64,000 nt of DNA, from contig JAGOAU010000013.1 in assembly GCA_017983755.1 (NCBI GenBank), positions 20,647 to 84,646 on the forward strand. The letters are read 5' to 3'. This document shows, piece after piece, positions 1 to 64,000 of the stretch. Position 1 is the stretch's first letter, and each line of letters opens with the position of its first letter. The position numbers and the translations under genes were made by a program. Under the pieces are notes generated by a model, which was given only the letters and a program-made list of their open reading frames with translations, ran no database searches and had not been told where the DNA came from. This DNA is from Azonexus sp. Its GTDB lineage: Bacteria > Pseudomonadota > Gammaproteobacteria > Burkholderiales > Rhodocyclaceae.

Positions 1-2783
1 TTTGCCCGGATCTTCTGCGGCAGCGTCTTGATCAGCTGCACCAGCTTTTCCTTGAGCAGCCCCGGCACCAGCCACTCCATGCGCAGCACCGGAATCTGGT
101 TCAACTGCGCCAGCGGCAGGGTCAGCGTCACGCCGTCGCGCGGCGAGCCCGGCTCGAAATGGTAGGTCAGCGTGTAATCGACGCCGCCGACCTTGAGGTG
201 ATGCGGGAAGGCCTCGGTCGTGACGCCCGCCGCCGAGTGGCGCATCAGGTCGTCTTTCGACAGGTAGAGCAGCTTCGGCGACTCGCGTTCGGCCTCCTTG
301 CGCCAGTGGTCGAAGGTGGCGCCGTTGTGGATGCCTTCGGGTATCAGGTGGTCGTAGAAGGCGAAGATCAGTTCGTCATCGACCAGCACGTCCTGCCGGC
401 GCTGTTTGTGTTCGAGGTGCTCGATCTCGCGGATCAGCTTCTGGTTGTGCTGGAAGAACGGCCAGCGCCTGGCGAAGGCGTCGTCGATTTCCTCGCCGAC
501 CAGGCCCTGGCGGATGAAGATCTCGCGCGACTCGGCCGGGGCCAGCGGGCCGTAATGAATGCGCCGCTTGGGGTTGATGACTACGCCGTAGAGCGTCGTC
601 CGCTCCCAGCCGGCGACCTGCATCGCCTTCTTTTCCCAGTGCGCATCGAAGTACTGGCGCTTGATCAGGTGAGCGCCCGCTTTTTCGATCCAGCCATCTT
701 CGATGCGGGCGACGCAGCGCCCGAACAGCCGCGTCGTCTCGGTGATCTCGGCCGCCATGATCCACTTGCCGGCCTTTTTCTGCAGCGGCGACGACGGGTG
801 GATCAGGTAGCGGATGCCGCGGGCCCCGAGGTAGTAGCCGGATTCGTCGGACTTGCAGCCGATGTTGCCGAGCAGGCCGGAGAGCAGCGCCATGTGGATG
901 GCGTCGTAGGTGCCGGGAATCTCGCTTTCCTTCCACCCGAGTTCGGTCACCATCGCATGCAGCTGGCCATGTACCTCGCGCCACTCGCGCAGGCGCAGGT
1001 AGGAGAGAAAATGGGCGTGGCAGGTGTCGACCAGCGATTTGTTCGATTTCTTGTGGTCGACCGCGGCCTTGAACCAGTTCCACAATTTGACCCAGCCGAG
1101 GAATTCCGACTTTTCATCGGCGAACAGCTTGTGCTTCTCGTCCGCCGCCTGCTGACGCTCCTGCGGCCGCTCGCGCGGGTCCTGCGTCGACAGCCCGGCG
1201 GCGATGACCAGTACCTCCTTGAGGCAGCCGAGATCGCGTGCCGCGACCAGCATGCGGCCGATGCGCGGATCGAGCGGCAGCCTGGCCAGCGCCTCGCCGA
1301 CGCGGGTCAGGCGATTGTCGTCATCGAGCGCGCCGAGTTCCTGCAGCAGCGCGTAGCCGTCGGCGACCGCCTTGGCCGGCGGCGGTTCGATGAAGGGAAA
1401 ACTCTCGACGTCGGTTAGCTTCAGCGACTTCATGCGCAGGATGACGCCGGCCAGCGACGAGCGGAGGATTTCCGGATCGGTAAACGGTGCCCGGGCGTTG
1501 AAATCGTCCTCGTCGTACAGGCGGATGCAGACCCCGGCCGCCACCCGGCCGCAACGTCCGGCCCGCTGCCGGGCCGCCGCCTGCGAGATCTTCTCGATCT
1601 GCAGCTGCTCGACCTTGTTGCGGTAGGAATAGCGCTTGACGCGGGCCAGGCCGGTGTCGATCACGTAGCGGATGCCTGGCACGGTGAGCGAGGTTTCGGC
1701 GACGTTGGTGGCGAGCACGATGCGCCGCTGGCTGCCCGAGGGCTTGAAAATGCGGTCCTGTTCGCCGGCCGAGAGGCGCGAGAACAGCGGCAGGATTTCC
1801 GGCGCGTGGGCGCTGCTCAAACCGGGTCTTGCCAGCGCGTGCTTGCGCAAGGCTTCCGCCGCCTCGCGGATTTCGCGTTCGCCGGGCAGGAAGACAAGGA
1901 TATCGCCGCTGCCCAGCCGCGCCAGTTCGTCGGCGGCATCGACGATGGCGTCGTAGAGATCGCGCTCGTCGTCGTCCTTGTCGAGATCGGAAACCGGCCG
2001 GTAACGCACGTCGACCGGATAGAGGCGGCCCGAGACCTCGATCACCGGGGCACCCGTGAAATGCTGCGAAAAGCGCTCGGCGTCGATGGTCGCCGAGGTG
2101 ATGATCAGCTTCAGGTCCGGGCGCCTGGGCAGCAACTGCTTCAGGTAGCCGAGCAGGAAGTCGATGTTCAGGCTGCGCTCGTGCGCCTCGTCGATGATGA
2201 TCGTGTCGTAGGCGCCGAGATACGGGTCGGACTGCGACTCGGCGAGCAGGATGCCGTCGGTCATCAGCTTGACCCAGCTGTCTGCGGTCGACTTGTCGTG
2301 GAAGCGGATTTTGACGCCGACGCCGGCGCCGACCTGCGTTTTCAGTTCCTGCGCCAGCCGCGTCGCCACCGAGCGCGCCGCCAGCCGGCGCGGCTGGGTA
2401 TGGCCGATCAGTCCGCTGCCGCCGCGCCCGAGTTCGAGGCAGATTTTCGGCAACTGCGTCGTCTTGCCGGAGCCGGTCTCGCCGCAGACGATCACCACCT
2501 GATGCTTGCGGATCAGTTCGGCGATTTCAGCGCGCCGCTCGTTGACCGGCAGGTCGGCCTGGAAGTCCGGCCTGGGCAGGCTGGACTGACGCTTTTCCAG
2601 GGCGGCGCGCGATTTCTCCAGCAGCGCCGAGAAGTCGGCCTGCAGTTTTTCGCGTTTTTCACCCGTCGACCGCAACAGATTGCGCTGCATGCCGCGCAAG
2701 CGGCCGTAATCGGCCGTCAGGCACGGCAGGCGTTCGCTGGATTCCGCGTGCGTCCGTTTTTGCGCAGTGTTTTTTGCCATCAT
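1..2783 (-). CDS. hrpA: ATP-dependent RNA helicase HrpA (3' part cut by window start)
   Basis: DEAH-box RNA helicase, in Escherichia coli linked to ribosome-collision rescue and mRNA processing. The reverse-strand frame is open from 2783 to the window edge with no stop, so only about 927 N-terminal residues are visible of a protein that is usually near 1300. Seen: Walker A GETGSGKT at about residues 101-108, DEAH box in the stretch IIIDEAHERSLN, motif SAT in ITSATIDAERF, and motif VI QRAGRCGR. Two consecutive ATG codons (2783 and 2780) can start it; no strong ribosome binding site separates them. It faces away from the SRPBCC gene, with 184 bases between. A nucleotide uptake-like motif lies in its N-terminal coding part. 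Identity is secure; HrpB is less likely because of the N-terminal extension and motif spacing. Confidence 0.95.
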   Translation of the reverse strand, partial: MMAKNTAQKRTHAESSERLPCLTADYGRLRGMQRNLLRSTGEKREKLQADFSALLEKSRAALEKRQSSLPRPDFQADLPVNERRAEIAELIRKHQVVIVCGETGSGKTTQLPKICLELGRGGSGLIGHTQPRRLAARSVATRLAQELKTQVGAGVGVKIRFHDKSTADSWVKLMTDGILLAESQSDPYLGAYDTIIIDEAHERSLNIDFLLGYLKQLLPRRPDLKLIITSATIDAERFSQHFTGAPVIEVSGRLYPVDVRYRPVSDLDKDDDERDLYDAIVDAADELARLGSGDILVFLPGEREIREAAEALRKHALARPGLSSAHAPEILPLFSRLSAGEQDRIFKPSGSQRRIVLATNVAETSLTVPGIRYVIDTGLARVKRYSYRNKVEQLQIEKISQAAARQRAGRCGRVAAGVCIRLYDEDDFNARAPFTDPEILRSSLAGVILRMKSLKLTDVESFPFIEPPPAKAVADGYALLQELGALDDDNRLTRVGEALARLPLDPRIGRMLVAARDLGCLKEVLVIAAGLSTQDPRERPQERQQAADEKHKLFADEKSEFLGWVKLWNWFKAAVDHKKSNKSLVDTCHAHFLSYLRLREWREVHGQLHAMVTELGWKESEIPGTYDAIHMALLSGLLGNIGCKSDESGYYLGARGIRYLIHPSSPLQKKAGKWIMAAEITETTRLFGRCVARIEDGWIEKAGAHLIKRQYFDAHWEKKAMQVAGWERTTLYGVVINPKRRIHYGPLAPAESREIFIRQGLVGEEIDDAFARRWPFFQHNQKLIREIEHLEHKQRRQDVLVDDELIFAFYDHLIPEGIHNGATFDHWRKEAERESPKLLYLSKDDLMRHSAAGVTTEAFPHHLKVGGVDYTLTYHFEPGSPRDGVTLTLPLAQLNQIPVLRMEWLVPGLLKEKLVQLIKTLPQKIRA
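1036..1065 (-). repeat. USS-like motif, variant core CGCGGTCGAC
   Basis: One mismatch from the core TGCGGTCGAC. On the reverse strand the core is followed by AGAAAT and then AAAT at +16 to +19, the spacing seen in exact copies. Lies inside hrpA. Confidence 0.5.
2283..2312 (+). repeat. USS-like motif, exact core
   Basis: Core TGCGGTCGAC at 2283-2292, inside hrpA on its opposite strand. The far A/T tract is ATTTT at +16 to +20; the near tract is absent. Confidence 0.6.
2645..2674 (-). repeat. USS-like motif, exact core with both A tracts
   Basis: Reverse-strand core at 2665-2674, followed by AAAAA at +6 to +10 and AAAAA at +15 to +19. One of the best copies. It encodes LRSTGEKREK in hrpA. Confidence 0.8.
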
Positions 2784-2967
2784 TCCGAGTACGCCACCGC
2801 AAATGCCGGGCGGCAGCCTGCTCTTTGTTCCTGCAGAAGTCGAATCGCGAATTGTGCAGCAAATCCCAGGCGCGTTCCACGTGAACAAGCGCGAAAACGA
2901 TCTGCCAGGGCGGTGACGGAGGGTAATTGGCTATACTGCTCGCGTGCCCAACTTGAGAGGATTGACC

Positions 2968-3414
2968 ATGCCAACCGGCACCATCCGACTTCACCGCGTG
3001 CTCCGGACGCAACCGGAGAAGGTCTATCGCGCGTTCCTCGATGCCGCTGCCATCTGCAAGTGGCTTCCGCCTTACGGTTTCACCTGCAGGGTCGAGCACA
3101 TGGACGTCCGGGTCGCAGGCTCCTTCAGGATGTCGTTCCATAATTTCTCGACGGGGCTTGGTCACTCGTTCGGCGGGGAGTATCGGGAACTGGTGCCGGG
3201 TGAACTCATCCGCTACACCGACAGGTTCGACGATCCGAATCTGCCAGGGGAAATGCAGGTCACCGTGTCCTTGAAGCCGGTGTCGTGCGGAACCGAGGTG
3301 AACGTGGTGCAGGAGGGCATCCCGGAAGTCATTCCGCTCGAAATGTGCTACCTCGGCTGGCAGGAGTCGCTTGCCCAGCTCGCCAATCTCGTCGAGCCCG
3401 ACATTCCGGGGTAG
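2968..3414 (+). CDS. SRPBCC / AHSA1-type domain protein
   Basis: A 148-residue protein that fills one START-like SRPBCC fold of the activator-of-Hsp90 homology (AHSA1) type. The N-terminal pattern RVLRTQPEKVYRAFLD and the following KWLPPYGF and LVPGELIRYTDRFDDP are typical. The C-terminal half has GTEVNVVQEGIP and CYLGWQESLAQLANL, the usual last helix. These proteins bind small hydrophobic ligands in a cavity; the ligand here is unknown. I start at the ATG at 2968 because AGAGGA sits seven bases upstream; an in-frame GTG at 2944 has no such site. A TATACT box lies at 2933-2938. Family call is strong, function open. Confidence 0.85.
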   Translation: MPTGTIRLHRVLRTQPEKVYRAFLDAAAICKWLPPYGFTCRVEHMDVRVAGSFRMSFHNFSTGLGHSFGGEYRELVPGELIRYTDRFDDPNLPGEMQVTVSLKPVSCGTEVNVVQEGIPEVIPLEMCYLGWQESLAQLANLVEPDIPG

Positions 3415-3490
3415 CGCGGCGGGGCTCGCCGGACGCGGAAAGGTGGTCCGTTCCGCTGGCGGTTGAGCGCAGTCCGGCCTGAAGGAACGC

Positions 3491-4108
3491 ATGTACCACG
3501 GAGAGAAATTCAACGCCTGGACGCATCTGGTCGGCGCCCTGCTGGCGCTGACCGGCGCGGTGTGGCTGCTGGTCGTGGCCAGCGCCAGCGGCGATGGCTG
3601 GAAGATATTCGGCGTGGCGATCTACGGCGCGACGCTGGTGCTGCTTTACAGCATCTCCACCATCTATCACAGCGTCCGCGGGCGGGCGAAGCGGGTGCTG
3701 CGCAAGCTCGACCACCTGTCCATCTATCTGCTGATCGCCGGCAGCTACACGCCGTTCTGCCTGATCACCCTGCGCGGGCCGTGGGGCTGGTCGCTGTTCG
3801 GCATCATCTGGTCGCTGGCGGCCATCGGCATGCTACAGGAGATCAAACCGCGTTCGGAGGCGCGGGTCATGTCGCTGGTGATTTACGCGGTGATGGGCTG
3901 GATCGTCCTCGTGGCCATCCGGCCCTTGCTGGAAAACCTCGGCACCGCCGGCTTCGTCTGGCTGGCGGCAGGCGGCGTGTTCTATACGGTGGGCATCGTC
4001 TTCTTCGCCTTCGACGAGCGCTTCCGGCACTGGCACGGCATCTGGCACCTGTTCGTGATCGCCGGCAGCCTGATGCACTTCATCGCCATCCTGTTCTATG
4101 TTGTCTGA
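3491..4108 (+). CDS. trhA: Hemolysin III / TrhA family membrane protein (PAQR superfamily)
   Basis: A 205-residue inner-membrane protein with about seven hydrophobic segments. It carries PAQR-type conserved residues: SISTIYHSVRG near residue 55, DHLSIYLLIAGSYTP near residue 75, and the C-terminal histidine cluster RHWHGIWHLF. Members are called hemolysin III for the Bacillus cereus protein; E. coli TrhA (YqfA) has been tied to membrane energetics and fatty-acid homeostasis, and haemolysis should not be assumed. The next gene, DUF1294, begins immediately after its stop codon, so the two are probably co-transcribed. Confidence 0.92.
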   Translation: MYHGEKFNAWTHLVGALLALTGAVWLLVVASASGDGWKIFGVAIYGATLVLLYSISTIYHSVRGRAKRVLRKLDHLSIYLLIAGSYTPFCLITLRGPWGWSLFGIIWSLAAIGMLQEIKPRSEARVMSLVIYAVMGWIVLVAIRPLLENLGTAGFVWLAAGGVFYTVGIVFFAFDERFRHWHGIWHLFVIAGSLMHFIAILFYVV

Positions 4109-4504
4109 ATGAAAAACATCCGCTACGAGGGCCGTTTTCCCCTGCTGCTGGCGGCGCTCTTTTTTACCTTCCTCGGGGCGTCGACCGCAGCCGGCAAGCT
4201 GCCGCCGATGCTGCTCGGCCTCTATGCTGCGGCCAGTCTGGTCGCCTTCGCCGCCTACGCACTGGACAAGTCGGCGGCTCGTGGCGGCCGCCGGCGAACG
4301 CCGGAAAAAACCTTGCACCTGCTGGCGCTGCTCGGCGGCTGGCCGGGCGCGCTGGTGGCACAGAACCGCCTGCGCCACAAGTCGAGCAAGACGCCGTTTC
4401 TTGCCGTTTTCTGGGCCACCGTCCTGCTTAACTGCATGGCACTCGGGCTGTATCTGACGCCGGCCGGTGCCAGGGCGCTGCGTGCCGCACTCGGCATTGC
4501 CTGA
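4109..4504 (+). CDS. DUF1294 family membrane protein
   Basis: A 131-residue membrane protein with hydrophobic segments near residues 8-26, 32-51 and 95-115. The family signature is complete: a DKSAA-like motif (LDKSAARGG), RTPEKTLHLLALLGGWPGA and NRLRHKSSKTPF. Many relatives carry an N-terminal cold-shock domain; here it is replaced by membrane segments. Function of the domain is not known. The ATG directly abuts the trhA stop, which points to translational coupling. The gene converges on the small hypothetical gene ending at 4509. Confidence 0.88.
   Translation: MKNIRYEGRFPLLLAALFFTFLGASTAAGKLPPMLLGLYAAASLVAFAAYALDKSAARGGRRRTPEKTLHLLALLGGWPGALVAQNRLRHKSSKTPFLAVFWATVLLNCMALGLYLTPAGARALRAALGIA
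4160..4189 (-). repeat. USS-like motif, exact core
   Basis: Reverse-strand core at 4180-4189; far tract TAAAAAA at +14 to +20, near tract missing. Lies inside the DUF1294 gene, opposite strand. Confidence 0.65.
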
Positions 4505-4508
4505 ATTC

Positions 4509-4787
4509 TCAGCCGGTCTTCTCGTTGGCCAGCGCGGTTTCGGTGATTTCGCGGTAGAGCGTGGTCAGCTTGCTGGCCAGCACGCCGAGTTCTGGATGGT
4601 TGGCGACCATCGGGGCGACGTTCTGGGCGTCGGTCAGGACTTCCTGGAGGAAGTGCAGGTCGTAGTCGCTCAGGCGTGCGCCTTCGTCGACACTCTTCTT
4701 GATCTCCAGCAATCTTGGCAGTCGCTGGCTTTCAAGGCGCTGGATCAGTACGGAAAGGACGCCTGCTTCGTTTTGTTTGTCGGTCAT
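4509..4787 (-). CDS. Small hypothetical protein, helical, 92 aa
   Basis: I do not recognise a named family. The predicted protein is short, charged and almost entirely helical (for example IQRLESQRLPRLLEIKKSVDEG and DYDLHFLQEVLTDAQN), with no signal peptide or membrane segment, so a cytosolic role is likely. The start at 4787 is preferred because GAGGAG lies six bases upstream on the coding strand; the frame remains open further upstream but lacks a ribosome site. It converges with DUF1294 with four bases between stops. Confidence 0.7.
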   Translation of the reverse strand: MTDKQNEAGVLSVLIQRLESQRLPRLLEIKKSVDEGARLSDYDLHFLQEVLTDAQNVAPMVANHPELGVLASKLTTLYREITETALANEKTG

Positions 4788-4993
4788 GTCTTGCTCCTCG
4801 GGAAATCGGGCAGGCCCGATGGCTTGCCGCCTCGGAAAAAGTCTATCACTTTCGCCGGCCGGTGGCGCTGGCGGAAATATCCCGATGGCAAGGGCGGCCG
4901 CCAGTGGCTGGCATGGCAGTTGCACGTAGTCGCAGCATGTGCCCGGCGACGTCGACTTTCCGACATTGCCGCCGTTCAACCTCGGAGTCCGCC

Positions 4994-5251
4994 ATGTCCG
5001 CCACCACTGTCGACCGCCACGGTCAGCCCGTCGCCACCGGCGACCACGTCAGGATACTTGCCATCACCCCCGACCCGGAGATGGACGAGGACGATCTCGA
5101 CATGTTCAACGACATGATCGGTTCGACCTGCCCGGTCGAGCGCATCGACGCCGACGGCGCGGCCTGGGTGGCGATCTGGTGGAACGGCTGCGAGGGGCCA
5201 TTGCTGACCAGCGTCGGCCTGGCGCCGGGGCAGATGGAGAAGGCCGCCTGA
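4994..5251 (+). CDS. Small acidic hypothetical protein, 85 aa
   Basis: An 85-residue acidic protein beginning MSATTVDRHGQPV. The part VATGDHVRILAITPDPEMD followed by IGSTCPVERIDADGAAWVAI suggests a small beta-barrel of KOW/SH3 type, in which DHVRI is the first strand, but this is inference. CGGAG sits a few bases before the ATG. The open frame extends upstream without a convincing start. It faces the NifX/NafY-like gene tail to tail with a 25-base gap. No function assigned. Confidence 0.65.
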   Translation: MSATTVDRHGQPVATGDHVRILAITPDPEMDEDDLDMFNDMIGSTCPVERIDADGAAWVAIWWNGCEGPLLTSVGLAPGQMEKAA

Positions 5252-5265
5252 GCGGGTCGGCCGCC

Positions 5266-5295
5266 AATTTTGCCGCCTATTCGTCGTCGACCGCA
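5266..5295 (-). repeat. USS-like motif, exact core, at a convergent gene junction
   Basis: Reverse-strand core at 5286-5295 covers the last codons of the NafY-like gene. The near tract AATA overlaps the stop and the far tract AAAATT at +15 to +20 lies in the intergenic gap. Confidence 0.7.
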
Positions 5296-6011
5296 GCGTT
5301 GTAGTTCTTCAGCCGCTTCTCGGCTGCGACACCGAGTATCTTCAGCAGCCAGGGCGGTGGCGACTCGAGCATGGCGGTCTGGAAGGGCCTGAGGATGTCA
5401 GCGGCCGGGCCGCCGTCGGGAATCTTGATTGGGTAGATGTCGGCGCGGATCACCTTGGCCGCCGCCGGGCCGCCGATGGAGACGACGTAGCAGACGTGGC
5501 AGTCGCCGATCAGTTTGGCGCGCCACAGGTTGCGGTCTTCGGCGAACTCGGCATCCATCGTGTCGCGGATGTCGACGAGGCGGATTTCGCCCGGCGATAC
5601 CTGATACACGAGGAAGCGCAGGCAGGCGCCGAAATGCCCGGAGAGCGTGTCGCCCTTGTCCGAGGCGATGGCGACGCGCACCGAACCGGGCATCTCGCCG
5701 TCTGCGTAAGGCTGTATCTTGGGCAGCGTGTCGTCGCCCTGGGTTTCACCCCAGAGGATGCGCACCGCCAGCTTCATGGATTCAAGGCCGATGCCGATGT
5801 CCTCGCCGTCCTCCTCGCCGTCGGTGCTGGCGAAGCCGGTCTTGAGCATGGTCACCGTGACCTGGCGCAGCTTTTCTTCGTCGATCGTGTCGCCCAGGCG
5901 GCGTTGCAGCTGTTCGATCAGCGCCGGCAGCGTCACCCTGGGCATTGCCCGCGCTGCCAGCACCACGCGCAGCGCGGCCTCGCGGGTGATCGGAAGCGTG
6001 CCTGTTTCCAT
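5277..6011 (-). CDS. NifX/NafY-like dinitrogenase cofactor-binding domain protein, orphan
   Basis: A 244-residue protein. The C-terminal half (about residues 108-215) matches the NifB/NifX/NafY cofactor-binding domain: VRVAIASDKGDTLSGHFG, then YQVSPGEIRLVDIRDT, CHVCYVVSIGGPAAAKVI and a proline-rich tail PPPWLLKILG. The N-terminal 90 residues resemble the helical NafY core-binding domain (PITREAALRVVLAARAMP, TLPALIEQLQRRLGD). In diazotrophs such proteins hold FeMo-cofactor or apo-dinitrogenase. No other nif gene is in this window, so the partner is unknown; relatives also occur in non-fixing bacteria. The start is set by GAGGAG just upstream of ATG 6011. Confidence 0.8.
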   Translation of the reverse strand: METGTLPITREAALRVVLAARAMPRVTLPALIEQLQRRLGDTIDEEKLRQVTVTMLKTGFASTDGEEDGEDIGIGLESMKLAVRILWGETQGDDTLPKIQPYADGEMPGSVRVAIASDKGDTLSGHFGACLRFLVYQVSPGEIRLVDIRDTMDAEFAEDRNLWRAKLIGDCHVCYVVSIGGPAAAKVIRADIYPIKIPDGGPAADILRPFQTAMLESPPPWLLKILGVAAEKRLKNYNAAVDDE

Positions 6012-6164
6012 CGTGTTCTCCTCGGTCGGGTCGGGGTGAGTTCCCGGTGCAGATACAGTGCCAGGCACGCCAAGTATCTGATTTCAAATGACCGTCATTG
6101 CCCGCGGGAGAGCGGGGCGGGCATGCCGCCCGCTATCGTGTCGGATACCCGACAACGGCTGTTT

Positions 6165-6371
6165 TCAGCAGGAGCGCCGCTGTTGCGGGTTCCACGAGAA
6201 AGCCGGGCGCAGGATCTTGCTGACCGCTTGCGCCAGCGACAGCAGGCTGTGACCGAGCAGACGGGCGCAGAGACCCAGGCGCTCGGCGAAGATGCCTTGC
6301 AGGCGCTGCATTTCCTGTGCGCGCAGTTCGCGGGCCTGGCGTTCAATGGCGGCGATATCGATGGGTGCCAT
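6165..6371 (-). CDS. Small hypothetical protein, 68 aa
   Basis: A short helical protein, MAPIDIAAIERQARELRAQE at its start, with a hydrophobic middle (LLGHSLLSLAQAVSKIL) that could form an amphipathic or membrane-associated helix. No family recognised. The ATG at 6371 has AGGAAC seven bases upstream. It is divergent from the LysR gene and shares its AT-rich 120-base control region, an arrangement common for LysR targets, but the target here could equally be the nitroreductase downstream of the regulator. Confidence 0.6.
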   Translation of the reverse strand: MAPIDIAAIERQARELRAQEMQRLQGIFAERLGLCARLLGHSLLSLAQAVSKILRPAFSWNPQQRRSC

Positions 6372-6388
6372 GATTGTTCCTTTCATGA

Positions 6389-6414
6389 TGCGATGCAACA
6401 TTGCACGACTCGCA
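6389..6414. promoter_or_regulatory. Nested inverted repeat between divergent genes, candidate LysR operator
   Basis: Perfect inner repeat TGCAA-CA-TTGCA at 6394-6405, flanked by TGCGA on the left and TCGCA on the right. It fits the T-N11-A dyad type of LysR sites and lies in the AT-rich gap before the LysR gene. Binding is inferred. Confidence 0.5.
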
Positions 6415-6490
6415 CTTTAATTACCAATGCAATGAATCACAATCCATCCAAATGGAAAAACATTTTTGAATTTTATTCTAAAATGAGCGC

Positions 6491-7399
6491 ATGGACCGCA
6501 CCGCCGAAATGACCGCTTTCGTGCGCGCCGTTGAAACCGGCGGCTTTTCTGCAGCGGCGCGCGACCTTGGCCTGACGCCCTCCGCCCTTTCCAAGCTGGT
6601 CGGCCGGCTCGAGGACCGGCTCGGCGTGCGCCTGCTGCACCGAACCACGCGCCGCCTGCAGCTGACCGCCGAGGGCGAGACCTTCCTCAACCGGGCGCGG
6701 CCGATCCTCACCGCCCTCGACGAGGCCGAAGCCGAAGTCGCCGCCGCCGGCGCCCGGCCGCGCGGCCTGTTGCGCATCAATTGCGGCTCGGCCTTCGGCC
6801 GCCACCAGTTGACGCCGGCGATCCCGCGTTTCCTTGAAAAATATCCGGAAATCGAGCTTGACCTGACCATCGACGACCTGGCGCCGGTGTCGATCGACGA
6901 GCGCTACGACCTCACACTGCGCATCGGTGCGCTCGACGAGTCGTCGGTCGTGGCGCGCCGCATCTGCAACCTGGACCGCGTCATCTGCGCCGCGCCGGCT
7001 TACCTGGAGCGCCACGGCACGCCGCGCACGCCGGACGACCTGCAGCGCCACAACTGCCTGTGGATCACCAGCCTGCCGGCGCTGCGCCGCTGGCCCTTCG
7101 ACACCGACGATGGCATCCGCGTCGTCCATATTTCCGGCAACGTCGCCGCCAACAATGCCGAAACCGTGCTGCAGCTCGCCGTCGCCGGCGTCGGCATCAC
7201 GCGGCTGACCGACGTCATCGTCGGCGATGCCCTGCGCCGCGGGGCGCTGGTGCCGATCCTCACCGAATGGCACCACGTCGAGCCGGTACCGCTGTTCGCC
7301 ACCTACCCGAGCGGCCGCCACCTGGCGCCCAAGGTGCGCGCCATGATCGATTTTCTCGTCGAGCAGTTCGGCCATACCCCCCGGCGGCAAATGCGCTGA
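6491..7399 (+). CDS. LysR family transcriptional regulator
   Basis: A 302-residue regulator with the classic layout. The N-terminal winged helix-turn-helix covers about residues 1-60 (FVRAVETGGFSAAARDLGL, TPSALSKLVGRLEDRLGVRL, LHRTTRRLQLTAEG). The effector-binding domain follows from about residue 88 (RGLLRINCGSAFGRHQLTP) and ends near residue 300. It belongs to the CrgA/DsdC-like branch common in Betaproteobacteria. The gene is followed 53 bases later by the SagB-type nitroreductase on the same strand and is divergent from a 68-residue protein gene; either could be regulated. The effector is unknown. Confidence 0.93.
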   Translation: MDRTAEMTAFVRAVETGGFSAAARDLGLTPSALSKLVGRLEDRLGVRLLHRTTRRLQLTAEGETFLNRARPILTALDEAEAEVAAAGARPRGLLRINCGSAFGRHQLTPAIPRFLEKYPEIELDLTIDDLAPVSIDERYDLTLRIGALDESSVVARRICNLDRVICAAPAYLERHGTPRTPDDLQRHNCLWITSLPALRRWPFDTDDGIRVVHISGNVAANNAETVLQLAVAGVGITRLTDVIVGDALRRGALVPILTEWHHVEPVPLFATYPSGRHLAPKVRAMIDFLVEQFGHTPRRQMR

Positions 7400-7452
7400 A
7401 CCGGGCATGGGGCTTGCTGTCTTCCCTGCATCCCCGCCACGCACAGCGCACA

Positions 7453-9108
7453 ATGTCGGATAGCCAACAAGCGCGCGACGAAACCATCGTCCGCGCCTAC
7501 CATGCCCGCACCAAGCACCGTTTCGACGCCTATGCCGAAGGCCCCGGCCAGCTCGACTGGGACGCCCAGCCGGCAGCCTTCCGTCGCTATGCCGGCGCGC
7601 CGCAGCTCGAATTGCCGCTCTCCGCCGACCGCTTCGAGCGCTGCTACGGTCGACTGCCGGAAAAGCCCGAAAATCAGGTTGCCGCCGATCTCGACAGCCT
7701 CGGCGCCCTGCTCGAACTGTCTTTCGGCATCTCGGCCTGGAAAAGCTGGGGGCCAAGCCGCTGGGCGCTGCGCTGCAACCCGTCCTCCGGCAACCTGCAC
7801 CCGGTCGAGGCCTACGTCCTGGCCGCCAGCCTGCCCGGCGTGGCGGACGGCCTGCATCACTATGAACCGGAAAATCATGTCCTCGAAGGCCGCGCCCTGA
7901 CGGCGTCCACCGCTGGCCAGCCGTGGCTCGCCATCGGCCTCTCCAGCATCATGTGGCGCGAGGCGTGGAAATACGGCGAGCGCGCCTTCCGCTACTGCCA
8001 GCTCGACATCGGCCACGCGCTGGGCAGCCTCGCCTATGCCGCCGCGCTGCTCGGCTGGCGCGTCGAGCCGCTGGCCGTGCCCGGCGACACGCTGGCGCAT
8101 TGCCTCGGCCTCGATCGCCCGGAAGATTTTTCGCCCTCGCGCTATGCCTTTACCGAAAACGAGGAGCCGGAGATCCTGCTTGCCGTCTACGCACCCGGCG
8201 TGGGTGCGCCGCCGGCCAACGCTGCGGTGCACGACTGGCTGGCCGGCGCCCGTTGGTGCGGCCAGCCGAGCCGCATCGACCCGGCGCCCGGCTACCGCTG
8301 GCCGGCGGTCGACCAGGCCGCCGCCGCCAGCCGCCTGCTGCGGTCGACGCCCGAAAAAGGCCAATTTCCAGCCCTGCCACCGCTGGCGCCGCACGCGAAC
8401 GCGGCCGGCGCCGCGCAGTTAATCCGCCAGCGGCGCAGTGCCCAGCGCTTCGACCCGAAATCCACCCTCGACAAGGCCGCCTTCTACCGCATCCTCGATG
8501 CCACGCTGCCGCGGCCCGGCGCTCCCTTTTCGGCTCAGGAGGCGGCACCGGCCATCCACCTGCTGCTTTTTGTGCTGCGCGTGGACGGCCTGCCGAGCGG
8601 CCTCTACCTGCTGCCGCGTACGCCGCTGGCGGCGGCCGAACTGCCCGCCGTGCTCGGCCGCGCCGACGAACGCTTCGCCGGCCGTTGCGCGGTGGCCGAT
8701 GGCGATCCCGACTGCCCGCGCCATCTCGGCCTGGTCATGCTCGCCGCACTCGGCCTTCAGGAAATGCAGCGCCTCGCCCGCGCCCTTTCCTGTCATCAGG
8801 ACATCGCCGCGACCAGCGCCTTCTCGCTCGGCATGCTCGGCGACTTCGCGGGCGCCGACGGCTACGGCTATCGCTGCTTGCTGCACGAAGCCGGGCTCGT
8901 CGGCCAGGTGCTCTACCTCGAAGCCGAGGCCGCCGGCGTGCGCGGCACCGGCATCGGCTGCTTCTTCGACGACCCGGTGCACCAGGCCTTCGGCATCGCC
9001 GACCCGCGCTGGCAGAGCGTCTATCACTTCACCGTCGGCACACCGATCAGCGACGCCCGCATCGAGACCGCTCCGCCCTATCCACAACGCCAACAGGAAA
9101 ACCCATGA
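7453..9108 (+). CDS. SagB/ThcOx-type nitroreductase, two tandem domains
   Basis: A 551-residue flavoprotein with two nitroreductase-fold halves. The first half (about 60-300) has the SagB pattern WGPSRWALRCNPSSGNLHP, where residues contact FMN, then GLHHYEPENHVLEGRAL and IMWREAWKYGERAFRYCQLD. The second half (about 315-535) repeats it in weaker form: LIRQRRSAQRFDPKSTLDK, GLYLLPRTPL and CLLHEAGLVGQVLYLEAEAA. Relatives oxidise azoline rings in ribosomal peptide toxins, but stand-alone two-domain members in Proteobacteria have no known substrate. No YcaO or precursor peptide gene is near. The start at 7453 follows the usual N-terminus; the frame is open upstream into the LysR gene. Confidence 0.85.
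   Translation: MSDSQQARDETIVRAYHARTKHRFDAYAEGPGQLDWDAQPAAFRRYAGAPQLELPLSADRFERCYGRLPEKPENQVAADLDSLGALLELSFGISAWKSWGPSRWALRCNPSSGNLHPVEAYVLAASLPGVADGLHHYEPENHVLEGRALTASTAGQPWLAIGLSSIMWREAWKYGERAFRYCQLDIGHALGSLAYAAALLGWRVEPLAVPGDTLAHCLGLDRPEDFSPSRYAFTENEEPEILLAVYAPGVGAPPANAAVHDWLAGARWCGQPSRIDPAPGYRWPAVDQAAAASRLLRSTPEKGQFPALPPLAPHANAAGAAQLIRQRRSAQRFDPKSTLDKAAFYRILDATLPRPGAPFSAQEAAPAIHLLLFVLRVDGLPSGLYLLPRTPLAAAELPAVLGRADERFAGRCAVADGDPDCPRHLGLVMLAALGLQEMQRLARALSCHQDIAATSAFSLGMLGDFAGADGYGYRCLLHEAGLVGQVLYLEAEAAGVRGTGIGCFFDDPVHQAFGIADPRWQSVYHFTVGTPISDARIETAPPYPQRQQENP
7645..7674 (+). repeat. USS-like motif, variant core TACGGTCGAC
   Basis: One mismatch in the core, but both tracts are in register: AAAA at +7 to +10 and AAAAT at +16 to +20. 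Inside the nitroreductase gene. Confidence 0.6.
8339..8368 (+). repeat. USS-like motif, exact core with both tracts
   Basis: Core 8339-8348, AAAAA at +6 to +10 and AATTT at +15 to +19. Encodes LRSTPEKG at the linker between the two nitroreductase domains. Confidence 0.8.
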
Positions 9109-9413
9109 CCCCGACCCTCACCGCCTTCCTCGACCAGCACGGCTTCCCGCATGACCAGCTATCCGCCCCGCAGGCCGACCGCCGCTTCACGCCGCTGATG
9201 CGCGCCTGCAAGGAAGGCCGGCTCGACATCGTCGACGAACTGCTGGCGCTCGGCGTCGATATCGCGGTCACCAACGCCGACGGCTGCAACGCGCTGTGGC
9301 TGGCCTGCTACCACGGCAGCCACGCCACCATCGAACGCCTGATCGCCGCCGGAATCGACATCGACCTGGCGGCCTCGGTCGAGTGCCTGAAATTGCTGCG
9401 GCGGGCGGCCTGA
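9105..9413 (+). CDS. Short ankyrin-repeat protein
   Basis: A 102-residue protein with two recognisable ankyrin repeats: RFTPLMRACKEGRLDIVDEL (about 27-46) and GCNALWLACYHGSHATIERL (about 60-79), each followed by a hairpin such as LLALGVDIAVTNADG. A third repeat begins (AAGIDIDLAAS) but the chain ends quickly with VECLKLLRRAA, so the protein may be C-terminally shortened relative to longer relatives. Its ATG overlaps the nitroreductase stop by four bases (ATGA), indicating translational coupling. A protein-binding partner of the nitroreductase is a reasonable guess. Confidence 0.8.
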   Translation: MTPTLTAFLDQHGFPHDQLSAPQADRRFTPLMRACKEGRLDIVDELLALGVDIAVTNADGCNALWLACYHGSHATIERLIAAGIDIDLAASVECLKLLRRAA

Positions 9414-9525
9414 GGGCAGCCCGCTTGCCGACGATGCTGCTACGGTGCTAGGTTGCGTTGCGAAAGCGGCATGCGACGCCGCGCGGCCGCCAAGAGCTTG
9501 AAATGCCACTTGCACAGGACAGATC

Positions 9526-9912
9526 ATGCACATCATCGCCCTCGTCTGCACCACCATCCTCGGTCTGCTGATTTTCGGCCTTGGCCTGGCTGTTTCGGTA
9601 TGCCGTTTTCGCGACCGCCGGAGTACGGGACATGTCGACGATCCCGCCAACATGCTGCACAAACTGGTTCGGGCGCACGCCAACACGACCGAATTCGCGC
9701 CCTTCCTGGCCGTGCTCGTTCTTTATCTCGGGGCGCAGTCGCCGTCGGCAGCCGTTCTCGGACTGATGGTTGCCGCCACTGCCTGCAGGGTGCTTCTGGT
9801 CATCGGCCTGGTGGCCTGGCCGACGCTGGCCAGGCCGAACCCGGCGCGCTTCGTCGGCGCGCTGGGCACCTACGTTTTCGGGGCGGCGCTCTGCCTCGCC
9901 CTGCTGCTGTGA
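9526..9912 (+). CDS. MAPEG family membrane protein
   Basis: A 128-residue integral membrane protein with four hydrophobic segments. The family signature is present: RRSTGHVDDPANMLHKLVRA then HANTTEFAPFLAVLVLYLG, close to the MAPEG pattern R-x-x-x-N-x-x-E. Eukaryotic MAPEG enzymes are glutathione-dependent; bacterial members of this short type are mostly uncharacterised. It stands alone: the ankyrin gene is 112 bases upstream and crcB converges from the other side with a ten-base gap. Confidence 0.88.
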   Translation: MHIIALVCTTILGLLIFGLGLAVSVCRFRDRRSTGHVDDPANMLHKLVRAHANTTEFAPFLAVLVLYLGAQSPSAAVLGLMVAATACRVLLVIGLVAWPTLARPNPARFVGALGTYVFGAALCLALLL

Positions 9913-9922
9913 ATGACGAGGC

Positions 9923-10330
9923 TCAGGCCCAGATCTTCGTCGCGCCGACGGTCAGCAGCCCGAGCCAGGTCGCCGTCAGCGAGCCGGCCAGATGCACTGT
10001 GGCGAGGCCGATGGCCCAGGCCGGTTGGCCGGCCAGCAGGCGCTCGACGACTTCGGCCGAGAAGGTCGAGAAGGTGGTCAGCCCGCCGAGAAAGCCGGTG
10101 ATGGCGAACAGCTTCCAGGCCAGCGGAAAATGCGTGTTGATGTGGAAGACGCCGACCGCCACGCCGACCAGGTAGCCGCCGATCAGGTTGGCCGCCAGTG
10201 TCCCGAGCGGCAGTGCGATGAACAGAGGGTTGAGCGCCAGCCCGAGCAGCCAGCGCACCCAGGCGCCGAACGCGGCGCCGAGGCCGACGGCGAGGAAATT
10301 CAGGGCGGTGAGGTTGTGCAGTGCCGACAT
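9923..10330 (-). CDS. crcB: Fluoride channel CrcB/FluC
   Basis: A 135-residue four-helix membrane protein that exports fluoride as an antiparallel dimer. Key motifs are visible: GAAFGAWVRWLLG in helix 1, the GTLAANLIGGYLVG segment in helix 2, and the helix 3 signature GFLGGLTTFSTFSAE that carries the Phe-box residues and the central break. Length is normal for the family. No fluoride riboswitch can be picked out upstream, because only 68 bases separate its start from the divergent glnS start. It converges with the MAPEG gene. Confidence 0.95.
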   Translation of the reverse strand: MSALHNLTALNFLAVGLGAAFGAWVRWLLGLALNPLFIALPLGTLAANLIGGYLVGVAVGVFHINTHFPLAWKLFAITGFLGGLTTFSTFSAEVVERLLAGQPAWAIGLATVHLAGSLTATWLGLLTVGATKIWA

Positions 10331-10398
10331 CCGGTGAATTCTAGCGGTTTCAGGACACCAACCGGTAAAATAGCGCGATTGAAATCCGAGGTTTTACC

Positions 10399-12198
10399 GT
10401 GAGCAGCCCCAACAAACCGGAAGTCGCCCCCGCCGCCAATTTCATCAGGAATATCGTCGAAGCCGACCTCGCCGCCGGCAAGCATGGCCAGCGGCGCTGG
10501 GCCGGCCACCCGGGCAGCGCCGCCGACCACGCGGCCGGCCCGCTCGATCCGGCGAAGATCCGTACCCGCTTTCCGCCCGAGCCGAACGGCTACCTGCACT
10601 TCGGCCATGCCAAATCGATCCTCCTCAACTTCGGCCTTGCCGAAGCTTTTGCCGGCCGCTGCCACCTGCGTTTCGACGACACCAACCCGGAAAAGGAAGA
10701 GCAGGAGTACGTCGATTCGATCATCGACGCCGTGCATTGGCTCGGCTGTTCGTGGGAGCAGGGCGGCGAAAGCAACCTCTATTACGCCTCCAATTATTTC
10801 GACTGGATGGCACAGTTCGCCGAATACCTGATTTCGGCCGGCCATGCCTACGTCGACAGCCAGTCGGCCGAGGAAATGCGCGTCAACCGCGGCACGCTGA
10901 CCCAGCCGGGCAAGGATTCGCCGTACCGCACGCGCAGCGTCGCCGAGAACATGGACCTCTTCAAGCGCATGCAGGCCGGTGAATTTGCCGACGGCACGCA
11001 CATCCTGCGTGCGAAGATCGACATGGCGGCGCCCAACATCAACCTGCGCGACCCGGCGATCTACCGCATCCGCCATGCCACCCACCACAACACCGGCGAC
11101 AAGTGGTGCGTCTACCCGATGTACACCTTCGCCCACCCGATCGAGGATGCGCTGGAAAACATCACGCACTCGATCTGCACGCTGGAATTCGAGGACCAGC
11201 GCCCGTTCTACGACTGGTTGCTCGAACGCCTGGCCGAGGGCGGCCTGCTGCAACGGCCGCTGCCGCAGCAGATCGAATTCTCGCGCCTCAACCTGACCTA
11301 TGTCGTGCTCTCCAAGCGCAAGTTGATCCAGCTGGTCGAGGAAAAGCACGTCGACGGCTGGGACGATCCACGCATGCCGACCCTGGTCGGCGCCCGCCGC
11401 CGGGGCTATTCGCCCGAAGGTTTCCGCCTGTTTGCCGAGCGCATCGGTGTCTCCAAGAACGATTCGCTGATCGACTACGTGCTGTTCGAGGATGCGATGC
11501 GCGAGGTCATGAACGAGTCCGACCAGCGCCGCATCGCCGTGCTCGACCCGCTCAAGCTGATCATCGACAACTACCCGGAAGGGCAGGTCGAGGAATGCTT
11601 TGCGCCCAACCATCCGCTGCATCCGGAGCTCGGCCAGCGTGCCATGCCCTTCAGCCGCGAGTTGTGGATCGAGGGCGAGGACTTCATGGAGGTCCCGAGC
11701 AAGGGTTTCCGCCGCCTGTTCCCCGGCAACATGGCGCGCCTGCGCTACGGCTACGTCGTTGAATGCACCGGCTGCGACAAGGACGAGAACGGCAAGGTGA
11801 TTGCGGTCCACTGTAATTATCTGCCCGAAACCAAGTCCGGCACGCCGGGCGCCGATAGCGTCAAGGTCAAGGGCAACCTGCACTGGGTCTCGGCCGCCCA
11901 GTCCTGCGCCGCCGAAATCCGCCTCTTCGACCGCCTGTTCGCCGTTCCGGCGCCCGGCGCCCGCCGCGAGGGCGATGCCCCGGAACTGGAGCGCGATTTC
12001 CTCGATGACCTCAATCCGGCGTCGAAGCAGACCATCACCGCCCAGCTCGAACCCTGCCTGCGCGACGTGAAGCCGGAAGATCGCTTCCAGTTCGAGCGCC
12101 ACGGCTATTTCGTCGCCGACCGCGTCGATTCCCGCGACGGCAAGCCGGTGTTCAACCGGGCCGTCACGCTCAAGGATTCGTGGGGCAAGGCCGGCTGA
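10399..12198 (+). CDS. glnS: Glutaminyl-tRNA synthetase
   Basis: Class I synthetase charging tRNA-Gln, 599 residues against about 554 in E. coli; the extra length is an N-terminal extension and a few insertions. The Rossmann core shows the HIGH-type motif in RFPPEPNGYLHFGHAKSI (about residues 57-74) and the KMSKS-type motif as VLSKRKL. The anticodon-binding beta barrels fill the C-terminal 250 residues. The start is a GTG at 10399 preceded by CCGAGG; no ATG in frame fits. The next gene starts on the last base of its stop codon. Presence of GlnRS matches Gamma- and Betaproteobacteria. Confidence 0.97.
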   Translation: MSSPNKPEVAPAANFIRNIVEADLAAGKHGQRRWAGHPGSAADHAAGPLDPAKIRTRFPPEPNGYLHFGHAKSILLNFGLAEAFAGRCHLRFDDTNPEKEEQEYVDSIIDAVHWLGCSWEQGGESNLYYASNYFDWMAQFAEYLISAGHAYVDSQSAEEMRVNRGTLTQPGKDSPYRTRSVAENMDLFKRMQAGEFADGTHILRAKIDMAAPNINLRDPAIYRIRHATHHNTGDKWCVYPMYTFAHPIEDALENITHSICTLEFEDQRPFYDWLLERLAEGGLLQRPLPQQIEFSRLNLTYVVLSKRKLIQLVEEKHVDGWDDPRMPTLVGARRRGYSPEGFRLFAERIGVSKNDSLIDYVLFEDAMREVMNESDQRRIAVLDPLKLIIDNYPEGQVEECFAPNHPLHPELGQRAMPFSRELWIEGEDFMEVPSKGFRRLFPGNMARLRYGYVVECTGCDKDENGKVIAVHCNYLPETKSGTPGADSVKVKGNLHWVSAAQSCAAEIRLFDRLFAVPAPGARREGDAPELERDFLDDLNPASKQTITAQLEPCLRDVKPEDRFQFERHGYFVADRVDSRDGKPVFNRAVTLKDSWGKAG

Positions 12199-12782
12199 TG
12201 GACAGCGCAGCAGCGGCGGACATTCTCGCCTTCTGGTTCGGCCGTCCGGGCGAGCCGGGTTACGGCCAGCCGCGCGGCGAATGGTTCCGCAAGGATGCCG
12301 GGTTCGACGCCGCGATCCGCAGCCGCTTCCTGCCTGGCGTCGAGGCTGCGCTGGCGGGCGATCTCGACGCCTGGGCCGACGACCGGCAAGGCCTGCTCGC
12401 CCTGCTGATCCTGCTCGACCAGTTTCCGCGCAACCTCTTCCGTGGCGAAGCGCGCGCCTTTGCCGGCGACGAGCAGGCGCGCCGTCTGGCCGGACTGGCT
12501 CTCGCCAAGGGCTGGGACCAGCCCCTGAGCGCCGTCGAAAAGCTGTTCGTCTATCTGCCTTTCGAGCACAGCGAGTCGCTGGCCGACCAGGAACGTTCGG
12601 TTGCCCTGTTCTCGACGCTGGCCGCCGGCCATCCGGGCTGCGAAGGCTTCCTCGACTACGCGCACCGGCATCATGAAGTGATCGCCCGCTTCGGCCGTTT
12701 TCCGCATCGCAATGCGGCACTCGGTCGCCCCTCGACCCCCGAAGAGACGAGTTATCTCGCTCAGCCGGGCAGCGGTTTCTGA
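12198..12782 (+). CDS. DUF924 family protein
   Basis: A 194-residue cytosolic protein with the DUF924 pattern, a helical repeat fold related to TPR. Seen: ILAFWFGRPGE at the start, EWFRKDAGFDAAIRSRF, LILLDQFPRNLFRGEARAFA, and FVYLPFEHSESLADQERSVA, ending with the family's HRNAALGRPSTPEETSYL. Function is not known. The ATG overlaps the glnS TGA by one base (TGATG), so it is translated from the glnS message. The methyltransferase gene follows five bases later. Confidence 0.92.
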   Translation: MDSAAAADILAFWFGRPGEPGYGQPRGEWFRKDAGFDAAIRSRFLPGVEAALAGDLDAWADDRQGLLALLILLDQFPRNLFRGEARAFAGDEQARRLAGLALAKGWDQPLSAVEKLFVYLPFEHSESLADQERSVALFSTLAAGHPGCEGFLDYAHRHHEVIARFGRFPHRNAALGRPSTPEETSYLAQPGSGF

Positions 12783-12787
12783 TTCTC

Positions 12788-13972
12788 GTGTCGGCGCGCG
12801 ACGTTGCCAGCCTCGGCCAGGTATTCACGCCACCCAATGTGGTGGCCTTCATGCTCGACCTGTGCCGCAACAATGGCCGCGTGCTGGAACCGTCGGCCGG
12901 CGACGGGGCCTTCTTCGCGACCCTGCGCGAGCGCCAGGCCGATTGTGTCGGGATCGAGGTCGACCCGCGCGTCGCCCCAGAGGGCGCCGAAATCCGCGAT
13001 TTCTTCGATTACCCGCTGAGCGAGCAATTCGACACCATCGTCGGCAACCCGCCTTACGTGCGCTTTCAGGATGTTGCGGTCGACACCCGGAAAAGGCTGA
13101 AATCCGATCTGTTCGACGGGCGCAGCAACCTCTTCCTGTTCTTTATCGAGAAGTGCATCCGCCACCTGAAACCGGGCGGCGAGCTGGTCTTCATCGTGCC
13201 GCGCGAGTTCATCAAGCTGACCGCCGCCAAGAAGCTCAATGCCTGGCTCTACGAGCAGGGCAGCATCACGCATTTCTTCGAGACCGGCGACACCCGCGTC
13301 TTCGGCGAACACACGCCGAACTGCGCCATCTTCCGCTTCGAAAAGGGACGGATGGATCGCCACATGGCCGACGGGCGACGTTTTGTCGAGGTGGACGGCC
13401 AACTGATGTTCCTGCGCGACGATTACAGCGTGCGCTTCGCCGATGTGTTCACGGTCAAGGTGGGGGCGGTGTCCGGCGCCGACACCATCTACACGCACCC
13501 CAAGGGCAACATGGAATTCGTCTGCTCGAAGACCGTGGAAACCGGCGAAACGCGCCGCATGCTCTACGGCATCAAGCATCCGCACCTGGAAAAGCACAAG
13601 GCCGAACTGCTCGCCCGCCGTGTCCGCAGTTTCGACGAAAGCAACTGGTGGCAGTGGGGGCGCGCCTTCCCGATCAACCTGCATCCGCGCATCTACGTCA
13701 ATGGCCGCACGCGCAAGCGCGAGCCCTTCTTCCTGCACGACTGCAACAGCTTCGACGGCGCCGTGCTGGCGCTGTTCACTAAGAACCGTCGCATGCCGCG
13801 TCGCGAGCTGATCGAATGCACGCTGATGCTGAACCGGGAAGTCGATTGGCAGGAACTCGGCTTCGTCTGCGACGGCCGCTTCCTGTTCACCCAGCGCAGC
13901 CTGCAGACCTGCGTGCTGCCCGACAAGTTTTCCCGATTCCTCCCGCCCGAAGCGAAAAAGGACGCCGCATGA
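12788..13972 (+). CDS. Orphan N6-adenine DNA methyltransferase (Eco57I/TaqI-like)
   Basis: A 394-residue SAM-dependent methyltransferase of the gamma order: motif [16 protein letters not shown], motif [13 protein letters not shown] (about residues 31-42), an acidic EVD pair, and the catalytic motif IV NPPY in [10 protein letters not shown] (about 80). The C-terminal half should read the DNA target. There is no restriction endonuclease gene next to it, so it may be a solitary methylase or a conserved housekeeping one; rRNA or protein substrates cannot be excluded. Start is GTG at 12788. It sits between DUF924 and pyrF and overlaps pyrF by four bases. Confidence 0.85.
13075..13104 (+). repeat. 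USS-like motif, exact core with both tracts
   Basis: Core 13075-13084, AAAA at +7 to +10 and AAAT at +16 to +19. Inside the methyltransferase gene, encoding [10 protein letters not shown]. Confidence 0.8.
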
Positions 13973-14781
13973 CCTTTACCCAGATGCTCGCCGCCGCCTG
14001 GCAGAAAAACAATTCGCTGCTCTGCGTCGGCCTCGATCCCGATCCTGCCAAGTTCCCCGCTCACCTCAAGGGTCGCGACGATGCCATCTTCGAATTCTGC
14101 GCCGCCATCGTCGATGCCACCGCCGACCTCGTCTGCGCCTTCAAGCCGCAGATCGCCTACTTCGCCGCCCGCCGTGCCGAAGACCAGCTCGAAGCGCTGA
14201 TCGCCCACATCCACGCCAAGCATCCCGGTATCCCGGTCATTCTCGATGCCAAGCGCGGCGACATCGGCTCCACTGCCGAGCAGTACGCGATCGAAGCCTT
14301 CGAGCGTTTCCAGGCCGACGCCGTCACGGTCAACCCCTACATGGGCCGCGATTCGGTCGATCCTTATCTGGCCTGGCCGGACAAGGGCGTCATCCTGCTC
14401 TGCCGCACCTCCAACCCCGGCGGTTCGGATCTGCAGTTCCTCGACGTCGGCGGAGAAAAGCTGTACGAGCGAGTTGCCCGGCTGGCCGCCGGCGAATGGA
14501 ATACGAACGGCCAGATCGCGCTGGTCGTCGGCGCCACCTTCCCGGCCGAGATCGCCCGCGTGCGCGAACTCACCGGCGACATGCCGCTGCTCGTGCCGGG
14601 CATCGGCGCCCAGGGCGGCGACGTCGCGGCGACGGTCAGGGCCGGCCGCACGGCGGCGGGAAGCGGCTTGATGATCAACTCCTCGCGTGCCATTCTCTAC
14701 GCCGGCAAGGACGAGAATTTCCACATCGCCGCCCGCGCCGCGGCGCAGGAAACGCGCGCCACCATCAATCTCTACCGCTGA
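13969..14781 (+). CDS. pyrF: Orotidine 5'-phosphate decarboxylase (PyrF type 2)
   Basis: Converts OMP to UMP in pyrimidine synthesis. The 270-residue protein is of the longer, type 2 form. Seen: [12 protein letters not shown] near the N-terminus, FKPQIAYF, the catalytic stretch [17 protein letters not shown] (the Asp-Lys-Asp cluster), VTVNPYMG, and the phosphate-binding [12 protein letters not shown]. The ATG overlaps the methyltransferase stop by four bases (ATGA). The peptidase gene follows after ten bases with its own ribosome site. Confidence 0.96.
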
Positions 14782-14791
14782 GGAGTCCGCC

Positions 14792-15679
14792 ATGCGCATG
14801 GATGACCAACGTGAAAGCGACAACATCGAAGACCGCCGCGGCGGTGGCGGCTTTGGTGGAGGCGGCGGCTTGCGGCTCGGGGGTGGGCGCCTCGGCATCG
14901 GCACCATCGTCATCGCGCTGGTCGCCAGTTACTTCCTCGGCATCAACCCGCTGACCGTGCTCAGCATGCTTAGCGGTGGCGGCGGCATGCCGGCCATCGA
15001 GCAGAGTGCCCCGCCGGCCCACAAGCCGCCGGCCGGCGACGAAACGGCGCGCTTCGTGTCGAAAGTGCTGGCTTCCACCGAGGACACCTGGATCGAAGTC
15101 TTCCGCGCCAGCGGCCGCCAGTACGAGGAACCCAAGCTGGTTCTGTTCTCCGGCGTGACGCCGACCGCCTGCGGCACCGGCCAGTCGGCGATGGGGCCGT
15201 TCTACTGCCCCGGCGACCAGAAGGTCTATATCGACCTGACTTTCTTCCGTGAGCTGAAGGAGCGCTTCAAGGCACCCGGCGAATTCGCCCAGGCCTATGT
15301 CATCGCCCACGAGGTCGGCCACCACGTGCAGAACCAGCTCGGCATCTCCGACCAGGTGCAGGCGGCTCGCCAGCGTGCCGGCAAGGCCGAAGGCAATGCG
15401 CTTTCGGTGCGCCTGGAACTGCAGGCCGACTGCCTGGCCGGCGTCTGGGGCAAGCGCACCGACACCATGAAGAACGTCCTCGAACCGGGCGATCTGGAAG
15501 CGGCGCTGACCGCCGCCACGGCTATCGGCGACGACCGTCTGCAACAGCAGGCGCAAGGCCGCATCGTGCCAGAGAGCTTCACCCACGGCACCTCGGAACA
15601 GCGCGTGCGCTGGTTCCGGCGCGGCTTCGAAACCGGCGACATCAACCAGTGCAACACGTTCAAGGCGGCCCAGCTCTGA
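14792..15679 (+). CDS. ypfJ: Neutral zinc metallopeptidase, YpfJ family
   Basis: A 295-residue protein with an N-terminal Gly/Arg-rich cytosolic tail, one membrane helix (about residues 36-60, [16 protein letters not shown]) and a periplasmic peptidase domain. The zinc site HEVGHH lies near residue 172, followed by the glutamate ligand region [12 protein letters not shown], the usual YpfJ arrangement. [16 protein letters not shown] and [12 protein letters not shown] are also family hallmarks. Substrates are unknown. AGGAG stands eight bases before ATG 14792. The M23 peptidase gene follows at once. Confidence 0.94.
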
Positions 15680-15684
15680 ATTTC

Positions 15685-16494
15685 GTGCGCCTGTGCGGCG
15701 CGCTGGGACTGCTGCTCGCCAGCGCCGCCGGCCTGGCGCTGCCGCAGCATTCACCGGTGCCGGGCGGCGTCGCCGTCATCGACCTTAGCGCGGCGGGCAC
15801 GCCGGCGCCGACCGCGCGGTGGGGCGAGCAGCCGCTCGCCGTACTGCGCGACAACGGGCGCTGGGTGGCGCTGCTCGGTATCCCGCTCGACACTTTGCCG
15901 GGCCCGCTGGAAATCGACGTTTTCAGCGGGTCGACCGCAACCGCCCGTAGCGTGGCGGTCCAGGTCAAGAACTACCCGGAACAGCGCCTGACGATCAAGG
16001 ACAAGCGCAAGGTCGAGCCCAACGCGGACGATCTGGCGCGCATCGAGCGCGAACGGGAGATAACCGAAGCGATCAAGCGCCGCTTCAGCCCGCCAGCGCC
16101 GGATGCCGACTTCGCACTGCCGGCCGCCGGCCCGCTGTCGTCGCGCTTCGGCCTGCGCCGCATCTTCAACGGCCAGCCGCGCAACCCGCATGCCGGGCTC
16201 GACGTCGCCGTCGGCACCGGCGCGCCGGTCAAGGCACCGGCCGCCGGCATCGTGGCCAACACCGGCGATTACTTCTTCAACGGCAACACCGTGTTCATCG
16301 ACCACGGCCAAGGTCTGATCACCGCCTACATGCACCTGTCGCGCATCGACGTCCGTTCCGGTCAACCGGTCAAAAAGGGCGAAATCCTCGGCGCCGTCGG
16401 CGCCACCGGCCGGGTGACCGGCCCGCACCTGCACTGGGCCGTCATCCTCAACAATACGCCGGTCGATCCCGAGCTGTTCCTGGCGCGGCCCTAG
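15685..16494 (+). CDS. M23 family metallopeptidase (LytM-like), secreted
   Basis: Zinc endopeptidase that cuts peptidoglycan cross-links or helps activate amidases in the periplasm. The C-terminal LytM domain is complete: HAGLDVAV with the first zinc ligands near residue 169 and HLHWAV with the last near 248. An N-terminal signal sequence (RLCGALGLLLASAAGLA) and a spacer domain precede it. I start at GTG 15685, five bases after the ypfJ stop, because the signal peptide begins there; a GTG at 15649 within ypfJ is the alternative. It converges with the cytochrome c gene with two bases between stops. Confidence 0.88.
   Translation: MRLCGALGLLLASAAGLALPQHSPVPGGVAVIDLSAAGTPAPTARWGEQPLAVLRDNGRWVALLGIPLDTLPGPLEIDVFSGSTATARSVAVQVKNYPEQRLTIKDKRKVEPNADDLARIEREREITEAIKRRFSPPAPDADFALPAAGPLSSRFGLRRIFNGQPRNPHAGLDVAVGTGAPVKAPAAGIVANTGDYFFNGNTVFIDHGQGLITAYMHLSRIDVRSGQPVKKGEILGAVGATGRVTGPHLHWAVILNNTPVDPELFLARP
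15910..15939 (-). repeat. USS-like motif, exact core with both tracts
   Basis: Reverse-strand core 15930-15939, then AAAA at +7 to +10 and ATTT at +16 to +19. Opposite strand of the M23 gene. Confidence 0.78.
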
Positions 16495-16496
16495 CG

Positions 16497-17093
16497 TCAG
16501 CCGGGGTTCTTGCCAGTTCCGGCGCCAGCGGTTGCAGTGGCCGGTGGCGCGTACTCGGGCACCTTGTTCTTCACCGCCGGCTGCGCCATCAGATAGGCGT
16601 AGATGGCGCGCAGGTCGCTGTCCGGCAGCGTCCCGACCGCTTGCCAGGGCATCGGCGGCATGATCGGGCGCGCGACGCCGACGTGCTTGCCGGTGCGCAT
16701 CGCCTGCACGAATTCCTTCTCCTTCCAGGCGCCGATGCCGGTCTCGCGGTCGGGCGTCAGGTTGGCCGCGTAGGTCGTTCCCCAAGGGCCGATGAAGGCG
16801 GTCATCGTCGCCGAGCCGGCCCAGTTCCAGTCGTTGTCGAGCTTGGGCGGCGGTGCCAGCTTGAGGCTTTCCGGATGGCCGGAAAGCCCGCGCGCCATGT
16901 CCTTCTCCGGCCCGCTGGCGCCCATGCGGAACGGTGTGTGACAGGTGACGCAGTCGCCGGCGGCGACCAGCAGGGCGCCGCGCTTGACCCGGGCGGCATT
17001 GTTGCTGTCGGCCTGGGCGACGGTGGCGAGAAGCAGTCCGCCGGCAAGGGCGGCGGCGATCGATGCGGATTTCTGTTTGGGGCTGGGATGCAT
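16497..17093 (-). CDS. Periplasmic c-type cytochrome, single heme
   Basis: A 198-residue exported protein with a signal sequence (AALAGGLLLATVAQA) and one heme-attachment motif CVTCH at residues 48-52. The stretch MPPMPWQAVGTLPDSDLRAI offers a distal Met ligand and the final class I helix (AIYAYLMAQPAVKNKVPEY). It resembles the cytochrome subunits of alcohol and aldehyde dehydrogenases rather than cytochrome c4. AGGAGA precedes ATG 17093. It lies 40 bases downstream of the two E1 dehydrogenase genes on the same strand, so co-expression is likely; whether it takes electrons from them is not shown. Confidence 0.88.
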   Translation of the reverse strand: MHPSPKQKSASIAAALAGGLLLATVAQADSNNAARVKRGALLVAAGDCVTCHTPFRMGASGPEKDMARGLSGHPESLKLAPPPKLDNDWNWAGSATMTAFIGPWGTTYAANLTPDRETGIGAWKEKEFVQAMRTGKHVGVARPIMPPMPWQAVGTLPDSDLRAIYAYLMAQPAVKNKVPEYAPPATATAGAGTGKNPG

Positions 17094-17133
17094 GGTGCGA
17101 TCTCCTGTTGTGGTTTGAAACGGTGTCTGAAAA

Positions 17134-18102
17134 TCAGGCGTGCTGGTGGCGGCACAGTCTTTCGGCCGCCGCCGCGATGGCCTCAACCTGGGGAACGAAG
17201 GCCTGTTCGAGCGGGTAGCTGGAAGCCACCGGCGCATCGGGGCCGCCGAGGCGAACGATCGGCGCCTTGAGTGAGGTGAACGCTTCCTCCGCCACCAGCG
17301 CGGCGATTTCGGCGCCGACGCCGCACAGGCGGTTGGCCTCGTGCACGACGACCAGGCGGCCGGTGCGGGTCACCGAGGCGAGGATGCTTGCCTCGTCGAG
17401 CGGCTTGAGGCTGCGCAGGTCGATGACCTCGGCGGCGACGCCCTGGGTGGCCAGCGTTTCCGCCGCCTGCAGGCAGTGGTGGACGGTCTTGCCGTAGGAG
17501 ACCAGCGTCACGTCGCCGCCTTCGCGCAGCACGGCGGCCTTGCCGAGGGGAACGACGTGCTCGTCGCTCGGCACCTCGCCGGGCTGGTAGAGCAGGCCGA
17601 TGTCGAGGAAGAACATGACCGGGTTGTCGTCGCGGATGGCTGCCTTGAGCAGCCCCTTGGCGTCCGCCGGGTTGCTCGGCATCACCACCTTGAGGCCGGG
17701 GCTATGGACGAACCAGGCCTCGACGTTGTGATTGTGCTGGGCGCCGACGCCCCAGCCGGCGCCGGTCATGGCCAAAGTGACGAGCGGGAAGGAAAACTGG
17801 CCGCCGGACATGTAGCGCAGCTTGCCGGCGCTGTTGACCAGTTCGTCCATGGCGTAGCAGAGGAAAGGGGCGAACAGCAGATCGATGACCGGGCGCAGGC
17901 CGCTGCCGGCGGCGCCGACCGCCGTACCGGCGATGATGCCTTCGGCGAGCGGCGTGTTGCGCACGCGCCGGGCGCCGAATTCCTGCACCAGATCGTGGCG
18001 CTTGGTCGCGATGCCCTCGCCGAAGACGAGGACGCTGTGGTCGCGGCGCATTTCCTCGGTGAGGGCGGCGCCGACGGCATCGTAAAGGGTCTGTGTGGTC
18101 AT
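17134..18102 (-). CDS. 2-oxoacid / acetoin dehydrogenase E1 component, beta subunit
   Basis: Beta chain of a thiamine-diphosphate E1 heterotetramer, 322 residues, the usual length for AcoB/PdhB-type subunits. Seen: the N-terminal LVFGEGIATKRHDL, the TPP-glutamate region NTPLAEGIIAGTAVGAAGSG, FSFPLVTLAMTGAGWG, and the C-terminal domain from about 190 (KAAVLREGGDVTLVSYGKTV, EVIDLRSLKPLDEASI). It starts nine bases after the alpha gene. No E2 or E3 gene follows; a cytochrome c gene does. Pyruvate, acetoin or branched-chain substrates all remain possible. Confidence 0.9.
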   Translation of the reverse strand: MTTQTLYDAVGAALTEEMRRDHSVLVFGEGIATKRHDLVQEFGARRVRNTPLAEGIIAGTAVGAAGSGLRPVIDLLFAPFLCYAMDELVNSAGKLRYMSGGQFSFPLVTLAMTGAGWGVGAQHNHNVEAWFVHSPGLKVVMPSNPADAKGLLKAAIRDDNPVMFFLDIGLLYQPGEVPSDEHVVPLGKAAVLREGGDVTLVSYGKTVHHCLQAAETLATQGVAAEVIDLRSLKPLDEASILASVTRTGRLVVVHEANRLCGVGAEIAALVAEEAFTSLKAPIVRLGGPDAPVASSYPLEQAFVPQVEAIAAAAERLCRHQHA

Positions 18103-18111
18103 GGCGGTTCC

Positions 18112-19074
18112 TCAGGCGTAGACGTCGCGGGTCAGTTCGCTAGCGTCAGGGTAGGGCGAGGCTTCGGCGAAAGCTTGGGCGACGGCGATGCGGCTCGCCA
18201 CCTTGTCGGCCAGGGCGGCCGCTTGGGCGGCGCTCAGCTGGCCGTCGGCGATCAGGCGGTCGCGGCACATGGCGATCGGGTCGCGTGCCAGCCAGGCTTC
18301 ACGTTCGGCCTGATCCACGTAGGCCTGGTCGTCCGGTTCGAAATGGCCGCGCGTCCGGTAGGTCCAGGTTTCCAGCAGATAGGGCCGGCGGCTGGCGCGC
18401 ACCTGGGCGGCGGCAGCCGTTGCGGCGGCGAGGACGGCGCTCACATCGTTGCCATCCACCGTGCTCGCCGGAATGCCGTAGGGTTGGGCAAAGGCCGACA
18501 CGTGGTCGCGGCTCATGGCCTCGCGCCGATGCACGAACGCCTGCCACTGGTTGTTCTCGCAGACGTAGAGTATGGGCAGGTTCCACAGGGCGGCGAGGTT
18601 GAGCGATTCGTGGAAGGAGCCCTCGCAGGCGGCACCGTCGCCGAAGAAGCAGACGACGATGCCCGGCCGCCCGAGCATGGTCTGGGACAGCGCGACGCCC
18701 GGTGCCAGCGACAGTTCGGCGCCGACGATGGTCGAGGTGAGGACAACGCCGAGTTCCCTGGCGGAGATGTGCAGCGAGCCGCTGCGTCCACCGCAATAGC
18801 CGTCGCTGCGACCCATGACTTCCGCCAGCAGGCGGCCGGGGTTGGCGCCGCGCGCCAGCAGGTGCCCGGCGCTGCGATGGTTGGTGAGGATCAGGTCGTC
18901 TGGCGTGAGGGCATTGACGACGCCGACGGCGGCCGCTTCCTGGCCGACCGAGGTGCAGGTGCCGGGGATCTTGCCGGCGTCGCTGCCGGCGACGATGGCT
19001 TCCTCGTAGGCGCGGATCAGCAGCATCTGTTCGAGCAGGTGCCGCGGGTCGCTTTCGTGTGGTGCTGGAGTCAT
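18112..19074 (-). CDS. 2-oxoacid / acetoin dehydrogenase E1 component, alpha subunit
   Basis: Alpha chain of the same enzyme, 320 residues. The TPP/Mg site reads GDGAACEGSFHE followed by CENNQ about 25 residues on, the standard GDG-N motif. Other marks are the loop SLHISARELGVVLTSTIVGA and the phosphorylation-loop region YRTRGHFEPDD. GGGAG precedes ATG 19074; an upstream in-frame ATG at 19140 lies beyond the likely promoter. Alpha and beta genes form a pair with a candidate promoter at 19104-19131. The acetoin-type AcoA is the nearest match by motif, but the substrate is not proven. Confidence 0.9.
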   Translation of the reverse strand: MTPAPHESDPRHLLEQMLLIRAYEEAIVAGSDAGKIPGTCTSVGQEAAAVGVVNALTPDDLILTNHRSAGHLLARGANPGRLLAEVMGRSDGYCGGRSGSLHISARELGVVLTSTIVGAELSLAPGVALSQTMLGRPGIVVCFFGDGAACEGSFHESLNLAALWNLPILYVCENNQWQAFVHRREAMSRDHVSAFAQPYGIPASTVDGNDVSAVLAAATAAAAQVRASRRPYLLETWTYRTRGHFEPDDQAYVDQAEREAWLARDPIAMCRDRLIADGQLSAAQAAALADKVASRIAVAQAFAEASPYPDASELTRDVYA

Positions 19075-19103
19075 GGCTACTCCCGTCGTTGGTTGGTGAG
19101 TGA

Positions 19104-19131
19104 AGTCTAGACCGCCCGAAAGCCATGACAA
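19104..19131 (-). promoter_or_regulatory. Candidate sigma70 promoter of the E1 operon
   Basis: On the reverse strand TTGTCA (19131-19126), a 16-base spacer and TAGACT (19109-19104) lie about 30 bases before the start of the alpha subunit gene. Confidence 0.5.
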
Positions 19132-19210
19132 GACGGGCAACCGGCGCTTACGAATCTTTTAAGAAGCGGTGAATGAAGATTTAAGAAAGGGGCCCGCAGA
19201 CCCCCAAAAA

Positions 19211-20548
19211 TCAGCCGGAAACCAGTTGCAGGGGACGGTCGACCGCCAGAGAGAAGCGGCCGCGCCCGGTCTTGGCCAGGTGGATGCCGGCCGCCCGTTC
19301 GTCGAGGCGGCGCTGTAGCAGCACCAGACGGGCCTCCAGGTTGTCGCTGACACCCGGCAGGCGGATGCGCGGATCGACGCGCAGTCCCTTGTTGGTGAAA
19401 CTGGTGCGGCGACGCTCGACGAAATCGCTGAGCAGCGTCCACAGGATGGCCCCGGCGACGCCCTTGATCAGGTAGTCATCGTCGAGAAAGACGCTGTCGG
19501 TGGCCGCGAAATATCGGACCCGCAGGGGCGGGCCGGCGACCTGGGTAGCCGGGCTTTCGGCGGCCGGGGCGTCGTCGTCCTGTTCCTCGGCCTGCTGGTG
19601 GTGATGCATCGCCAGGCCCAGCTGCGCGGCGAAGGCGACCAGGGCGTCCTCGTCGTCGTAGCCGAAATGCAGGTCGGCGACGTTTTCGACGTAGATCACG
19701 CCGAGCAGGCGGTCGAAGGCGGTGACCGGGATGGCCATCTGGCTACCGGCTTCCGGCAGTCCCGGCAGCGGAATCGCCGTCTCCAGTCGGGCGCCATGGC
19801 CGTCGGCCGCGACCCCGTCGCGGATGGTGCGCCCGTAGCCGTACTCGCTGGTCATGAAGCCGATGCGGATGGGAATGTGCTCGCGCGCGCAGATGCCGAT
19901 AACCCCCGCCCCGACCGGGATCTCGGAGCCGACGCCCGATTGCGGGTAGCCGTGGCTGGCCAGGGTGTACAGGCAGCCCCGGCTTTCGTCGAGCATCAGG
20001 AACATGACATGGCCGATGCCGAACTCGCTGCCGAGGCAGTCGAGCGCCGTTTCGAGCAGGTGCGCGAGGCTTCCGCAGCCGGCCAGGCGGCCCGTGGCGC
20101 GGCGAAGCGCGGTGAGGTAGTTCACCGCCGGCGGCGGCAGGGCCAGGGTGACGCCGGGAACCTGTTCGATGTCGACGAGCCGATAGACATCCGATCCGCG
20201 CAGGCGGAATACCTCGCTCATGCCTTCGTGCGAGGCGATCCCCGCCAGCTTTGCCTTCATCTGCTCAAACAGCGGCCCGGCCGTTTCGGTACGCAGGTAT
20301 TTCAGGGTCAGCCGGTACTGGGCACCAGTCAGGTGGCTGGTGAGCATGAGGCGAACCGGCGAGCCGGCGAGGACGTTCTGCCGGGTGCGGTTGAAGAACT
20401 GGTAGGACAGCGCGACATGCTCGTTGTCGATGAACTGGACCTGCGACAGATAGGCGAGGTTCGGCATCCCTTCGGCGTCGCAGGTGGCGATGTGGCCGGG
20501 TATCACGCCTTCCAGGCACTCGCGGATGGTGACGAGGCGGACCGTCAT
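19211..20548 (-). CDS. Multi-domain sensor: PNPOx-like split barrel + GAF + C-terminal winged-helix-like domain
   Basis: A 445-residue cytosolic protein. Residues about 1-135 resemble a pyridoxamine-phosphate-oxidase split barrel (VIPGHIATCDAEGMPNLAYL, DNEHVALSYQFFNRTRQN). Residues about 150-315 form a GAF domain (FGIGHVMFLMLDESRGCLYT, GVIGICAREHIPIRIG, QMAIPVTAFDRLLGVIYVEN). The last 100 residues (VRYFAATDSVFLDDDYLIKG to the end) look like a winged-helix output seen after GAF domains in proteobacteria. The ligand is unknown; FMN or heme in the barrel is plausible. A weak GC hairpin with a T-rich tail lies just past its stop. It shares a TGATG overlap with the upstream gene, so both act together. 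Confidence 0.75.
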   Translation of the reverse strand: MTVRLVTIRECLEGVIPGHIATCDAEGMPNLAYLSQVQFIDNEHVALSYQFFNRTRQNVLAGSPVRLMLTSHLTGAQYRLTLKYLRTETAGPLFEQMKAKLAGIASHEGMSEVFRLRGSDVYRLVDIEQVPGVTLALPPPAVNYLTALRRATGRLAGCGSLAHLLETALDCLGSEFGIGHVMFLMLDESRGCLYTLASHGYPQSGVGSEIPVGAGVIGICAREHIPIRIGFMTSEYGYGRTIRDGVAADGHGARLETAIPLPGLPEAGSQMAIPVTAFDRLLGVIYVENVADLHFGYDDEDALVAFAAQLGLAMHHHQQAEEQDDDAPAAESPATQVAGPPLRVRYFAATDSVFLDDDYLIKGVAGAILWTLLSDFVERRRTSFTNKGLRVDPRIRLPGVSDNLEARLVLLQRRLDERAAGIHLAKTGRGRFSLAVDRPLQLVSG

Positions 20549-21018
20549 CAGGTGGCGAGCGGTTCGCCGGCCTTCGGGCCGGGCGTCTGCGAGAAGGCAG
20601 CCGAGGGTGTATAGGTTACGGCGACCAGGTCATCAGGCTGGTAGCCGAGAATCGCGCGCACCACGACTTCGGACATGCCGAGCGGCACGACTTCGAGAAC
20701 GAAGTCGGCGATATGGCTTTCGATGATCGAAAGGTCTTCCGCCGCGACCGGGGAAATGCGGGCGTCGCCACCTTTCAGCTGTAGCGTGCGATTACTGCTG
20801 GGCAGGCTGAAAACGTTGGCCACCCGGCCGCTGCTGCGGATGTTGCCGAGCAGTTCTTCCGACTGCGAACGGCGAATGAAAATGCTCACCTGGCGGCCGC
20901 CGTCGATCAGCTTGCAGCCGAGGCCGCGGCTCATGCTCGGCAGTCGGTCCGGACCGCTGGCGGCGAGGCTGATGCTGACTCCAGTCAGGATGAAAGCGGC
21001 GTTGTCGCGGTCGAGCAT
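20548..21018 (-). CDS. Pyridoxamine 5'-phosphate oxidase-like (FMN split-barrel) protein
   Basis: A 156-residue protein with the split-barrel pattern: ISLAASGPDRLPSMSRGLGC, VSIFIRRSQSEELLGNI and RVANVFSLPSSNRTLQLKG. No catalytic residues of PNPOx can be assigned with confidence, so FMN or another cofactor is inferred. It overlaps the GAF-sensor gene by one base, and that sensor itself begins with a split-barrel domain, suggesting a two-protein device. No clear ribosome site precedes ATG 21018, which sits right after the terminator hairpin of the small upstream gene. Confidence 0.7.
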   Translation of the reverse strand: MLDRDNAAFILTGVSISLAASGPDRLPSMSRGLGCKLIDGGRQVSIFIRRSQSEELLGNIRSSGRVANVFSLPSSNRTLQLKGGDARISPVAAEDLSIIESHIADFVLEVVPLGMSEVVVRAILGYQPDDLVAVTYTPSAAFSQTPGPKAGEPLAT

Positions 21019-21027
21019 GGCAAGAAG

Positions 21028-21048
21028 AAGGCGCCACGGAGGCGCCTT
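21028..21048 (-). terminator. Hairpin after the small secreted-protein gene
   Basis: AAGGCGCC and GGCGCCTT pair over a five-base loop. Read on the reverse strand it follows the 41-residue gene and is trailed by CTTCTTCTT, a weak U tract. Confidence 0.55.
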
Positions 21049-21069
21049 TGCTGGTCAGGTTCGTCGCCG

Positions 21070-21195
21070 TCAGATTTTCGGTTTGGACGGCGTGCTCATC
21101 TGCTTTTCGTCCTTCGCCTTGTCGCCGCAGGCGATGGCGGAGACGCTGGCAACTGCGAATACGGCGGCGAGCAGGGCGGCAATCGTTTTCTTCAT
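21070..21195 (-). CDS. Very small secreted or lipoprotein-like protein, 41 aa
   Basis: Reverse-strand ATG at 21195 with GGAGA seven bases upstream gives MKKTIAALLAAVFAVASVSA, a clean signal sequence, then IACGDKAKDEKQMSTP and a stop at 21070. The ACGDK segment resembles a weak lipobox (AIAC), so the mature part could be a lipid-anchored 19-residue tail; cleavage after ASVSA by signal peptidase I is the alternative. No family known. A hairpin follows the stop, which supports a real transcription unit. Confidence 0.6.
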   Translation of the reverse strand: MKKTIAALLAAVFAVASVSAIACGDKAKDEKQMSTPSKPKI

Positions 21196-21644
21196 CGGAA
21201 TCTCCTTGTATCGATACTGGAAGTTCGATCAATCTGGCAGGGATTGGTTCATTGCGCAAGCCCGAAAGCGCCGATACTCCCAAACGAGAAGCCCATGCAC
21301 TGAAGGACATGGGCTTCCTTGACTGCGGCTCCGGCCCTTCCGGCTGGAGCATTCGGCATTTCGCCGAGACGGGTACTACTCGGTCATCTCAAGAGTGGTT
21401 TCCGGGAATGCGTCCATGGAATCCCCTGATACGCAGCTGATACTGCCAAGTAGTGCCGGGTTTGCTGCGAGCCACAGCACAATTTCAATTTAGCACACGA
21501 TTTCCAAAAAGCCAGGAAGGTGACGATTTCCCGGTGTGCTTGCGGCATCGAAGCGCCGGACTTTGGCCAAACCGGCGGGATGGGGGAAAATGGGCGCATG
21601 CGCGGCTTCTTCGGCCGCACACCGGCTTCAGTCAAGGAATCCTC
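21196..21644. other. Gene-free stretch with a strong hairpin before the exporter operon
   Basis: No convincing coding frame. The arms GAAGCCCATG (21288-21297) and CATGGGCTTC (21308-21317) form a perfect ten-pair hairpin with a ten-base loop. A GC-rich partly self-complementary segment follows near 21325-21350. The AT-rich part near 21478-21500 may hold the exporter promoter. Terminator, attenuator or degenerate element are all possible. Confidence 0.5.
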
Positions 21645-22793
21645 ATGCGCCGTATTGCCGTTGTCGTTGCCATCGTCGCCGTGCTCGGCCTGGCTTTCGC
21701 CTGGTTCAGCCGGCCCAAGCCGATTCCCGTCGTGCTCAAGGAGGTTGTCGAGGGCAAGGTGGAAGCCACGCTGGCCAATACCCGGGCCGGCACGGTGGAA
21801 GCCTGCCAGCGCACCAAGCTGTCGACCATCATCGGCGGGCGCATCGAATACCTCGGCGTCAAGGAAGGTGACCGCGTCAGGAAGGGGCAGTTGCTGCTCA
21901 AGCTGTGGAATGACGACCAGCAGGCGCAGGCTTCCCTGTCGCAGGCCCAGGTGGCGCTGGCCGGCAAACGCGTCGATGAAGTCTGCATTGCTGCGGTCAA
22001 CGCCGAAAAAGAGGCAAAAAGGCAGGCCGAGCTGCGCGCCAAGGGCTTCGTCTCTGCCAGCCGCGAGGAGATCGCCCGCACCGAGGCCGAGGTCAAGCGT
22101 GCCGCCTGCAACACCGCCAAGGCCGATGTCGCCCAGGCCGAGGCCAAGCTGAAGGCGACGCGCGTCGAGCAGGGTCGTGTCGCGCTCTACGCGCCGTTCG
22201 ACGGCACGGTTGCCAAGATCGTCGGCGAACTGGGCGAATACTCGACGCCGTCGCCGCCCGGCGTGCCTACGCCACCGGCGATCGACCTGATCGACGATTC
22301 CTGCCTCTACGTCAAGGCGCCGATGGACGAAGTTGATGCACCGAAAATCAGCGTCGGCCAGCCGGTGCGGGTCACGCTCGATGCCCTGCCGGGCAAGATC
22401 ATTCCCGGCAAGGTGCGGCGCGTCGCGCCCTATGTGTCGGCCGTCGAGAAGCAGGCACGCACGGTCGATGTCGAAGTCGATTTCGTGCAGCCGGAAGCCA
22501 CTGGCAAGCTGCTGGTCGGCTACAGCGCCGATGTCGAGATCATCCTCGCCGGCCGCGACAAGGTGCTGCGCATCCCGACGGCGGCGATCCAGGAGGGTGG
22601 CCGCGTCCTGCTGTTCAACGCCGACAGCGGCAAACTGGAAGAGCGCACGGTCAAGACCGGCCTCGCCAACTGGGAATACACCGAGGTGCTCGAAGGGCTG
22701 GCGGCCGGCGACCGCATCGTCACCTCGCTCGAAAAGGAGGGCGTCAAGGCCGGCGCCAGGGTGACGCCCGACGACAAGGCCAGGGCGAAGTAG
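21645..22793 (+). CDS. Periplasmic adaptor subunit of an efflux transporter (MacA/HlyD family)
   Basis: A 382-residue membrane-fusion protein linking an inner-membrane ABC exporter to an outer-membrane channel. A membrane anchor occupies residues 4-22; then the lipoyl half-motif (GGRIEYLGVKEGDRVRKGQL), a long helical hairpin rich in Ala/Glu/Lys (about 95-180), the second lipoyl half (APFDGTVAKIVGELGEYS) and a beta barrel with membrane-proximal domain. AAGGA precedes ATG 21645. It heads a four-gene operon with an ATPase and two MacB-type permeases. No TolC gene is adjacent, so an unlinked one would be needed. Confidence 0.9.
   Translation: MRRIAVVVAIVAVLGLAFAWFSRPKPIPVVLKEVVEGKVEATLANTRAGTVEACQRTKLSTIIGGRIEYLGVKEGDRVRKGQLLLKLWNDDQQAQASLSQAQVALAGKRVDEVCIAAVNAEKEAKRQAELRAKGFVSASREEIARTEAEVKRAACNTAKADVAQAEAKLKATRVEQGRVALYAPFDGTVAKIVGELGEYSTPSPPGVPTPPAIDLIDDSCLYVKAPMDEVDAPKISVGQPVRVTLDALPGKIIPGKVRRVAPYVSAVEKQARTVDVEVDFVQPEATGKLLVGYSADVEIILAGRDKVLRIPTAAIQEGGRVLLFNADSGKLEERTVKTGLANWEYTEVLEGLAAGDRIVTSLEKEGVKAGARVTPDDKARAK
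21992..22021 (+). repeat. USS-like motif, variant core TGCGGTCAAC with both tracts
   Basis: One mismatch (G to A at core position 8). AAAAA at +5 to +9 and AAAAA at +15 to +19. Encodes AVNAEKEAK in the adaptor gene. Confidence 0.6.
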
Positions 22794-22796
22794 CGC

Positions 22797-23495
22797 ATGG
22801 CGCTGATCGAACTAGCCGGCATCGAGCGCGTCTTCCAGCTTGGCGATTCCGAGGTCCACGCGCTGACGGCGCTCGATCTGAGCATCGGCGCCGGCGAATA
22901 CGTCGCCGTGATGGGGCCGTCGGGTTCCGGCAAGTCGACGCTGCTCAACCTGCTCGGCCTGCTCGACCGTCCCAACGCCGGCACCTACCGGCTGGAAGGG
23001 CGCGACGTGACGACGCTGTCGCCGGATGAGCAGGCGCGCGTGCGCAGCGAGCGCATCGGCTTCGTCTTCCAGAGCTTTCATCTCGTGCCGCGGCTGACCG
23101 CCGCCGAGAACATCGCCCTGCCGATGACGCTGGCCGGCATCCCGGTGAAGGAGCGCCACGAGCGCGTTGCCCGGGCGCTGGTGAACTTCGGCCTGGAGAA
23201 TCGCGCTGACCACCGCCCCGACCAGCTTTCCGGCGGCCAGCGCCAGCGCGTCGCCATCGCCCGCGCCACCATCATGCAGCCGGCGCTGATCCTTGCCGAC
23301 GAACCGACCGGCAATCTCGACCGACATACCGGCGAAGAAGTCGTCAATCTGCTCGAAGGGCTCAACGCCAGCGGCGTCACGCTGGTTGTCGTCACCCACG
23401 ACCAGACCATGGGCGCCCGCGCCGGGCGCCAGATCGTCATGGAAGACGGGCGCCTGCAACGGGACAGCGCGCGAAACGTCGATGCGCCTGGCTGA
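22797..23495 (+). CDS. ABC exporter ATPase (MacB/LolD-type)
   Basis: A 232-residue nucleotide-binding subunit. Walker A is GPSGSGKST (residues 40-48), the Q loop [14 protein letters not shown], the signature [15 protein letters not shown], Walker [13 protein letters not shown] and the H switch VVTHD, all intact. The closest group is LolD/MacB/YknY. It starts three bases after the adaptor stop and overlaps the first permease by 14 bases. In canonical MacB, ATPase and permease are fused; here they are separate chains, as in the YknXYZ type. Confidence 0.95.
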
Positions 23496-24690
23496 CACCC
23501 TGCGCTTCGCCCGCGACGCGGCGACCGGTTACCCGCTGCGCACGGCGTTGTCGGTGCTCGCCATGTCGATCGGTGTCGCCGCCGTCGTCATCCTTACCGC
23601 CTTGGGCGACGGTGCCCGGCGCTATGTCGTCGGCCAGTTCTCTTCGATCGGCACCAACCTCGTCATCGTCCTGCCCGGCCGCTCCGGCACCGGCGGCTTC
23701 AACCCGGCCAACGCCATCACGACGACGCCGCGCGACCTGACCGTCGACGATGCGGCTTCGTTGCGCCGGGCGGCGGCGGTCAGCCGCGTCGCGCCGCTCG
23801 CCGTCGGCACGTCGGAAATCAATTTTGGCGGCAAGCTGCGCGAGGTCATGGTCGCCGGTTCGACCGCCGAATTCATCCCCATCCGCAATTTCGAGCTGGC
23901 TCAGGGGAAAGGGCTGCCGGAAGAGGACTGGAATCGCGGTTCCCCGGTCGCCGTCATCGGCAACAAGATTCGCGAGGAACTGTTCGGCAACGAGCCGGCG
24001 GTCGGCCATCTGATCCGCGTCGGCGATCGCCGCCTGCGCGTCGTCGGCGTCCTCAAGTCGCTCGGCCAGGGGCTGGGCATGAATACCGACGAACTGGTCA
24101 TCGTGCCGGTGTCGCTGGCGCAGGCGATGTTCAATTCCAACACCCTGTTCCGCATCCTGGTCGAGGCCAGGAGCCGCGAGGCGATTCCCGCGGCCAAGGA
24201 ACAGGTCATGGAAATTCTCAAACAGCGCCATCGCGGCGAGGAGGACGTCACGGTCATCACCCAGGACGCCGTGCTCGCCACCTTCGACAAGCTGCTCGGC
24301 GCCCTGACCCTCGGCGTCGCCGGCATTGCCGCGATCAGTTTGGCGGTGGCCGGCATCCTGGTGATGAACGTCATGCTCGTCGCCGTCACCCAGCGCACCG
24401 GCGAGATCGGCCTGCTCAAGGCACTCGGCGCGCCGGCACGGACGATCCGCCTGGCTTTCCTGGCCGAGGCGGCGATGCTGTCCACGGTCGGCGCTGTCGT
24501 CGGCTACCTGCTCGGCCAGCTCGGCGCCTTCGCGCTGCGCCAAGCCTTTCCCGTCTTCCCCGCCTACCCGCCGGACTGGGCGGTGATCGCCGGCTTGTCG
24601 ACGGCACTGGTCACCGGCCTGCTGTTCGGCGTCATGCCGGCCCGCCGCGCCGCCCGGCTCGACCCGGTGCAGGCCTTGATGAAACATTAG
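23482..24690 (+). CDS. ABC exporter permease 1 (MacB-type, FtsX fold)
   Basis: A 402-residue permease: one N-terminal membrane helix ([20 protein letters not shown]), a periplasmic MacB_PCD domain of about 230 residues ([16 protein letters not shown] near its start) and three C-terminal helices of FtsX type ([36 protein letters not shown]; ending [18 protein letters not shown]). It overlaps the ATPase gene by 14 bases and is followed two bases later by a second permease, so the transporter may be a heterodimer. Substrate unknown. Confidence 0.92.
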
Positions 24691-24692
24691 CC

Positions 24693-25892
24693 ATGTTGTG
24701 GGCCGATTCCCTCCATCTGGCCGTGCGCGCCATCACCGCGCAGCGCCTGCGCAGCTTTCTGACGCTGCTCGGCATCGCTGTCGGCATCGCCGCGGTGATC
24801 CTGCTGACTTCGATCGGCGAGGGCATTCACCGTTTCGTGCTCGGCGAATTCACCCAGTTTGGCACCAACGTCATCACCGTCACGCCGGGCAAGACCAAGA
24901 CCGGCGGCTCGCCGTCCGGCCTGCCGTCAAGCGCCAGGCCGCTGTCGCTGGAGGACGCCAGGGCGCTCGAACGCCTGCCGCATGTCGTCGCCGTGACGCC
25001 CAATGCGCGCGGCAACGCGGAGGTCGAAGGCAACGGGCGGACGCGGCGGACGCTGGTCTATGGCGTCAACGCCAATTTGCCCAAGGTGTTCCGGTCGACC
25101 GTGCAAAGCGGCCAGTTTCTGCCTGCCGACGACGAAGGCAGCGCCCGCGCCTTCGTCGTGCTCGGGGCCAAGGTCAAGAACGAGCTGTTCGGTAGCGAGA
25201 ACCCGCTCGGCCAGCGCCTGCGCATCGGCGGCCTGCATTTCCGGGTAATCGGCGTCATGGCGCCGAAAGGGCAATTCCTCGGCATCGATCTCGACGACAC
25301 CGCCTTCATCCCGGCGGCCCGCGCCCAGGAGCTGTTCAATCGCGAAGGCGTCGATGAGATCAACGTCGCCGCCGAGGAGGGCGTGCCGTCATCCATCGTT
25401 GCCGCCGCGATCAAGGAGCGCCTGGTTGCCCGTCACGGTCGTGAGGACTTCACCATCGTCACCCAGGAAGAGATGCTGAAGACGCTGTCCAACATCCTCA
25501 ACGTGCTGACCATGGCGGTCGGTGCGCTCGGCGGCATCTCGTTGCTGGTCGGCGGCGTCGGCATCGTCACCATCATGACCATCGCGGTGGCCGAACGGAC
25601 CGGCGAAATCGGCCTGCTGGTCGCCCTTGGCGCGCCACGGCGGACGATCCTCGCGCTTTTTCTCGGTGAAGCGGTGGCGCTTTCGGCGCTCGGCGGCCTG
25701 CTCGGGCTGCTGCTCGGCTTCGGCCTCGCGCAGTTGATTCACTTCGCCCTGCCGGCCCTGCCGGTGCATACGCCGCTCAGCTTCGTGCTGCTGGCCGAAG
25801 CGGTCGCCATCGCCATCGGCCTCGCCGCCGGCGTCCTGCCGGCCCGCCGCGCGGCGAAACTCGACCCGGTCGAAGCCTTGCGAGCCGAATGA
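24693..25892 (+). CDS. ABC exporter permease 2 (MacB-type, FtsX fold)
   Basis: A 399-residue paralogue of the preceding permease with the same layout: N-terminal helix SFLTLLGIAVGIAAVILLTS, periplasmic domain opening with GTNVITVTPGKTKTGG, and three C-terminal helices with GEIGLLVALGAPRRTI and VLPARRAAKLDPVEALRAE. Two permease genes with one ATPase and one adaptor suggest a heterodimeric pump; the two chains differ enough to rule out recent duplication. A short gap leads to the hydratase gene. Confidence 0.92.
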   Translation: MLWADSLHLAVRAITAQRLRSFLTLLGIAVGIAAVILLTSIGEGIHRFVLGEFTQFGTNVITVTPGKTKTGGSPSGLPSSARPLSLEDARALERLPHVVAVTPNARGNAEVEGNGRTRRTLVYGVNANLPKVFRSTVQSGQFLPADDEGSARAFVVLGAKVKNELFGSENPLGQRLRIGGLHFRVIGVMAPKGQFLGIDLDDTAFIPAARAQELFNREGVDEINVAAEEGVPSSIVAAAIKERLVARHGREDFTIVTQEEMLKTLSNILNVLTMAVGALGGISLLVGGVGIVTIMTIAVAERTGEIGLLVALGAPRRTILALFLGEAVALSALGGLLGLLLGFGLAQLIHFALPALPVHTPLSFVLLAEAVAIAIGLAAGVLPARRAAKLDPVEALRAE

Positions 25893-25940
25893 CATGCTAG
25901 AGTTCGCCTTCCAATCGACCAACAATTACAGGAGCGCAGC

Positions 25941-26378
25941 ATGACGTATCACATCGACCAACTCCAGCCCGGCATGTCCGCCAGCATCGCCAAGACCGTC
26001 ACCGAAGCCGACATCATCCTGTTCGCCGGCATCTCGACCGACGTCAATCCGGCCCACCTCGACGAGGAATACGCCAAGGGCACGATGTTCGGCGGCCGCA
26101 TCGCCCACGGCATGCTGTCGGCCGGCTTCATCTCCGCCGTATTGGCCAACAAGCTGCCCGGCCCCGGCACCATCTACCTGTCGCAGACGCTGAAGTTCAA
26201 GGCGCCGGTTCGTCCGGGCGACACCGTCACGGCGACGGTCACGGTCCGGGAAGTCAATGTCGCCAAGAATCGCGTGACGCTGGATACGGTGTGTACGGTC
26301 GCCGGCAAGGTGGTGATCGAGGGCGAATCGCTGATGATGCCGCCGGCGCGCGCCGCTGCACCGGGCGGCACGGCCTGA
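25941..26378 (+). CDS. MaoC-like (R)-specific enoyl-CoA hydratase
   Basis: A 145-residue single hot-dog enzyme hydrating trans-2-enoyl-CoA to (R)-3-hydroxyacyl-CoA, the PhaJ reaction that feeds polyhydroxyalkanoate synthesis from beta-oxidation. The catalytic dyad lies in STDVNPAHLDEEYA (Asp34, His39) with the following GRIAHGMLSAGFISAVLA. Length matches PhaJ. CAGGAG lies about ten bases before the ATG. No pha gene is nearby; the role could also be in other acyl-CoA pathways. A strong terminator follows the stop. Confidence 0.9.
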   Translation: MTYHIDQLQPGMSASIAKTVTEADIILFAGISTDVNPAHLDEEYAKGTMFGGRIAHGMLSAGFISAVLANKLPGPGTIYLSQTLKFKAPVRPGDTVTATVTVREVNVAKNRVTLDTVCTVAGKVVIEGESLMMPPARAAAPGGTA

Positions 26379-26398
26379 TTATCGGGCGATCCGAATGA

Positions 26399-26424
26399 AA
26401 AACGCCGGCGGTTGCCGGCGTTTT
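26399..26424. terminator. Rho-independent terminator between convergent genes
   Basis: AAAACGCCGGC pairs with GCCGGCGTTTT over a four-base loop. A and T runs on both sides let it serve the hydratase gene and, in reverse, rluF. Confidence 0.85.
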
Positions 26425-26431
26425 GCCTTGC

Positions 26432-26461
26432 TGCGGTCGACCTGAAAAAGGGGCCGAAAAC
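26432..26461 (+). repeat. USS-like motif, exact core, intergenic
   Basis: Core 26432-26441, AAAAA at +4 to +8 and AAAA at +16 to +19. It lies between two converging genes just beyond their terminator, so no coding pressure explains it. Confidence 0.8.
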
Positions 26462-26470
26462 TGCTGTTCG

Positions 26471-27532
26471 TCAGAAGGCTTCGTCAGCCCGCAGAAAGCG
26501 CCACTGCCCGAGCGGCAGATCGCCCAGCTTGACGCGGCCGATGCGTACCCGTTTGAGGCCGGTGACGCGCAGCCCGACCTGTTCGCACATGCGGCGAATC
26601 TGGCGCTTCTTGCCTTCCTTCAGGATGAAGTGCAGCTGATCCTCGTTCAGCTGCTTGACTCGCGCCGGCTTGAGCGGCTGGCCATCGAGTTCGAGGCCGT
26701 GGTTGAGTAGCTTCAGGCCATGCGGAATCATCTCGCCGGTCACCCGCACCAGATATTCCTTTTCCACCTGGCTGTCGTCGCCGATCAGTTTCCTGGCGAC
26801 ACGGCCGTCCTGGGTCAACACCAACAGTCCGGTCGAATCGATGTCCAGTCGCCCGGAAGGCGCCAGATTGCGCAGCATCCATGGTTTGAAGTCGGGATCG
26901 CCCGACTGCCTGAGCTGGTTTTCCGCCGTGATCAGGGTGATGGCCGGGGTAAAGCCCGGCTCCGGCTGGCCGGAGACATAGCCGACTGGCTTGTTGAGCA
27001 GCACCGTGACCTGCTTGGCCTGATCCTGCTTGGCCTCTTTCGAGATCGCGATGTCGGCGTCGGGCTTGATGCGGGTGCCCAGTTCGCTGATCCGTTCGCC
27101 ATCGACGAAGACCCAGCCGCGCTCGATCCAGAGATCCGCCTCGCGCCGCGAGCACATGCCGCGTTCGGACATGATCTTGGACAGGCGCACGCCTTCCGGC
27201 GCCGGGGCATTGGCTGACGCGGCAGGGCGCACCGGCTGCGCCGCCAGCGGCTTGCGCGCGGCGGGCACCGCCTTGGTTGGTGGCGTCGGGCGTTGTCCGC
27301 CGCCGGCCGGCTTTTTCGCCGTGGGAGCAGGCGATTTGGTCGCGCGCTTGACGACGCCAAGGGTTCCCGTCGGCTTGGCCTTGGGCTCGACGACCGTCGG
27401 TTCGGTTTTTGGCTTTTTTTCAGCGTCGACCGCAACAGGCGCTTCCGGCTTGCGCCATTTAGCCCACGGGTCGTCGCCAGCCGTCTCGCTCGTTGGCGGC
27501 CCGGATTTGCTGTCCCGTTCGGAACCGCTCAT
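26471..27532 (-). CDS. rluF: 23S rRNA pseudouridine synthase RluF-like (RsuA family)
   Basis: A 353-residue RNA pseudouridine synthase. After a 112-residue Pro/Lys/Ala-rich extension, which is probably disordered, comes an S4 RNA-binding domain ([20 protein letters not shown], about 115-160) and the catalytic domain with Asp230 in [17 protein letters not shown]. The C-terminal [20 protein letters not shown] is the usual RsuA/RluF helix. RluF modifies U2604 in E. coli; RluB or RluE specificity cannot be ruled out. Its start overlaps the FKBP stop by four bases; FKBP lies upstream in the same operon. Confidence 0.88.
27405..27434 (-). repeat. USS-like motif, exact core with both A tracts
   Basis: Reverse-strand core 27425-27434, A run +5 to +11 and AAAAA at +15 to +19: the best single match to the consensus. 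It encodes [11 protein letters not shown] in the disordered N-terminal tail of RluF, a place where sequence is free to drift. Confidence 0.85.
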
Positions 27533-27873
27533 TGCACGCCGAGCAGTTCAACCTCGAAAATCAGCGTCGCGTTCGGCGGGATGACGCCGCCGGCACCGCG
27601 CGCGCCGTAGCCGAGTTGCGGTGGAATCGTCAGCTTGCGCGTACCGCCGACCTTCATGCCCTGGACGCCTTCGTCCCAGCCGGAAATGACGTGGCGCTGG
27701 CCGAGCGGAAAGTCGAAGGGATCGTTGCGGTCCTTGCTCGAATCGAACTTGCTGCCGTTGGTCAGCCAGCCGGTGTAATGGACGACGACGTGGTCGCCGG
27801 CCTTGGCCTCGGCGCCTGCGCCGACGATGGTGTCTTCGTAGATCAGGCCGGAGGCCGTGGTGATTTCAGCCAT
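27529..27873 (-). CDS. FKBP-type peptidyl-prolyl cis-trans isomerase
   Basis: A 114-residue single-domain FKBP without signal peptide, so cytosolic. Active-site residues are present in [37 protein letters not shown] and [20 protein letters not shown]. It catalyses proline isomerisation during folding. GAGGAG lies before ATG 27873. It is followed by rluF with a four-base overlap and is divergent from rplU. Confidence 0.95.
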
Positions 27874-27924
27874 GAATAGCTCCTCGGGAAAGGCGGAAAG
27901 TCTACCACAACGCACCTCAAGGCT

Positions 27925-27952
27925 TTGACTTCTCAGCGAATTTCCGTATAAT
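27925..27952 (+). promoter_or_regulatory. sigma70 promoter of rplU-rpmA
   Basis: TTGACT at 27925-27930, a 16-base spacer and TATAAT at 27947-27952, about 48 bases before the rplU ATG. Confidence 0.8.
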
Positions 27953-27999
27953 GCGCGGTTCTTCGTAGCACCCTTTGTTTCATTTTCGGAGTCCAACCC

Positions 28000-28311
28000 A
28001 TGTATGCGGTCATAAAAACCGGCGGCAAGCAGTATCGCGTTTCCGCTGGCCAAAAACTCAAAGTAGAACAGATACCGGCAGAAGTTGGCGCAGAAGTCAC
28101 GCTCGATCAGGTCCTCATGGTAGGCGAAGGCGAGTCCGTGAAGGTCGGCGCCCCCCTCGTTGCTGGCGCCACCGTCAAGTGCACCGTGGTTTCCCACGGC
28201 CGCCACGACAAGGTCAAGATCTTCAAGATGCGCCGTCGCAAGCATTACCAGAAGCACCAGGGCCATCGTCAGAACTACACCGAACTGCGCATCGACACGA
28301 TCGCTGCCTAA
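28000..28311 (+). CDS. rplU: 50S ribosomal protein L21
   Basis: A 103-residue ribosomal protein that binds 23S rRNA in the early 50S. The sequence starts [20 protein letters not shown] and contains [20 protein letters not shown], the L21 signature. The promoter upstream (TTGACT/TATAAT) and the next gene rpmA place it in the conserved rplU-rpmA-obg operon. Length is standard. Confidence 0.98.
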
Positions 28312-28332
28312 GTTCAGACAAGGAGCTAACAA

Positions 28333-28596
28333 ATGGCACACAAGAAAGCAGGCGGCAGTTCACGTAACGGTCGCGACTCACAGGCCAAGCGTCTTGGCGT
28401 CAAGCGCTACGGCGGTCAGTTCGTTCTCGCCGGCAACATCATCGTTCGCCAGCGCGGCACCGAATTCCACCCGGGCGAAAACGTCGGCTGCGGCAAGGAT
28501 CACACCCTGTTCGCGCTCAAGGATGGCACCGTCCAGTTCGCCGTCAAGGGCGAGAAGAAGCGCCGCACGGTGACCATCGTTCCGGCCGCCGAATAA
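28333..28596 (+). CDS. rpmA: 50S ribosomal protein L27
   Basis: An 87-residue protein whose N-terminal tail reaches the peptidyl-transferase centre. It begins [20 protein letters not shown] with no extra leader peptide, unlike Firmicutes L27, and carries [25 protein letters not shown] stands just before the ATG. A terminator hairpin follows 20 bases after the stop, which should lower expression of obg relative to the ribosomal proteins. Confidence 0.98.
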
Positions 28597-28615
28597 TTCG
28601 GCCCGGCGGAACCGC

Positions 28616-28644
28616 AAAGCCCTATCCGCCGGATAGGGCTTTTT
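28616..28644 (+). terminator. Rho-independent terminator after rpmA
   Basis: AAAGCCCTATCC pairs with GGATAGGGCTTT over a three-base loop, followed by a T run. Partial read-through into obg is expected. Confidence 0.85.
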
Positions 28645-28653
28645 ACTTTGTAG

Positions 28654-30854
<2,201 letters not shown>

Positions 30855-30876
30855 ATCGCTGGTTTGGCAGAAAACG

Positions 30877-30903
30877 AAGGGCGCAGGGGAGGCGCCCTTT
30901 TTT
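30877..30903 (+). terminator. Rho-independent terminator after proB
   Basis: AAGGGCGC pairs with GCGCCCTT over a seven-base loop, followed by six T. It ends the obg-proB transcript. Confidence 0.85.
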
Positions 30904-30924
30904 GTATTCGAGTATCCACGGTTG

Positions 30925-31140
30925 CCAGTTCGTACAGGCGCGGATCAGAGCTTGCCGGGTTGGCATGTCGTGGATCAACTGCTCGCTGCGGCCGTGGCCA
31001 CGCAGGGTGTCCGACTGGCAGGATGGGCATGCCGTGGGCGGGTTCGAGATCTTGGCGATGAAGTGGTAGTCGTGATCTGTTTCTTCGATCCGCACTACCT
31101 TGTAGTCGGGAAAGTTTAGGATATTCGCGGGCACGGCCAA
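30925..31140 (-). pseudogene. ISL3-family transposase, N-terminal remnant
   Basis: The reverse frame from 31140 reads NILNFPDYKVVRIEETDHDY, then PPTACPSCQSDTLRGHGRSE and QLIHDMPT, which is the N-terminal zinc-finger part of ISL3-family transposases. After MPT the similarity ends and the frame runs into the proB terminator; the DDE catalytic domain is missing. So this is a decayed insertion sequence, about 70 recognisable residues long. No intact terminal repeats are visible. Confidence 0.75.
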
Positions 31141-31171
31141 ACTCGAAGCCCCTTGCAGAAGTGCCGCCCCG

Positions 31172-31558
31172 TCACGGTTTCATCCCATGGCTGTTGTTGT
31201 CATGCGGGAAGCGCTGACCTGCCTCTTGTACCTGCTGATACAGCCCCGGAAGATCGCTGTGGATCGTCTTCCAGACGATTTCCAGGTCCACCTTGTCATA
31301 CCCGTGCGAGACACGGTTACGCATCGTGTACATGACCTGCCAAGGAATTTCGTCGTGCAGTGCGGCGAACTCCGGGGCCACGCGCTGAATGTTATTCGAT
31401 GCCTCGCCAATGATTTCAATGTTGCGGATCACGGCGTCTTGCACCAGTTCGCTGTTCAGGAAAGCGACCTCATCCATGTTTTCCGTATAACGGTCGATGC
31501 GCTCTATGGCCTTCAGGATGTGCCCGAGGTAGTCCGGGACGCGCAGTGCCTTGGTCAT
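31172..31558 (-). CDS. hepT: HepT-family toxin (HEPN ribonuclease) of a MntA/HepT pair
   Basis: A 128-residue HEPN protein. The catalytic motif R-x4-H-x-Y is visible as RNRVSHGY (Arg80, His85, Tyr87), preceded by IIGEASNNIQ, another HepT hallmark. HepT cuts RNA and is silenced by AMPylation of the motif tyrosine by its partner MntA. The gene overlaps the nucleotidyltransferase gene by four bases, as is usual. It sits between an ISL3 remnant and the porin, suggesting acquisition by transfer. Confidence 0.9.
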   Translation of the reverse strand: MTKALRVPDYLGHILKAIERIDRYTENMDEVAFLNSELVQDAVIRNIEIIGEASNNIQRVAPEFAALHDEIPWQVMYTMRNRVSHGYDKVDLEIVWKTIHSDLPGLYQQVQEAGQRFPHDNNSHGMKP

Positions 31559-31845
31559 ACCGGCACTGCCTCAGAGAGAACCCGACTGCGGAAAGCATCG
31601 GGCAAGGCCCTGGGGGTCAGCACATCGACTGACACGCCCAGAAGACGTTGCAACTCCACTTGGATGGCTGCCACGTCCATCAGCGTCGTCTCCGGCGTCG
31701 GGTCAATGAGGAGATCCAAATCGCTGCTGTCCGTGTCCTGGCCGCGCAACACGGAGCCGAACACCCGAGCGTTCCGGGCGCGGTGAGACTCGACCACATG
31801 CCGAATCGCAGCGCGGTTCGAGGCTAAGGCTTCAGAGGGCTTCAT
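31555..31845 (-). CDS. mntA: MntA-family nucleotidyltransferase antitoxin
   Basis: A 96-residue minimal nucleotidyltransferase. The motif GS-x10-D-x-D is complete: FGSVLRGQDTDSSDLDLLID (Gly30-Ser31, Asp42, Asp44). In characterised pairs it AMPylates HepT to neutralise it. ATG 31845 fits the typical N-terminus; the frame extends upstream to 31908 without a ribosome site. Three scattered AAATCCGG copies lie in the gap upstream (31846-31975), of unknown meaning. Confidence 0.88.
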   Translation of the reverse strand: MKPSEALASNRAAIRHVVESHRARNARVFGSVLRGQDTDSSDLDLLIDPTPETTLMDVAAIQVELQRLLGVSVDVLTPRALPDAFRSRVLSEAVPV

Positions 31846-31982
31846 GTGTTTTCCCGCAATAAAATCCGGTTTCACGGTAACGCAACAAGTGTCACGAGAC
31901 AACAGCAAAATCCGGTTTTACACCAAGATGACAGAAGCCGATTCAGACTCCTGAAACACAGTCAAATCCGGAGAGCCAAAAC

Positions 31983-32007
31983 AAAAAAGGGCGCCGAAGC
32001 GCCCTTT
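31983..32007 (-). terminator. Rho-independent terminator of the porin gene
   Basis: AAAGGGCGC and GCGCCCTTT pair; read on the reverse strand the loop is TTCG and a T run follows. It lies 22 bases past the porin stop. Confidence 0.88.
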
Positions 32008-32028
32008 GCAAATCCGGCTTGCGCTGGA

Positions 32029-33270
32029 TTAGAAAGAGTGACGAACACCAACTTGGATACCCTGCTGGAAGACGCCAGCGGGGGTTCCTTGGTTGGTGGC
32101 GTTGTTACCAGCGTAATAGCCGCTGTTAGAAGCATCGCCAACAGCGCTCAGGCGGTTGTCTTGATTGTCGATGAAGGAGTAGGCGCTGTACAGGGCGGTG
32201 CGCTTGGACAGGTTGTAGTCCAGGCCAACCGCGAACTGTTGAGCATCGCCACCGATGGAGCTGCTGCCATCAGAGTAGATGTAGGAGGCCTTACCAACGA
32301 ACTTGCCAAACGGTGCGGTAACACCCAGCATGTAGTTGTTCAGGGTGCCGTTCTTGGTGTTGGTGGTGGAGCCGATGGCGTTGATGTAGTCAAGGTCGTT
32401 GTAGGAGTACAGTGCCATGACCTTGGCAACCTTGAAGTCATAGGAGCCGCCGATCGTGACGTTCTGCACGTTCTTCACACCAAGCGGAACAGCAGCTGCA
32501 ACCGGATTGGTAGTTGCAGGGATGTTAATACCACTCAGAGCCGGGTTGGAAAGGGTGCTACCGGCGCTGATGTAGTGGTAGTTCAAACCAGCCGAGATCG
32601 GGCCATTGTCGTACTTCAACAAGCCGGCATAAACCGTGTTGTTAGCAGCGGTGCTGGTTGCGTTTTCTTGACCACCAGCGTTGTTCGAGTATGCCAAGGT
32701 GCCGGTCAGGCCACCGAAGGACGGGGAGATGTAGGCCAGAGCGTTATCAACACGCACCGGATCCATCAGCTCGTTGACCAGATTGGTGTTGTCGATGCTG
32801 TTGAGGGGCAGACCGAAACCGGCCCGGTAAACGTTGTTGTAACGGCCAACGGTGCCCGCGCCAAACGGATCTAGACCAGAAACGAAGGTGTAGTGCGGGG
32901 TGTACAGACGACCACCAACCACGGTACCGAAGTTGCCGCTCAAACCCATGTAAGCTTGACGGGTGAATTGCGAGCCGGCGGTTTGCACGGTGCCAGTGTC
33001 AAGCATGAAGCCTTGTTCCAGCAGGAAGACTGCCTTCAGGCCGTTGCCCAGATCTTCCGTGCCCTTGAAGCCGATGCGATTGCCGAGGGACTGGCCACCG
33101 TTCAGTTGGCTTTGGGAATTCGGGGTGCCGCCAGTGGCGGCGTTGGTCGCGCCATCCCAACGGTAGGCGTAACCGTAGTCAACCAGACCGTAGATGGTAA
33201 CGTTCGACTGGGCGAAGGCGGCGGTGGAGGCCAGACCGGCGACTGCCAGAGCGATGAGTTTCTTTTGCAT
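32029..33270 (-). CDS. Gram-negative outer-membrane porin (general diffusion type)
   Basis: A 413-residue 16-stranded porin of the Betaproteobacteria type. A signal peptide (KLIALAVAGLASTAAFA) is followed by QSNVTIYGLVDYGYAYR, the constant first strand, GNRIGFKGTEDLGNGLKAVF and a C-terminal GIQVGVRHSF ending in Phe, needed for BAM recognition. PFGAGTVGRYNN resembles the constriction loop 3. Codon use is less GC-rich than in neighbours, as expected for an abundant protein. AAGGAG precedes the ATG. Substrate range cannot be read from sequence. Confidence 0.95.
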   Translation of the reverse strand: MQKKLIALAVAGLASTAAFAQSNVTIYGLVDYGYAYRWDGATNAATGGTPNSQSQLNGGQSLGNRIGFKGTEDLGNGLKAVFLLEQGFMLDTGTVQTAGSQFTRQAYMGLSGNFGTVVGGRLYTPHYTFVSGLDPFGAGTVGRYNNVYRAGFGLPLNSIDNTNLVNELMDPVRVDNALAYISPSFGGLTGTLAYSNNAGGQENATSTAANNTVYAGLLKYDNGPISAGLNYHYISAGSTLSNPALSGINIPATTNPVAAAVPLGVKNVQNVTIGGSYDFKVAKVMALYSYNDLDYINAIGSTTNTKNGTLNNYMLGVTAPFGKFVGKASYIYSDGSSSIGGDAQQFAVGLDYNLSKRTALYSAYSFIDNQDNRLSAVGDASNSGYYAGNNATNQGTPAGVFQQGIQVGVRHSF

Positions 33271-33419
33271 CAGAATTTCTCCTTAGTGGTTAGTTTTTAA
33301 TCTGCTCTTGCGAGTTGATTAAGCTTTACCTCTCGGATTGAGAAGTTGAGCCGATTTTGGCAAAGAGCAGGCGCTCGGGCAATTGATGTTTGCTGTGGAT
33401 GGCTGCTTTGAGTCACGGT

Positions 33420-33437
33420 TGTTGCGCTGGCGCAACA
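33420..33437. repeat. 18-bp near-perfect palindrome upstream of the porin gene
   Basis: TGTTGCGC-TG-GCGCAACA, eight-base arms and a two-base centre. It lies 150 bases before the porin start and 40 bases past the trmL stop region; a regulator site is possible. Confidence 0.5.
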
Positions 33438-33476
33438 GTGCTTTGGCGAGAAACCACGAACGCAACGGAATTCCGG

Positions 33477-33941
33477 TCAACTCGCCTGGGCAAAGCCGTT
33501 TTGTCGCCAGGCCTCGAAAACGGTCACGGCGACGGCATTGGACAGGTTGAGACTGCGTTGCCCGGCCAGCATCGGCAGGCGCAGGCGTTGTGTTTGCTGG
33601 AAGTCGTTCAGGACGTCGCTCGGCAGGCCGCTCGTTTCGCGGCCGAAAACGAAAACGTCGTCGTCGTTCAGGCGCTGGTCGAAAGGACTGCCCTGGCCCG
33701 AAGTGGTCATCGCCCAGCGGCGGCGCCGGCCCAGCGCCAGCTGACAGGCTTTCCAGTCGGCATGCCGGAAAACACGGGCGTATTCATGGTAGTCGAGGCC
33801 GGCACGGCGCAAGGTCTTGTCGTTGATGTCGAAACCTAGCGGTTCAACAAGATGCAGTTCGGCGCCGGTATTGGCGCACAGGCGGATGACGTTCCCGGTA
33901 TTGGGAGGAATCTCGGGCTGATAGAGGACGACGGCGATCAT
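33477..33941 (-). CDS. trmL: tRNA (cytidine(34)-2'-O)-methyltransferase TrmL
   Basis: A 154-residue SPOUT methyltransferase that modifies the wobble base of tRNA-Leu. Seen: YQPEIPPNTGNVIRLCANTG at the start, GFDINDKTLRRAGLDYHEYA, FGRETSGLP (the SAM knot) and LPMLAGQRSLNLSNAVAVTV. Length and motifs match TrmL rather than larger SpoU proteins. It is followed by the porin promoter region and lies 63 bases from comF, which reads the same way. Confidence 0.95.
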   Translation of the reverse strand: MIAVVLYQPEIPPNTGNVIRLCANTGAELHLVEPLGFDINDKTLRRAGLDYHEYARVFRHADWKACQLALGRRRRWAMTTSGQGSPFDQRLNDDDVFVFGRETSGLPSDVLNDFQQTQRLRLPMLAGQRSLNLSNAVAVTVFEAWRQNGFAQAS

Positions 33942-34004
33942 TCGGGAGTTTGTGGAACGGGTTATGCCGAAGGTGTCATTCGGCTAATTGAACAGGAGAT
34001 TGAT

Positions 34005-34715
34005 TCAATGACGCAGTGCACGAGCCACGACGGCAACCGTGATTTGTGAAGCGCCATGCAGTTTCAGTATGCGGGCACATTCGCGAAGTGTCGATCCGCT
34101 GGTCATGACGTCGTCTATCAACAGGATGCGTTTGCCAACGAGATCCGTGTTGCATTCAAAGGCGCCGCGAACGTTACGTGCACGCTCCTTGAGCGGCAGC
34201 GCCGCTTGCGGTGGCGTGGCCCGGGTGCGAGTCAGGCAACTCGTATTCATTGGCATCCCCAGTTCGCGACCGACTGTTCGGGCGATCTCGGCAGACTGGT
34301 TGAAGCCGCGGCTCTGCAGGCGTGTGGGATGCAGCGGAAGCGGCAGTATCAGGTCGTACCCAGCGGCAGCGATTTCCCGGCTCAGGCATTGGCCAAACCA
34401 GGTGGCCAGGGGCAACTGGTGGCCGTACTTGAGTGCCTGAATCAGGCGATCGACGGGAAATTCGTAACGAAAAAGCGCAATCGTGTGGGCGAAGGCTGGC
34501 GGTTCCTTGAGGCAGGCGCCACAGCGTTCGCCCAGTGTTGTTTCTACGCAGCACTGTGGACAGCTGGCGTTGGGTAATTGTGGCAGGTCGGCGACGCAGT
34601 GGGCGCACAGCAGCGCACCGGCGCAGTCGGCGGAGCACAGCAGGCAGCTGCCGGGCAGCAGATGCGCGGCGATCCGGCCGAGGATGCTGCCTGATGGTTG
34701 GGGTAAAATTGACAT
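34005..34715 (-). CDS. comF: ComF family protein (phosphoribosyltransferase-like)
   Basis: A 236-residue protein of the ComF/GntX family. The N-terminal third holds a zinc ribbon with Cys pairs ([24 protein letters not shown]). The rest is a phosphoribosyltransferase fold with [32 protein letters not shown] and the PRPP loop [13 protein letters not shown]. ComF is needed for DNA uptake across the inner membrane in Haemophilus and Bacillus. ATG 34715 overlaps the -35 element of the divergent bioB promoter. Confidence 0.92.
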
Positions 34716-34752
34716 CGCTACGGGCGTCTTTGATAATTCATAATTATCAAAG
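34709..34752 (+). promoter_or_regulatory. bioB promoter overlapped by a 25-bp palindrome (candidate operator)
   Basis: TTGACA at 34709-34714, a 17-base spacer and GATAAT at 34732-34737 form a near-consensus promoter. The palindrome at 34728-34752 has eleven-base arms, CTTTGATAATT and AATTATCAAAG, around CAT, covering the -10 and probable start site. GCGTCTTTGAT occurs at 34724-34734 and again 33 bases later at 34757-34767. A repressor site for biotin control is inferred; it does not match the E. coli BirA operator. Confidence 0.75.
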
Positions 34753-34798
34753 CGCTGCGTCTTTGATTCTTCTCGATTTTTCTCAAGCAAGGCCTCCC

Positions 34799-35782
34799 AT
34801 GCAAGCTAGCTCCCTCGCCGCCGTTTCTCCCGTTTCCCAGTCCGTTCCTGCGCGCCGTTGGGCGCTTGCGGAGGTGCTCGCCCTTTACGATATGCCCCTG
34901 ATGGACTTGATCTGGCGCGCGCAGGGCGTGCACCGCGAGCATTTCGATCCGAACGCCATTCAACGCTCGACGCTGCTTTCGGTCAAGACCGGTGGCTGTT
35001 CCGAGGATTGCAGCTATTGCTCGCAGTCGGCCCGCTACGACACCGACACCCAGCGCGAGCGGTTGATGCCGCTGGATGAGGTCATCGCCGCTGCCAAGGT
35101 GGCCAAGGAAAAAGGCGCCTCCCGCTTCTGCATGGGCGCCGCCTGGAAGGGCCCGAAGGACAACGATCTCGATCGTGTGCTCGACATGGTGCGCGAAGTG
35201 AAGGCGCTCGGCATGCAGACCTGCGTCACCCTCGGCATGCTCAAGGAAGGCCAGGCTGAAAAGCTCAAGGATGCCGGCCTCGATTATTACAATCACAACC
35301 TGGATACCGACAAGGAGTTCTACGGCCAGGTCATCAAGACGCACACGCACGACGACCGCCTCGATACGCTGGATCAGGTGCGCGATGCCGGCATCAATGT
35401 CTGCTCGGGCGGCATCATCGGCATGGGCGAGTCGCGCAAGAACCGCGCCGCGCTGATCGTACAGCTCGCCAATCTGCCGCAGCCACCGGAGTCGGTGCCG
35501 ATCAACAATCTGGTGCCGATTCCGGGAACGCCTATGGCGGACACTGCCCGTCTCGACCCGTTCGAGTTCGTGCGCACCATCGCCGCCGCCCGCATCACGA
35601 TGCCGACTTCCTGGGTTCGCCTTTCCGCCGGGCGCCAGGAAATGACTGACGAATTGCAGGCGCTCTGCTTCCTGGCCGGTGCCAACTCGATGTTTTACGG
35701 CGATCACCTGTTGACGACCGGCAACCCCGACGTCGACCGTGATGATGCACTGTTTGCGCGCCTGGGTATCAAGGCGGTTTGA
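34799..35782 (+). CDS. bioB: Biotin synthase
   Basis: Radical-SAM enzyme inserting sulfur into dethiobiotin; 327 residues. The [4Fe-4S] cysteines are Cys67, Cys71 and Cys74 in [13 protein letters not shown]. Other marks: [29 protein letters not shown] and [11 protein letters not shown], with the conserved Arg in [18 protein letters not shown]. It is followed by bioC, overlapping by four bases. The palindrome at its promoter suggests biotin-responsive control. Confidence 0.97.
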
Positions 35783-36657
35783 ACGCGACCTTCGTTGACC
35801 GGCGGCAGGTCGGCCGCCGCTTTTCCCGCGTCGCGGCGAATTACGAACAGGCAGATTTCTTCGCCCGCGAGGTCGATCGCCGCATGCAGGAGCGGCTCGA
35901 TTACATCAAGCTCGAGCCGAAGCGCATTCTCGATCTCGGTTGCAGCCGGGGGGGCAGCATTCCCGGCCTCGCGGCTCGTTATCCCGCTGCCCAACTGATC
36001 GGCCTGGATATTTCTCCGGCCATGTTGCAGGCTGGCCAAATCGCACGTCCGGGCTGGCAGCGCTGGCTGGGCCTGGGGCGCCAGGCTCAGGTGCAGCGGT
36101 TGGCCGGCGATGCCGTGAAATTGCCCCTCAAATCGCAGTCGACCGCAATCGTCTGGTCCAACCTGTTGCTGCACTGGCTGGACGACCCGTTGCCAGCGCT
36201 TGCCGAGGCTCACCGTGTGCTCGAAGTCGGTGGTCTGCTGATGTTTTCGACGCTGGGTCCGGATTCGCTGAAGGAGTTGCGCTCGGCATTTTCCGATGGC
36301 TATGCGCACACCCAGCGTTTCATCGACATGCACGACCTCGGCGACATGCTGGTTGGCTGCGGCTTTGCCGACCCGGTGATGGACATGGAAGTCCTGACCC
36401 TGACGTACGACGTTTTCGACGACATGCTCGGCGAACTGCGCGCAGCCGGTTCCGGCTGTGCCATGAAGGCGCGCCGCCACGGCCTGACCGGACGCCAGAC
36501 CTGGGCGAGGGCGCGTGCTGCATATGAAGGCTTGCGTAGCGACGGCAAGCTGCCGGCGACATTCGAGATCGTCTACGGCCACGCCTGGAAGGTGCCGCCG
36601 AAGCAGACCGCCGATGGCCGCGCCGTCATCCGTTTCGATGCGCCGCGCCGGAAGTAG
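35779..36657 (+). CDS. bioC: Malonyl-ACP O-methyltransferase BioC
   Basis: SAM-dependent enzyme that methylates malonyl-ACP so the fatty-acid pathway can build pimelate for biotin; 292 residues. Motif I is [20 protein letters not shown] and the post-[12 protein letters not shown]; the N-terminal [17 protein letters not shown] is typical of BioC. The start is TTG at 35779, sharing TTGA with the bioB stop, which implies coupled translation; [11 protein letters not shown] is the resulting N-terminus. bioF, bioA and bioD are not in the window. Confidence 0.92.
36118..36147 (-). repeat. USS-like motif, exact core with both tracts
   Basis: Reverse-strand core 36138-36147, ATTT at +5 to +8 and AATTT at +16 to +20. 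Opposite strand of bioC. Confidence 0.75.
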
Positions 36658-36660
36658 CCG

Positions 36661-37326
36661 CTAATCCGGCTTCTGCCTGAAGAACTTGAGCGGCTTGGCG
36701 GCAGGAAACTGCGGCACCGGAATTGCCTTGCGCTGCCGTTCGCGCACGCGCCAGCCGAGCAGGAAGGCGAGGGCAACCGAGTAGGCCAGCGGCCACAGCA
36801 GCGCCGTCGCCTTGACCAGCCAGAAATAATGGACGCAGGCGAGAATGCTGATCAGGTAGACGTTGCGGTGCAGTTCCTGCCACTTGCGCCCGCCCAGTTT
36901 GCGGATCGCCCACTGGTTCGACGTTGCGGCCAGCGGAATCAGCAGCAGAAATGCAGCGAAGCCGACGGTGACGAAGGGGCGCTTGAAAATGTCCTTGGCG
37001 ATTTCGTCGACCGCAAAAGAATGGTCGAAGCCGATGAAGGACAGGAAATGGAGCGTCGCATAAAAGAAGGTGAACAGGCCGAGCATGCGCCGCAGACGGA
37101 GCAGCCAGTGCCATTCTGTGTAGTGGCGAAGCGGCGTGATGCAGAGCGTCAGCAGCAGGAAATTGATGGTCCAGGTGCCGGTCCAGCGCTGGACGAACTC
37201 GACCGGGTTGGGGCCGAAGTCGCCGGTGTAGGCGGCCCACAACAGTCGTCCCAGCGGCAGCAGGGCGACAAGGAAAAGGGCGGCTTTGAGCTGGGCGATC
37301 GGCGGGGTGGTATTTTGCGTGTTCAT
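36661..37326 (-). CDS. msrQ: Heme-binding membrane subunit MsrQ
   Basis: Membrane partner that feeds electrons from the quinone pool or flavin reductase to periplasmic MsrP; 221 residues with six hydrophobic segments. Heme-ligand histidines lie in LCITPLRHYTEWHW, FYATLHFLSFIGFDHSF and LACVHYFWLVKA, as in the ferric reductase-like domain. It begins three bases after msrP. It converges with bioC. Confidence 0.95.
   Translation of the reverse strand: MNTQNTTPPIAQLKAALFLVALLPLGRLLWAAYTGDFGPNPVEFVQRWTGTWTINFLLLTLCITPLRHYTEWHWLLRLRRMLGLFTFFYATLHFLSFIGFDHSFAVDEIAKDIFKRPFVTVGFAAFLLLIPLAATSNQWAIRKLGGRKWQELHRNVYLISILACVHYFWLVKATALLWPLAYSVALAFLLGWRVRERQRKAIPVPQFPAAKPLKFFRQKPD
36986..37015 (-). repeat. 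USS-like motif, exact core
   Basis: Reverse-strand core 37006-37015; AAAT at +2 to +5 is early, ATTTT at +16 to +20 is in register. Inside msrQ, encoding FAVDEIAKDIF. Confidence 0.68.
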
Positions 37327-37329
37327 CGT

Positions 37330-38283
37330 TCAGAAATTCTTGCGTAAATCCATGCCGGAATATAACCCGGCCACTTGTTCGGCATACCCGTTGAACGGCA
37401 ATGTCTTGCGCTTAAAGAACTCGCCCAGCCGGCGTTCATGGCTCTGGCTCCAGCGCTTGTGCGGCACGTCCGGGTTGACGTTGGAATAAAAGCCGTATTC
37501 GTCGGGGGCGGCCTTGGTCCACACAGTCGGGGGCTGCTTTTCGACGAAGCGAACCTTGACGATCGACTTGGCGCCCTTGAAACCATACTTCCACGGAACG
37601 ACCACGCGCAACGGGGCGCCATTCTGCTTGGGCATATGTTCGCCGTACATGCCGAGGCCAAGCAGGGCCAGCGGATGCGTCGCCTCGTCGAGCCGGAGCG
37701 CCTCGATGTATGGCCAGTCGAGAAACGGAACGCGGACGTAGGGCATCTGCTCGGGATCGGCCAGGCTCCAGAATTCGACGAACTTCGCGTTGCCGGTGAC
37801 GTCGCTGCGCTTGATCAGTTCGGCGAGCGGGATGCCGACCCAGGGAATGACGGCGCTCCAGCCTTCGACGCAGCGCATCCGATAGATCCGCTCCTCAAGC
37901 GGCGCCCACTTGAGCATGTCCTCGATGGCAAAGGTCTTCGGTGCCTTGACCTCGCCTTCGATGCTGACTGTCCACGGCCGGGTACGCAGGCGGTGCGCGT
38001 GACGCGCGGGGCTGTCCTTGTCCGGCCCGAATTCGTAGAAATTGCCGTATTCGGTGACCGAGGCGTAGGGGGTGATCTTTTCATCGCTTGCCGAAAATGG
38101 CCCCGGGGTGACTGCCTCGAAACGGGTGCGTTCGCCAGTCGCCGCAGGGCTGCTGCCGCTCAGCCCGAGACCGGCGGCGCCCAGTCCGAGCGTCAGGCCG
38201 CGCAGAAAATCGCGGCGCGCGCCATAGACGGCGGACGGAGTGATTTCCGAGGGAGGAATATCCGGACGGTGCAATATCAGCAT
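37330..38283 (-). CDS. msrP: Protein-methionine-sulfoxide reductase catalytic subunit MsrP
   Basis: Periplasmic molybdopterin enzyme that repairs oxidised methionines in envelope proteins; 317 residues. A Tat signal is evident (RRDFLRG at residues 23-29, then an Ala/Gly/Leu-rich stretch). The molybdenum ligand Cys lies in [18 protein letters not shown]. Other hallmarks: YNFYEFG-type segment [13 protein letters not shown], and [18 protein letters not shown]. The msrPQ pair is complete. In E. coli it answers to the HprSR system, whose genes are not here. Confidence 0.96.
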
Positions 38284-38406
38284 GGTGTTACCTCGCGTGC
38301 CTTGTTTGCACAGTAGTCGTTCCGGACTCCGGAAAACTTACAGTCGCGTGGCGATACGTGTAGAACTGAGACAGTGATGGCTGCCAGCCGTGAGTTGGTG
38401 GCTGGA

Positions 38407-38442
38407 AAAGACAATCGCCCGGAAACGCGGGCGATTGTCTTT
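38407..38442. terminator. Long bidirectional hairpin terminator
   Basis: AAAGACAATCGCCCG pairs with CGGGCGATTGTCTTT over a six-base loop. It lies 22 bases past the stop of the CBS-domain gene and can act on both strands. Confidence 0.8.
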
Positions 38443-38463
38443 CTGGGGCAAGCGGTTGAAGAC

Positions 38464-38895
38464 TCAGCCGGAAATGTAGTGCTCCAGTTGCTTGATCAGG
38501 AATTGCTGGCTGCTGATGGTTTCCTTGACCAGGTCGCCGATGGAGATGATGCCGGCGACGCTGCCGTCTTCATTGAGTACCGGCAGGTGGCGGAAGCGCT
38601 TTTCCGTCATCAGCGCCATGCACTCGTCGAGCGTCGTGCCGGGCGTTACATAGGCGACCTTGTCGCTCATGATTTCGCTGACCAGGGTTTCCTTCGAACT
38701 CTTGCCATGCAGAATGATCTTGCGGGCGTAATCGCGTTCCGAAAAGATGCCGACCAGTTGTTCGCCGTCGAGCACCATCAGGGCGCCGACGTCGTGCTGG
38801 GCCATCAGGGTCAGGGCATGAAAGACGGAGTCGTTCGGCGCGACGACGGCGAGCGGCCGATGCTTGCCGGCCAGCATTTGTTTGAGCGTTTTCAT
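38464..38895 (-). CDS. Two-CBS-domain protein
   Basis: A 143-residue protein made of a Bateman pair: first CBS about 8-60 (VAPNDSVFHALTLMAQHDVG, LVGIFSERDYARKI) and second about 75-130 (VTPGTTLDECMALMTEKRFR, VAGIISIGDLVKETI). Such stand-alone pairs bind adenine nucleotides and often sense energy or redox state; the target is unknown. It is closest to the small CBS proteins common in Betaproteobacteria. GAGGAG is upstream of the ATG and a hairpin terminator is downstream. Confidence 0.93.
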   Translation of the reverse strand: MKTLKQMLAGKHRPLAVVAPNDSVFHALTLMAQHDVGALMVLDGEQLVGIFSERDYARKIILHGKSSKETLVSEIMSDKVAYVTPGTTLDECMALMTEKRFRHLPVLNEDGSVAGIISIGDLVKETISSQQFLIKQLEHYISG

Positions 38896-38977
38896 GTTTG
38901 GTCTCCTCGGCGAGGTTGAACGTTGTTGTCAGAGCAGTCTATCCGCCCGTGGCGCGGATGCCAAGGCCGGAAAAAAG

Positions 38978-39001
38978 AAAAGGCAGCCGCAGCTGCCTTT
39001 T
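38978..39001 (-). terminator. Rho-independent terminator of the cytochrome c4 gene
   Basis: AAAAGGCAGC pairs with GCTGCCTTTT over a four-base loop, with T-rich trailing on the reverse strand. Confidence 0.85.
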
Positions 39002-39018
39002 TCCCATGATTCGCCGGG

Positions 39019-39654
39019 TTAGCGAAGACCGGCGGCGTATTCCGCCACGGCCTTGATTTCGACATCGGACATCTTGGCGGCGATCATCCGCATCATCTTT
39101 TCCGGATCGTTGTTGCGTTCCTCGGTGCGGAAGGTCTTCAGCTGCGCCTCGGTGTATTCCGCGAACTGGCCGGCCAGGCGCGGATACTGGGCGGGCATGC
39201 CGGCACCGGCCGGACCGTGGCAGCCGGCACAGGCCGGAATGCCCTTCTTGAAGTCGCCCTGGCGCCAGATCCTCTGGCCGAGGGCAATCTGTGACTCATC
39301 CTTGGCGACGGCCGGCTTCAGCTTCTGGCTGGCAAACCAGGCGGCGAGGTTCTTCATGTCTTCGTCCGAAAGGGCGGCAACCATGCCGCCCATGATGGCG
39401 TTGTTGCGGGCTGCCGGCTTGCCATCGGCGGCCTTGAAGTTCTTCAGTTGCTTGTAGATGTACTCCTCGCCCTGCTGGGCGAGATGCGGGTTGGCCGCGG
39501 CAGCGCTATTGCCGTCGGCACCATGACAGGCGATGCAGACGGTTTCGGCGATGGCCTTGCCCTTGGCGGGGTCTGCCTTGGCTTTGGCTTCTTCAGCCGC
39601 GTGAGACATGAAACTGGTGGCAAGAAGGATTGCCATTGCCGCTGTACGGATCAT
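39019..39654 (-). CDS. Diheme cytochrome c4
   Basis: A periplasmic electron carrier of 211 residues with two class I cytochrome halves. A signal peptide ([14 protein letters not shown]) is followed by heme motifs CIACH and CAGCH about 100 residues apart, each with a distal Met in the second part of its half ([27 protein letters not shown]). It usually passes electrons to cbb3 or other terminal oxidases. It is divergent from engB; the 108-base gap holds both promoters. Confidence 0.94.
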
Positions 39655-39762
39655 TTTCGAACTCCTAGTGCGCGTTTTTGGGCGCTTTGGCCGGAACGGA
39701 AGTTACAAACCTGCTATTCTATATCAATTCTCCGCCGCCTTGGCGGCTCTCGAGAGTATTTT

Positions 39763-40425
39763 ATGCCTTTGTTCCAGCAGGCGGTTTTTCTTACGACCGT
39801 CGCCCATCTTCGCGATCTGCCGCAAGACTCCGTTCGTGAAGTCGCCTTTGCCGGGCGCTCCAATGCCGGCAAGTCTTCCGCGATCAATACGCTGGCCGGG
39901 CGTGTCCGCCTGGCGTATGTCAGCAAGACACCCGGCCGCACCCAGCATCTCAATTACTTCACGCTGTCAGACGGCAAATACTTTGTCGACCTGCCCGGTT
40001 ACGGGTATGCCAAGGCGCCGGAAGCAATCCGCTCGCAGTGGGAGGGGCTGATCGGCCCCTATCTCAGCAAGCGGGAGCAACTGGCCGGTCTGGTCGTCAT
40101 TATGGATATTCGCCGGCCGTTGACTGACCTGGATTTGCGCCTGATCGACTGGTTCCGTCCGACGGGGCGTCCCATCCACGTGCTGCTGTCCAAGGCGGAC
40201 AAACTGAGTCGACAGGAGCAGACGAGAGCGCTGCGTTCGGTCAAGGCGGAACTGGCGACCTGGGGCGATGCCGAGTTGTATTCGGTGCAACTCTTCTCCA
40301 GCCTGAAAAAGACGGGGGTCGAGGAGGCGGAGACGGTATTGGCCGGCTGGCTGGGGATCGAGAAAAAAGTGCCGGCAAACAAAAGACCCCCGGATAAGGG
40401 GGGTCCGGGGGCCAAAATGCCTTAA
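39763..40425 (+). CDS. engB: Ribosome biogenesis GTPase EngB (YsxC/YihA)
   Basis: Small essential GTPase of 50S assembly; 220 residues. G1 is GRSNAGKSS near residue 30, G3 is [10 protein letters not shown]4 is LSKADKL, all intact. The C-terminal tail ([15 protein letters not shown]) is unusual: its DNA, 40385-40411, can form two exclusive hairpins, GACCCCC with GGGGGTC or CCCCCGGA with TCCGGGGG, just before the stop, perhaps a terminator folded into the coding end. The ATG at 39763 fits the family start. Confidence 0.95.
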
Positions 40426-40543
40426 CGTGGTCAAGGCACCCGCTCAGGGAGGTGAAGCGGGAGACAGCGCGTGCCATCTGCTGAGTCTGACGTGGGTCAA
40501 TGCGAAAAGTTCCACAGCGAACAAAAATCTGCAATCTGAATGA

Positions 40544-41560
<1,017 letters not shown>

Positions 41561-41579
41561 GGTCAGGCTTGTCCGGCAA

Positions 41580-41603
41580 AAAGGGCGGCATGGGCCGCCC
41601 TTT
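41580..41603. terminator. Rho-independent terminator between hemB and slmA
   Basis: AAAGGGCGGC pairs with GCCGCCCTTT over a four-base loop between two converging genes, able to serve both. Confidence 0.85.
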
Positions 41604-41609
41604 CGTGTT

Positions 41610-42221
41610 TCAGGCGTTGGCCGGCACCCCGGACTGCGACAGGCAGGCGAAGTAAAGCATCGGCCATTGCTGCGGCCATTGTGCCAGCGGCTCGCGGACG
41701 AAGCCGCTGCGCGCATACTGTTCCCAGCGGCCGACGACGTAGCAGCGCAGCAGGTTCGCCAGGGCGCCGAAATCGGCGTCCGGCTTCAGGTTTTCCTGCG
41801 CTGCGGCGATGCGCAGCGCCTGTTTCAGGGCCGCCTCGGTCTTGTCGAGCAGGGCATTGATGCGCGTCTGCAGGCGTTCGTTTTCATTGCTCAGGGCGTC
41901 GCCGATCAGCACGCGCGTCATGCCGCGATTTTTCTGGGCGAAGCGTAGCAACAGGCCGAGGATCAATTCCACCTGCTTGAGCCCCTGGGTTTCTTCGGAA
42001 GTGATCTGGTTGATTACGCCGAACAGGCTTTGCTCAATGAATTCGATCAGTCCGTCGAACATCTGGGCCTTGCTGGCGAAGTGGCGATAGAGCGCGGCTT
42101 CGGAGCATTCCAGTTTGGCCGCGAGGGCGGCGGTGGTGATCTTCTCCCCCTTGGGCGTTTCCAGCATCTGGGCCAGGGTTTGCAGAATTTGCAGGCGGCG
42201 TTCGCCGGGCTTGGTCGCCAT
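41610..42221 (-). CDS. slmA: Nucleoid occlusion factor SlmA (TetR family)
   Basis: A 203-residue TetR-fold DNA-binding protein that blocks FtsZ assembly over the nucleoid. The helix-turn-helix is in ITTAALAAKLECSEAALYRH (about 28-47), with FASKAQMFDGLIEFIEQS after it, close to E. coli SlmA. A betaproteobacterial neighbour order (argB, nucleotidase, slmA) supports the call over other TetR regulators. GGAGGGAG lies upstream of the ATG. Confidence 0.92.
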   Translation of the reverse strand: MATKPGERRLQILQTLAQMLETPKGEKITTAALAAKLECSEAALYRHFASKAQMFDGLIEFIEQSLFGVINQITSEETQGLKQVELILGLLLRFAQKNRGMTRVLIGDALSNENERLQTRINALLDKTEAALKQALRIAAAQENLKPDADFGALANLLRCYVVGRWEQYARSGFVREPLAQWPQQWPMLYFACLSQSGVPANA

Positions 42222-42250
42222 GGTCTTGTCTCCCTCCGTTATGGTTTTTG

Positions 42251-42280
42251 GATTTTGCCCAAAAATTATAGTCGACCGCA
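42251..42280 (-). repeat. USS-like motif, exact core with both tracts, at a gene end
   Basis: Reverse-strand core 42271-42280 covers the last codons of the nucleotidase gene. A/T runs at +1 to +10 and AAAAT at +15 to +19, the latter in the gap before slmA, where a promoter may also lie. Confidence 0.75.
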
Positions 42281-42907
42281 GCGTTCCGGAAGTTCGAGCA
42301 CCGAGGTGATTTTTTGATCGACACTGGGTGAGCGGCGGTAGCTAGCGCTTACCCACACGGTCTTCATGCCGAGTTTCTTGGCGGCGACGAGATTGGCGAG
42401 ACTGTCCTCGACCATGATGCAGCGTCGCGGGTCGAGCCGTTCCGCGCGCAGCAGCGTGCGGAAGCCGGCGAGCATCGGTTTTGGCTGGTAACGGACGTTT
42501 TCGACCGAATAGACGGCGTCGAAGCAGGCATCCAGGCCGGTGATTTCGAGGATGGCCTCGGCGTAGAGGCGTGGCGCGTTGGAAAAGATGATCTTGCGCC
42601 CGCGCAGGCGACGCAGGGCGTGGATGACCGGGCGCTCGAAGACGACGAGGCGGCGCAGATCGGGAAACTGGTGCGTTTCGCGCAGGAAATGGTCGGGGTC
42701 AGTGCCGTGATGGCGGATCAGGCCGAGCAGTGTGGCGCCGTAGCGTACCCAGTAATCCTGCCGGATGCGCGTCGCTTCGTGCCGGTCGACGCCCAGATGC
42801 CGCTCGATGTAGTCGCGCATCGAGCGGTTGATGTGGGGAAAGATGTGGGGGGTCGCGTTGTGGAGGGTGTTGTCGAGGTCGAATAGCCAGGTGCGACCGG
42901 ACTTCAT
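42266..42907 (-). CDS. Pyrimidine 5'-nucleotidase (HAD superfamily)
   Basis: A 213-residue HAD hydrolase. Motif I is WLFDLDNTLHNA with the nucleophile and acid aspartates, motif II lies in KIIFSNAPRLYA, motif III in KPMLAGF and motif IV is IMVEDSLANLVAA. The DxDNTLH form and helical cap are those of the YjjG/SDT1-type pyrimidine nucleotidases. It begins on the base after the argB stop. Its function as a housecleaning enzyme for pyrimidine monophosphates is inferred from the family. Confidence 0.9.
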   Translation of the reverse strand: MKSGRTWLFDLDNTLHNATPHIFPHINRSMRDYIERHLGVDRHEATRIRQDYWVRYGATLLGLIRHHGTDPDHFLRETHQFPDLRRLVVFERPVIHALRRLRGRKIIFSNAPRLYAEAILEITGLDACFDAVYSVENVRYQPKPMLAGFRTLLRAERLDPRRCIMVEDSLANLVAAKKLGMKTVWVSASYRRSPSVDQKITSVLELPERCGRL

Positions 42908-44295
<1,388 letters not shown>

Positions 44296-44332
44296 GGTGG
44301 TCTCCTTTGTTGATCAAGTGTTGCTGAGACCA

Positions 44333-44360
44333 ATATAGGGGGTGTCTTCGGAGTTTCAAG
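44333..44360 (-). promoter_or_regulatory. sigma32 (RpoH) heat-shock promoter of hsp20
   Basis: On the reverse strand CTTGAA (44360-44355), a 13-base spacer and CCCCTATAT (44341-44333) match the RpoH consensus almost exactly, about 40 bases before the hsp20 start. Confidence 0.88.
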
Positions 44361-44413
44361 TGTTCCGGTTGGCGAACTGCGCTTGGCGGGAAGCCGCGTT
44401 CGCGCGAAGCGAT

Positions 44414-44878
44414 TCAGGCGGCGCGGTGCGGAGCAGGCGCCAGTCGCTGCGGCAATTGCAGGATGGCATCGCGGTTGCTCCATGAGAAGCAGCGCGCGGC
44501 CGCCTGCTGCCAGGGTATCCAGGTCCAGTCACGATGTTCGCCGGGGGCGATGGTGATATCGCAGCGCGCGGGAAGCTGCAGGCCGAAGACATGTTCGGTG
44601 TTCTGCGTGACATTCGGCGCGTAACGATGGCGCCATTGGGCAAAAATCTCGAAGGTATTGGTGATCTGCCAGTCTTCCGGCCGGTAGCGAACGGTGTCGA
44701 TCCCTGTTTCTTCGGCTACCTCGCGGCACGCCGTGGCGATCAGCGCTTCGTCGGCCTCGCGGCTGCCGGTGACCGATTGCCAGAAGCCCGGATGGGCGGC
44801 GCGTTCGAGCAGCAGCACCTCGAGCGTCGGCGTGTAGATGACGACGAGAACCGAAACGGGCTGCTTGAACCCGGTCAT
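44414..44878 (-). CDS. nudB: Dihydroneopterin triphosphate diphosphatase NudB (Nudix)
   Basis: Removes pyrophosphate from dihydroneopterin triphosphate in folate synthesis; 154 residues. The Nudix box is present as GSREADEALIATACREVAEE with TGID following. VSVLVVIYTP at the start, FWQSVTGS and NTEHVFGLQLP are typical of NudB. It overlaps the barstar gene by four bases. Nearby aspS often precedes nudB in Proteobacteria; here a barnase/barstar pair is inserted between them. Confidence 0.93.
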   Translation of the reverse strand: MTGFKQPVSVLVVIYTPTLEVLLLERAAHPGFWQSVTGSREADEALIATACREVAEETGIDTVRYRPEDWQITNTFEIFAQWRHRYAPNVTQNTEHVFGLQLPARCDITIAPGEHRDWTWIPWQQAAARCFSWSNRDAILQLPQRLAPAPHRAA

Positions 44879-45303
44879 CTCGCCGGCAGCGAGCGGACGC
44901 CTGGGGCCGCCCGGTCGAGCAGGATCCAGAGCGGAACGCCCGTCTGACGCAACTCATCGGCCGCCGCCCCGAATACGTCCAGCAGGGTGGCGAAACCCTC
45001 CGGATCGCTGGTGCGCAGATTGTCGCTGCCGGCTATGGTCAGGATATGGCCATTGCCGGGCAGGCATTGGGGGTCGGTCAGGCAATCATGCAGCGCGTCG
45101 AAATTTGCGCCGTACCAATCGGGGAAATGCAGGGTCTTGCCGATCTGTTCGAGCGCTGCGGCAGCCATCTCCCCGGGGGCGATTTCCAGATGCCAATGGT
45201 GGAAGCGAAGCTGCCGGGCGGCTTGCTCGGCCATGTTGCGGCGATTGGCCGCCAGGTAATAGATCCCGGCCTGTTCCGCGTTGCTGAGAAGTTGTTCGCT
45301 CAT
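44875..45303 (-). CDS. Barstar family ribonuclease inhibitor
   Basis: A 142-residue protein with the barstar fold: LHFPDWYGANFDALHDCLTD is the inhibitor signature that plugs the barnase active site, with acidic residues (Asp, Asp) facing the catalytic arginines. It ends four bases into nudB and starts three bases after the ribonuclease stop. The gene order toxin then immunity in one operon fits protection of the cytosol against the secreted enzyme. It is longer than the 89-residue Bacillus barstar by an N-terminal extension. Confidence 0.92.
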   Translation of the reverse strand: MSEQLLSNAEQAGIYYLAANRRNMAEQAARQLRFHHWHLEIAPGEMAAAALEQIGKTLHFPDWYGANFDALHDCLTDPQCLPGNGHILTIAGSDNLRTSDPEGFATLLDVFGAAADELRQTGVPLWILLDRAAPGVRSLPAR

Positions 45304-45306
45304 GGG

Positions 45307-45663
45307 CTATTCCTGGATGCGCCTGAAGGAGCGGTAATGATCGTCGGTGTAGTAGAACTCGTTCGCTCGTCCGGCGACGATGCGCCGGGCGCCGCGGTCG
45401 CGACTGCCTGGTGTCTTGACCGTGTATTCACGGTAGTAGCCGCGCTGGCGGAGCGGCAGGCGCTTTTCGTAGTTGCCGAAGACAATGCCGTCGCGCGAAT
45501 AGGGGAAAGGCCCGTCATTCTTGATGAGGACAAGCGTTTGCTGTGCCTCGTAGGGCAATTCGGCTGCCGCAACCCAGTCGACCGAAACATTCTCGCGGGC
45601 CAGGCCCAGCGCACTCCCGATCGCCAGCCAGGCAACGATCAGGAGGCGCAGCCAGCTTGACAT
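45307..45663 (-). CDS. Secreted barnase-like ribonuclease (microbial RNase N1/T1 fold)
   Basis: A 118-residue guanyl-specific RNase with a signal peptide (RLLIVAWLAIGSALGLA). Catalytic residues can be placed by comparison with barnase: Glu79 in YYREYTV, Arg90 and Arg94 in RDRGARRIV, His109 in TDDHYRSF. The order matches barnase Glu73, Arg83, Arg87, His102. The barstar gene follows directly. Barnase-type RNases act in nutrient scavenging or as toxins against rival cells; which applies here is unknown. It lies next to aspS, six bases apart. Confidence 0.92.
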   Translation of the reverse strand: MSSWLRLLIVAWLAIGSALGLARENVSVDWVAAAELPYEAQQTLVLIKNDGPFPYSRDGIVFGNYEKRLPLRQRGYYREYTVKTPGSRDRGARRIVAGRANEFYYTDDHYRSFRRIQE

Positions 45664-45669
45664 GCCGGT

Positions 45670-47472
<1,803 letters not shown>

Positions 47473-47490
47473 GAAGCTTTCCGGTTGATT

Positions 47491-48129
47491 CTAGGTGTTG
47501 GTGATGACGCGGGTGTGCGGCGGCGGGGCCACGACCCCCATCGAGATGATGTATTTGAGGGCTTCGTCGACCGTCATGTCGAGTTCGACGATGTCGCGCT
47601 TGGGCATCATCAGGAAGAACCCCGAGGTCGGGTTGGGCGTGGTTGGTACGTAGACGCTGACGTAGTCGCCATCGAGGTGATTGACGACATCGCCGCCAGG
47701 CTTGCCGGTCAGGAAGGCGATGGTCCAGCTACCTTCGCGCGGATACTGGACCAGCAGGGCCTTGCGGAAGGCATTGCCGTTCGACGAGAAAAGGGTGTCC
47801 GATACCTGCTTGACGCTGTTGTAGACCGAGTTAACCACCGGAATACGCGCCAGAAGCATTTCCCACCAGACGACCAGCTTCTGGCCGATGAAATTGGCGG
47901 CAAGCAGGCCGGTCAGCAGAATCATGGCCAGCGTCAGCAGCGCGCCGGCTCCGGGGATCTGGAAGCCGAACAGCGTCTGCGGATGTATTGCTTCAGGCAG
48001 CAGACGCAGCGATTGATCCAGCGTGCTGACGATGAACGACAGCACCCAGCCGGTAATGACCAGCGGTACCCAGATCAGGAGTCCGGTGATGAAGTAGCGC
48101 TTGATCAGCTGGCCGCGCACGGAGTGCAT
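47491..48129 (-). CDS. DUF502 family inner-membrane protein
   Basis: A 212-residue membrane protein with two hydrophobic segments (about 11-33, YFITGLLIWVPLVITGWVL; about 60-85, ALLTLAMILLTGLLAANFIG) and a cytosolic or periplasmic C-terminal part. The DUF502 signature is clear: IPVVNSVYNSVKQVSDTLFS, FLTGKPGGD and VYVPTTPNPTSGFFLMMPKR. Function unknown. Its start lies 25 bases inside the end of the FmdB gene, and aspS follows. Confidence 0.93.
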   Translation of the reverse strand: MHSVRGQLIKRYFITGLLIWVPLVITGWVLSFIVSTLDQSLRLLPEAIHPQTLFGFQIPGAGALLTLAMILLTGLLAANFIGQKLVVWWEMLLARIPVVNSVYNSVKQVSDTLFSSNGNAFRKALLVQYPREGSWTIAFLTGKPGGDVVNHLDGDYVSVYVPTTPNPTSGFFLMMPKRDIVELDMTVDEALKYIISMGVVAPPPHTRVITNT

Positions 48130-48365
48130 GCTCCCGTACCGCCCTGGCAGGGGGGCGTGCTGTCGGCTTTAGCGGCCGGCTTGCTGCCTTTGAAATCCGT
48201 GGCATACCAGCCACTGCCCTTGAGCTGGAAACCGGCGGCCGAAAGCTGTTTGCTGTAGCTTTCCTTGCCGCAATCGGGGCAGGTCGTGAGCTGCGGCTCG
48301 CTCATCTTTTGCAGATGTTCTTTCTGGAAGCCGCAGGCGTCACAGCGATATTCGTAAATCGGCAT
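48105..48365 (-). CDS. FmdB family zinc-ribbon regulatory protein
   Basis: An 86-residue protein with the FmdB zinc ribbon, MPIYEYRCDACGFQKEHLQK followed by CPDCGKESYSKQ; the cysteine pairs CDAC and CPDC bind zinc. GSGWYATDFKGSK is also conserved. The C-terminal Cys-rich tail (CQGGTGACTPCAAS) is common in Betaproteobacteria. The family is named after a formamidase regulator; no function is established here. It overlaps DUF502 by 25 bases. Confidence 0.92.
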   Translation of the reverse strand: MPIYEYRCDACGFQKEHLQKMSEPQLTTCPDCGKESYSKQLSAAGFQLKGSGWYATDFKGSKPAAKADSTPPCQGGTGACTPCAAS

Positions 48366-48437
48366 GGGAATCCTCCAAAACCCTGAATTGTAACCGAGAA
48401 ATTCGGCCAGGCTATGTTTGGGGTGCGGAGGGAAATT

Positions 48438-49286
48438 TCAAGTCATCAACCCGAGATAGCTGCGGGTAAGTTGCGGCCCCCAAAACAGGGCGATGATGCC
48501 TGCGGCGGCGAGATAAGGGCCGAACGGAATGGGAGTATTCCGCCCGTGCCGCGTGGCGACAATCAGGCTGATGCCGACGACGGCTCCGACTACTGAAGAG
48601 AGCAGGATGATCGTCGGCAGCATCTGCCAGCCGAGCCAGGCGCCCAGCGCAGCGAGCAGCTTGAAATCGCCGAAACCCATGCCCTCCTTGCCGGTCGCCA
48701 GCTTGAACAGCCAGAAAACCGACCACAGGGTCAGATAACCTGTCATTGCGCCGATCACGGCCGAAAAAAGATCGACATAGGTGCCGGCAAGATTGAAGGC
48801 GAGTCCAAGCCAGAGCAGCGGCAGTGTGATCGAGTCGGGGAGCAACTGGGTGTCGAAATCGATCCCCGTCAGAGCGATCAGCGCCCAGATCAGCAGCAAG
48901 GCGCCGGCGCCGTGAAGTGTTGGCCCGAAATGCCAGATTGCGTAGGCGGAAAGCAGCCCGGTGATCGCCTCGACCAGCGGGTAGCGTGGGGATATTGGCG
49001 CCGCGCAATTCGAACACCGGCCACGCAAGAGCAGGTAGCTGAAGATCGGAATATTTTCGAGTGCAGAGATTTGATGGCCGCAGGACGGGCAGCGGGAGCG
49101 TGGGCGGGCCAGCGTCAGGGCGGCTGCGGTCGACGGTGTTTCACCTCGTAAATCCGCACATTGCGCATGCCAGTCCTGCTCCATCATCCTGGGCAGACGA
49201 TGGATTACGACGTTAAGAAAACTGCCGACACACAAGCCAAGCAGCCCGGCAACGGCAGCCAGGCCGCCCAGTGACTCGACAGGCAT
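48438..49286 (-). CDS. pilD: Prepilin peptidase / N-methyltransferase PilD
   Basis: Inner-membrane aspartic protease that trims and methylates type IV pilins and pseudopilins; 282 residues, about eight membrane segments. The zinc tetracysteine is CPSCGHQ plus CSNCAAPI in the N-terminal cytosolic loop; catalytic Asp residues lie in TGIDFDTQLLPD and GMGFGDFKLLAALG. It shares TGATG with the end of pilC. The usual coaE downstream is absent here; the next gene is FmdB. Confidence 0.96.
   Translation of the reverse strand: MPVESLGGLAAVAGLLGLCVGSFLNVVIHRLPRMMEQDWHAQCADLRGETPSTAAALTLARPRSRCPSCGHQISALENIPIFSYLLLRGRCSNCAAPISPRYPLVEAITGLLSAYAIWHFGPTLHGAGALLLIWALIALTGIDFDTQLLPDSITLPLLWLGLAFNLAGTYVDLFSAVIGAMTGYLTLWSVFWLFKLATGKEGMGFGDFKLLAALGAWLGWQMLPTIILLSSVVGAVVGISLIVATRHGRNTPIPFGPYLAAAGIIALFWGPQLTRSYLGLMT
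49125..49154 (+). repeat. USS-like motif, exact core with both tracts
   Basis: Core 49125-49134, TTT at +5 to +7 and TAAAT at +15 to +19. Opposite strand of pilD. Confidence 0.72.
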
Positions 49287-50512
49287 CAGACCACGGCGCC
49301 CAGTTTGAAGATTGGAAGGTACATGGCGACGACCATGCCGCCGATCAAGGTGCCAAGCACCACCATGATGATCGGTTCCATCAGGCTGGACATCGCCTCG
49401 ACGGCGTCATCGACTTCCTGTTCAAAGAAATCGGCAACCTTGGAAAGCATCGAGTCAAGCGCGCCGGACTCTTCGCCGATGGCGACCATCTGCGTGACCA
49501 TGTTAGGGAACAGATTGACATTGGTCATGGCGTTCGTGAGGCTTGTGCCGGTAGCGACTTCGCCTTGGATCTGCTTGGTGGCCGCTTTATAGACATAGTT
49601 GCCGGCTGCGCCGCCGACCGAGTCCAGGGATTCGACCAGCGGCACGCCGGCGGCGAACATGGTGGACAGTGTCCGTGACCAGCGCGCAATGACCGCCTTG
49701 CGGATGATGTCGCCAAAGATGGGTAGCCGGAGCAGCATTCTGTCCATGGCCATTTGCACTTTCTCCGACCGCTTCCAGGCTTCGAAGAAGGCGTAGAGCC
49801 CGCCGAAGATGATGCCGAAAATCGCCCACCAGTAAGCAACGAAGAAATCCGAGATGGCGATCACCAGCAGGGTCGGTGCCGGAAGGTCGGCGCCGAAGCT
49901 CTTGAAGACGTCCTTGAACGCCGGAATGACGAAAATCATGATGACCGCGGTGATGATGAAAGCAACCACAATGACTGCGATCGGGTAGAACAGTGCGGAC
50001 TTGATCTTGCTCTTGATGGCTAGAATCTTTTCCTTGTAGGTCGCCAGGCGTTCGAGCAGCGTGTCGAGAATGCCGGCCTGTTCGCCGGCTGCTACGAGAT
50101 TGCAGTAGAGCGCATCGAAATATAGCGGATATTTCCGGAAGGCCTGGGAGAGCGAACTGCCGGTTTCGACGTCGGCCTTGATGTCCAGCAGAAGTTTGGC
50201 GACTGCAGGATTGGCATGGCCGCGGCCGACGATGTCGAACGCCTGCAACAGGGGAACACCGGATTTCATCATCGTGGCGAGCTGGCGTGTGAACAACGAA
50301 ATGTCCTTTTCGCTGACCTTGCCACCGACCTTGAAGCGGGCTTTTTTTACCTTGGCGTTGAAAATGCCTTGGCGGCGCAAGCTGGTCTGAACCACCGCCT
50401 CGCTGGCTGCGCGCATTTCCCCGCGGACCCCTTTGCCATCCCGATTCTTTCCCTCCCAGAGATAGGTGTACTCCTTGACCACAAGAATCCTGGGTTTTGC
50501 GGCAGTAGCCAT
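49286..50512 (-). CDS. pilC: Type IV pilus inner-membrane platform protein PilC
   Basis: Platform protein on which the pilus is assembled; 408 residues. Two GspF/PilC repeats are seen: FTRQLATMMKSGVPLLQAFD near residue 78 and ARWSRTLSTMFAAGVPLVES near 280, each followed by helices, with membrane segments near 180-205, 230-250 and 380-400. N-terminal VKEYTYLWEGKNRDGKGVRG is usual. pilB lies 16 bases upstream; pilD follows. In transformable bacteria the pilus machinery also takes up DNA. Confidence 0.96.
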   Translation of the reverse strand: MATAAKPRILVVKEYTYLWEGKNRDGKGVRGEMRAASEAVVQTSLRRQGIFNAKVKKARFKVGGKVSEKDISLFTRQLATMMKSGVPLLQAFDIVGRGHANPAVAKLLLDIKADVETGSSLSQAFRKYPLYFDALYCNLVAAGEQAGILDTLLERLATYKEKILAIKSKIKSALFYPIAVIVVAFIITAVIMIFVIPAFKDVFKSFGADLPAPTLLVIAISDFFVAYWWAIFGIIFGGLYAFFEAWKRSEKVQMAMDRMLLRLPIFGDIIRKAVIARWSRTLSTMFAAGVPLVESLDSVGGAAGNYVYKAATKQIQGEVATGTSLTNAMTNVNLFPNMVTQMVAIGEESGALDSMLSKVADFFEQEVDDAVEAMSSLMEPIIMVVLGTLIGGMVVAMYLPIFKLGAVV

Positions 50513-50528
50513 CCGTTGTCCTTCCCCG

Positions 50529-52244
50529 TTATACGTTCGTTGTGCTCAGAACCTCGTCGAGCGAGGTCAGGCCTTGTTTTACCTTCAGCAAACCGGATTC
50601 GCGAAGATTTTTCACTCCCTCGCGTGCTGCTTGTTCGGCTAGGTCCATTTCCCCTGCACCGCTCATGATCAGTCGCTGTATCGCTTCGGTTATCGGCATG
50701 ACCTGATAGATGCCGACTCGTCCCTTGTAGCCGGTGCCCTTGCAGCGCTCGCAACTGCCGGGGCCGTATAGAGTCCACGAGCCATCAAGGTCGGCCTCGG
50801 TGAAGCCGGCGTCCAGCAGCGCCTGGTTCGGTACGTCGATCGGCTTCTTGCAGGTGCACAGCCGACGCGCCAGGCGCTGGGCCGTGATTAGCAGGACGCT
50901 GGAGGCGATATTGAAGGTCGGTACTCCCATGTTCATCAGGCGGGTCAGCGTCGCCGGTGCGTCGTTGGTGTGCAGCGTAGACATGACCATATGGCCGGTT
51001 TGGGCAGCCTTGATGGCGATTTCCGCTGTTTCCAGGTCGCGAATTTCGCCGACCATGATGATGTCCGGATCCTGACGCAGGAACGCCCTGAGTGCCGTCG
51101 CGAAGGTCAGCCCCACCTTGTCGTCGACATTGACCTGATTGATGCCGGCCAGGTTGATTTCCGCCGGGTCTTCGGCGGTGGAGATATTGACGCCATCCTT
51201 GTTCAGGATATTTAGGCATGTGTATAGCGAAACCGTCTTGCCGGAACCCGTCGGTCCGGTGACCAGCACCATGCCGTAGGGGCGACTGATCGCTTCGAGC
51301 AACACGGCCTTCTGCTCGGGCTCATAGCCGAGGGCTTCGATCCCGAGCGTTGCCGAGGTCGGGTCGAGAATACGCAATACGATCTTCTCGCCCTGCAATG
51401 TCGGCAAGGTGCTGACCCGGAAATCGATGGCCCGGCTTTTCGAGAGCACCAGTTTCATCCGCCCATCCTGCGGTATCCGCTTTTCGGCGATATTCAGACG
51501 GGATATGACCTTGATCCGCGAGGCGATTTTCTCCTTGATCGCCAGTGGTGGCGTGGCGACTTCACGCAGGACGCCATCGACTCGGACACGGATACGGTAG
51601 TACTTCTCGTAGGGTTCGAAATGGATGTCGGATGCGCCGTCGTTGATCGCGTCGAGCAGCATCTTCTGGATGAACTTGACGACTGGCGCATCGTCGATTT
51701 CCTGCGATGCCGCGTCGTCTGCCTTGGCGGCTGATTCATCATCGAGGAAGTCGAGATTGATATCATCGACCGTCAGGCTCTTAAGTGTCTCTTCGGCAGA
51801 TTCGGAATGTTTGGCAACAAGTGGTACCAGCTTCTGATGTTCGACAACAATGGGGTCGACACCGAGACCGGTCTGAAAACGAATCTCGTCCAGAGCACGC
51901 AGGTTGGTCGGGTCGGCAATGGCTACGGAAAGCCGATTGCCCCGCTTGTTCAGTGGAATGACCCGGTGGGCGGCCATTAGCTTGCGATCAATGGCATTTC
52001 CGGGAATATGGGCTTCGTCATAGACGGCCAAATCAAGCAGCGGGTAGCCGAAAGTGTCGGCGACAAAGCGGGCGAGATCCAGCGATGAAATCCTCTGGCT
52101 GGCAATGATCTGTTCGATCAGCGAGCGTTTCTCGTGATTGGCCTGAACAAGCAACTGCTCTGCCTCGGCTTCCTTGAGCCTTCCCGCCTGGACCAGGGCG
52201 CGGGCGAGTCCGCTGAGGGGGCTTGCATGAGGTGTAGCAGACAT
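50529..52244 (-). CDS. pilB: Type IV pilus assembly ATPase PilB
   Basis: Hexameric ATPase that powers pilus extension; 571 residues. An N-terminal T2SSE domain (about 1-160) precedes the motor: Walker A GPTGSGKTVSLY, Asp box and Walker B DPDIIMVGEIRDLETAEI, His box STLHTNDAPATLTRL, and the zinc tetracysteine CTCKK and CERCKGTGYKGR. A short acidic linker near 150-175 (DDINLDFLDDESAAK) is variable. It starts the reverse-strand pilBCD operon. Confidence 0.97.
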   Translation of the reverse strand: MSATPHASPLSGLARALVQAGRLKEAEAEQLLVQANHEKRSLIEQIIASQRISSLDLARFVADTFGYPLLDLAVYDEAHIPGNAIDRKLMAAHRVIPLNKRGNRLSVAIADPTNLRALDEIRFQTGLGVDPIVVEHQKLVPLVAKHSESAEETLKSLTVDDINLDFLDDESAAKADDAASQEIDDAPVVKFIQKMLLDAINDGASDIHFEPYEKYYRIRVRVDGVLREVATPPLAIKEKIASRIKVISRLNIAEKRIPQDGRMKLVLSKSRAIDFRVSTLPTLQGEKIVLRILDPTSATLGIEALGYEPEQKAVLLEAISRPYGMVLVTGPTGSGKTVSLYTCLNILNKDGVNISTAEDPAEINLAGINQVNVDDKVGLTFATALRAFLRQDPDIIMVGEIRDLETAEIAIKAAQTGHMVMSTLHTNDAPATLTRLMNMGVPTFNIASSVLLITAQRLARRLCTCKKPIDVPNQALLDAGFTEADLDGSWTLYGPGSCERCKGTGYKGRVGIYQVMPITEAIQRLIMSGAGEMDLAEQAAREGVKNLRESGLLKVKQGLTSLDEVLSTTNV

Positions 52245-52323
52245 TGGTTGCGCGTCAGATGCCGTTTAGATTGAGCGATGATGCTACGTAGCCCCCGGTT
52301 TGTAAAGACAGTGCAGGGGCGGG

Positions 52324-53595
52324 TCAGGCGCTGGCGGGCTTGAAAATGCGGGCCGTGACAACGCTGCGGTCCTGGGTCTGCAGAATTTCAACGGCGATTC
52401 CGGTCAGCTTGATGCTGACGCCGGCTTCCGGAATGTCCTGAAAGTATTCGAGGATCAGGCCGTTGAGGGTTTTGGGGCCGTCCAGCGGAAATTGCAGGCC
52501 GAGCATGCGGTTGATGTCGCGCAACTGGCGTGAGCCCTCGACAATCGCGCTGCCGTCCGCTTCCCAGGTCAGCGAATAGCCCAATCCTGGCATGGATGTC
52601 GTGAACTCGCCGACGAATTCTTCGATGATGTCTTCCAGAGTCAGCAGGCCGAGTATTTCCCCGTATTCATCTACGACGAAGCCAATCCGCTGGCGGTTTT
52701 CCTGAAAAAAAGCCAGTTGCGAGAAGACGGCTGTTCCGGCAGGAATGTAATAGGGGGATTGCAACTGGGAGAGCAGTGCAGCCTCGTCGAAATCAGGGTC
52801 GCCGATGTTGCCGAGCAGGCGGCGAACGGGCAACACCCCGACGAGTTGATCCAGCGATTCGCGGCAAACCGGGAGACGGCTGTGGTGGCTGGTTGCCAGT
52901 TGATCGCGCACTTCGTCCCAATGCAGGTCGAGATCGAGGATTTCGATGCTGCCGCGAGGCGTCATCACGTCTTCCACCGTGATGCTGTTGAGTTCGAAGA
53001 GGCTGGAGAGAATGGCGCGGTGCTTCTGCGGCATCAGGTGGGACGATTCGAGGACGAGGCTGCGCAGTTCCTCGGGGGAGAGTTGTACGGCTTCGTTGGC
53101 CGGCGTCGGGGAAAGGCGAAGCAGGCGCAGCAATCCGCTGGCGAAAAGGTTGATGAACCAGACGGCCGGATAAAAAAACCGCAGCAGCGGGGTCAGCGCG
53201 TAGCCGAGCAGAACGGCCAGGCGATCGGCATAAGTGGCGCCGATGATTTTTGGGGTGATTTCGGAGAACACGAGAATGGCAAAGGTCACCACCAGCGTGC
53301 CGGCCCCGAGCGCCCACTTTTCTTCGCCGAACAGTTCGATGGCGATCACGCTGACCAGCGTGGCGGCGGCCGAGTTGACCAGATTGTTGCCGAGCAGGAT
53401 GACGCCGAGCATCTTGTCGGTGCGGTCGAGCAGGGCCAGTGCCTTGGTGGCGCCATGGTGCCCGGTTTGGGCGAGGTGGCGCAGACGAAAGCGATTCGAC
53501 GCCATCATCGCCGTTTCGCTGAGCGAGAAAAAGGCGGAGATGGCGAGCAGCACTGCCAGTACCGTCAGCATTGCCGACAGGGAGATTTCATCCAC
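52324..53595 (-). CDS. CNNM/CorC-HlyC family membrane transport protein with CBS domains
   Basis: A 423-residue protein: the DUF21 (CNNM) membrane domain with about four helices (1-190; FSLSETAMMASNRFRLRHLA), a CBS pair (about 205-330; VEDVMTPRGSIEILDLD, GFVDEYGEILGLLTLED) and a C-terminal CorC_HlyC domain. Such proteins are implicated in magnesium or cobalt efflux. It is followed four bases upstream by the CcsA-like gene on the same strand. Confidence 0.92.
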   Translation of the reverse strand: MDEISLSAMLTVLAVLLAISAFFSLSETAMMASNRFRLRHLAQTGHHGATKALALLDRTDKMLGVILLGNNLVNSAAATLVSVIAIELFGEEKWALGAGTLVVTFAILVFSEITPKIIGATYADRLAVLLGYALTPLLRFFYPAVWFINLFASGLLRLLRLSPTPANEAVQLSPEELRSLVLESSHLMPQKHRAILSSLFELNSITVEDVMTPRGSIEILDLDLHWDEVRDQLATSHHSRLPVCRESLDQLVGVLPVRRLLGNIGDPDFDEAALLSQLQSPYYIPAGTAVFSQLAFFQENRQRIGFVVDEYGEILGLLTLEDIIEEFVGEFTTSMPGLGYSLTWEADGSAIVEGSRQLRDINRMLGLQFPLDGPKTLNGLILEYFQDIPEAGVSIKLTGIAVEILQTQDRSVVTARIFKPASA

Positions 53596-53598
53596 GAA

Positions 53599-54438
53599 TC
53601 AGGGGCGCCCGAGTATGACTTCGGCTACGAACCGGCTGCCGACATATGCGAGGATCAGCAGGGCGAATCCTGCCAGTGTCCAGCGCAATGCCCGCTTGCC
53701 ACGCCAGCCCCAGGCGTGCCGGCCTATCAGCAGGGTCGCGAAAATGCCCCAGGAGGCAAAGGCGAACAGAGTCTTGTGATCCAGTGACAGCGGCTTGCCG
53801 AACAGGGCTTCGGAAAAGAAAACGCCACTGCCGACGGTCAGCGTCAGCAGAATGAAGCCGAGAAGCAACATGCGGAACAGCAGTGATTCCATGGTTAGGA
53901 GCGGTGGCAGACTGGCCAGGCTGCGTCTCATCAGGCGCTTGTGCAGCGCATTTTCGGTAAAGCCCATGAAAATTGCGTGCAGCGCCGAGAGCGTCAACAG
54001 GCTGTAGGCCAGCATGGCTGCGAGAAAGTGCAGTTTGAAGCCGGTGGCGCTGGCGTGGGCAACCAGGTGCACCTGTGGAAAAACGACCGGCAATGCGGTA
54101 CATAGCGCAGCCAGCGGAAGCACCAGGGGCTGCATGCCCTCCATGCGCGCCATGAAGCTTTCGAGCCAGTAGATCAGCACGGCCAGCCACATCATCAGCG
54201 ACAGCGCGAAGCTGAACGAGAAGCGCATTCCCGCTTCGGTAAACAAGGCGCCGTAGAGCCCGTAGGCGTGAATAAGCAGGGCCGAGGCTATGGCTACGCG
54301 CTCCCAGACCTGCATGGGGCAGGCGACGCACTGGTTTTCCTGTTCGCGCCAGCGGGTGCTCCAGAAGTGGAACCCGAGTGCGCCGTAAAGAAGGGCGGCG
54401 GCGATGTGGGGCAGAAGCTGAATTACAATGTCGGCCAT
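53599..54438 (-). CDS. CcsA/CcmC-like cytochrome c assembly membrane protein (YpjD type)
   Basis: A 279-residue protein with about eight hydrophobic segments and conserved His residues (IHAYGLYGALF, LVAHASATGFKLHFLAAMLAY, LDHKTLFAFASWGIF). The heme-handling WWD loop of CcsA is absent, so this is the shorter YpjD-type, often located before ffh in Betaproteobacteria. A role in cytochrome c maturation is inferred only from fold. It is divergent from ffh with 29 bases between starts. Confidence 0.85.
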   Translation of the reverse strand: MADIVIQLLPHIAAALLYGALGFHFWSTRWREQENQCVACPMQVWERVAIASALLIHAYGLYGALFTEAGMRFSFSFALSLMMWLAVLIYWLESFMARMEGMQPLVLPLAALCTALPVVFPQVHLVAHASATGFKLHFLAAMLAYSLLTLSALHAIFMGFTENALHKRLMRRSLASLPPLLTMESLLFRMLLLGFILLTLTVGSGVFFSEALFGKPLSLDHKTLFAFASWGIFATLLIGRHAWGWRGKRALRWTLAGFALLILAYVGSRFVAEVILGRP

Positions 54439-54467
54439 TCGCGAATTCTACTAGAAGCCCATTCACC

Positions 54468-55823
54468 ATGCTCGATAACCTGACCAATCGCCTTGCACGC
54501 GTCATGAAGACGCTGAAGGGCGAGGCTCGCCTGACCGAATCCAATATTGCCGACGCCCTGCGCGAGGTCCGCATGGCCTTGCTCGAGGCCGACGTTGCGC
54601 TACCGGTGATCAAGGAGTTCATCGCAGCGGTCAAGGAAAAGGCGGTGGGCGAGGAGGTCATCGGTTCGCTGAGCCCGGGCCAGGCGCTGGTTGGTGTCGT
54701 GCATCGCGAACTGGCGCGGATCATGGGCAATGCCCACGAAGGGATCAGCTTCAACACGCAGCCTCCAGCCATCGTACTGATGGCCGGCCTGCAGGGGGCG
54801 GGCAAGACCACCACCGTCGGCAAACTGGGCAAGTTCCTCAAGGAAAATCACAAGAAGAAGGTGCTGGTCGTCTCCTGTGACGTGTATCGCCCGGCCGCAA
54901 TCGAGCAGCTTAAGTCGGTCGCCGGGCAGGCCGGCATCGACTTCTTCCCGTCGACCGCGGGTGAGAAGCCCGAGGCGATTGCCGCGGCGGCGGTCGACTG
55001 GGCGAAGCGGCACTATCACGATGTGCTGCTGGTCGATACGGCCGGTCGTCTTGCGGTCGACGAAGAAATGATGGCCGAAATCAAGCGCCTGCATGCGGCG
55101 ATCAATCCCATCGAAACGCTCTTCGTGGTCGACGCGATGCTCGGTCAGGACGCGGTGAACACCGCCAGGGCCTTCAACGAAGCCTTGCCGCTGACTGGCG
55201 TCGTGCTGACCAAGCTCGATGGCGATGCGCGCGGCGGGGCGGCGCTTTCGGTGCGCCACATTACCGGCAAGCCGATCAAGTTCGCCGGCGTCGGCGAAAA
55301 GCTGACTGGCCTGGAGGCTTTCCATCCGGAGCGGATGGCGTCGCGGATTCTCGGCATGGGTGACGTGCTGTCGCTGATCGAGGAAGCCAAGAAGGGGCTG
55401 GATGAGGAAAAGGCGGTAGCCTTCGCCAAGAAGCTGAAATCCGGCAAAGGCTTCGATCTAAATGATTTCAAGGAACAGATCGCCCAGATGCGCAACATGG
55501 GCGGCCTGTCGGCGCTGATGGACAAGATGCCGGCGCAGATCGCCCAGGCGGCGGGGCAACTGCCGGCCGGGGCGGAGAACAAGATGGTCGGCCGCGTCGA
55601 AGGCATCATCAATTCGATGACCCCGGCCGAGCGGGCCAAGCCGGAAATCATCAAGGCCAGCCGCAAGCGCCGCATCGCGATGGGCGCCGGCGTGCAGGTT
55701 CAGGAAGTGAATCGGCTGCTCAACCAGTTCGAGCAGTCGCAGAAGATGATGAAGATGATGACCAAGGGCGGCATGGGCAAGCTGATGCGCGGTATGAAGG
55801 GGATGTTGCCCGGCATGCGCTGA
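54468..55823 (+). CDS. ffh: Signal recognition particle protein Ffh
   Basis: GTPase that with 4.5S RNA delivers inner-membrane proteins to FtsY; 451 residues. The N domain, G domain (GLQGAGKTTTVGKL near 105; DTAGRLAVDEEMM; TKLDGDARGG) and the Met-rich M domain (GGLSALMDKMPAQIA; KMMKMMTKGGMGKLMRGM) are all present. GTG/ATG choice is simple: ATG 54468. Divergent from the CcsA-like gene. Confidence 0.97.
   Translation: MLDNLTNRLARVMKTLKGEARLTESNIADALREVRMALLEADVALPVIKEFIAAVKEKAVGEEVIGSLSPGQALVGVVHRELARIMGNAHEGISFNTQPPAIVLMAGLQGAGKTTTVGKLGKFLKENHKKKVLVVSCDVYRPAAIEQLKSVAGQAGIDFFPSTAGEKPEAIAAAAVDWAKRHYHDVLLVDTAGRLAVDEEMMAEIKRLHAAINPIETLFVVDAMLGQDAVNTARAFNEALPLTGVVLTKLDGDARGGAALSVRHITGKPIKFAGVGEKLTGLEAFHPERMASRILGMGDVLSLIEEAKKGLDEEKAVAFAKKLKSGKGFDLNDFKEQIAQMRNMGGLSALMDKMPAQIAQAAGQLPAGAENKMVGRVEGIINSMTPAERAKPEIIKASRKRRIAMGAGVQVQEVNRLLNQFEQSQKMMKMMTKGGMGKLMRGMKGMLPGMR
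55052..55081 (+). repeat. USS-like motif, exact core with both tracts
   Basis: Core 55052-55061, AAAT at +5 to +8 and AAAT at +17 to +20. Falls in the G domain of ffh, encoding LAVDEEMMAEIK. Confidence 0.7.
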
Positions 55824-55856
55824 CATTTGCCGACAGGGCGTCGACGGCGGCCCGGT

Positions 55857-55886
55857 TGCGGTCGACCGTCAGAAAAGGGCAAAAAT
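55857..55886 (+). repeat. USS-like motif, exact core with both tracts, intergenic
   Basis: Core 55857-55866, AGAAAA at +5 to +10 and AAAAAT at +15 to +20. It lies between the converging ffh and lytic transglycosylase genes, touching only the final stop codon of the latter. Confidence 0.82.
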
Positions 55887-56497
55887 CAGCGGTTGGCTTG
55901 GGCCAGGCGCGGTGGCTTCTGGTAGCCCCACTGGTTCTGCCAGGCGGCGCGTACCATGTTGGGATATTCCGGCCGGCCGAGACTGCCGTTGTAGCGGCCG
56001 AGGGCGCGGAAGAGGTCGCCCTTCTCGATATCCAGGTAGTGGCGCAGGATGGTGCAGCCGTAGCGCAGATTGGTGCGCAGGTCGAAAAGGCTGTCGTCCG
56101 GGCGGCCGATGAGTTTGACCCAGAAGGGCATGACCTGCATGTAGCCGCGGGCGCCGGCCGACGACACGGCATATTTGCGGAACCCGGACTCGACCTGCAT
56201 CAGTCCCAGCACCAGTTGCGGGTCGAGGCCCGCGCGCGTTGCTTCGTAATGAACGCTGCGCAGCAGGTCGAGGCGGTACTCCCGGTTGGGAATCCGTTTT
56301 TCCAGGCGCGGCGACATCTCGGCCAGCCACTCGACTGCGTCCATCGGGTTGTTGAACGAACTGGATGGCGGGCGCGCGTCCGATACCGCCTTGTGCAAAG
56401 CGGCCTGGACGCTCGCCGAGAGCGGCTCGTAAATCTGGGCGCCGGCGAATGCGCCGGAGGCGCCCAGCAGGAGCAGGATGGCAATCAGCCGGCGCAC
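55886..56497 (-). CDS. Lytic transglycosylase, SLT domain
   Basis: A 203-residue periplasmic enzyme that cleaves peptidoglycan glycan strands. A signal peptide ([14 protein letters not shown]) precedes the SLT domain: catalytic Glu in [18 protein letters not shown], then [19 protein letters not shown] and [14 protein letters not shown]. The short size suits Slt-like small enzymes. It overlaps proS by 13 bases, so both are likely on one transcript. It converges with ffh. Confidence 0.92.
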
Positions 56498-58215
56498 AGC
56501 TTCCCTTCAAGCAGGCTCAGGATCTCGTCCTGAGCGATCATTGTGGCCTCGGCATCGAGGCGGCCCTTGTATTCTAGCTTGCCTTCGTTGAGTCCGCGTT
56601 CCCCGATCACCACGCGATGCGGGATGCCGATCAGTTCCATGTCGGCGAACATCACGCCGGGGCGCTCGTTGCGGTCGTCGAGCAGGACGTCGATCCCGGC
56701 CGTCTTGAGGTCGGCGTAAAGCCGGTCGGCAGCGGACTTGACGGCCTCGCTCTTGTAGTAGCCCATCGGCACGATGCAGACCGCGAAAGGCGCAATGGCC
56801 GGCGGCAGGATGATGCCCTTTTCGTCATTGCCCTGCTCGATGGCAGCACCGACGATACGGGAAACGCCAATGCCGTAACAGCCCATCTCCATGATCTGGC
56901 TCTTGCCGTTTTCGTCGAGATAGGCGCAGTTTAGCGCCTTGGCGTATTTCTGGCGCAACTGGAAGATATGGCCGACTTCGATGCCGCGACAGATTTCCAG
57001 CGCGCCCTTGCCGTCCGGCGACGGGTCGCCGGCCACCACGTCGCGAATGTCGGCGACCTCCGGTTCCGGCAGATCGCGGCCGAAATTTACGCCGGTCAGG
57101 TGGAAGCCTGCTTCGTTGGCGCCGCAGACGAAATCGCTCATTGTGGCAACCGCACGGTCGGCAAAAATGGCCACTTTTTCGGCGTTGACCGCAACAGGCC
57201 CTATATAGCCGGGCTTGCAGCCAAGATATTCCTCGACTTCGCCTTCGGCAGCGAAACGGAACGGCGCAAGTCCCGCGATCTTGCTCGCCTTGATTTCGTT
57301 CAGCTCGTGGTCGCCGCGCAGCAGGAGGAGTGCGAAACGCTTTTCGCCATCCTCCGGTTCGCTGACGACGGCGATGGCTTTGACGACTTTCCCGAGATCG
57401 ACCGACAGAAACTCGGCTACGTCGGCACAGGCCATCTTGCCCGGCGTGGCGATCTTTTCCATCGCCTTCGTCGCGGCCGCACGCGGCGTTTTGGGGGCGA
57501 GCGCTTCGGCCAGTTCGACGTTGGCGGCATAGTCGGAATCCGGGCAGAAGGCGATGTCGTCTTCGCCGGAATCGGCCAACACATGGAATTCATGCGAGCC
57601 GGTGCCGCCGATCGAGCCAGTGTCGGCCGCCACAGCGCGGAATTTGAGACCCAGGCGCGTGAAGATGCGGCTGTAGGTGTCGTACATGTTGCCGTATTCG
57701 CGTTTCAGGTCGTCGAACGAACTATGGAAGGAATAACCGTCCTTCATCAGGAACTCGCGGCCGCGCATGACCCCGAAGCGGGGGCGAATCTCGTCGCGGA
57801 ACTTGGTCTGGATCTGGTACAGGTGAATCGGCAACTGGCGGTAGCTCTTGACGTCGCGACGCACGACGTCGGTGATGACTTCCTCGTGTGTCGGGCCGAT
57901 GACGAAATCGCGCTGGTGGCGATCCTTGAAACGCAGCAGTTCCGGGCCGTAGGCAGGGCCGCGACCGGACTCTTCCCAAAGCTCGAAGGGTTGCACGGCA
58001 GGCATCAGCAGTTCGAGCGCGCCAGCCGCATTCATTTCTTCACGAACGATGTTCTCTACCTTGCGCAGCACGCGCAGCCCCAGCGGCATCCAGGTGTAGA
58101 TCCCGGTTGCCGTGCGCTTGATGTAGCCGGCGCGCAGCATCATTTTCTGGCTGATGACCTCGGCGTCGGCCGGTGCTTCCTTGAGGGTAGTGAAAAAGAA
58201 CTGCGAAGTGCGCAT
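56485..58215 (-). CDS. proS: Prolyl-tRNA synthetase (with editing domain)
   Basis: Class II synthetase, 576 residues, bacterial type. The catalytic core (about 1-225 and 390-470; [20 protein letters not shown]-like segment [20 protein letters not shown], motif 2 [19 protein letters not shown]) surrounds the INS editing domain (about 230-385) that hydrolyses Ala-tRNA-Pro. The anticodon domain lies at the C-terminus. ATG 58215 is the usual start; the frame extends upstream by 119 codons without support. Divergent from rppH. Confidence 0.97.
57164..57193 (-). repeat. USS-like motif, variant core TGCGGTCAAC with both tracts
   Basis: Reverse-strand core 57184-57193 with the G to A change, AAAAA at +5 to +9 and ATTTT at +16 to +20. 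Inside proS, encoding [10 protein letters not shown] in the editing domain. Confidence 0.6.
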
Positions 58216-58326
58216 GGGATGCTCTTGAATTCGTTGCAAAAGGTCGATTTTACACGCTGCACGTGCTTTGCATGCGGGCGGCCTTTGTGAAAGAATTGGG
58301 ACAACTTTCAATTTCGCAGGATTAAT

Positions 58327-58878
58327 ATGCTCGATCGTGAAGGCTACCGCCCGAACGTCGGGATTATTCTTTGTAACGCCAAAAACGAGGTCTTCTGGGG
58401 CAAGCGCATACGTGAACATTCCTGGCAGTTTCCGCAAGGTGGCATCAAGCGTGGCGAAACGCCCGAGCAGGCCATGTTCCGCGAACTGTACGAGGAAGTC
58501 GGGCTGCAGCCCGAGCATGTGCGTATCCTCGGTCGAACCAAGGGCTGGCTGCGTTACGAAGTGCCGACACACTGGATCAAGCGCGAGTGGCGCGGCTCAT
58601 ATCGGGGTCAGAAGCAGATATGGTTCCTGCTGCGCCTTGTCGGCCGCGACAACGATGTCAGCTTGCGCGCGACCAGCAAGCCCGAGTTCGACGCATGGCG
58701 CTGGAACGACTACTGGGTCCCGCTGGACGCCGTGATCGAATTCAAGCGTGGCGTCTACGAACAGGCGTTGAGTGAGCTCGTGCGTTTTCTGGAACATGAT
58801 CGGCGGGTCAGGCAACGGCTCCACGGAAATGCACCCGATGCGTCCGGCGAGACAAGCGGAGGTGGCGGGTGCGCCTGA
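58327..58878 (+). CDS. rppH: RNA pyrophosphohydrolase RppH
   Basis: Nudix enzyme that removes 5' pyrophosphate from mRNA and starts decay; 183 residues. The N-terminal [20 protein letters not shown] and Nudix box [20 protein letters not shown] are as in E. coli RppH, followed by [17 protein letters not shown]. The C-terminal extension is acidic and low in structure. It overlaps the CNP1-like gene by ten bases. Confidence 0.96.
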
Positions 58879-59402
58879 TCGGACTTCGTCGTTGGTCATT
58901 CCCGATGGTTCTGGCAATCCTGGGTCTTCTGTCATGGCGCCCGGCAGTGGCGGATTTCGAAGAAGATTTCAACGACAAGAAATGGCAGGAAGTGGTGGTT
59001 CAGCTGCCGCCTGCACCGCAACAGGAGAACCTGTTGCCCATTTACGTCAGTGCGGCGACGGATAACGAGTTCTTCATCGATGCCTCGACCTTGACGGTGG
59101 GAGCGGACGGTGTGGTTCGCTATGTTCTGGTTGTACAGACTTCTGGTGGCGCAAGGAATGTAAGTTTCGAGGGTCTGCGTTGCGAAACGCGCGAGCGTCG
59201 CATCTATGCGTCGGGCCGGCCTGACGGCAGTTGGTCAAAGTCGCGCAACAACGAGTGGAAGCGCATCCAGGACGTGGCCGCCAACCGTTATCATGCCGCG
59301 CTCTTCGGCGATTATTTTTGTCCGGAGGGCGTCATTGTCCGCAATGTCGAAGAGGCGCGCGATGCCTTGCGTCGCGGCAGGCATCCGGAAAGTCGTCGTT
59401 GA
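58869..59402 (+). CDS. CNP1-like family secreted protein
   Basis: A 177-residue protein with a signal peptide ([17 protein letters not shown]) and the CNP1-like domain: [59 protein letters not shown] and [19 protein letters not shown]. The family is named from a cyclic-nucleotide phosphodiesterase annotation that has no support for these bacterial members. It overlaps rppH by ten bases and coq7 by one base (TGATG). Confidence 0.88.
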
Positions 59403-60031
59403 TGTCCTTGTCTGCCGAACGGTTCATCACCGAATTCGATCGTGCCTTGCGTACCGTTTTCGCCACGGCGCGCAGTCAGCGTCCTGTGCCGGGAGCGGGT
59501 CTGCCCGAGGCCGAGTTGGGCGAACAGGAGCGGGCGCACGTCTGTGGATTGATGCGTGTCAATCACGTCGGGGAAATATGTGCGCAAGCCCTGTATCAAG
59601 GGCAGGCGCTGACCTCGCGTGACCCGTCTGTGAGTGCCGCGCTACGCAGCGCGGCGGACGAGGAGACCGAACATCTTGCCTGGGCCGAGCAGCGCATCGC
59701 CGAACTCGGCGGGCGCAAGAGTCTCCTGAACCCGCTCTGGTATGTCGGAGCCCTTTCGATGGGGTTGCTGGCAGGTCGTCTGGGTGACAAGTGGAATCTC
59801 GGGTTCCTCGCCGAGACCGAGCGTCAGGTCGAAGCGCATCTTGATGGCCACTTGGTAAGATTGCCTGAGCGCGATATGCGTTCACGAGAGATCGTTAATC
59901 AGATGCGCCTCGATGAAATCCGGCATGCGGAAACAGCCGTACATTTGGGGGCGGCCGAATTGCCGGCGCCGGCCAAGGCAGCGATGAAACTGGCGGCCAA
60001 GATCATGACCGGGACCGCCTATCGCATCTGA
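59402..60031 (+). CDS. coq7: Demethoxyubiquinone hydroxylase (Coq7)
   Basis: Di-iron carboxylate enzyme of ubiquinone synthesis, 209 residues. The di-iron ligands are in [52 protein letters not shown] and [16 protein letters not shown], with Glu and His in the expected positions. Betaproteobacteria use Coq7 in place of the flavoprotein UbiF, which fits the organism call. ATG 59402 overlaps the preceding stop by one base. Confidence 0.96.
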
Positions 60032-60056
60032 GGGCTGTATTTAGTCCTGCCAAGGC

Positions 60057-60485
60057 TCAAGGCTCCTCGATAATCTCGAAGTCATAGGTGATTTTCGCAG
60101 TTTTGCCGATCATGATTGATGCCGAGCAGTATTTGTCCTTGGATAGTTCGATGGCGCGCGCAACAGCTTCCGCCTTTAGTTGCCGCCCCTTTACCCGGTA
60201 GTGAAAATGAATGCCGGTGAAAACCTTGGGGTCTGTTTCCGCGCGCTCCGCATGCAGGCTGACCTCGCAACCGCTGACCGCATGCCTGCCTTTCTTCAGT
60301 ATGAGTACGACATCGAAGGCCGAGCAGCCACCGGTCCCAGCCAATACCATTTCCATGGGGCGTAGCCCGAGATTGCGCCCGCCGGCATCGGGGGCCCCAT
60401 CCATTACGACTGCGTGCCCGCTCCCACTCTCTGCCACAAACGACATGCCTGCGTCGTTGCCCATCCATCTTACGGTGCATTCCAT
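60057..60485 (-). CDS. OsmC family peroxide-resistance protein (YhfA-type)
   Basis: A 142-residue protein of the OsmC/Ohr fold. The first peroxidatic Cys may lie in GTGGCSAFDVVLILKKGRH and the second in LSKDKYCSASIMIGKTAKI, the two-cysteine layout of the family. The short N-terminus matches the YhfA subgroup, whose substrates are unclear. ATG 60485 is preferred; the frame extends 12 codons upstream. It converges with coq7. Confidence 0.93.
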   Translation of the reverse strand: MECTVRWMGNDAGMSFVAESGSGHAVVMDGAPDAGGRNLGLRPMEMVLAGTGGCSAFDVVLILKKGRHAVSGCEVSLHAERAETDPKVFTGIHFHYRVKGRQLKAEAVARAIELSKDKYCSASIMIGKTAKITYDFEIIEEP

Positions 60486-60732
60486 CTGAATCTCCTGTTT
60501 CAGTGTGAGAATTCTATCCAAAAATCTTCTGCTGTGCTTTGCTGGCCGGGATTTGTGCGATGCAGCAATATTGGTGTGGTTGTGGTTGTCACATTGAGCC
60601 GTTCGTGTGGTTAAACAATGCGAAAAATTGTTAATTTACATAAACATATATGTTGTAGATTATATAGTTATGTATTATCTATTGTTTCTATTTATAGATC
60701 GAAATTACAATGCTGCAGCGCATTAATAGTGC
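60486..60732. other. AT-rich gene-free region upstream of a probable small RNA
   Basis: No coding frame fits. Bases 60618-60730 are strikingly AT-rich compared with the surroundings and contain AACATATATGTT, a perfect 12-bp palindrome. It may be an UP-type or regulator-binding stretch for the RNA promoter at 60733-60761, or a patch of foreign DNA. Confidence 0.5.
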
Positions 60733-60761
60733 TTGCTTGTGTGCGTGGTGTTGGGCATAAT
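60733..60761 (+). promoter_or_regulatory. Candidate sigma70 promoter of a small RNA
   Basis: TTGCTT at 60733-60738, a 17-base spacer and CATAAT at 60756-60761, with a very AT-rich stretch upstream. The implied start is near 60768. Confidence 0.6.
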
Positions 60762-60767
60762 GCAAAG

Positions 60768-60880
60768 CGTACGGACTGATGTGGCTCGGCAAGTTGCGGG
60801 TCTCTGAAGTTCAGGTTTGTCTCCTCCACCCTCCTCCTTTGGTGTGGATTTAACGCGGCTCAGCGAGCCGCGTTTTTTTT
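60768..60880 (+). ncRNA. Candidate small RNA, about 113 nt
   Basis: A promoter at 60733-60761 and a strong terminator at 60852-60880 bound this interval, and no coding gene on this strand lies between them. A weak stem presents CTCCTCC (about 60831-60837) in its loop, an anti-Shine-Dalgarno-like motif found in some stress-induced small RNAs. An alternative is a leader peptide: a 24-codon frame from ATG 60779 ends at TAA 60851, with PPP and Trp near its end, but it lacks a ribosome site. The downstream rplM has its own promoter. Confidence 0.6.
60852..60880 (+). terminator. Rho-independent terminator of the candidate small RNA
   Basis: AACGCGGCTC pairs with GAGCCGCGTT over a three-base loop, then a run of eight T (60873-60880). 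It ends 108 bases before rplM. Confidence 0.88.
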
Positions 60881-60911
60881 GCCTGGTAGTGCTGTCGGGA
60901 GCTCAATTCAT

Positions 60912-60941
60912 TTGACAGTATTCCGAAAAGTCGACTAGAAT
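60912..60941 (+). promoter_or_regulatory. sigma70 promoter of rplM-rpsI
   Basis: TTGACA at 60912-60917, an 18-base spacer and TAGAAT at 60936-60941, 47 bases before the rplM ATG. Confidence 0.75.
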
Positions 60942-60988
60942 CCGCGCCTTTCTCCAATCCGCGCCCAATTTTTCAGGACGGCACACAC

Positions 60989-61417
60989 ATGAAAACGTTT
61001 TCCGCCAAGCCACATGAGGTGAAGCGCGAGTGGTTTGTGGTAGACGCCACAGACAAGGTGCTCGGCCGCCTCGCTACCGAAATTGCTCGTCGCCTCCGCG
61101 GCAAGCACAAGGCTATTTATACCCCGCACGTTGATACCGGTGATTTCATCGTCGTAACCAATGTCGAGAAGATCACTGTTACCGGTAACAAGGCTGAGGA
61201 TAAGAAGTACTATCGTCACTCCGGCTACCCCGGTGGTATTTACGAAACCAACTTCAAGAAGATGCAGCAGCGTTTCCCGGGCCGTGCCCTGGAAACCGCC
61301 GTCAAGGGTATGCTGCCGAAGGGTCCGCTGGGCTACGCCATGCTGAAGAAGCTGAAGTGCTACGCCGGTGAACAGCATCCTCACACTGCCCAGCAGCCGA
61401 AGGCTCTGGAAATCTAA
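60989..61417 (+). CDS. rplM: 50S ribosomal protein L13
   Basis: A 142-residue early-assembly protein of the 50S subunit. It starts [20 protein letters not shown] and contains [40 protein letters not shown] and [20 protein letters not shown], all L13 marks. Codon use is strongly biased to the host, as expected. rpsI follows after nine bases. A promoter is seen 47 bases upstream. Confidence 0.98.
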
Positions 61418-61426
61418 GGGGTCATC

Positions 61427-61819
61427 ATGGCTGAAAGTTATTTCTACGGTACCGGTCGTCGCAAGAGCGCCGTTGCCCGTGTCTTCATGAAGCGTGGTTC
61501 CGGTGCCATTGTCGTCAATGGCAAGCCGATCGATCAATTCTTCTCCCGTGAAACCGGCCGTATGATCGTTCGTCAGCCGCTTGAGCTGGTTGAGCAGCTT
61601 AAAGGTTTCGACATCAAGGTCAATGTTGCCGGTGGTGGTGAATCCGGTCAGGCGGGTGCTGTCCGCCACGGTATTACCCGTGCGCTGATCGAGTACGATG
61701 CGGCACTCAAGCCGGTGCTTTCCAAGGCTGGTTTTGTTACCCGTGATGCACGTGAAGTTGAGCGTAAAAAGGTCGGCTTCCACAAGGCGCGCCGCCGCAA
61801 ACAGTTCTCCAAGCGCTAA
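61427..61819 (+). CDS. rpsI: 30S ribosomal protein S9
   Basis: A 130-residue protein whose C-terminal tail contacts P-site tRNA. Seen: [40 protein letters not shown] and the C-terminal [17 protein letters not shown] ending in KR as in all S9. The rplM-rpsI operon is complete and ends with a terminator 20 bases past the stop. Confidence 0.98.
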
Positions 61820-61838
61820 TTCGCTTTCCCGACTGCAA

Positions 61839-61866
61839 AAAGCCGCCATCTTGGCGGCTTTTTTGT
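61839..61866 (+). terminator. Rho-independent terminator after rpsI
   Basis: AAAGCCGCC pairs with GGCGGCTTT over a five-base loop, then a T run. Confidence 0.87.
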
Positions 61867-61972
61867 TTTCTCGGTGCCGCGTATTATCAAAGGCAGTTCC
61901 GAAAAGCGGTTGCGATCAAACTTCTTATTGTGGCGGGTGCCTGATACCCGTTCCGAGTGAAATGACGGGGTT

Positions 61973-62707
61973 ATGCCAACTCCTGCTGTTACGCTGAGAG
62001 TCAGAAAATTCAGGCGCCGCTTCGGGATCACGGCGCCGCGGGTTGTTGTTCGGACGCATTTGTCCTGGCGCTGGTATGCGTTGGGAGGTGTCCTGTTTGC
62101 GCTCGTCGCTGTTGCGATTGCCTGGTCAATATTGCAGCGTGGCGGTGCAGGGGAAACCGGGCGCGAACTGGAGTCCTTGCGTCGTCAGGTTCGCGAACTT
62201 GACGAGGAGGTGTTGAAGTTGCGGTCGACCGCTGGTACTGAGCAAAATGCGGTGCAGATGGAGCGCTCGACCCAGCAGCAGTTGCTGAATCGCGTCAAGA
62301 TTCTGGAATCCGAGAACGCTGCGTTGAGGGAGGATATGCTCCTTTTTGAGCGTTTGATTCCTGCCACGGGTGATGAGCCTGTAATTCGCCTGGAGAGTTT
62401 TCGGGCGGCTCCTGATGGGCCGCAGCGTTTCCGCTACCGTGTCCTGCTGGCGTTTCAGTCGGCCAAGCAGTTGCCAGAGTTTCGGGGGCGGTTGCAAATT
62501 TTGGTCATTTACTCGCTGGGGGGTAGGCAACAGGAGTTGTTGATTCCGGCGAAGCGTGAGACTGCGGGTGAATTTCAGGTAGAAGTGCGACATTTTTTGC
62601 GCAAAGAGGGGGGGTTCGAGTTGCCAGAGGGGGCGGTGTTGCGCTCGGTGGAAGCCCGCGTATTTCAGGGTGATACACTAAAAGCAAAGCGTCTGGCCCA
62701 ATTGTAG
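61973..62707 (+). CDS. DUF6776 family membrane protein with coiled coil
   Basis: A 244-residue protein: a basic N-terminal tail (RVRKFRRRFG), one membrane helix (about 31-52, WRWYALGGVLFALVAVAIAW), a coiled coil (about 58-120, SLRRQVRELDEEVLKLRST and LNRVKILESENAALREDMLL) and a beta-rich periplasmic domain (FRYRVLLAFQSAKQLPEFRG, LQILVIYSLGGRQQELLI). The order DUF6776, bactofilin, erpA is common in Betaproteobacteria, suggesting a scaffold or envelope role linked to the bactofilin. Function is not known. Confidence 0.85.
   Translation: MPTPAVTLRVRKFRRRFGITAPRVVVRTHLSWRWYALGGVLFALVAVAIAWSILQRGGAGETGRELESLRRQVRELDEEVLKLRSTAGTEQNAVQMERSTQQQLLNRVKILESENAALREDMLLFERLIPATGDEPVIRLESFRAAPDGPQRFRYRVLLAFQSAKQLPEFRGRLQILVIYSLGGRQQELLIPAKRETAGEFQVEVRHFLRKEGGFELPEGAVLRSVEARVFQGDTLKAKRLAQL
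62220..62249 (+). repeat. USS-like motif, exact core, far tract only
   Basis: Core 62220-62229, AAAAT at +15 to +19; near tract reduced to TA. Inside the coiled-coil coding region of the DUF6776 gene, encoding LRSTAGTE. Confidence 0.65.
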
Positions 62708-62716
62708 GAGATGTCA

Positions 62717-63118
62717 ATGTTCGGAAAGAGAGACGAGAGTAGGCCGCAGGGGCGAATTGATACCCTGATTGGCGCCGGTACGTTGGTCGAGGGAAATATT
62801 CGTTTCACCGGCGGACTGCGCATCGATGGTGAGGTCAAGGGAAATGTCGAGGCAGTGGATGGTGCGAGTGCTTCGATGCTGGTGCTGAGTGAGCACGCGC
62901 GGATCGAAGGTGTAGTCGCCGTCGCGCATCTGGTAAGCAATGGCACGGTGGTCGGGCAGGTAAGCGTGTCAGAGTATTTGGAGATGCAGGCGCGTTCCAA
63001 AATTGTCGGTGATGTTGAATATGCGCTCGTCGAAATCCACCAGGGGGCTGTCATCGAGGGGCGGTTGATTCATTGTGCCGGCAAGTCGGTGGAACTAAAG
63101 CTTGCTGCATCAAACTAA
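62717..63118 (+). CDS. Bactofilin (polymer-forming cytoskeletal protein)
   Basis: A 133-residue bactofilin; these beta-helical proteins polymerise without nucleotides and organise cell-envelope enzymes. The core runs IDTLIGAGTLVEGNIRFTGG, LRIDGEVKGNVEAVDGA, LVLSEHARIEGVVAVAHLVS and ALVEIHQGAVIEGRLIHCAG. Two ATGs are close: 62711 abuts the AGGAG site, so 62717, six bases after it, is the better start. It is coupled to DUF6776 upstream; erpA follows. Confidence 0.92.
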   Translation: MFGKRDESRPQGRIDTLIGAGTLVEGNIRFTGGLRIDGEVKGNVEAVDGASASMLVLSEHARIEGVVAVAHLVSNGTVVGQVSVSEYLEMQARSKIVGDVEYALVEIHQGAVIEGRLIHCAGKSVELKLAASN

Positions 63119-63182
63119 CGTCGTTGACCGGAGTCATGTTGGCTCCCATAATTTGTGACGATTTTTTTCAGGAGTGCCGCAA

Positions 63183-63533
63183 ATGAACGCTGTTACCGAA
63201 ATGGTACTGCCCCTCGTGTTTACCGATAGTGCCGCCAGCAAGGTCAAGGAGTTGATCGAAGAAGAAGGCAACCCTGGCCTCAAGTTGCGGGTATTCGTGA
63301 CTGGTGGTGGTTGCTCCGGGTTCCAGTACGGCTTCACTTTCGACGAAGAGGTCAATGAAGACGATGCGACCATGGAAAAAAATGGGGTCACGTTGTTGAT
63401 CGATCCGATGAGCTATCAGTATCTGGTTGGTGCTGAAATCGACTATTCGGAAGGTCTGGAGGGGTCGCAGTTTGTGATACGTAATCCGAACGCAACTTCG
63501 ACTTGTGGCTGCGGGTCGTCTTTCTCGGCTTGA
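63183..63533 (+). CDS. erpA: Iron-sulfur cluster insertion protein ErpA
   Basis: A-type carrier that delivers [4Fe-4S] clusters to essential apoproteins, among them the isoprenoid enzymes IspG and IspH; 116 residues. The three conserved cysteines are seen in [11 protein letters not shown] and the C-terminal [17 protein letters not shown] lies nine bases before ATG 63183; a GTG at 63174 overlaps that site and is unlikely. A terminator follows 16 bases after the stop. Confidence 0.96.
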
Positions 63534-63548
63534 TTAGAATTTGCTTCA

Positions 63549-63574
63549 AAAGGCGGCTACGGCCGCCTTTTTTT
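63549..63574 (+). terminator. Rho-independent terminator after erpA
   Basis: AAAGGCGGC pairs with GCCGCCTTT over a four-base loop, followed by a T run. Confidence 0.87.
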
Positions 63575-63732
63575 GTTTACGTTGCGGCGATTGCTGTTTT
63601 GACGAACATCGCGTTCTTTTATTGCGGCGCCTCATCGATTCCGCTGGCGTGACGGGAGTGCTTTGGCTTCGCGCTGGTTTGTTATTTGGCACGCTCTTTT
63701 TTGGAGCCAGCATATTTTGTTGAGAAGGGTAG

Positions 63733-63760
63733 TTGACGGCAAGTTTGGTGTGTATATAAT
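63733..63760 (+). promoter_or_regulatory. rRNA operon promoter P1
   Basis: TTGACG at 63733-63738, a 16-base spacer and TATAAT at 63755-63760, with a GC-rich discriminator GCGCACCTCTCTGC just after, as in growth-rate-controlled rRNA promoters. Confidence 0.8.
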
Positions 63761-63838
63761 GCGCACCTCTCTGCAGCGCCGGGGGTTTTCGGTGGTGTGG
63801 GGAAAGGGAGGTGCGGTAAAAGATTTTGGATAAAGAGC

Positions 63839-63867
63839 TTGACGAGTTGTACGAAGTTCTTCATAAT
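63839..63867 (+). promoter_or_regulatory. rRNA operon promoter P2
   Basis: TTGACG at 63839-63844, a 17-base spacer and CATAAT at 63862-63867. Its downstream CTCGCCTCTCTGCTG shares CCTCTCTGC with P1. Confidence 0.8.
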
Positions 63868-63874
63868 CTCGCCT

Positions 63875-64000
63875 CTCTGCTGCTGACGAATCAAACGAAA
63901 CGGCGCAGCAAAAACGATCTTTAAAAACTTGAACAACCGATAGGTGTGGGTGCCTTGATGCGAAGCGACTTCGGTCGCAACAAAGTATTAAGGCAATCAC
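63875..64000 (+). other. 16S rRNA leader (5' part of an rRNA operon; 16S lies beyond the window)
   Basis: The segment CGATCTTTAAAAACTTG (63915-63931) is a boxA-like antitermination site, followed by CCGATAGGTGTGGGTGCC, typical of betaproteobacterial pre-16S leaders. A UUCG-capped hairpin, GCGAC and GTCGC, lies at 63966-63979. No mature 16S sequence is reached. Confidence 0.82.

Follow-up and report, generated by a model that had tools for sequence, protein, structure and literature searches.

A genome-wide core-and-two-tract motif with lineage dialects in Azonexus/Dechloromonas genomes is a probable DNA uptake sequence

We report a dispersed motif in a genome of the Azonexus/Dechloromonas group, correctly placed in the Rhodocyclales by the first-pass annotation, that is very probably a DNA uptake sequence: a self-label spread over the genome and presumably read by a DNA receptor at the cell surface that belongs to the type IV pilus/competence machinery. 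In this 2.515 Mb genome TGCGGTCGAC is present in 586 copies (295 forward and 291 reverse, so that the balanced orientation noticed earlier holds genome-wide), against 13 copies (5 + 8) of a reversed-pattern control. The genome-wide excess, the phased A/T tracts, the balanced orientation, the confinement to related genomes and the comF-like and pilB/C/D-type genes support the uptake-sequence reading, and from them we infer the function. The motif probably represents a third uptake-sequence family of independent origin, carried by environmental Rhodocyclales (Azonexus/Dechloromonas). It would have converged on the layout of the Pasteurellaceae signal (USS), in which two helically phased A/T tracts follow a core; within a single genus it comprises at least three dialects, with several gains or losses.

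In the window, i.e., the whole 64-kb stretch of DNA analysed, TGCGGTCGAC occurs exactly 17 times, at 9 places on the forward strand and at 8 on the reverse. Our recount equals the earlier one and is far above the chance level of 0.30 (sd 0.59; maximum 3 in 100 shuffles); the earlier core coordinates agree with ours except for 46315, where the correct start is 46314. With the first core base numbered 1, the second tract, an A/T run of at least 3 at bases 24-32, is found in 17/17 copies, and the first, a run of at least 3 at bases 14-21, in 13/17, compared with 21.5 and 19.5% of random window positions, respectively. The tract-to-tract distance is ~11 bp. An A/T run after every core, and another in most copies one helical turn away, had been described from the letters alone and both were recovered, as was the T or C directly before the core (16/17 copies). 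The elements are the following.

2283..2314, forward strand: element resembling an uptake sequence, core 2283-2292 with both tracts, the first of them weak
2643..2674, reverse strand: element, core 2665-2674
4158..4189, reverse strand: element, core 4180-4189, first tract weak
5264..5295, reverse strand: element, core 5286-5295, within a dinitrogenase-cofactor-type gene (PF16844, PF02579)
8339..8370, forward strand: element, core 8339-8348
13075..13106, forward strand: element, core 13075-13084; the surrounding ORF has no Pfam match
15908..15939, reverse strand: element, core 15930-15939; the surrounding ORF has no Pfam match
26432..26463, forward strand: element, core 26432-26441, called intergenic
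27403..27434, reverse strand: element, core 27425-27434, within a pseudouridine synthase gene (PF00849, PF01479)
36116..36147, reverse strand: element, core 36138-36147
36984..37015, reverse strand: element, core 37006-37015, within a ferric-reductase-like gene (PF01794), first tract weak
42249..42280, reverse strand: element, core 42271-42280, at the end of a HAD-type hydrolase gene (PF00702)
46314..46345, forward strand: element, core 46314-46323, within an aspartyl-tRNA-synthetase-type gene (PF00152, PF02938)
49125..49156, forward strand: element, core 49125-49134, within the pilD-type (prepilin peptidase) gene
55052..55083, forward strand: element, core 55052-55061, within the ffh/SRP54 gene (PF00448)
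55857..55888, forward strand: element, core 55857-55866, called intergenic
62220..62251, forward strand: element, core 62220-62229, within a DUF6776 gene (PF20567), first tract weak

We examined 461 kb of the same genome with an order-4 Markov model. TGCGGTCGAC was seen 109 times versus 6.9 expected and had the top z among 10-mers seen at least 8 times. The profile of these 109 sites (first T = 0) consists of a purine-poor lead G-Y, TGCGGTCGAC, an A-rich tract at 14-18 and a second tract at 25-29, with A/T at 95-97% at positions 26-28; the tracts are therefore enriched outside the window as well. Raw counts of the core were 109 perfect and 202 single-mismatch copies, the reverse of known uptake systems, in which perfect cores far outnumber singly mismatched ones according to the portion of PMC1626085 used here; the excess over Markov expectation is 102 perfect versus 61 single-mismatch copies, and for copies with both tracts the figures are 77 and 38. 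In 34 of those 38 the change lies at core base 1, 2, or 8. Motif density ranges from 1 per 4.3 kb in the own genome to 1 per 2.9 kb in G052, 3-4 times below the ~1 per kb of known systems.

The sites are not restricted to one reading frame or protein family. Intergenic sites account for 28/109, while ~10% of the sequence is called non-coding, and the 81/109 within called genes are spread over all six gene-relative frames; among 10 site-carrying window ORFs examined, 8 belong to unrelated Pfam families and 2 have no family. Fifteen neighboring pairs within 60 bp were found among 298 sites in nine genomes, all 15 oppositely oriented, with offsets of 4 (9 pairs, overlapping cores), 33-35 bp (5 pairs, shared tracts) and 42 (1 pair). 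One such pair (L045) folds strongly (-37.8 kcal/mol, z -9.9), as would suit transcription terminators or other RNA elements, but two other inverted pairs fold less markedly (z -1.5 and -2.5), close pairs are few and most sites lie within genes. Terminator use is moreover a by-product of uptake sequences in the part of PMC1852404 consulted, and we regard a primary RNA role as highly improbable.

The genus offers a comparison of 76 genomes. Core plus tracts was abundant in 40 (322-1099 copies), intermediate in 9 and under 50 copies in 27, and stayed at background level in the genomes searched outside the genus, so that the excess is confined to related genomes. The motif exists as dialects, in which a near-invariant CGGTCRAC and both tracts are retained and the leading bases are lineage-specific; the differences between lineages affect the two bases ahead of the core and one base inside it. 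The highest copy numbers reached 1256 for TGCGGTCGAC (in a 3.7 Mb genome) and 943 for CACGGTCGAC. GCGG is missing from other dialects, which have CACGGTC or TACGGTC; CACGGTCGAC and TACGGTCAAC are among them. The earlier proposal of an uptake sequence of this lineage is thus to be narrowed from one sequence to several dialects of a single genus, and in 36/76 of its genomes the motif is rare or missing. The same pattern was recovered when the core was not given: in a tract-first search of 13 sampled genomes (any 8-mer, then A/T at both distances), CGGTCGAC or CGGTCAAC ranked first in 6/9 motif-bearing genomes, and in the other three (G002, G049, and G015) a one-base shift, ACGGTCGA or ACGGTCAA, came first and CGGTCRAC second. 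Nothing similar was found in the four other genomes sampled (3 low, 1 intermediate).

Dialects I and II contain the palindrome GTCGAC, and GTCRAC fits a GTYRAC-type site; the motif could mark a restriction-modification or orphan methylase habit, as the HIP1 palindrome does in cyanobacteria. However, GTCGAC shows no excess outside the motif (G000, 782 seen versus 730 expected, 588 of them not preceded by CG; G002, 268 versus 289; G049, 128 versus 179), and the GTCAAC of some other dialects is not a palindrome. HIP1 is likewise a short sequence iterated very highly, but it is an 8-bp palindrome with linked methylases (PMC4390886, section used here), whereas the full element here is asymmetric and ~32 bp long. 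With GTCGAC near or below expectation once motif copies were set aside, we rejected a HIP1-like iterated palindrome, and a methylase habit appears very unlikely.

We compared homologous positions. In other rich loci the motif is present at 41/82 aligned places, and in 31 of these 41 the leading dinucleotide differs; in poor or remnant loci it is present at 0/61. Alignment identity is similar (79.0 versus 77.5%). Flanks align across species at ~70-95% identity, and motif differences are mostly in-place substitutions, with gaps in some alignments. These alignments largely contradict a small mobile repeat multiplied by copying, as does the fading of conservation beyond approximately -4 to +31 in the 109-site profile; a strong consensus can mark young repeats in the part of PMC1626085 consulted, but we give this origin next to no probability. 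A ComEC tree was built from 70 rows (71 genomes with a match; G016 was excluded since its match was too short), with frames chosen by alignment and a midpoint root, some branches being long. On this tree the "rich" label changes 13 times versus a shuffled mean of 23, and at least 6 changes are forced by well supported branches; the trait is therefore clustered, yet was gained or lost several times.

Strand preference was examined over nine genomes. Relative to GC skew the G-rich strand is slightly favored, at 153 versus 122 of 275 sites, which is not strong replication polarity, and a Chi- or KOPS-like polar signal was rejected, in line with the earlier argument from orientation. Spacing, which in USS is more regular than chance, is here only weakly more even than random (CV 0.844 versus 0.969 simulated, p = 0.06). 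Sites of nucleoid proteins can contain phased A/T tracts, which bend DNA. The motif might accordingly be a genome-wide binding site of an intracellular nucleoid, segregation or repair protein, with core and phased A-tracts combined by coincidence, and the slight strand excess is compatible with this. We consider it unlikely: strong replichore polarity is absent, the sites do not cluster regionally (mean 4.6 and variance 5.74 over 20 stretches), and both the replacement of one dialect by another at the same coding position and the near-absence in 27/76 genomes, with low counts in 9 more, are more easily reconciled with an uptake trait that lineages can dispense with than with a housekeeping factor.

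For the uptake reading, the window provides candidate machinery, and the comF and pilB/C/D homologues named in the first-pass annotation were recovered by Pfam as comF-like and pilB/C/D-type genes.

34005..34790, reverse strand: comF-like gene with a phosphoribosyltransferase match (PF00156); its double zinc ribbon match (PF18912) falls short of the cut-off
48438..49286, reverse strand: pilD-type prepilin peptidase (PF06750, PF01478), proposed machinery judged from sequence
49286..50512, reverse strand: pilC-type platform protein (PF00482), a match that Pfam alone cannot separate from type II secretion
50529..52244, reverse strand: pilB-type ATPase (PF00437, PF05157), with the same ambiguity toward type II secretion

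ComEC is present in 71/76 genus genomes, rich and poor alike, and was rejected as a discriminator of motif-rich genomes; it was not found in the own genome, which is 74% complete. For the receptor, pilins were sought by PF07963 in 12 genomes, and some of the pilins were compared, in that 88 pilin-like proteins from 20 stretches were grouped (7 rich genomes, own included, 5 poor and 1 intermediate). Among these 88, no group was common to rich genomes and missing elsewhere; three groups occur in two rich genomes only, to which we attach little weight. A FimT-like group is present in 7/7 rich (own included) and 4/6 poor or intermediate genomes, and comparison of its C-termini revealed nothing telling. 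Over the whole genus some FimT-like match exists in 72/76 genomes, many of them N-terminal only. Some pilin-like genes adjoin the ispH-type gene. For the pilins the computed evidence is the PF07963 matches; the names FimT, PilE, PilV, PilW, and IspH are our presumptive labels, assigned from sequence.

In the proposed uptake mechanism, a receptor protein would recognize bases around the near-invariant CGGTCRAC, and the two downstream A/T tracts, spaced by one helical turn, may make it easier for the rigid duplex to bend or open as it enters. Motif-bearing fragments would be imported and recombined in preference to others, and copies would accumulate because recombination spreads alleles that happen to carry the motif. 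Changes in the two leading bases and one core base would create dialects, and copies would presumably decay in lineages where specificity is lost. Large excess over chance, lineage dialects and presence at homologous sites are general uptake-sequence traits and are found here; most supporting features are given for known uptake sequences in the part of PMC1626085 used. The portions of PMC12616744 and PMC1626085 consulted name uptake signals for Pasteurellaceae and Neisseriaceae only. Searches of open-access journal papers found no literature on competence in Azonexus or Dechloromonas, nor any linking Dechloromonas or Rhodocyclaceae to uptake sequences; the 10-mer itself appears in 15 papers, and the titles concern unrelated subjects.

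The layout matches the Pasteurellaceae signal, as had been proposed, but the two are not identical. By the same portions of PMC1626085 and PMC12616744, the dialect I core shares TGCGGT with USS. In both, two A/T-rich segments lie 3' of the core at a spacing of approximately one helical turn, copies are numerous and have no preferred orientation, intergenic sites are enriched, and both closely spaced inverted pairs and subclade dialects occur. For USS, competent cells preferentially take up DNA that bears the signal, and the predicted receptor is of the PpdA/ComN type. In contrast, the USS core is AAGTGCGGT or ACAAGCGGT with an inner GCGG, whereas the constant part here is CGGTCRAC and some dialects lack GCGG. 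The first tract is centered ~11 bp after the T of GCGGT here versus ~4.5 in USS (our own reading of the numbering in the excerpt of PMC1626085), several bp further than in H. influenzae; tract-to-tract distance is ~11 versus 12 bp by the same source, and the hosts are Rhodocyclales versus Gammaproteobacteria. The Neisseriaceae signal (DUS) resembles the motif in having dialects around a constant inner core, inverted pairs, and hosts that are Betaproteobacteria with type IV pilus genes. Its inner core is CTG, however, which that of the present motif is not, and it lacks flanking A/T motifs in the portions of PMC12616744 and PMC1626085 consulted, whereas here there are two. The DUS receptor is a ComP-type minor pilin.

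If there is a third family that combines a USS-like layout with a different core, this would suggest that the tracts arose by convergence, and the layout would then be imposed by the physics of drawing DNA across the outer membrane. The genus would serve as a natural experiment in the origin, switching and loss of uptake specificity: with its rich, intermediate and near-empty genomes, gain, change of dialect and decay can be tested comparatively, and dialect pairs would allow a receptor search by coevolution. We predict selective uptake of tagged DNA by motif-rich strains such as Azonexus sp. R2A61 and Dechloromonas hortensis MA-1, a property that would also aid the engineering of these environmental bacteria. 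One 20.6-kb stretch devoid of dialect I copies has low GC and an integrase, which is at most suggestive of motif depletion in acquired DNA.

Seventeen copies of the 10-mer TGCGGTCGAC lie in the window, 9 on the forward and 8 on the reverse strand, compared with 0.30 from dinucleotide shuffles. The copy number and strand split are those of the first-pass annotation, in which one core start was wrong by one base (46314, not 46315). Whole-genome counts, made as exact-pattern matches, gave 295 forward and 291 reverse copies in the window's own genome (2.515 Mb in 43 contigs, 74% complete as analysed) and 13 copies of the reversed control pattern, and the balanced orientation claimed for the window holds over the genome. 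The proposed count outside the window likewise bore out the excess: the window plus 397 kb more of the own genome contains 109 perfect copies (6.9 expected).

Two A/T tracts had been described after the core. The second is present in all 17 window copies and the first in 13 of them; random positions score about one in five. In an alignment of the 109 sites (first core T = 0), G is found at -2 in 91 and T or C at -1 in 97, as had been noted for the base before the core. After TGCGGTCGAC, C is favoured at 12. The first tract, rich in A, occupies 14-18 and the second 25-29 (A/T 95-97% at 26-28), with a G/C-rich segment between them at 21-23; position 30 is C or G and position 31 a purine. The tract-to-tract distance is 11 bp, about one helical turn. 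Single-mismatch cores, all 30 variants pooled, numbered 202 (141 expected). With both tracts required, 77 perfect and 38 single-mismatch copies remained; in 34 of these 38 the mismatch falls at core base 1, 2 or 8, so CGGTC-R-AC is near invariant. In known uptake sequences perfect cores outnumber singly mismatched ones, whereas in the raw counts for the own genome the mismatches are more numerous.

According to a simple, heuristic gene-calling script that called ~10% of the sequence non-coding, 28 of the 109 sites are intergenic. The 81 genic sites lie in both orientations and in all three frames of each, and confinement to one reading frame was not seen. Nor was confinement to one protein family: among ten site-bearing window ORFs scanned, eight had families, no two alike (SRP54, class II tRNA synthetase, prepilin peptidase, pseudouridine synthase, HAD hydrolase, ferric reductase type, dinitrogenase-cofactor type and DUF6776). 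Neighbouring sites no more than 60 bp apart formed 15 pairs among 298 sites in nine genomes, all 15 in opposite orientation, at offsets of 4 (n = 9, cores overlapping), 33-35 bp (n = 5) or 42 bp (n = 1). Pairing at offset 4 is easy because the overlapping cores share the palindrome GTCGAC; in the 33-35 bp pairs the geometry makes the same two tracts common to both elements. One inverted pair folds into a very strong hairpin and two others into weaker ones, but a role as terminator fits less well, such close pairs being so few among the sites. The spacing of sites is a little more even than random (p = 0.06). A nucleoid or segregation site, the rival weakened least by the data, also fits less well, since replication polarity is not strong (the G-rich strand carries 153 sites and its complement 122).

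The genus belongs to the Azonexaceae (Rhodocyclales) in NCBI, and comparison of an IspH-type gene gave Dechloromonas and Azonexus as nearest named relatives. Among 76 genus genomes the copies of TGCGGTCGAC range from 18 to 1256, with 1256 in Azonexus sp. R2A61 (G052) and 489 in Dechloromonas hortensis MA-1; of the 13 named genomes counted, Accumulibacter and Thauera have 37 and 47, and across 373 genomes from other genera of the family the count never exceeds 70. Counting the core plus both tracts, the genus splits into 40 rich genomes (322-1099; 98-263 per Mb), 9 intermediate ones (53-145) and 27 that have fewer than 50 copies; controls are at or below 18 in every genome. Equal presence in non-related genomes of the same GC had been named as evidence against an uptake signal; in relatives outside the genus only background was found, at most 20 per genome in the 373 family genomes and at most 17 in 393 genomes of the order, where controls go higher (the two sets have 7 genomes in common). 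Two genomes of genus g32 in the same family, G106 and G164, have 20 and 10 sites with controls of 2 and 4. G106 has the highest family count outside the genus and a few of its sites are well formed; this slight excess is weakly suggestive of a remnant or transfer.

The core differs among genomes. In G002, a relative low in the window's version (dialect I), a different 10-mer is over-represented, CACGGTCGAC; G002 has 886 copies of it and G055 has 943. We also performed a search that begins from the two A/T tracts with no core given. Of the 9 motif-bearing genomes sampled, 6 had CGGTCGAC or CGGTCAAC at the top of the ranking; the other three (G002, G049 and G015) were headed by the one-base shift ACGGTCGA or ACGGTCAA, with CGGTCRAC in second place. 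Nothing similar was found by this search in three low genomes (G001, G019, G035) and one intermediate genome (G007).

Leading bases and core in logos drawn from partial sequence (18% of the own genome and 100-200 kb from the others)
Own genome and G052: TG-CGGTCGAC
G002: CA-CGGTCGAC
G049 (G015 similar): YA-CGGTCAAC, then CGGAAAA
G072: TR-CGGTCAAC
G008: leading CG or TG

Next, for named loci in the region of the IspH-type gene, 26 sites from six rich genomes were aligned with their homologous DNA. The motif was present at 41 of 82 aligned places in other rich loci and at 0 of 61 in poor or remnant loci (four low genomes and one intermediate), reciprocal pairs being counted so that cases are not independent; identity of the compared DNA was 79.0% and 77.5%, respectively. 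The leading dinucleotide differed in 31 of the 41 motif-bearing places. One site reads TG-CGGTCGAC in G052, CA- in G055 and TA- in G039 and G020, the remaining element being nearly identical. The copies therefore mostly arise in place, by substitution, and match the dialect of their genome. A mobile repeat fits such in-place differences less well.

Known uptake sequences are described in PMC1626085 as strongly conserved in consensus, present at roughly one copy per kb and unbiased in orientation, with a non-coding preference, somewhat regular spacing and inverted close pairs; the Pasteurellaceae signal (USS) has two A/T segments at helical spacing and dialects by subclade. The Azonexus motif shares several of these traits, at a density lower than in known systems. 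Its claimed likeness to the USS stands for the two-tract layout at helical spacing and fails for the core; since the core tests fail, the motif is by membership neither USS nor DUS, the Neisseriaceae sequence. According to PMC12616744, uptake sequences are known in Neisseriaceae and Pasteurellaceae only, and the available parts of two terminator surveys with uptake motifs name only those families (PMC1852404, 343 genomes; PMC13020248). For H. influenzae, taken-up DNA has reportedly been recovered and sequenced (PMC7811141). A literature search found nothing joining Dechloromonas or Rhodocyclaceae with uptake-sequence terms.

The best reading, by analogy, is that the motif works like a USS; a methylase mark fits less well. 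A surface-exposed pilin or secretin-linked protein would bind the core, the tracts would assist bending or opening of the helix, the pilus would pull DNA in, ComEC would import one strand, and recombination would spread alleles bearing the motif. The window carries a comF-like gene and pilB-, pilC- and pilD-type genes, in agreement with the first-pass annotation. A cluster of pilin-like genes adjoins the IspH-type gene, and its members presumably resemble PilE, FimT, PilV and PilW. A search for ComEC succeeded in 71 of the 76 genus genomes, rich as well as poor; the five without it are all incomplete and include the window's own. The DNA transport pathway therefore seems common to the genus as a whole, and specificity has to come from something else. 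No pilin common to rich genomes only was found in the incomplete set of pilin-like genes compared. In a ComEC tree of 70 rows the rich label is clustered, yet with at least 6 changes on well supported branches.

In two same-genus genomes, one motif-rich and one poor, comEC is interrupted by a ~33 kb insert near a common position, just past profile residue ~28 (G036:C33:109608-143311 and G056:C1:2218693-2251157; L337-L341). A large serine recombinase adjoins the comEC stump in G056; the parts of the inserts examined carry AAA_13, DUF5131 and IrrE-type genes (G056) and CHAT and Mrr/ResIII genes (G036). The insertion point resembles a hot spot of integration, and insertion there would turn off DNA uptake.

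A 20.6-kb stretch of G000, apparently the window's genome (G000:C1:131919-152495; L015, L016), has no exact dialect I copy, a G+C of 0.56 (0.636 in the sample) and phage integrase, DUF3987 and HNH genes, and is probably an acquired element. Motif-poor G001 contains a pair of complete dialect I elements separated by 2.9 kb (G001:C1:3088370 and 3091257; L342), adjoining genes of the outer-membrane efflux and HlyD types; the pair perhaps arrived on a single fragment by uptake of DNA from a motif-rich relative. In the Azonexus hydrophilus genome (G035:C1:1-100000; L056-L060), GTTTCAATCC, ATCCACGCCT and similar words occur 36 times each in this 100 kb and are CRISPR-like. In G002 (L039-L048), AAGCCCCGGA, CCCCGGAAGC and similar words were counted 21-22 times over 200 kb and may form a tandem repeat.
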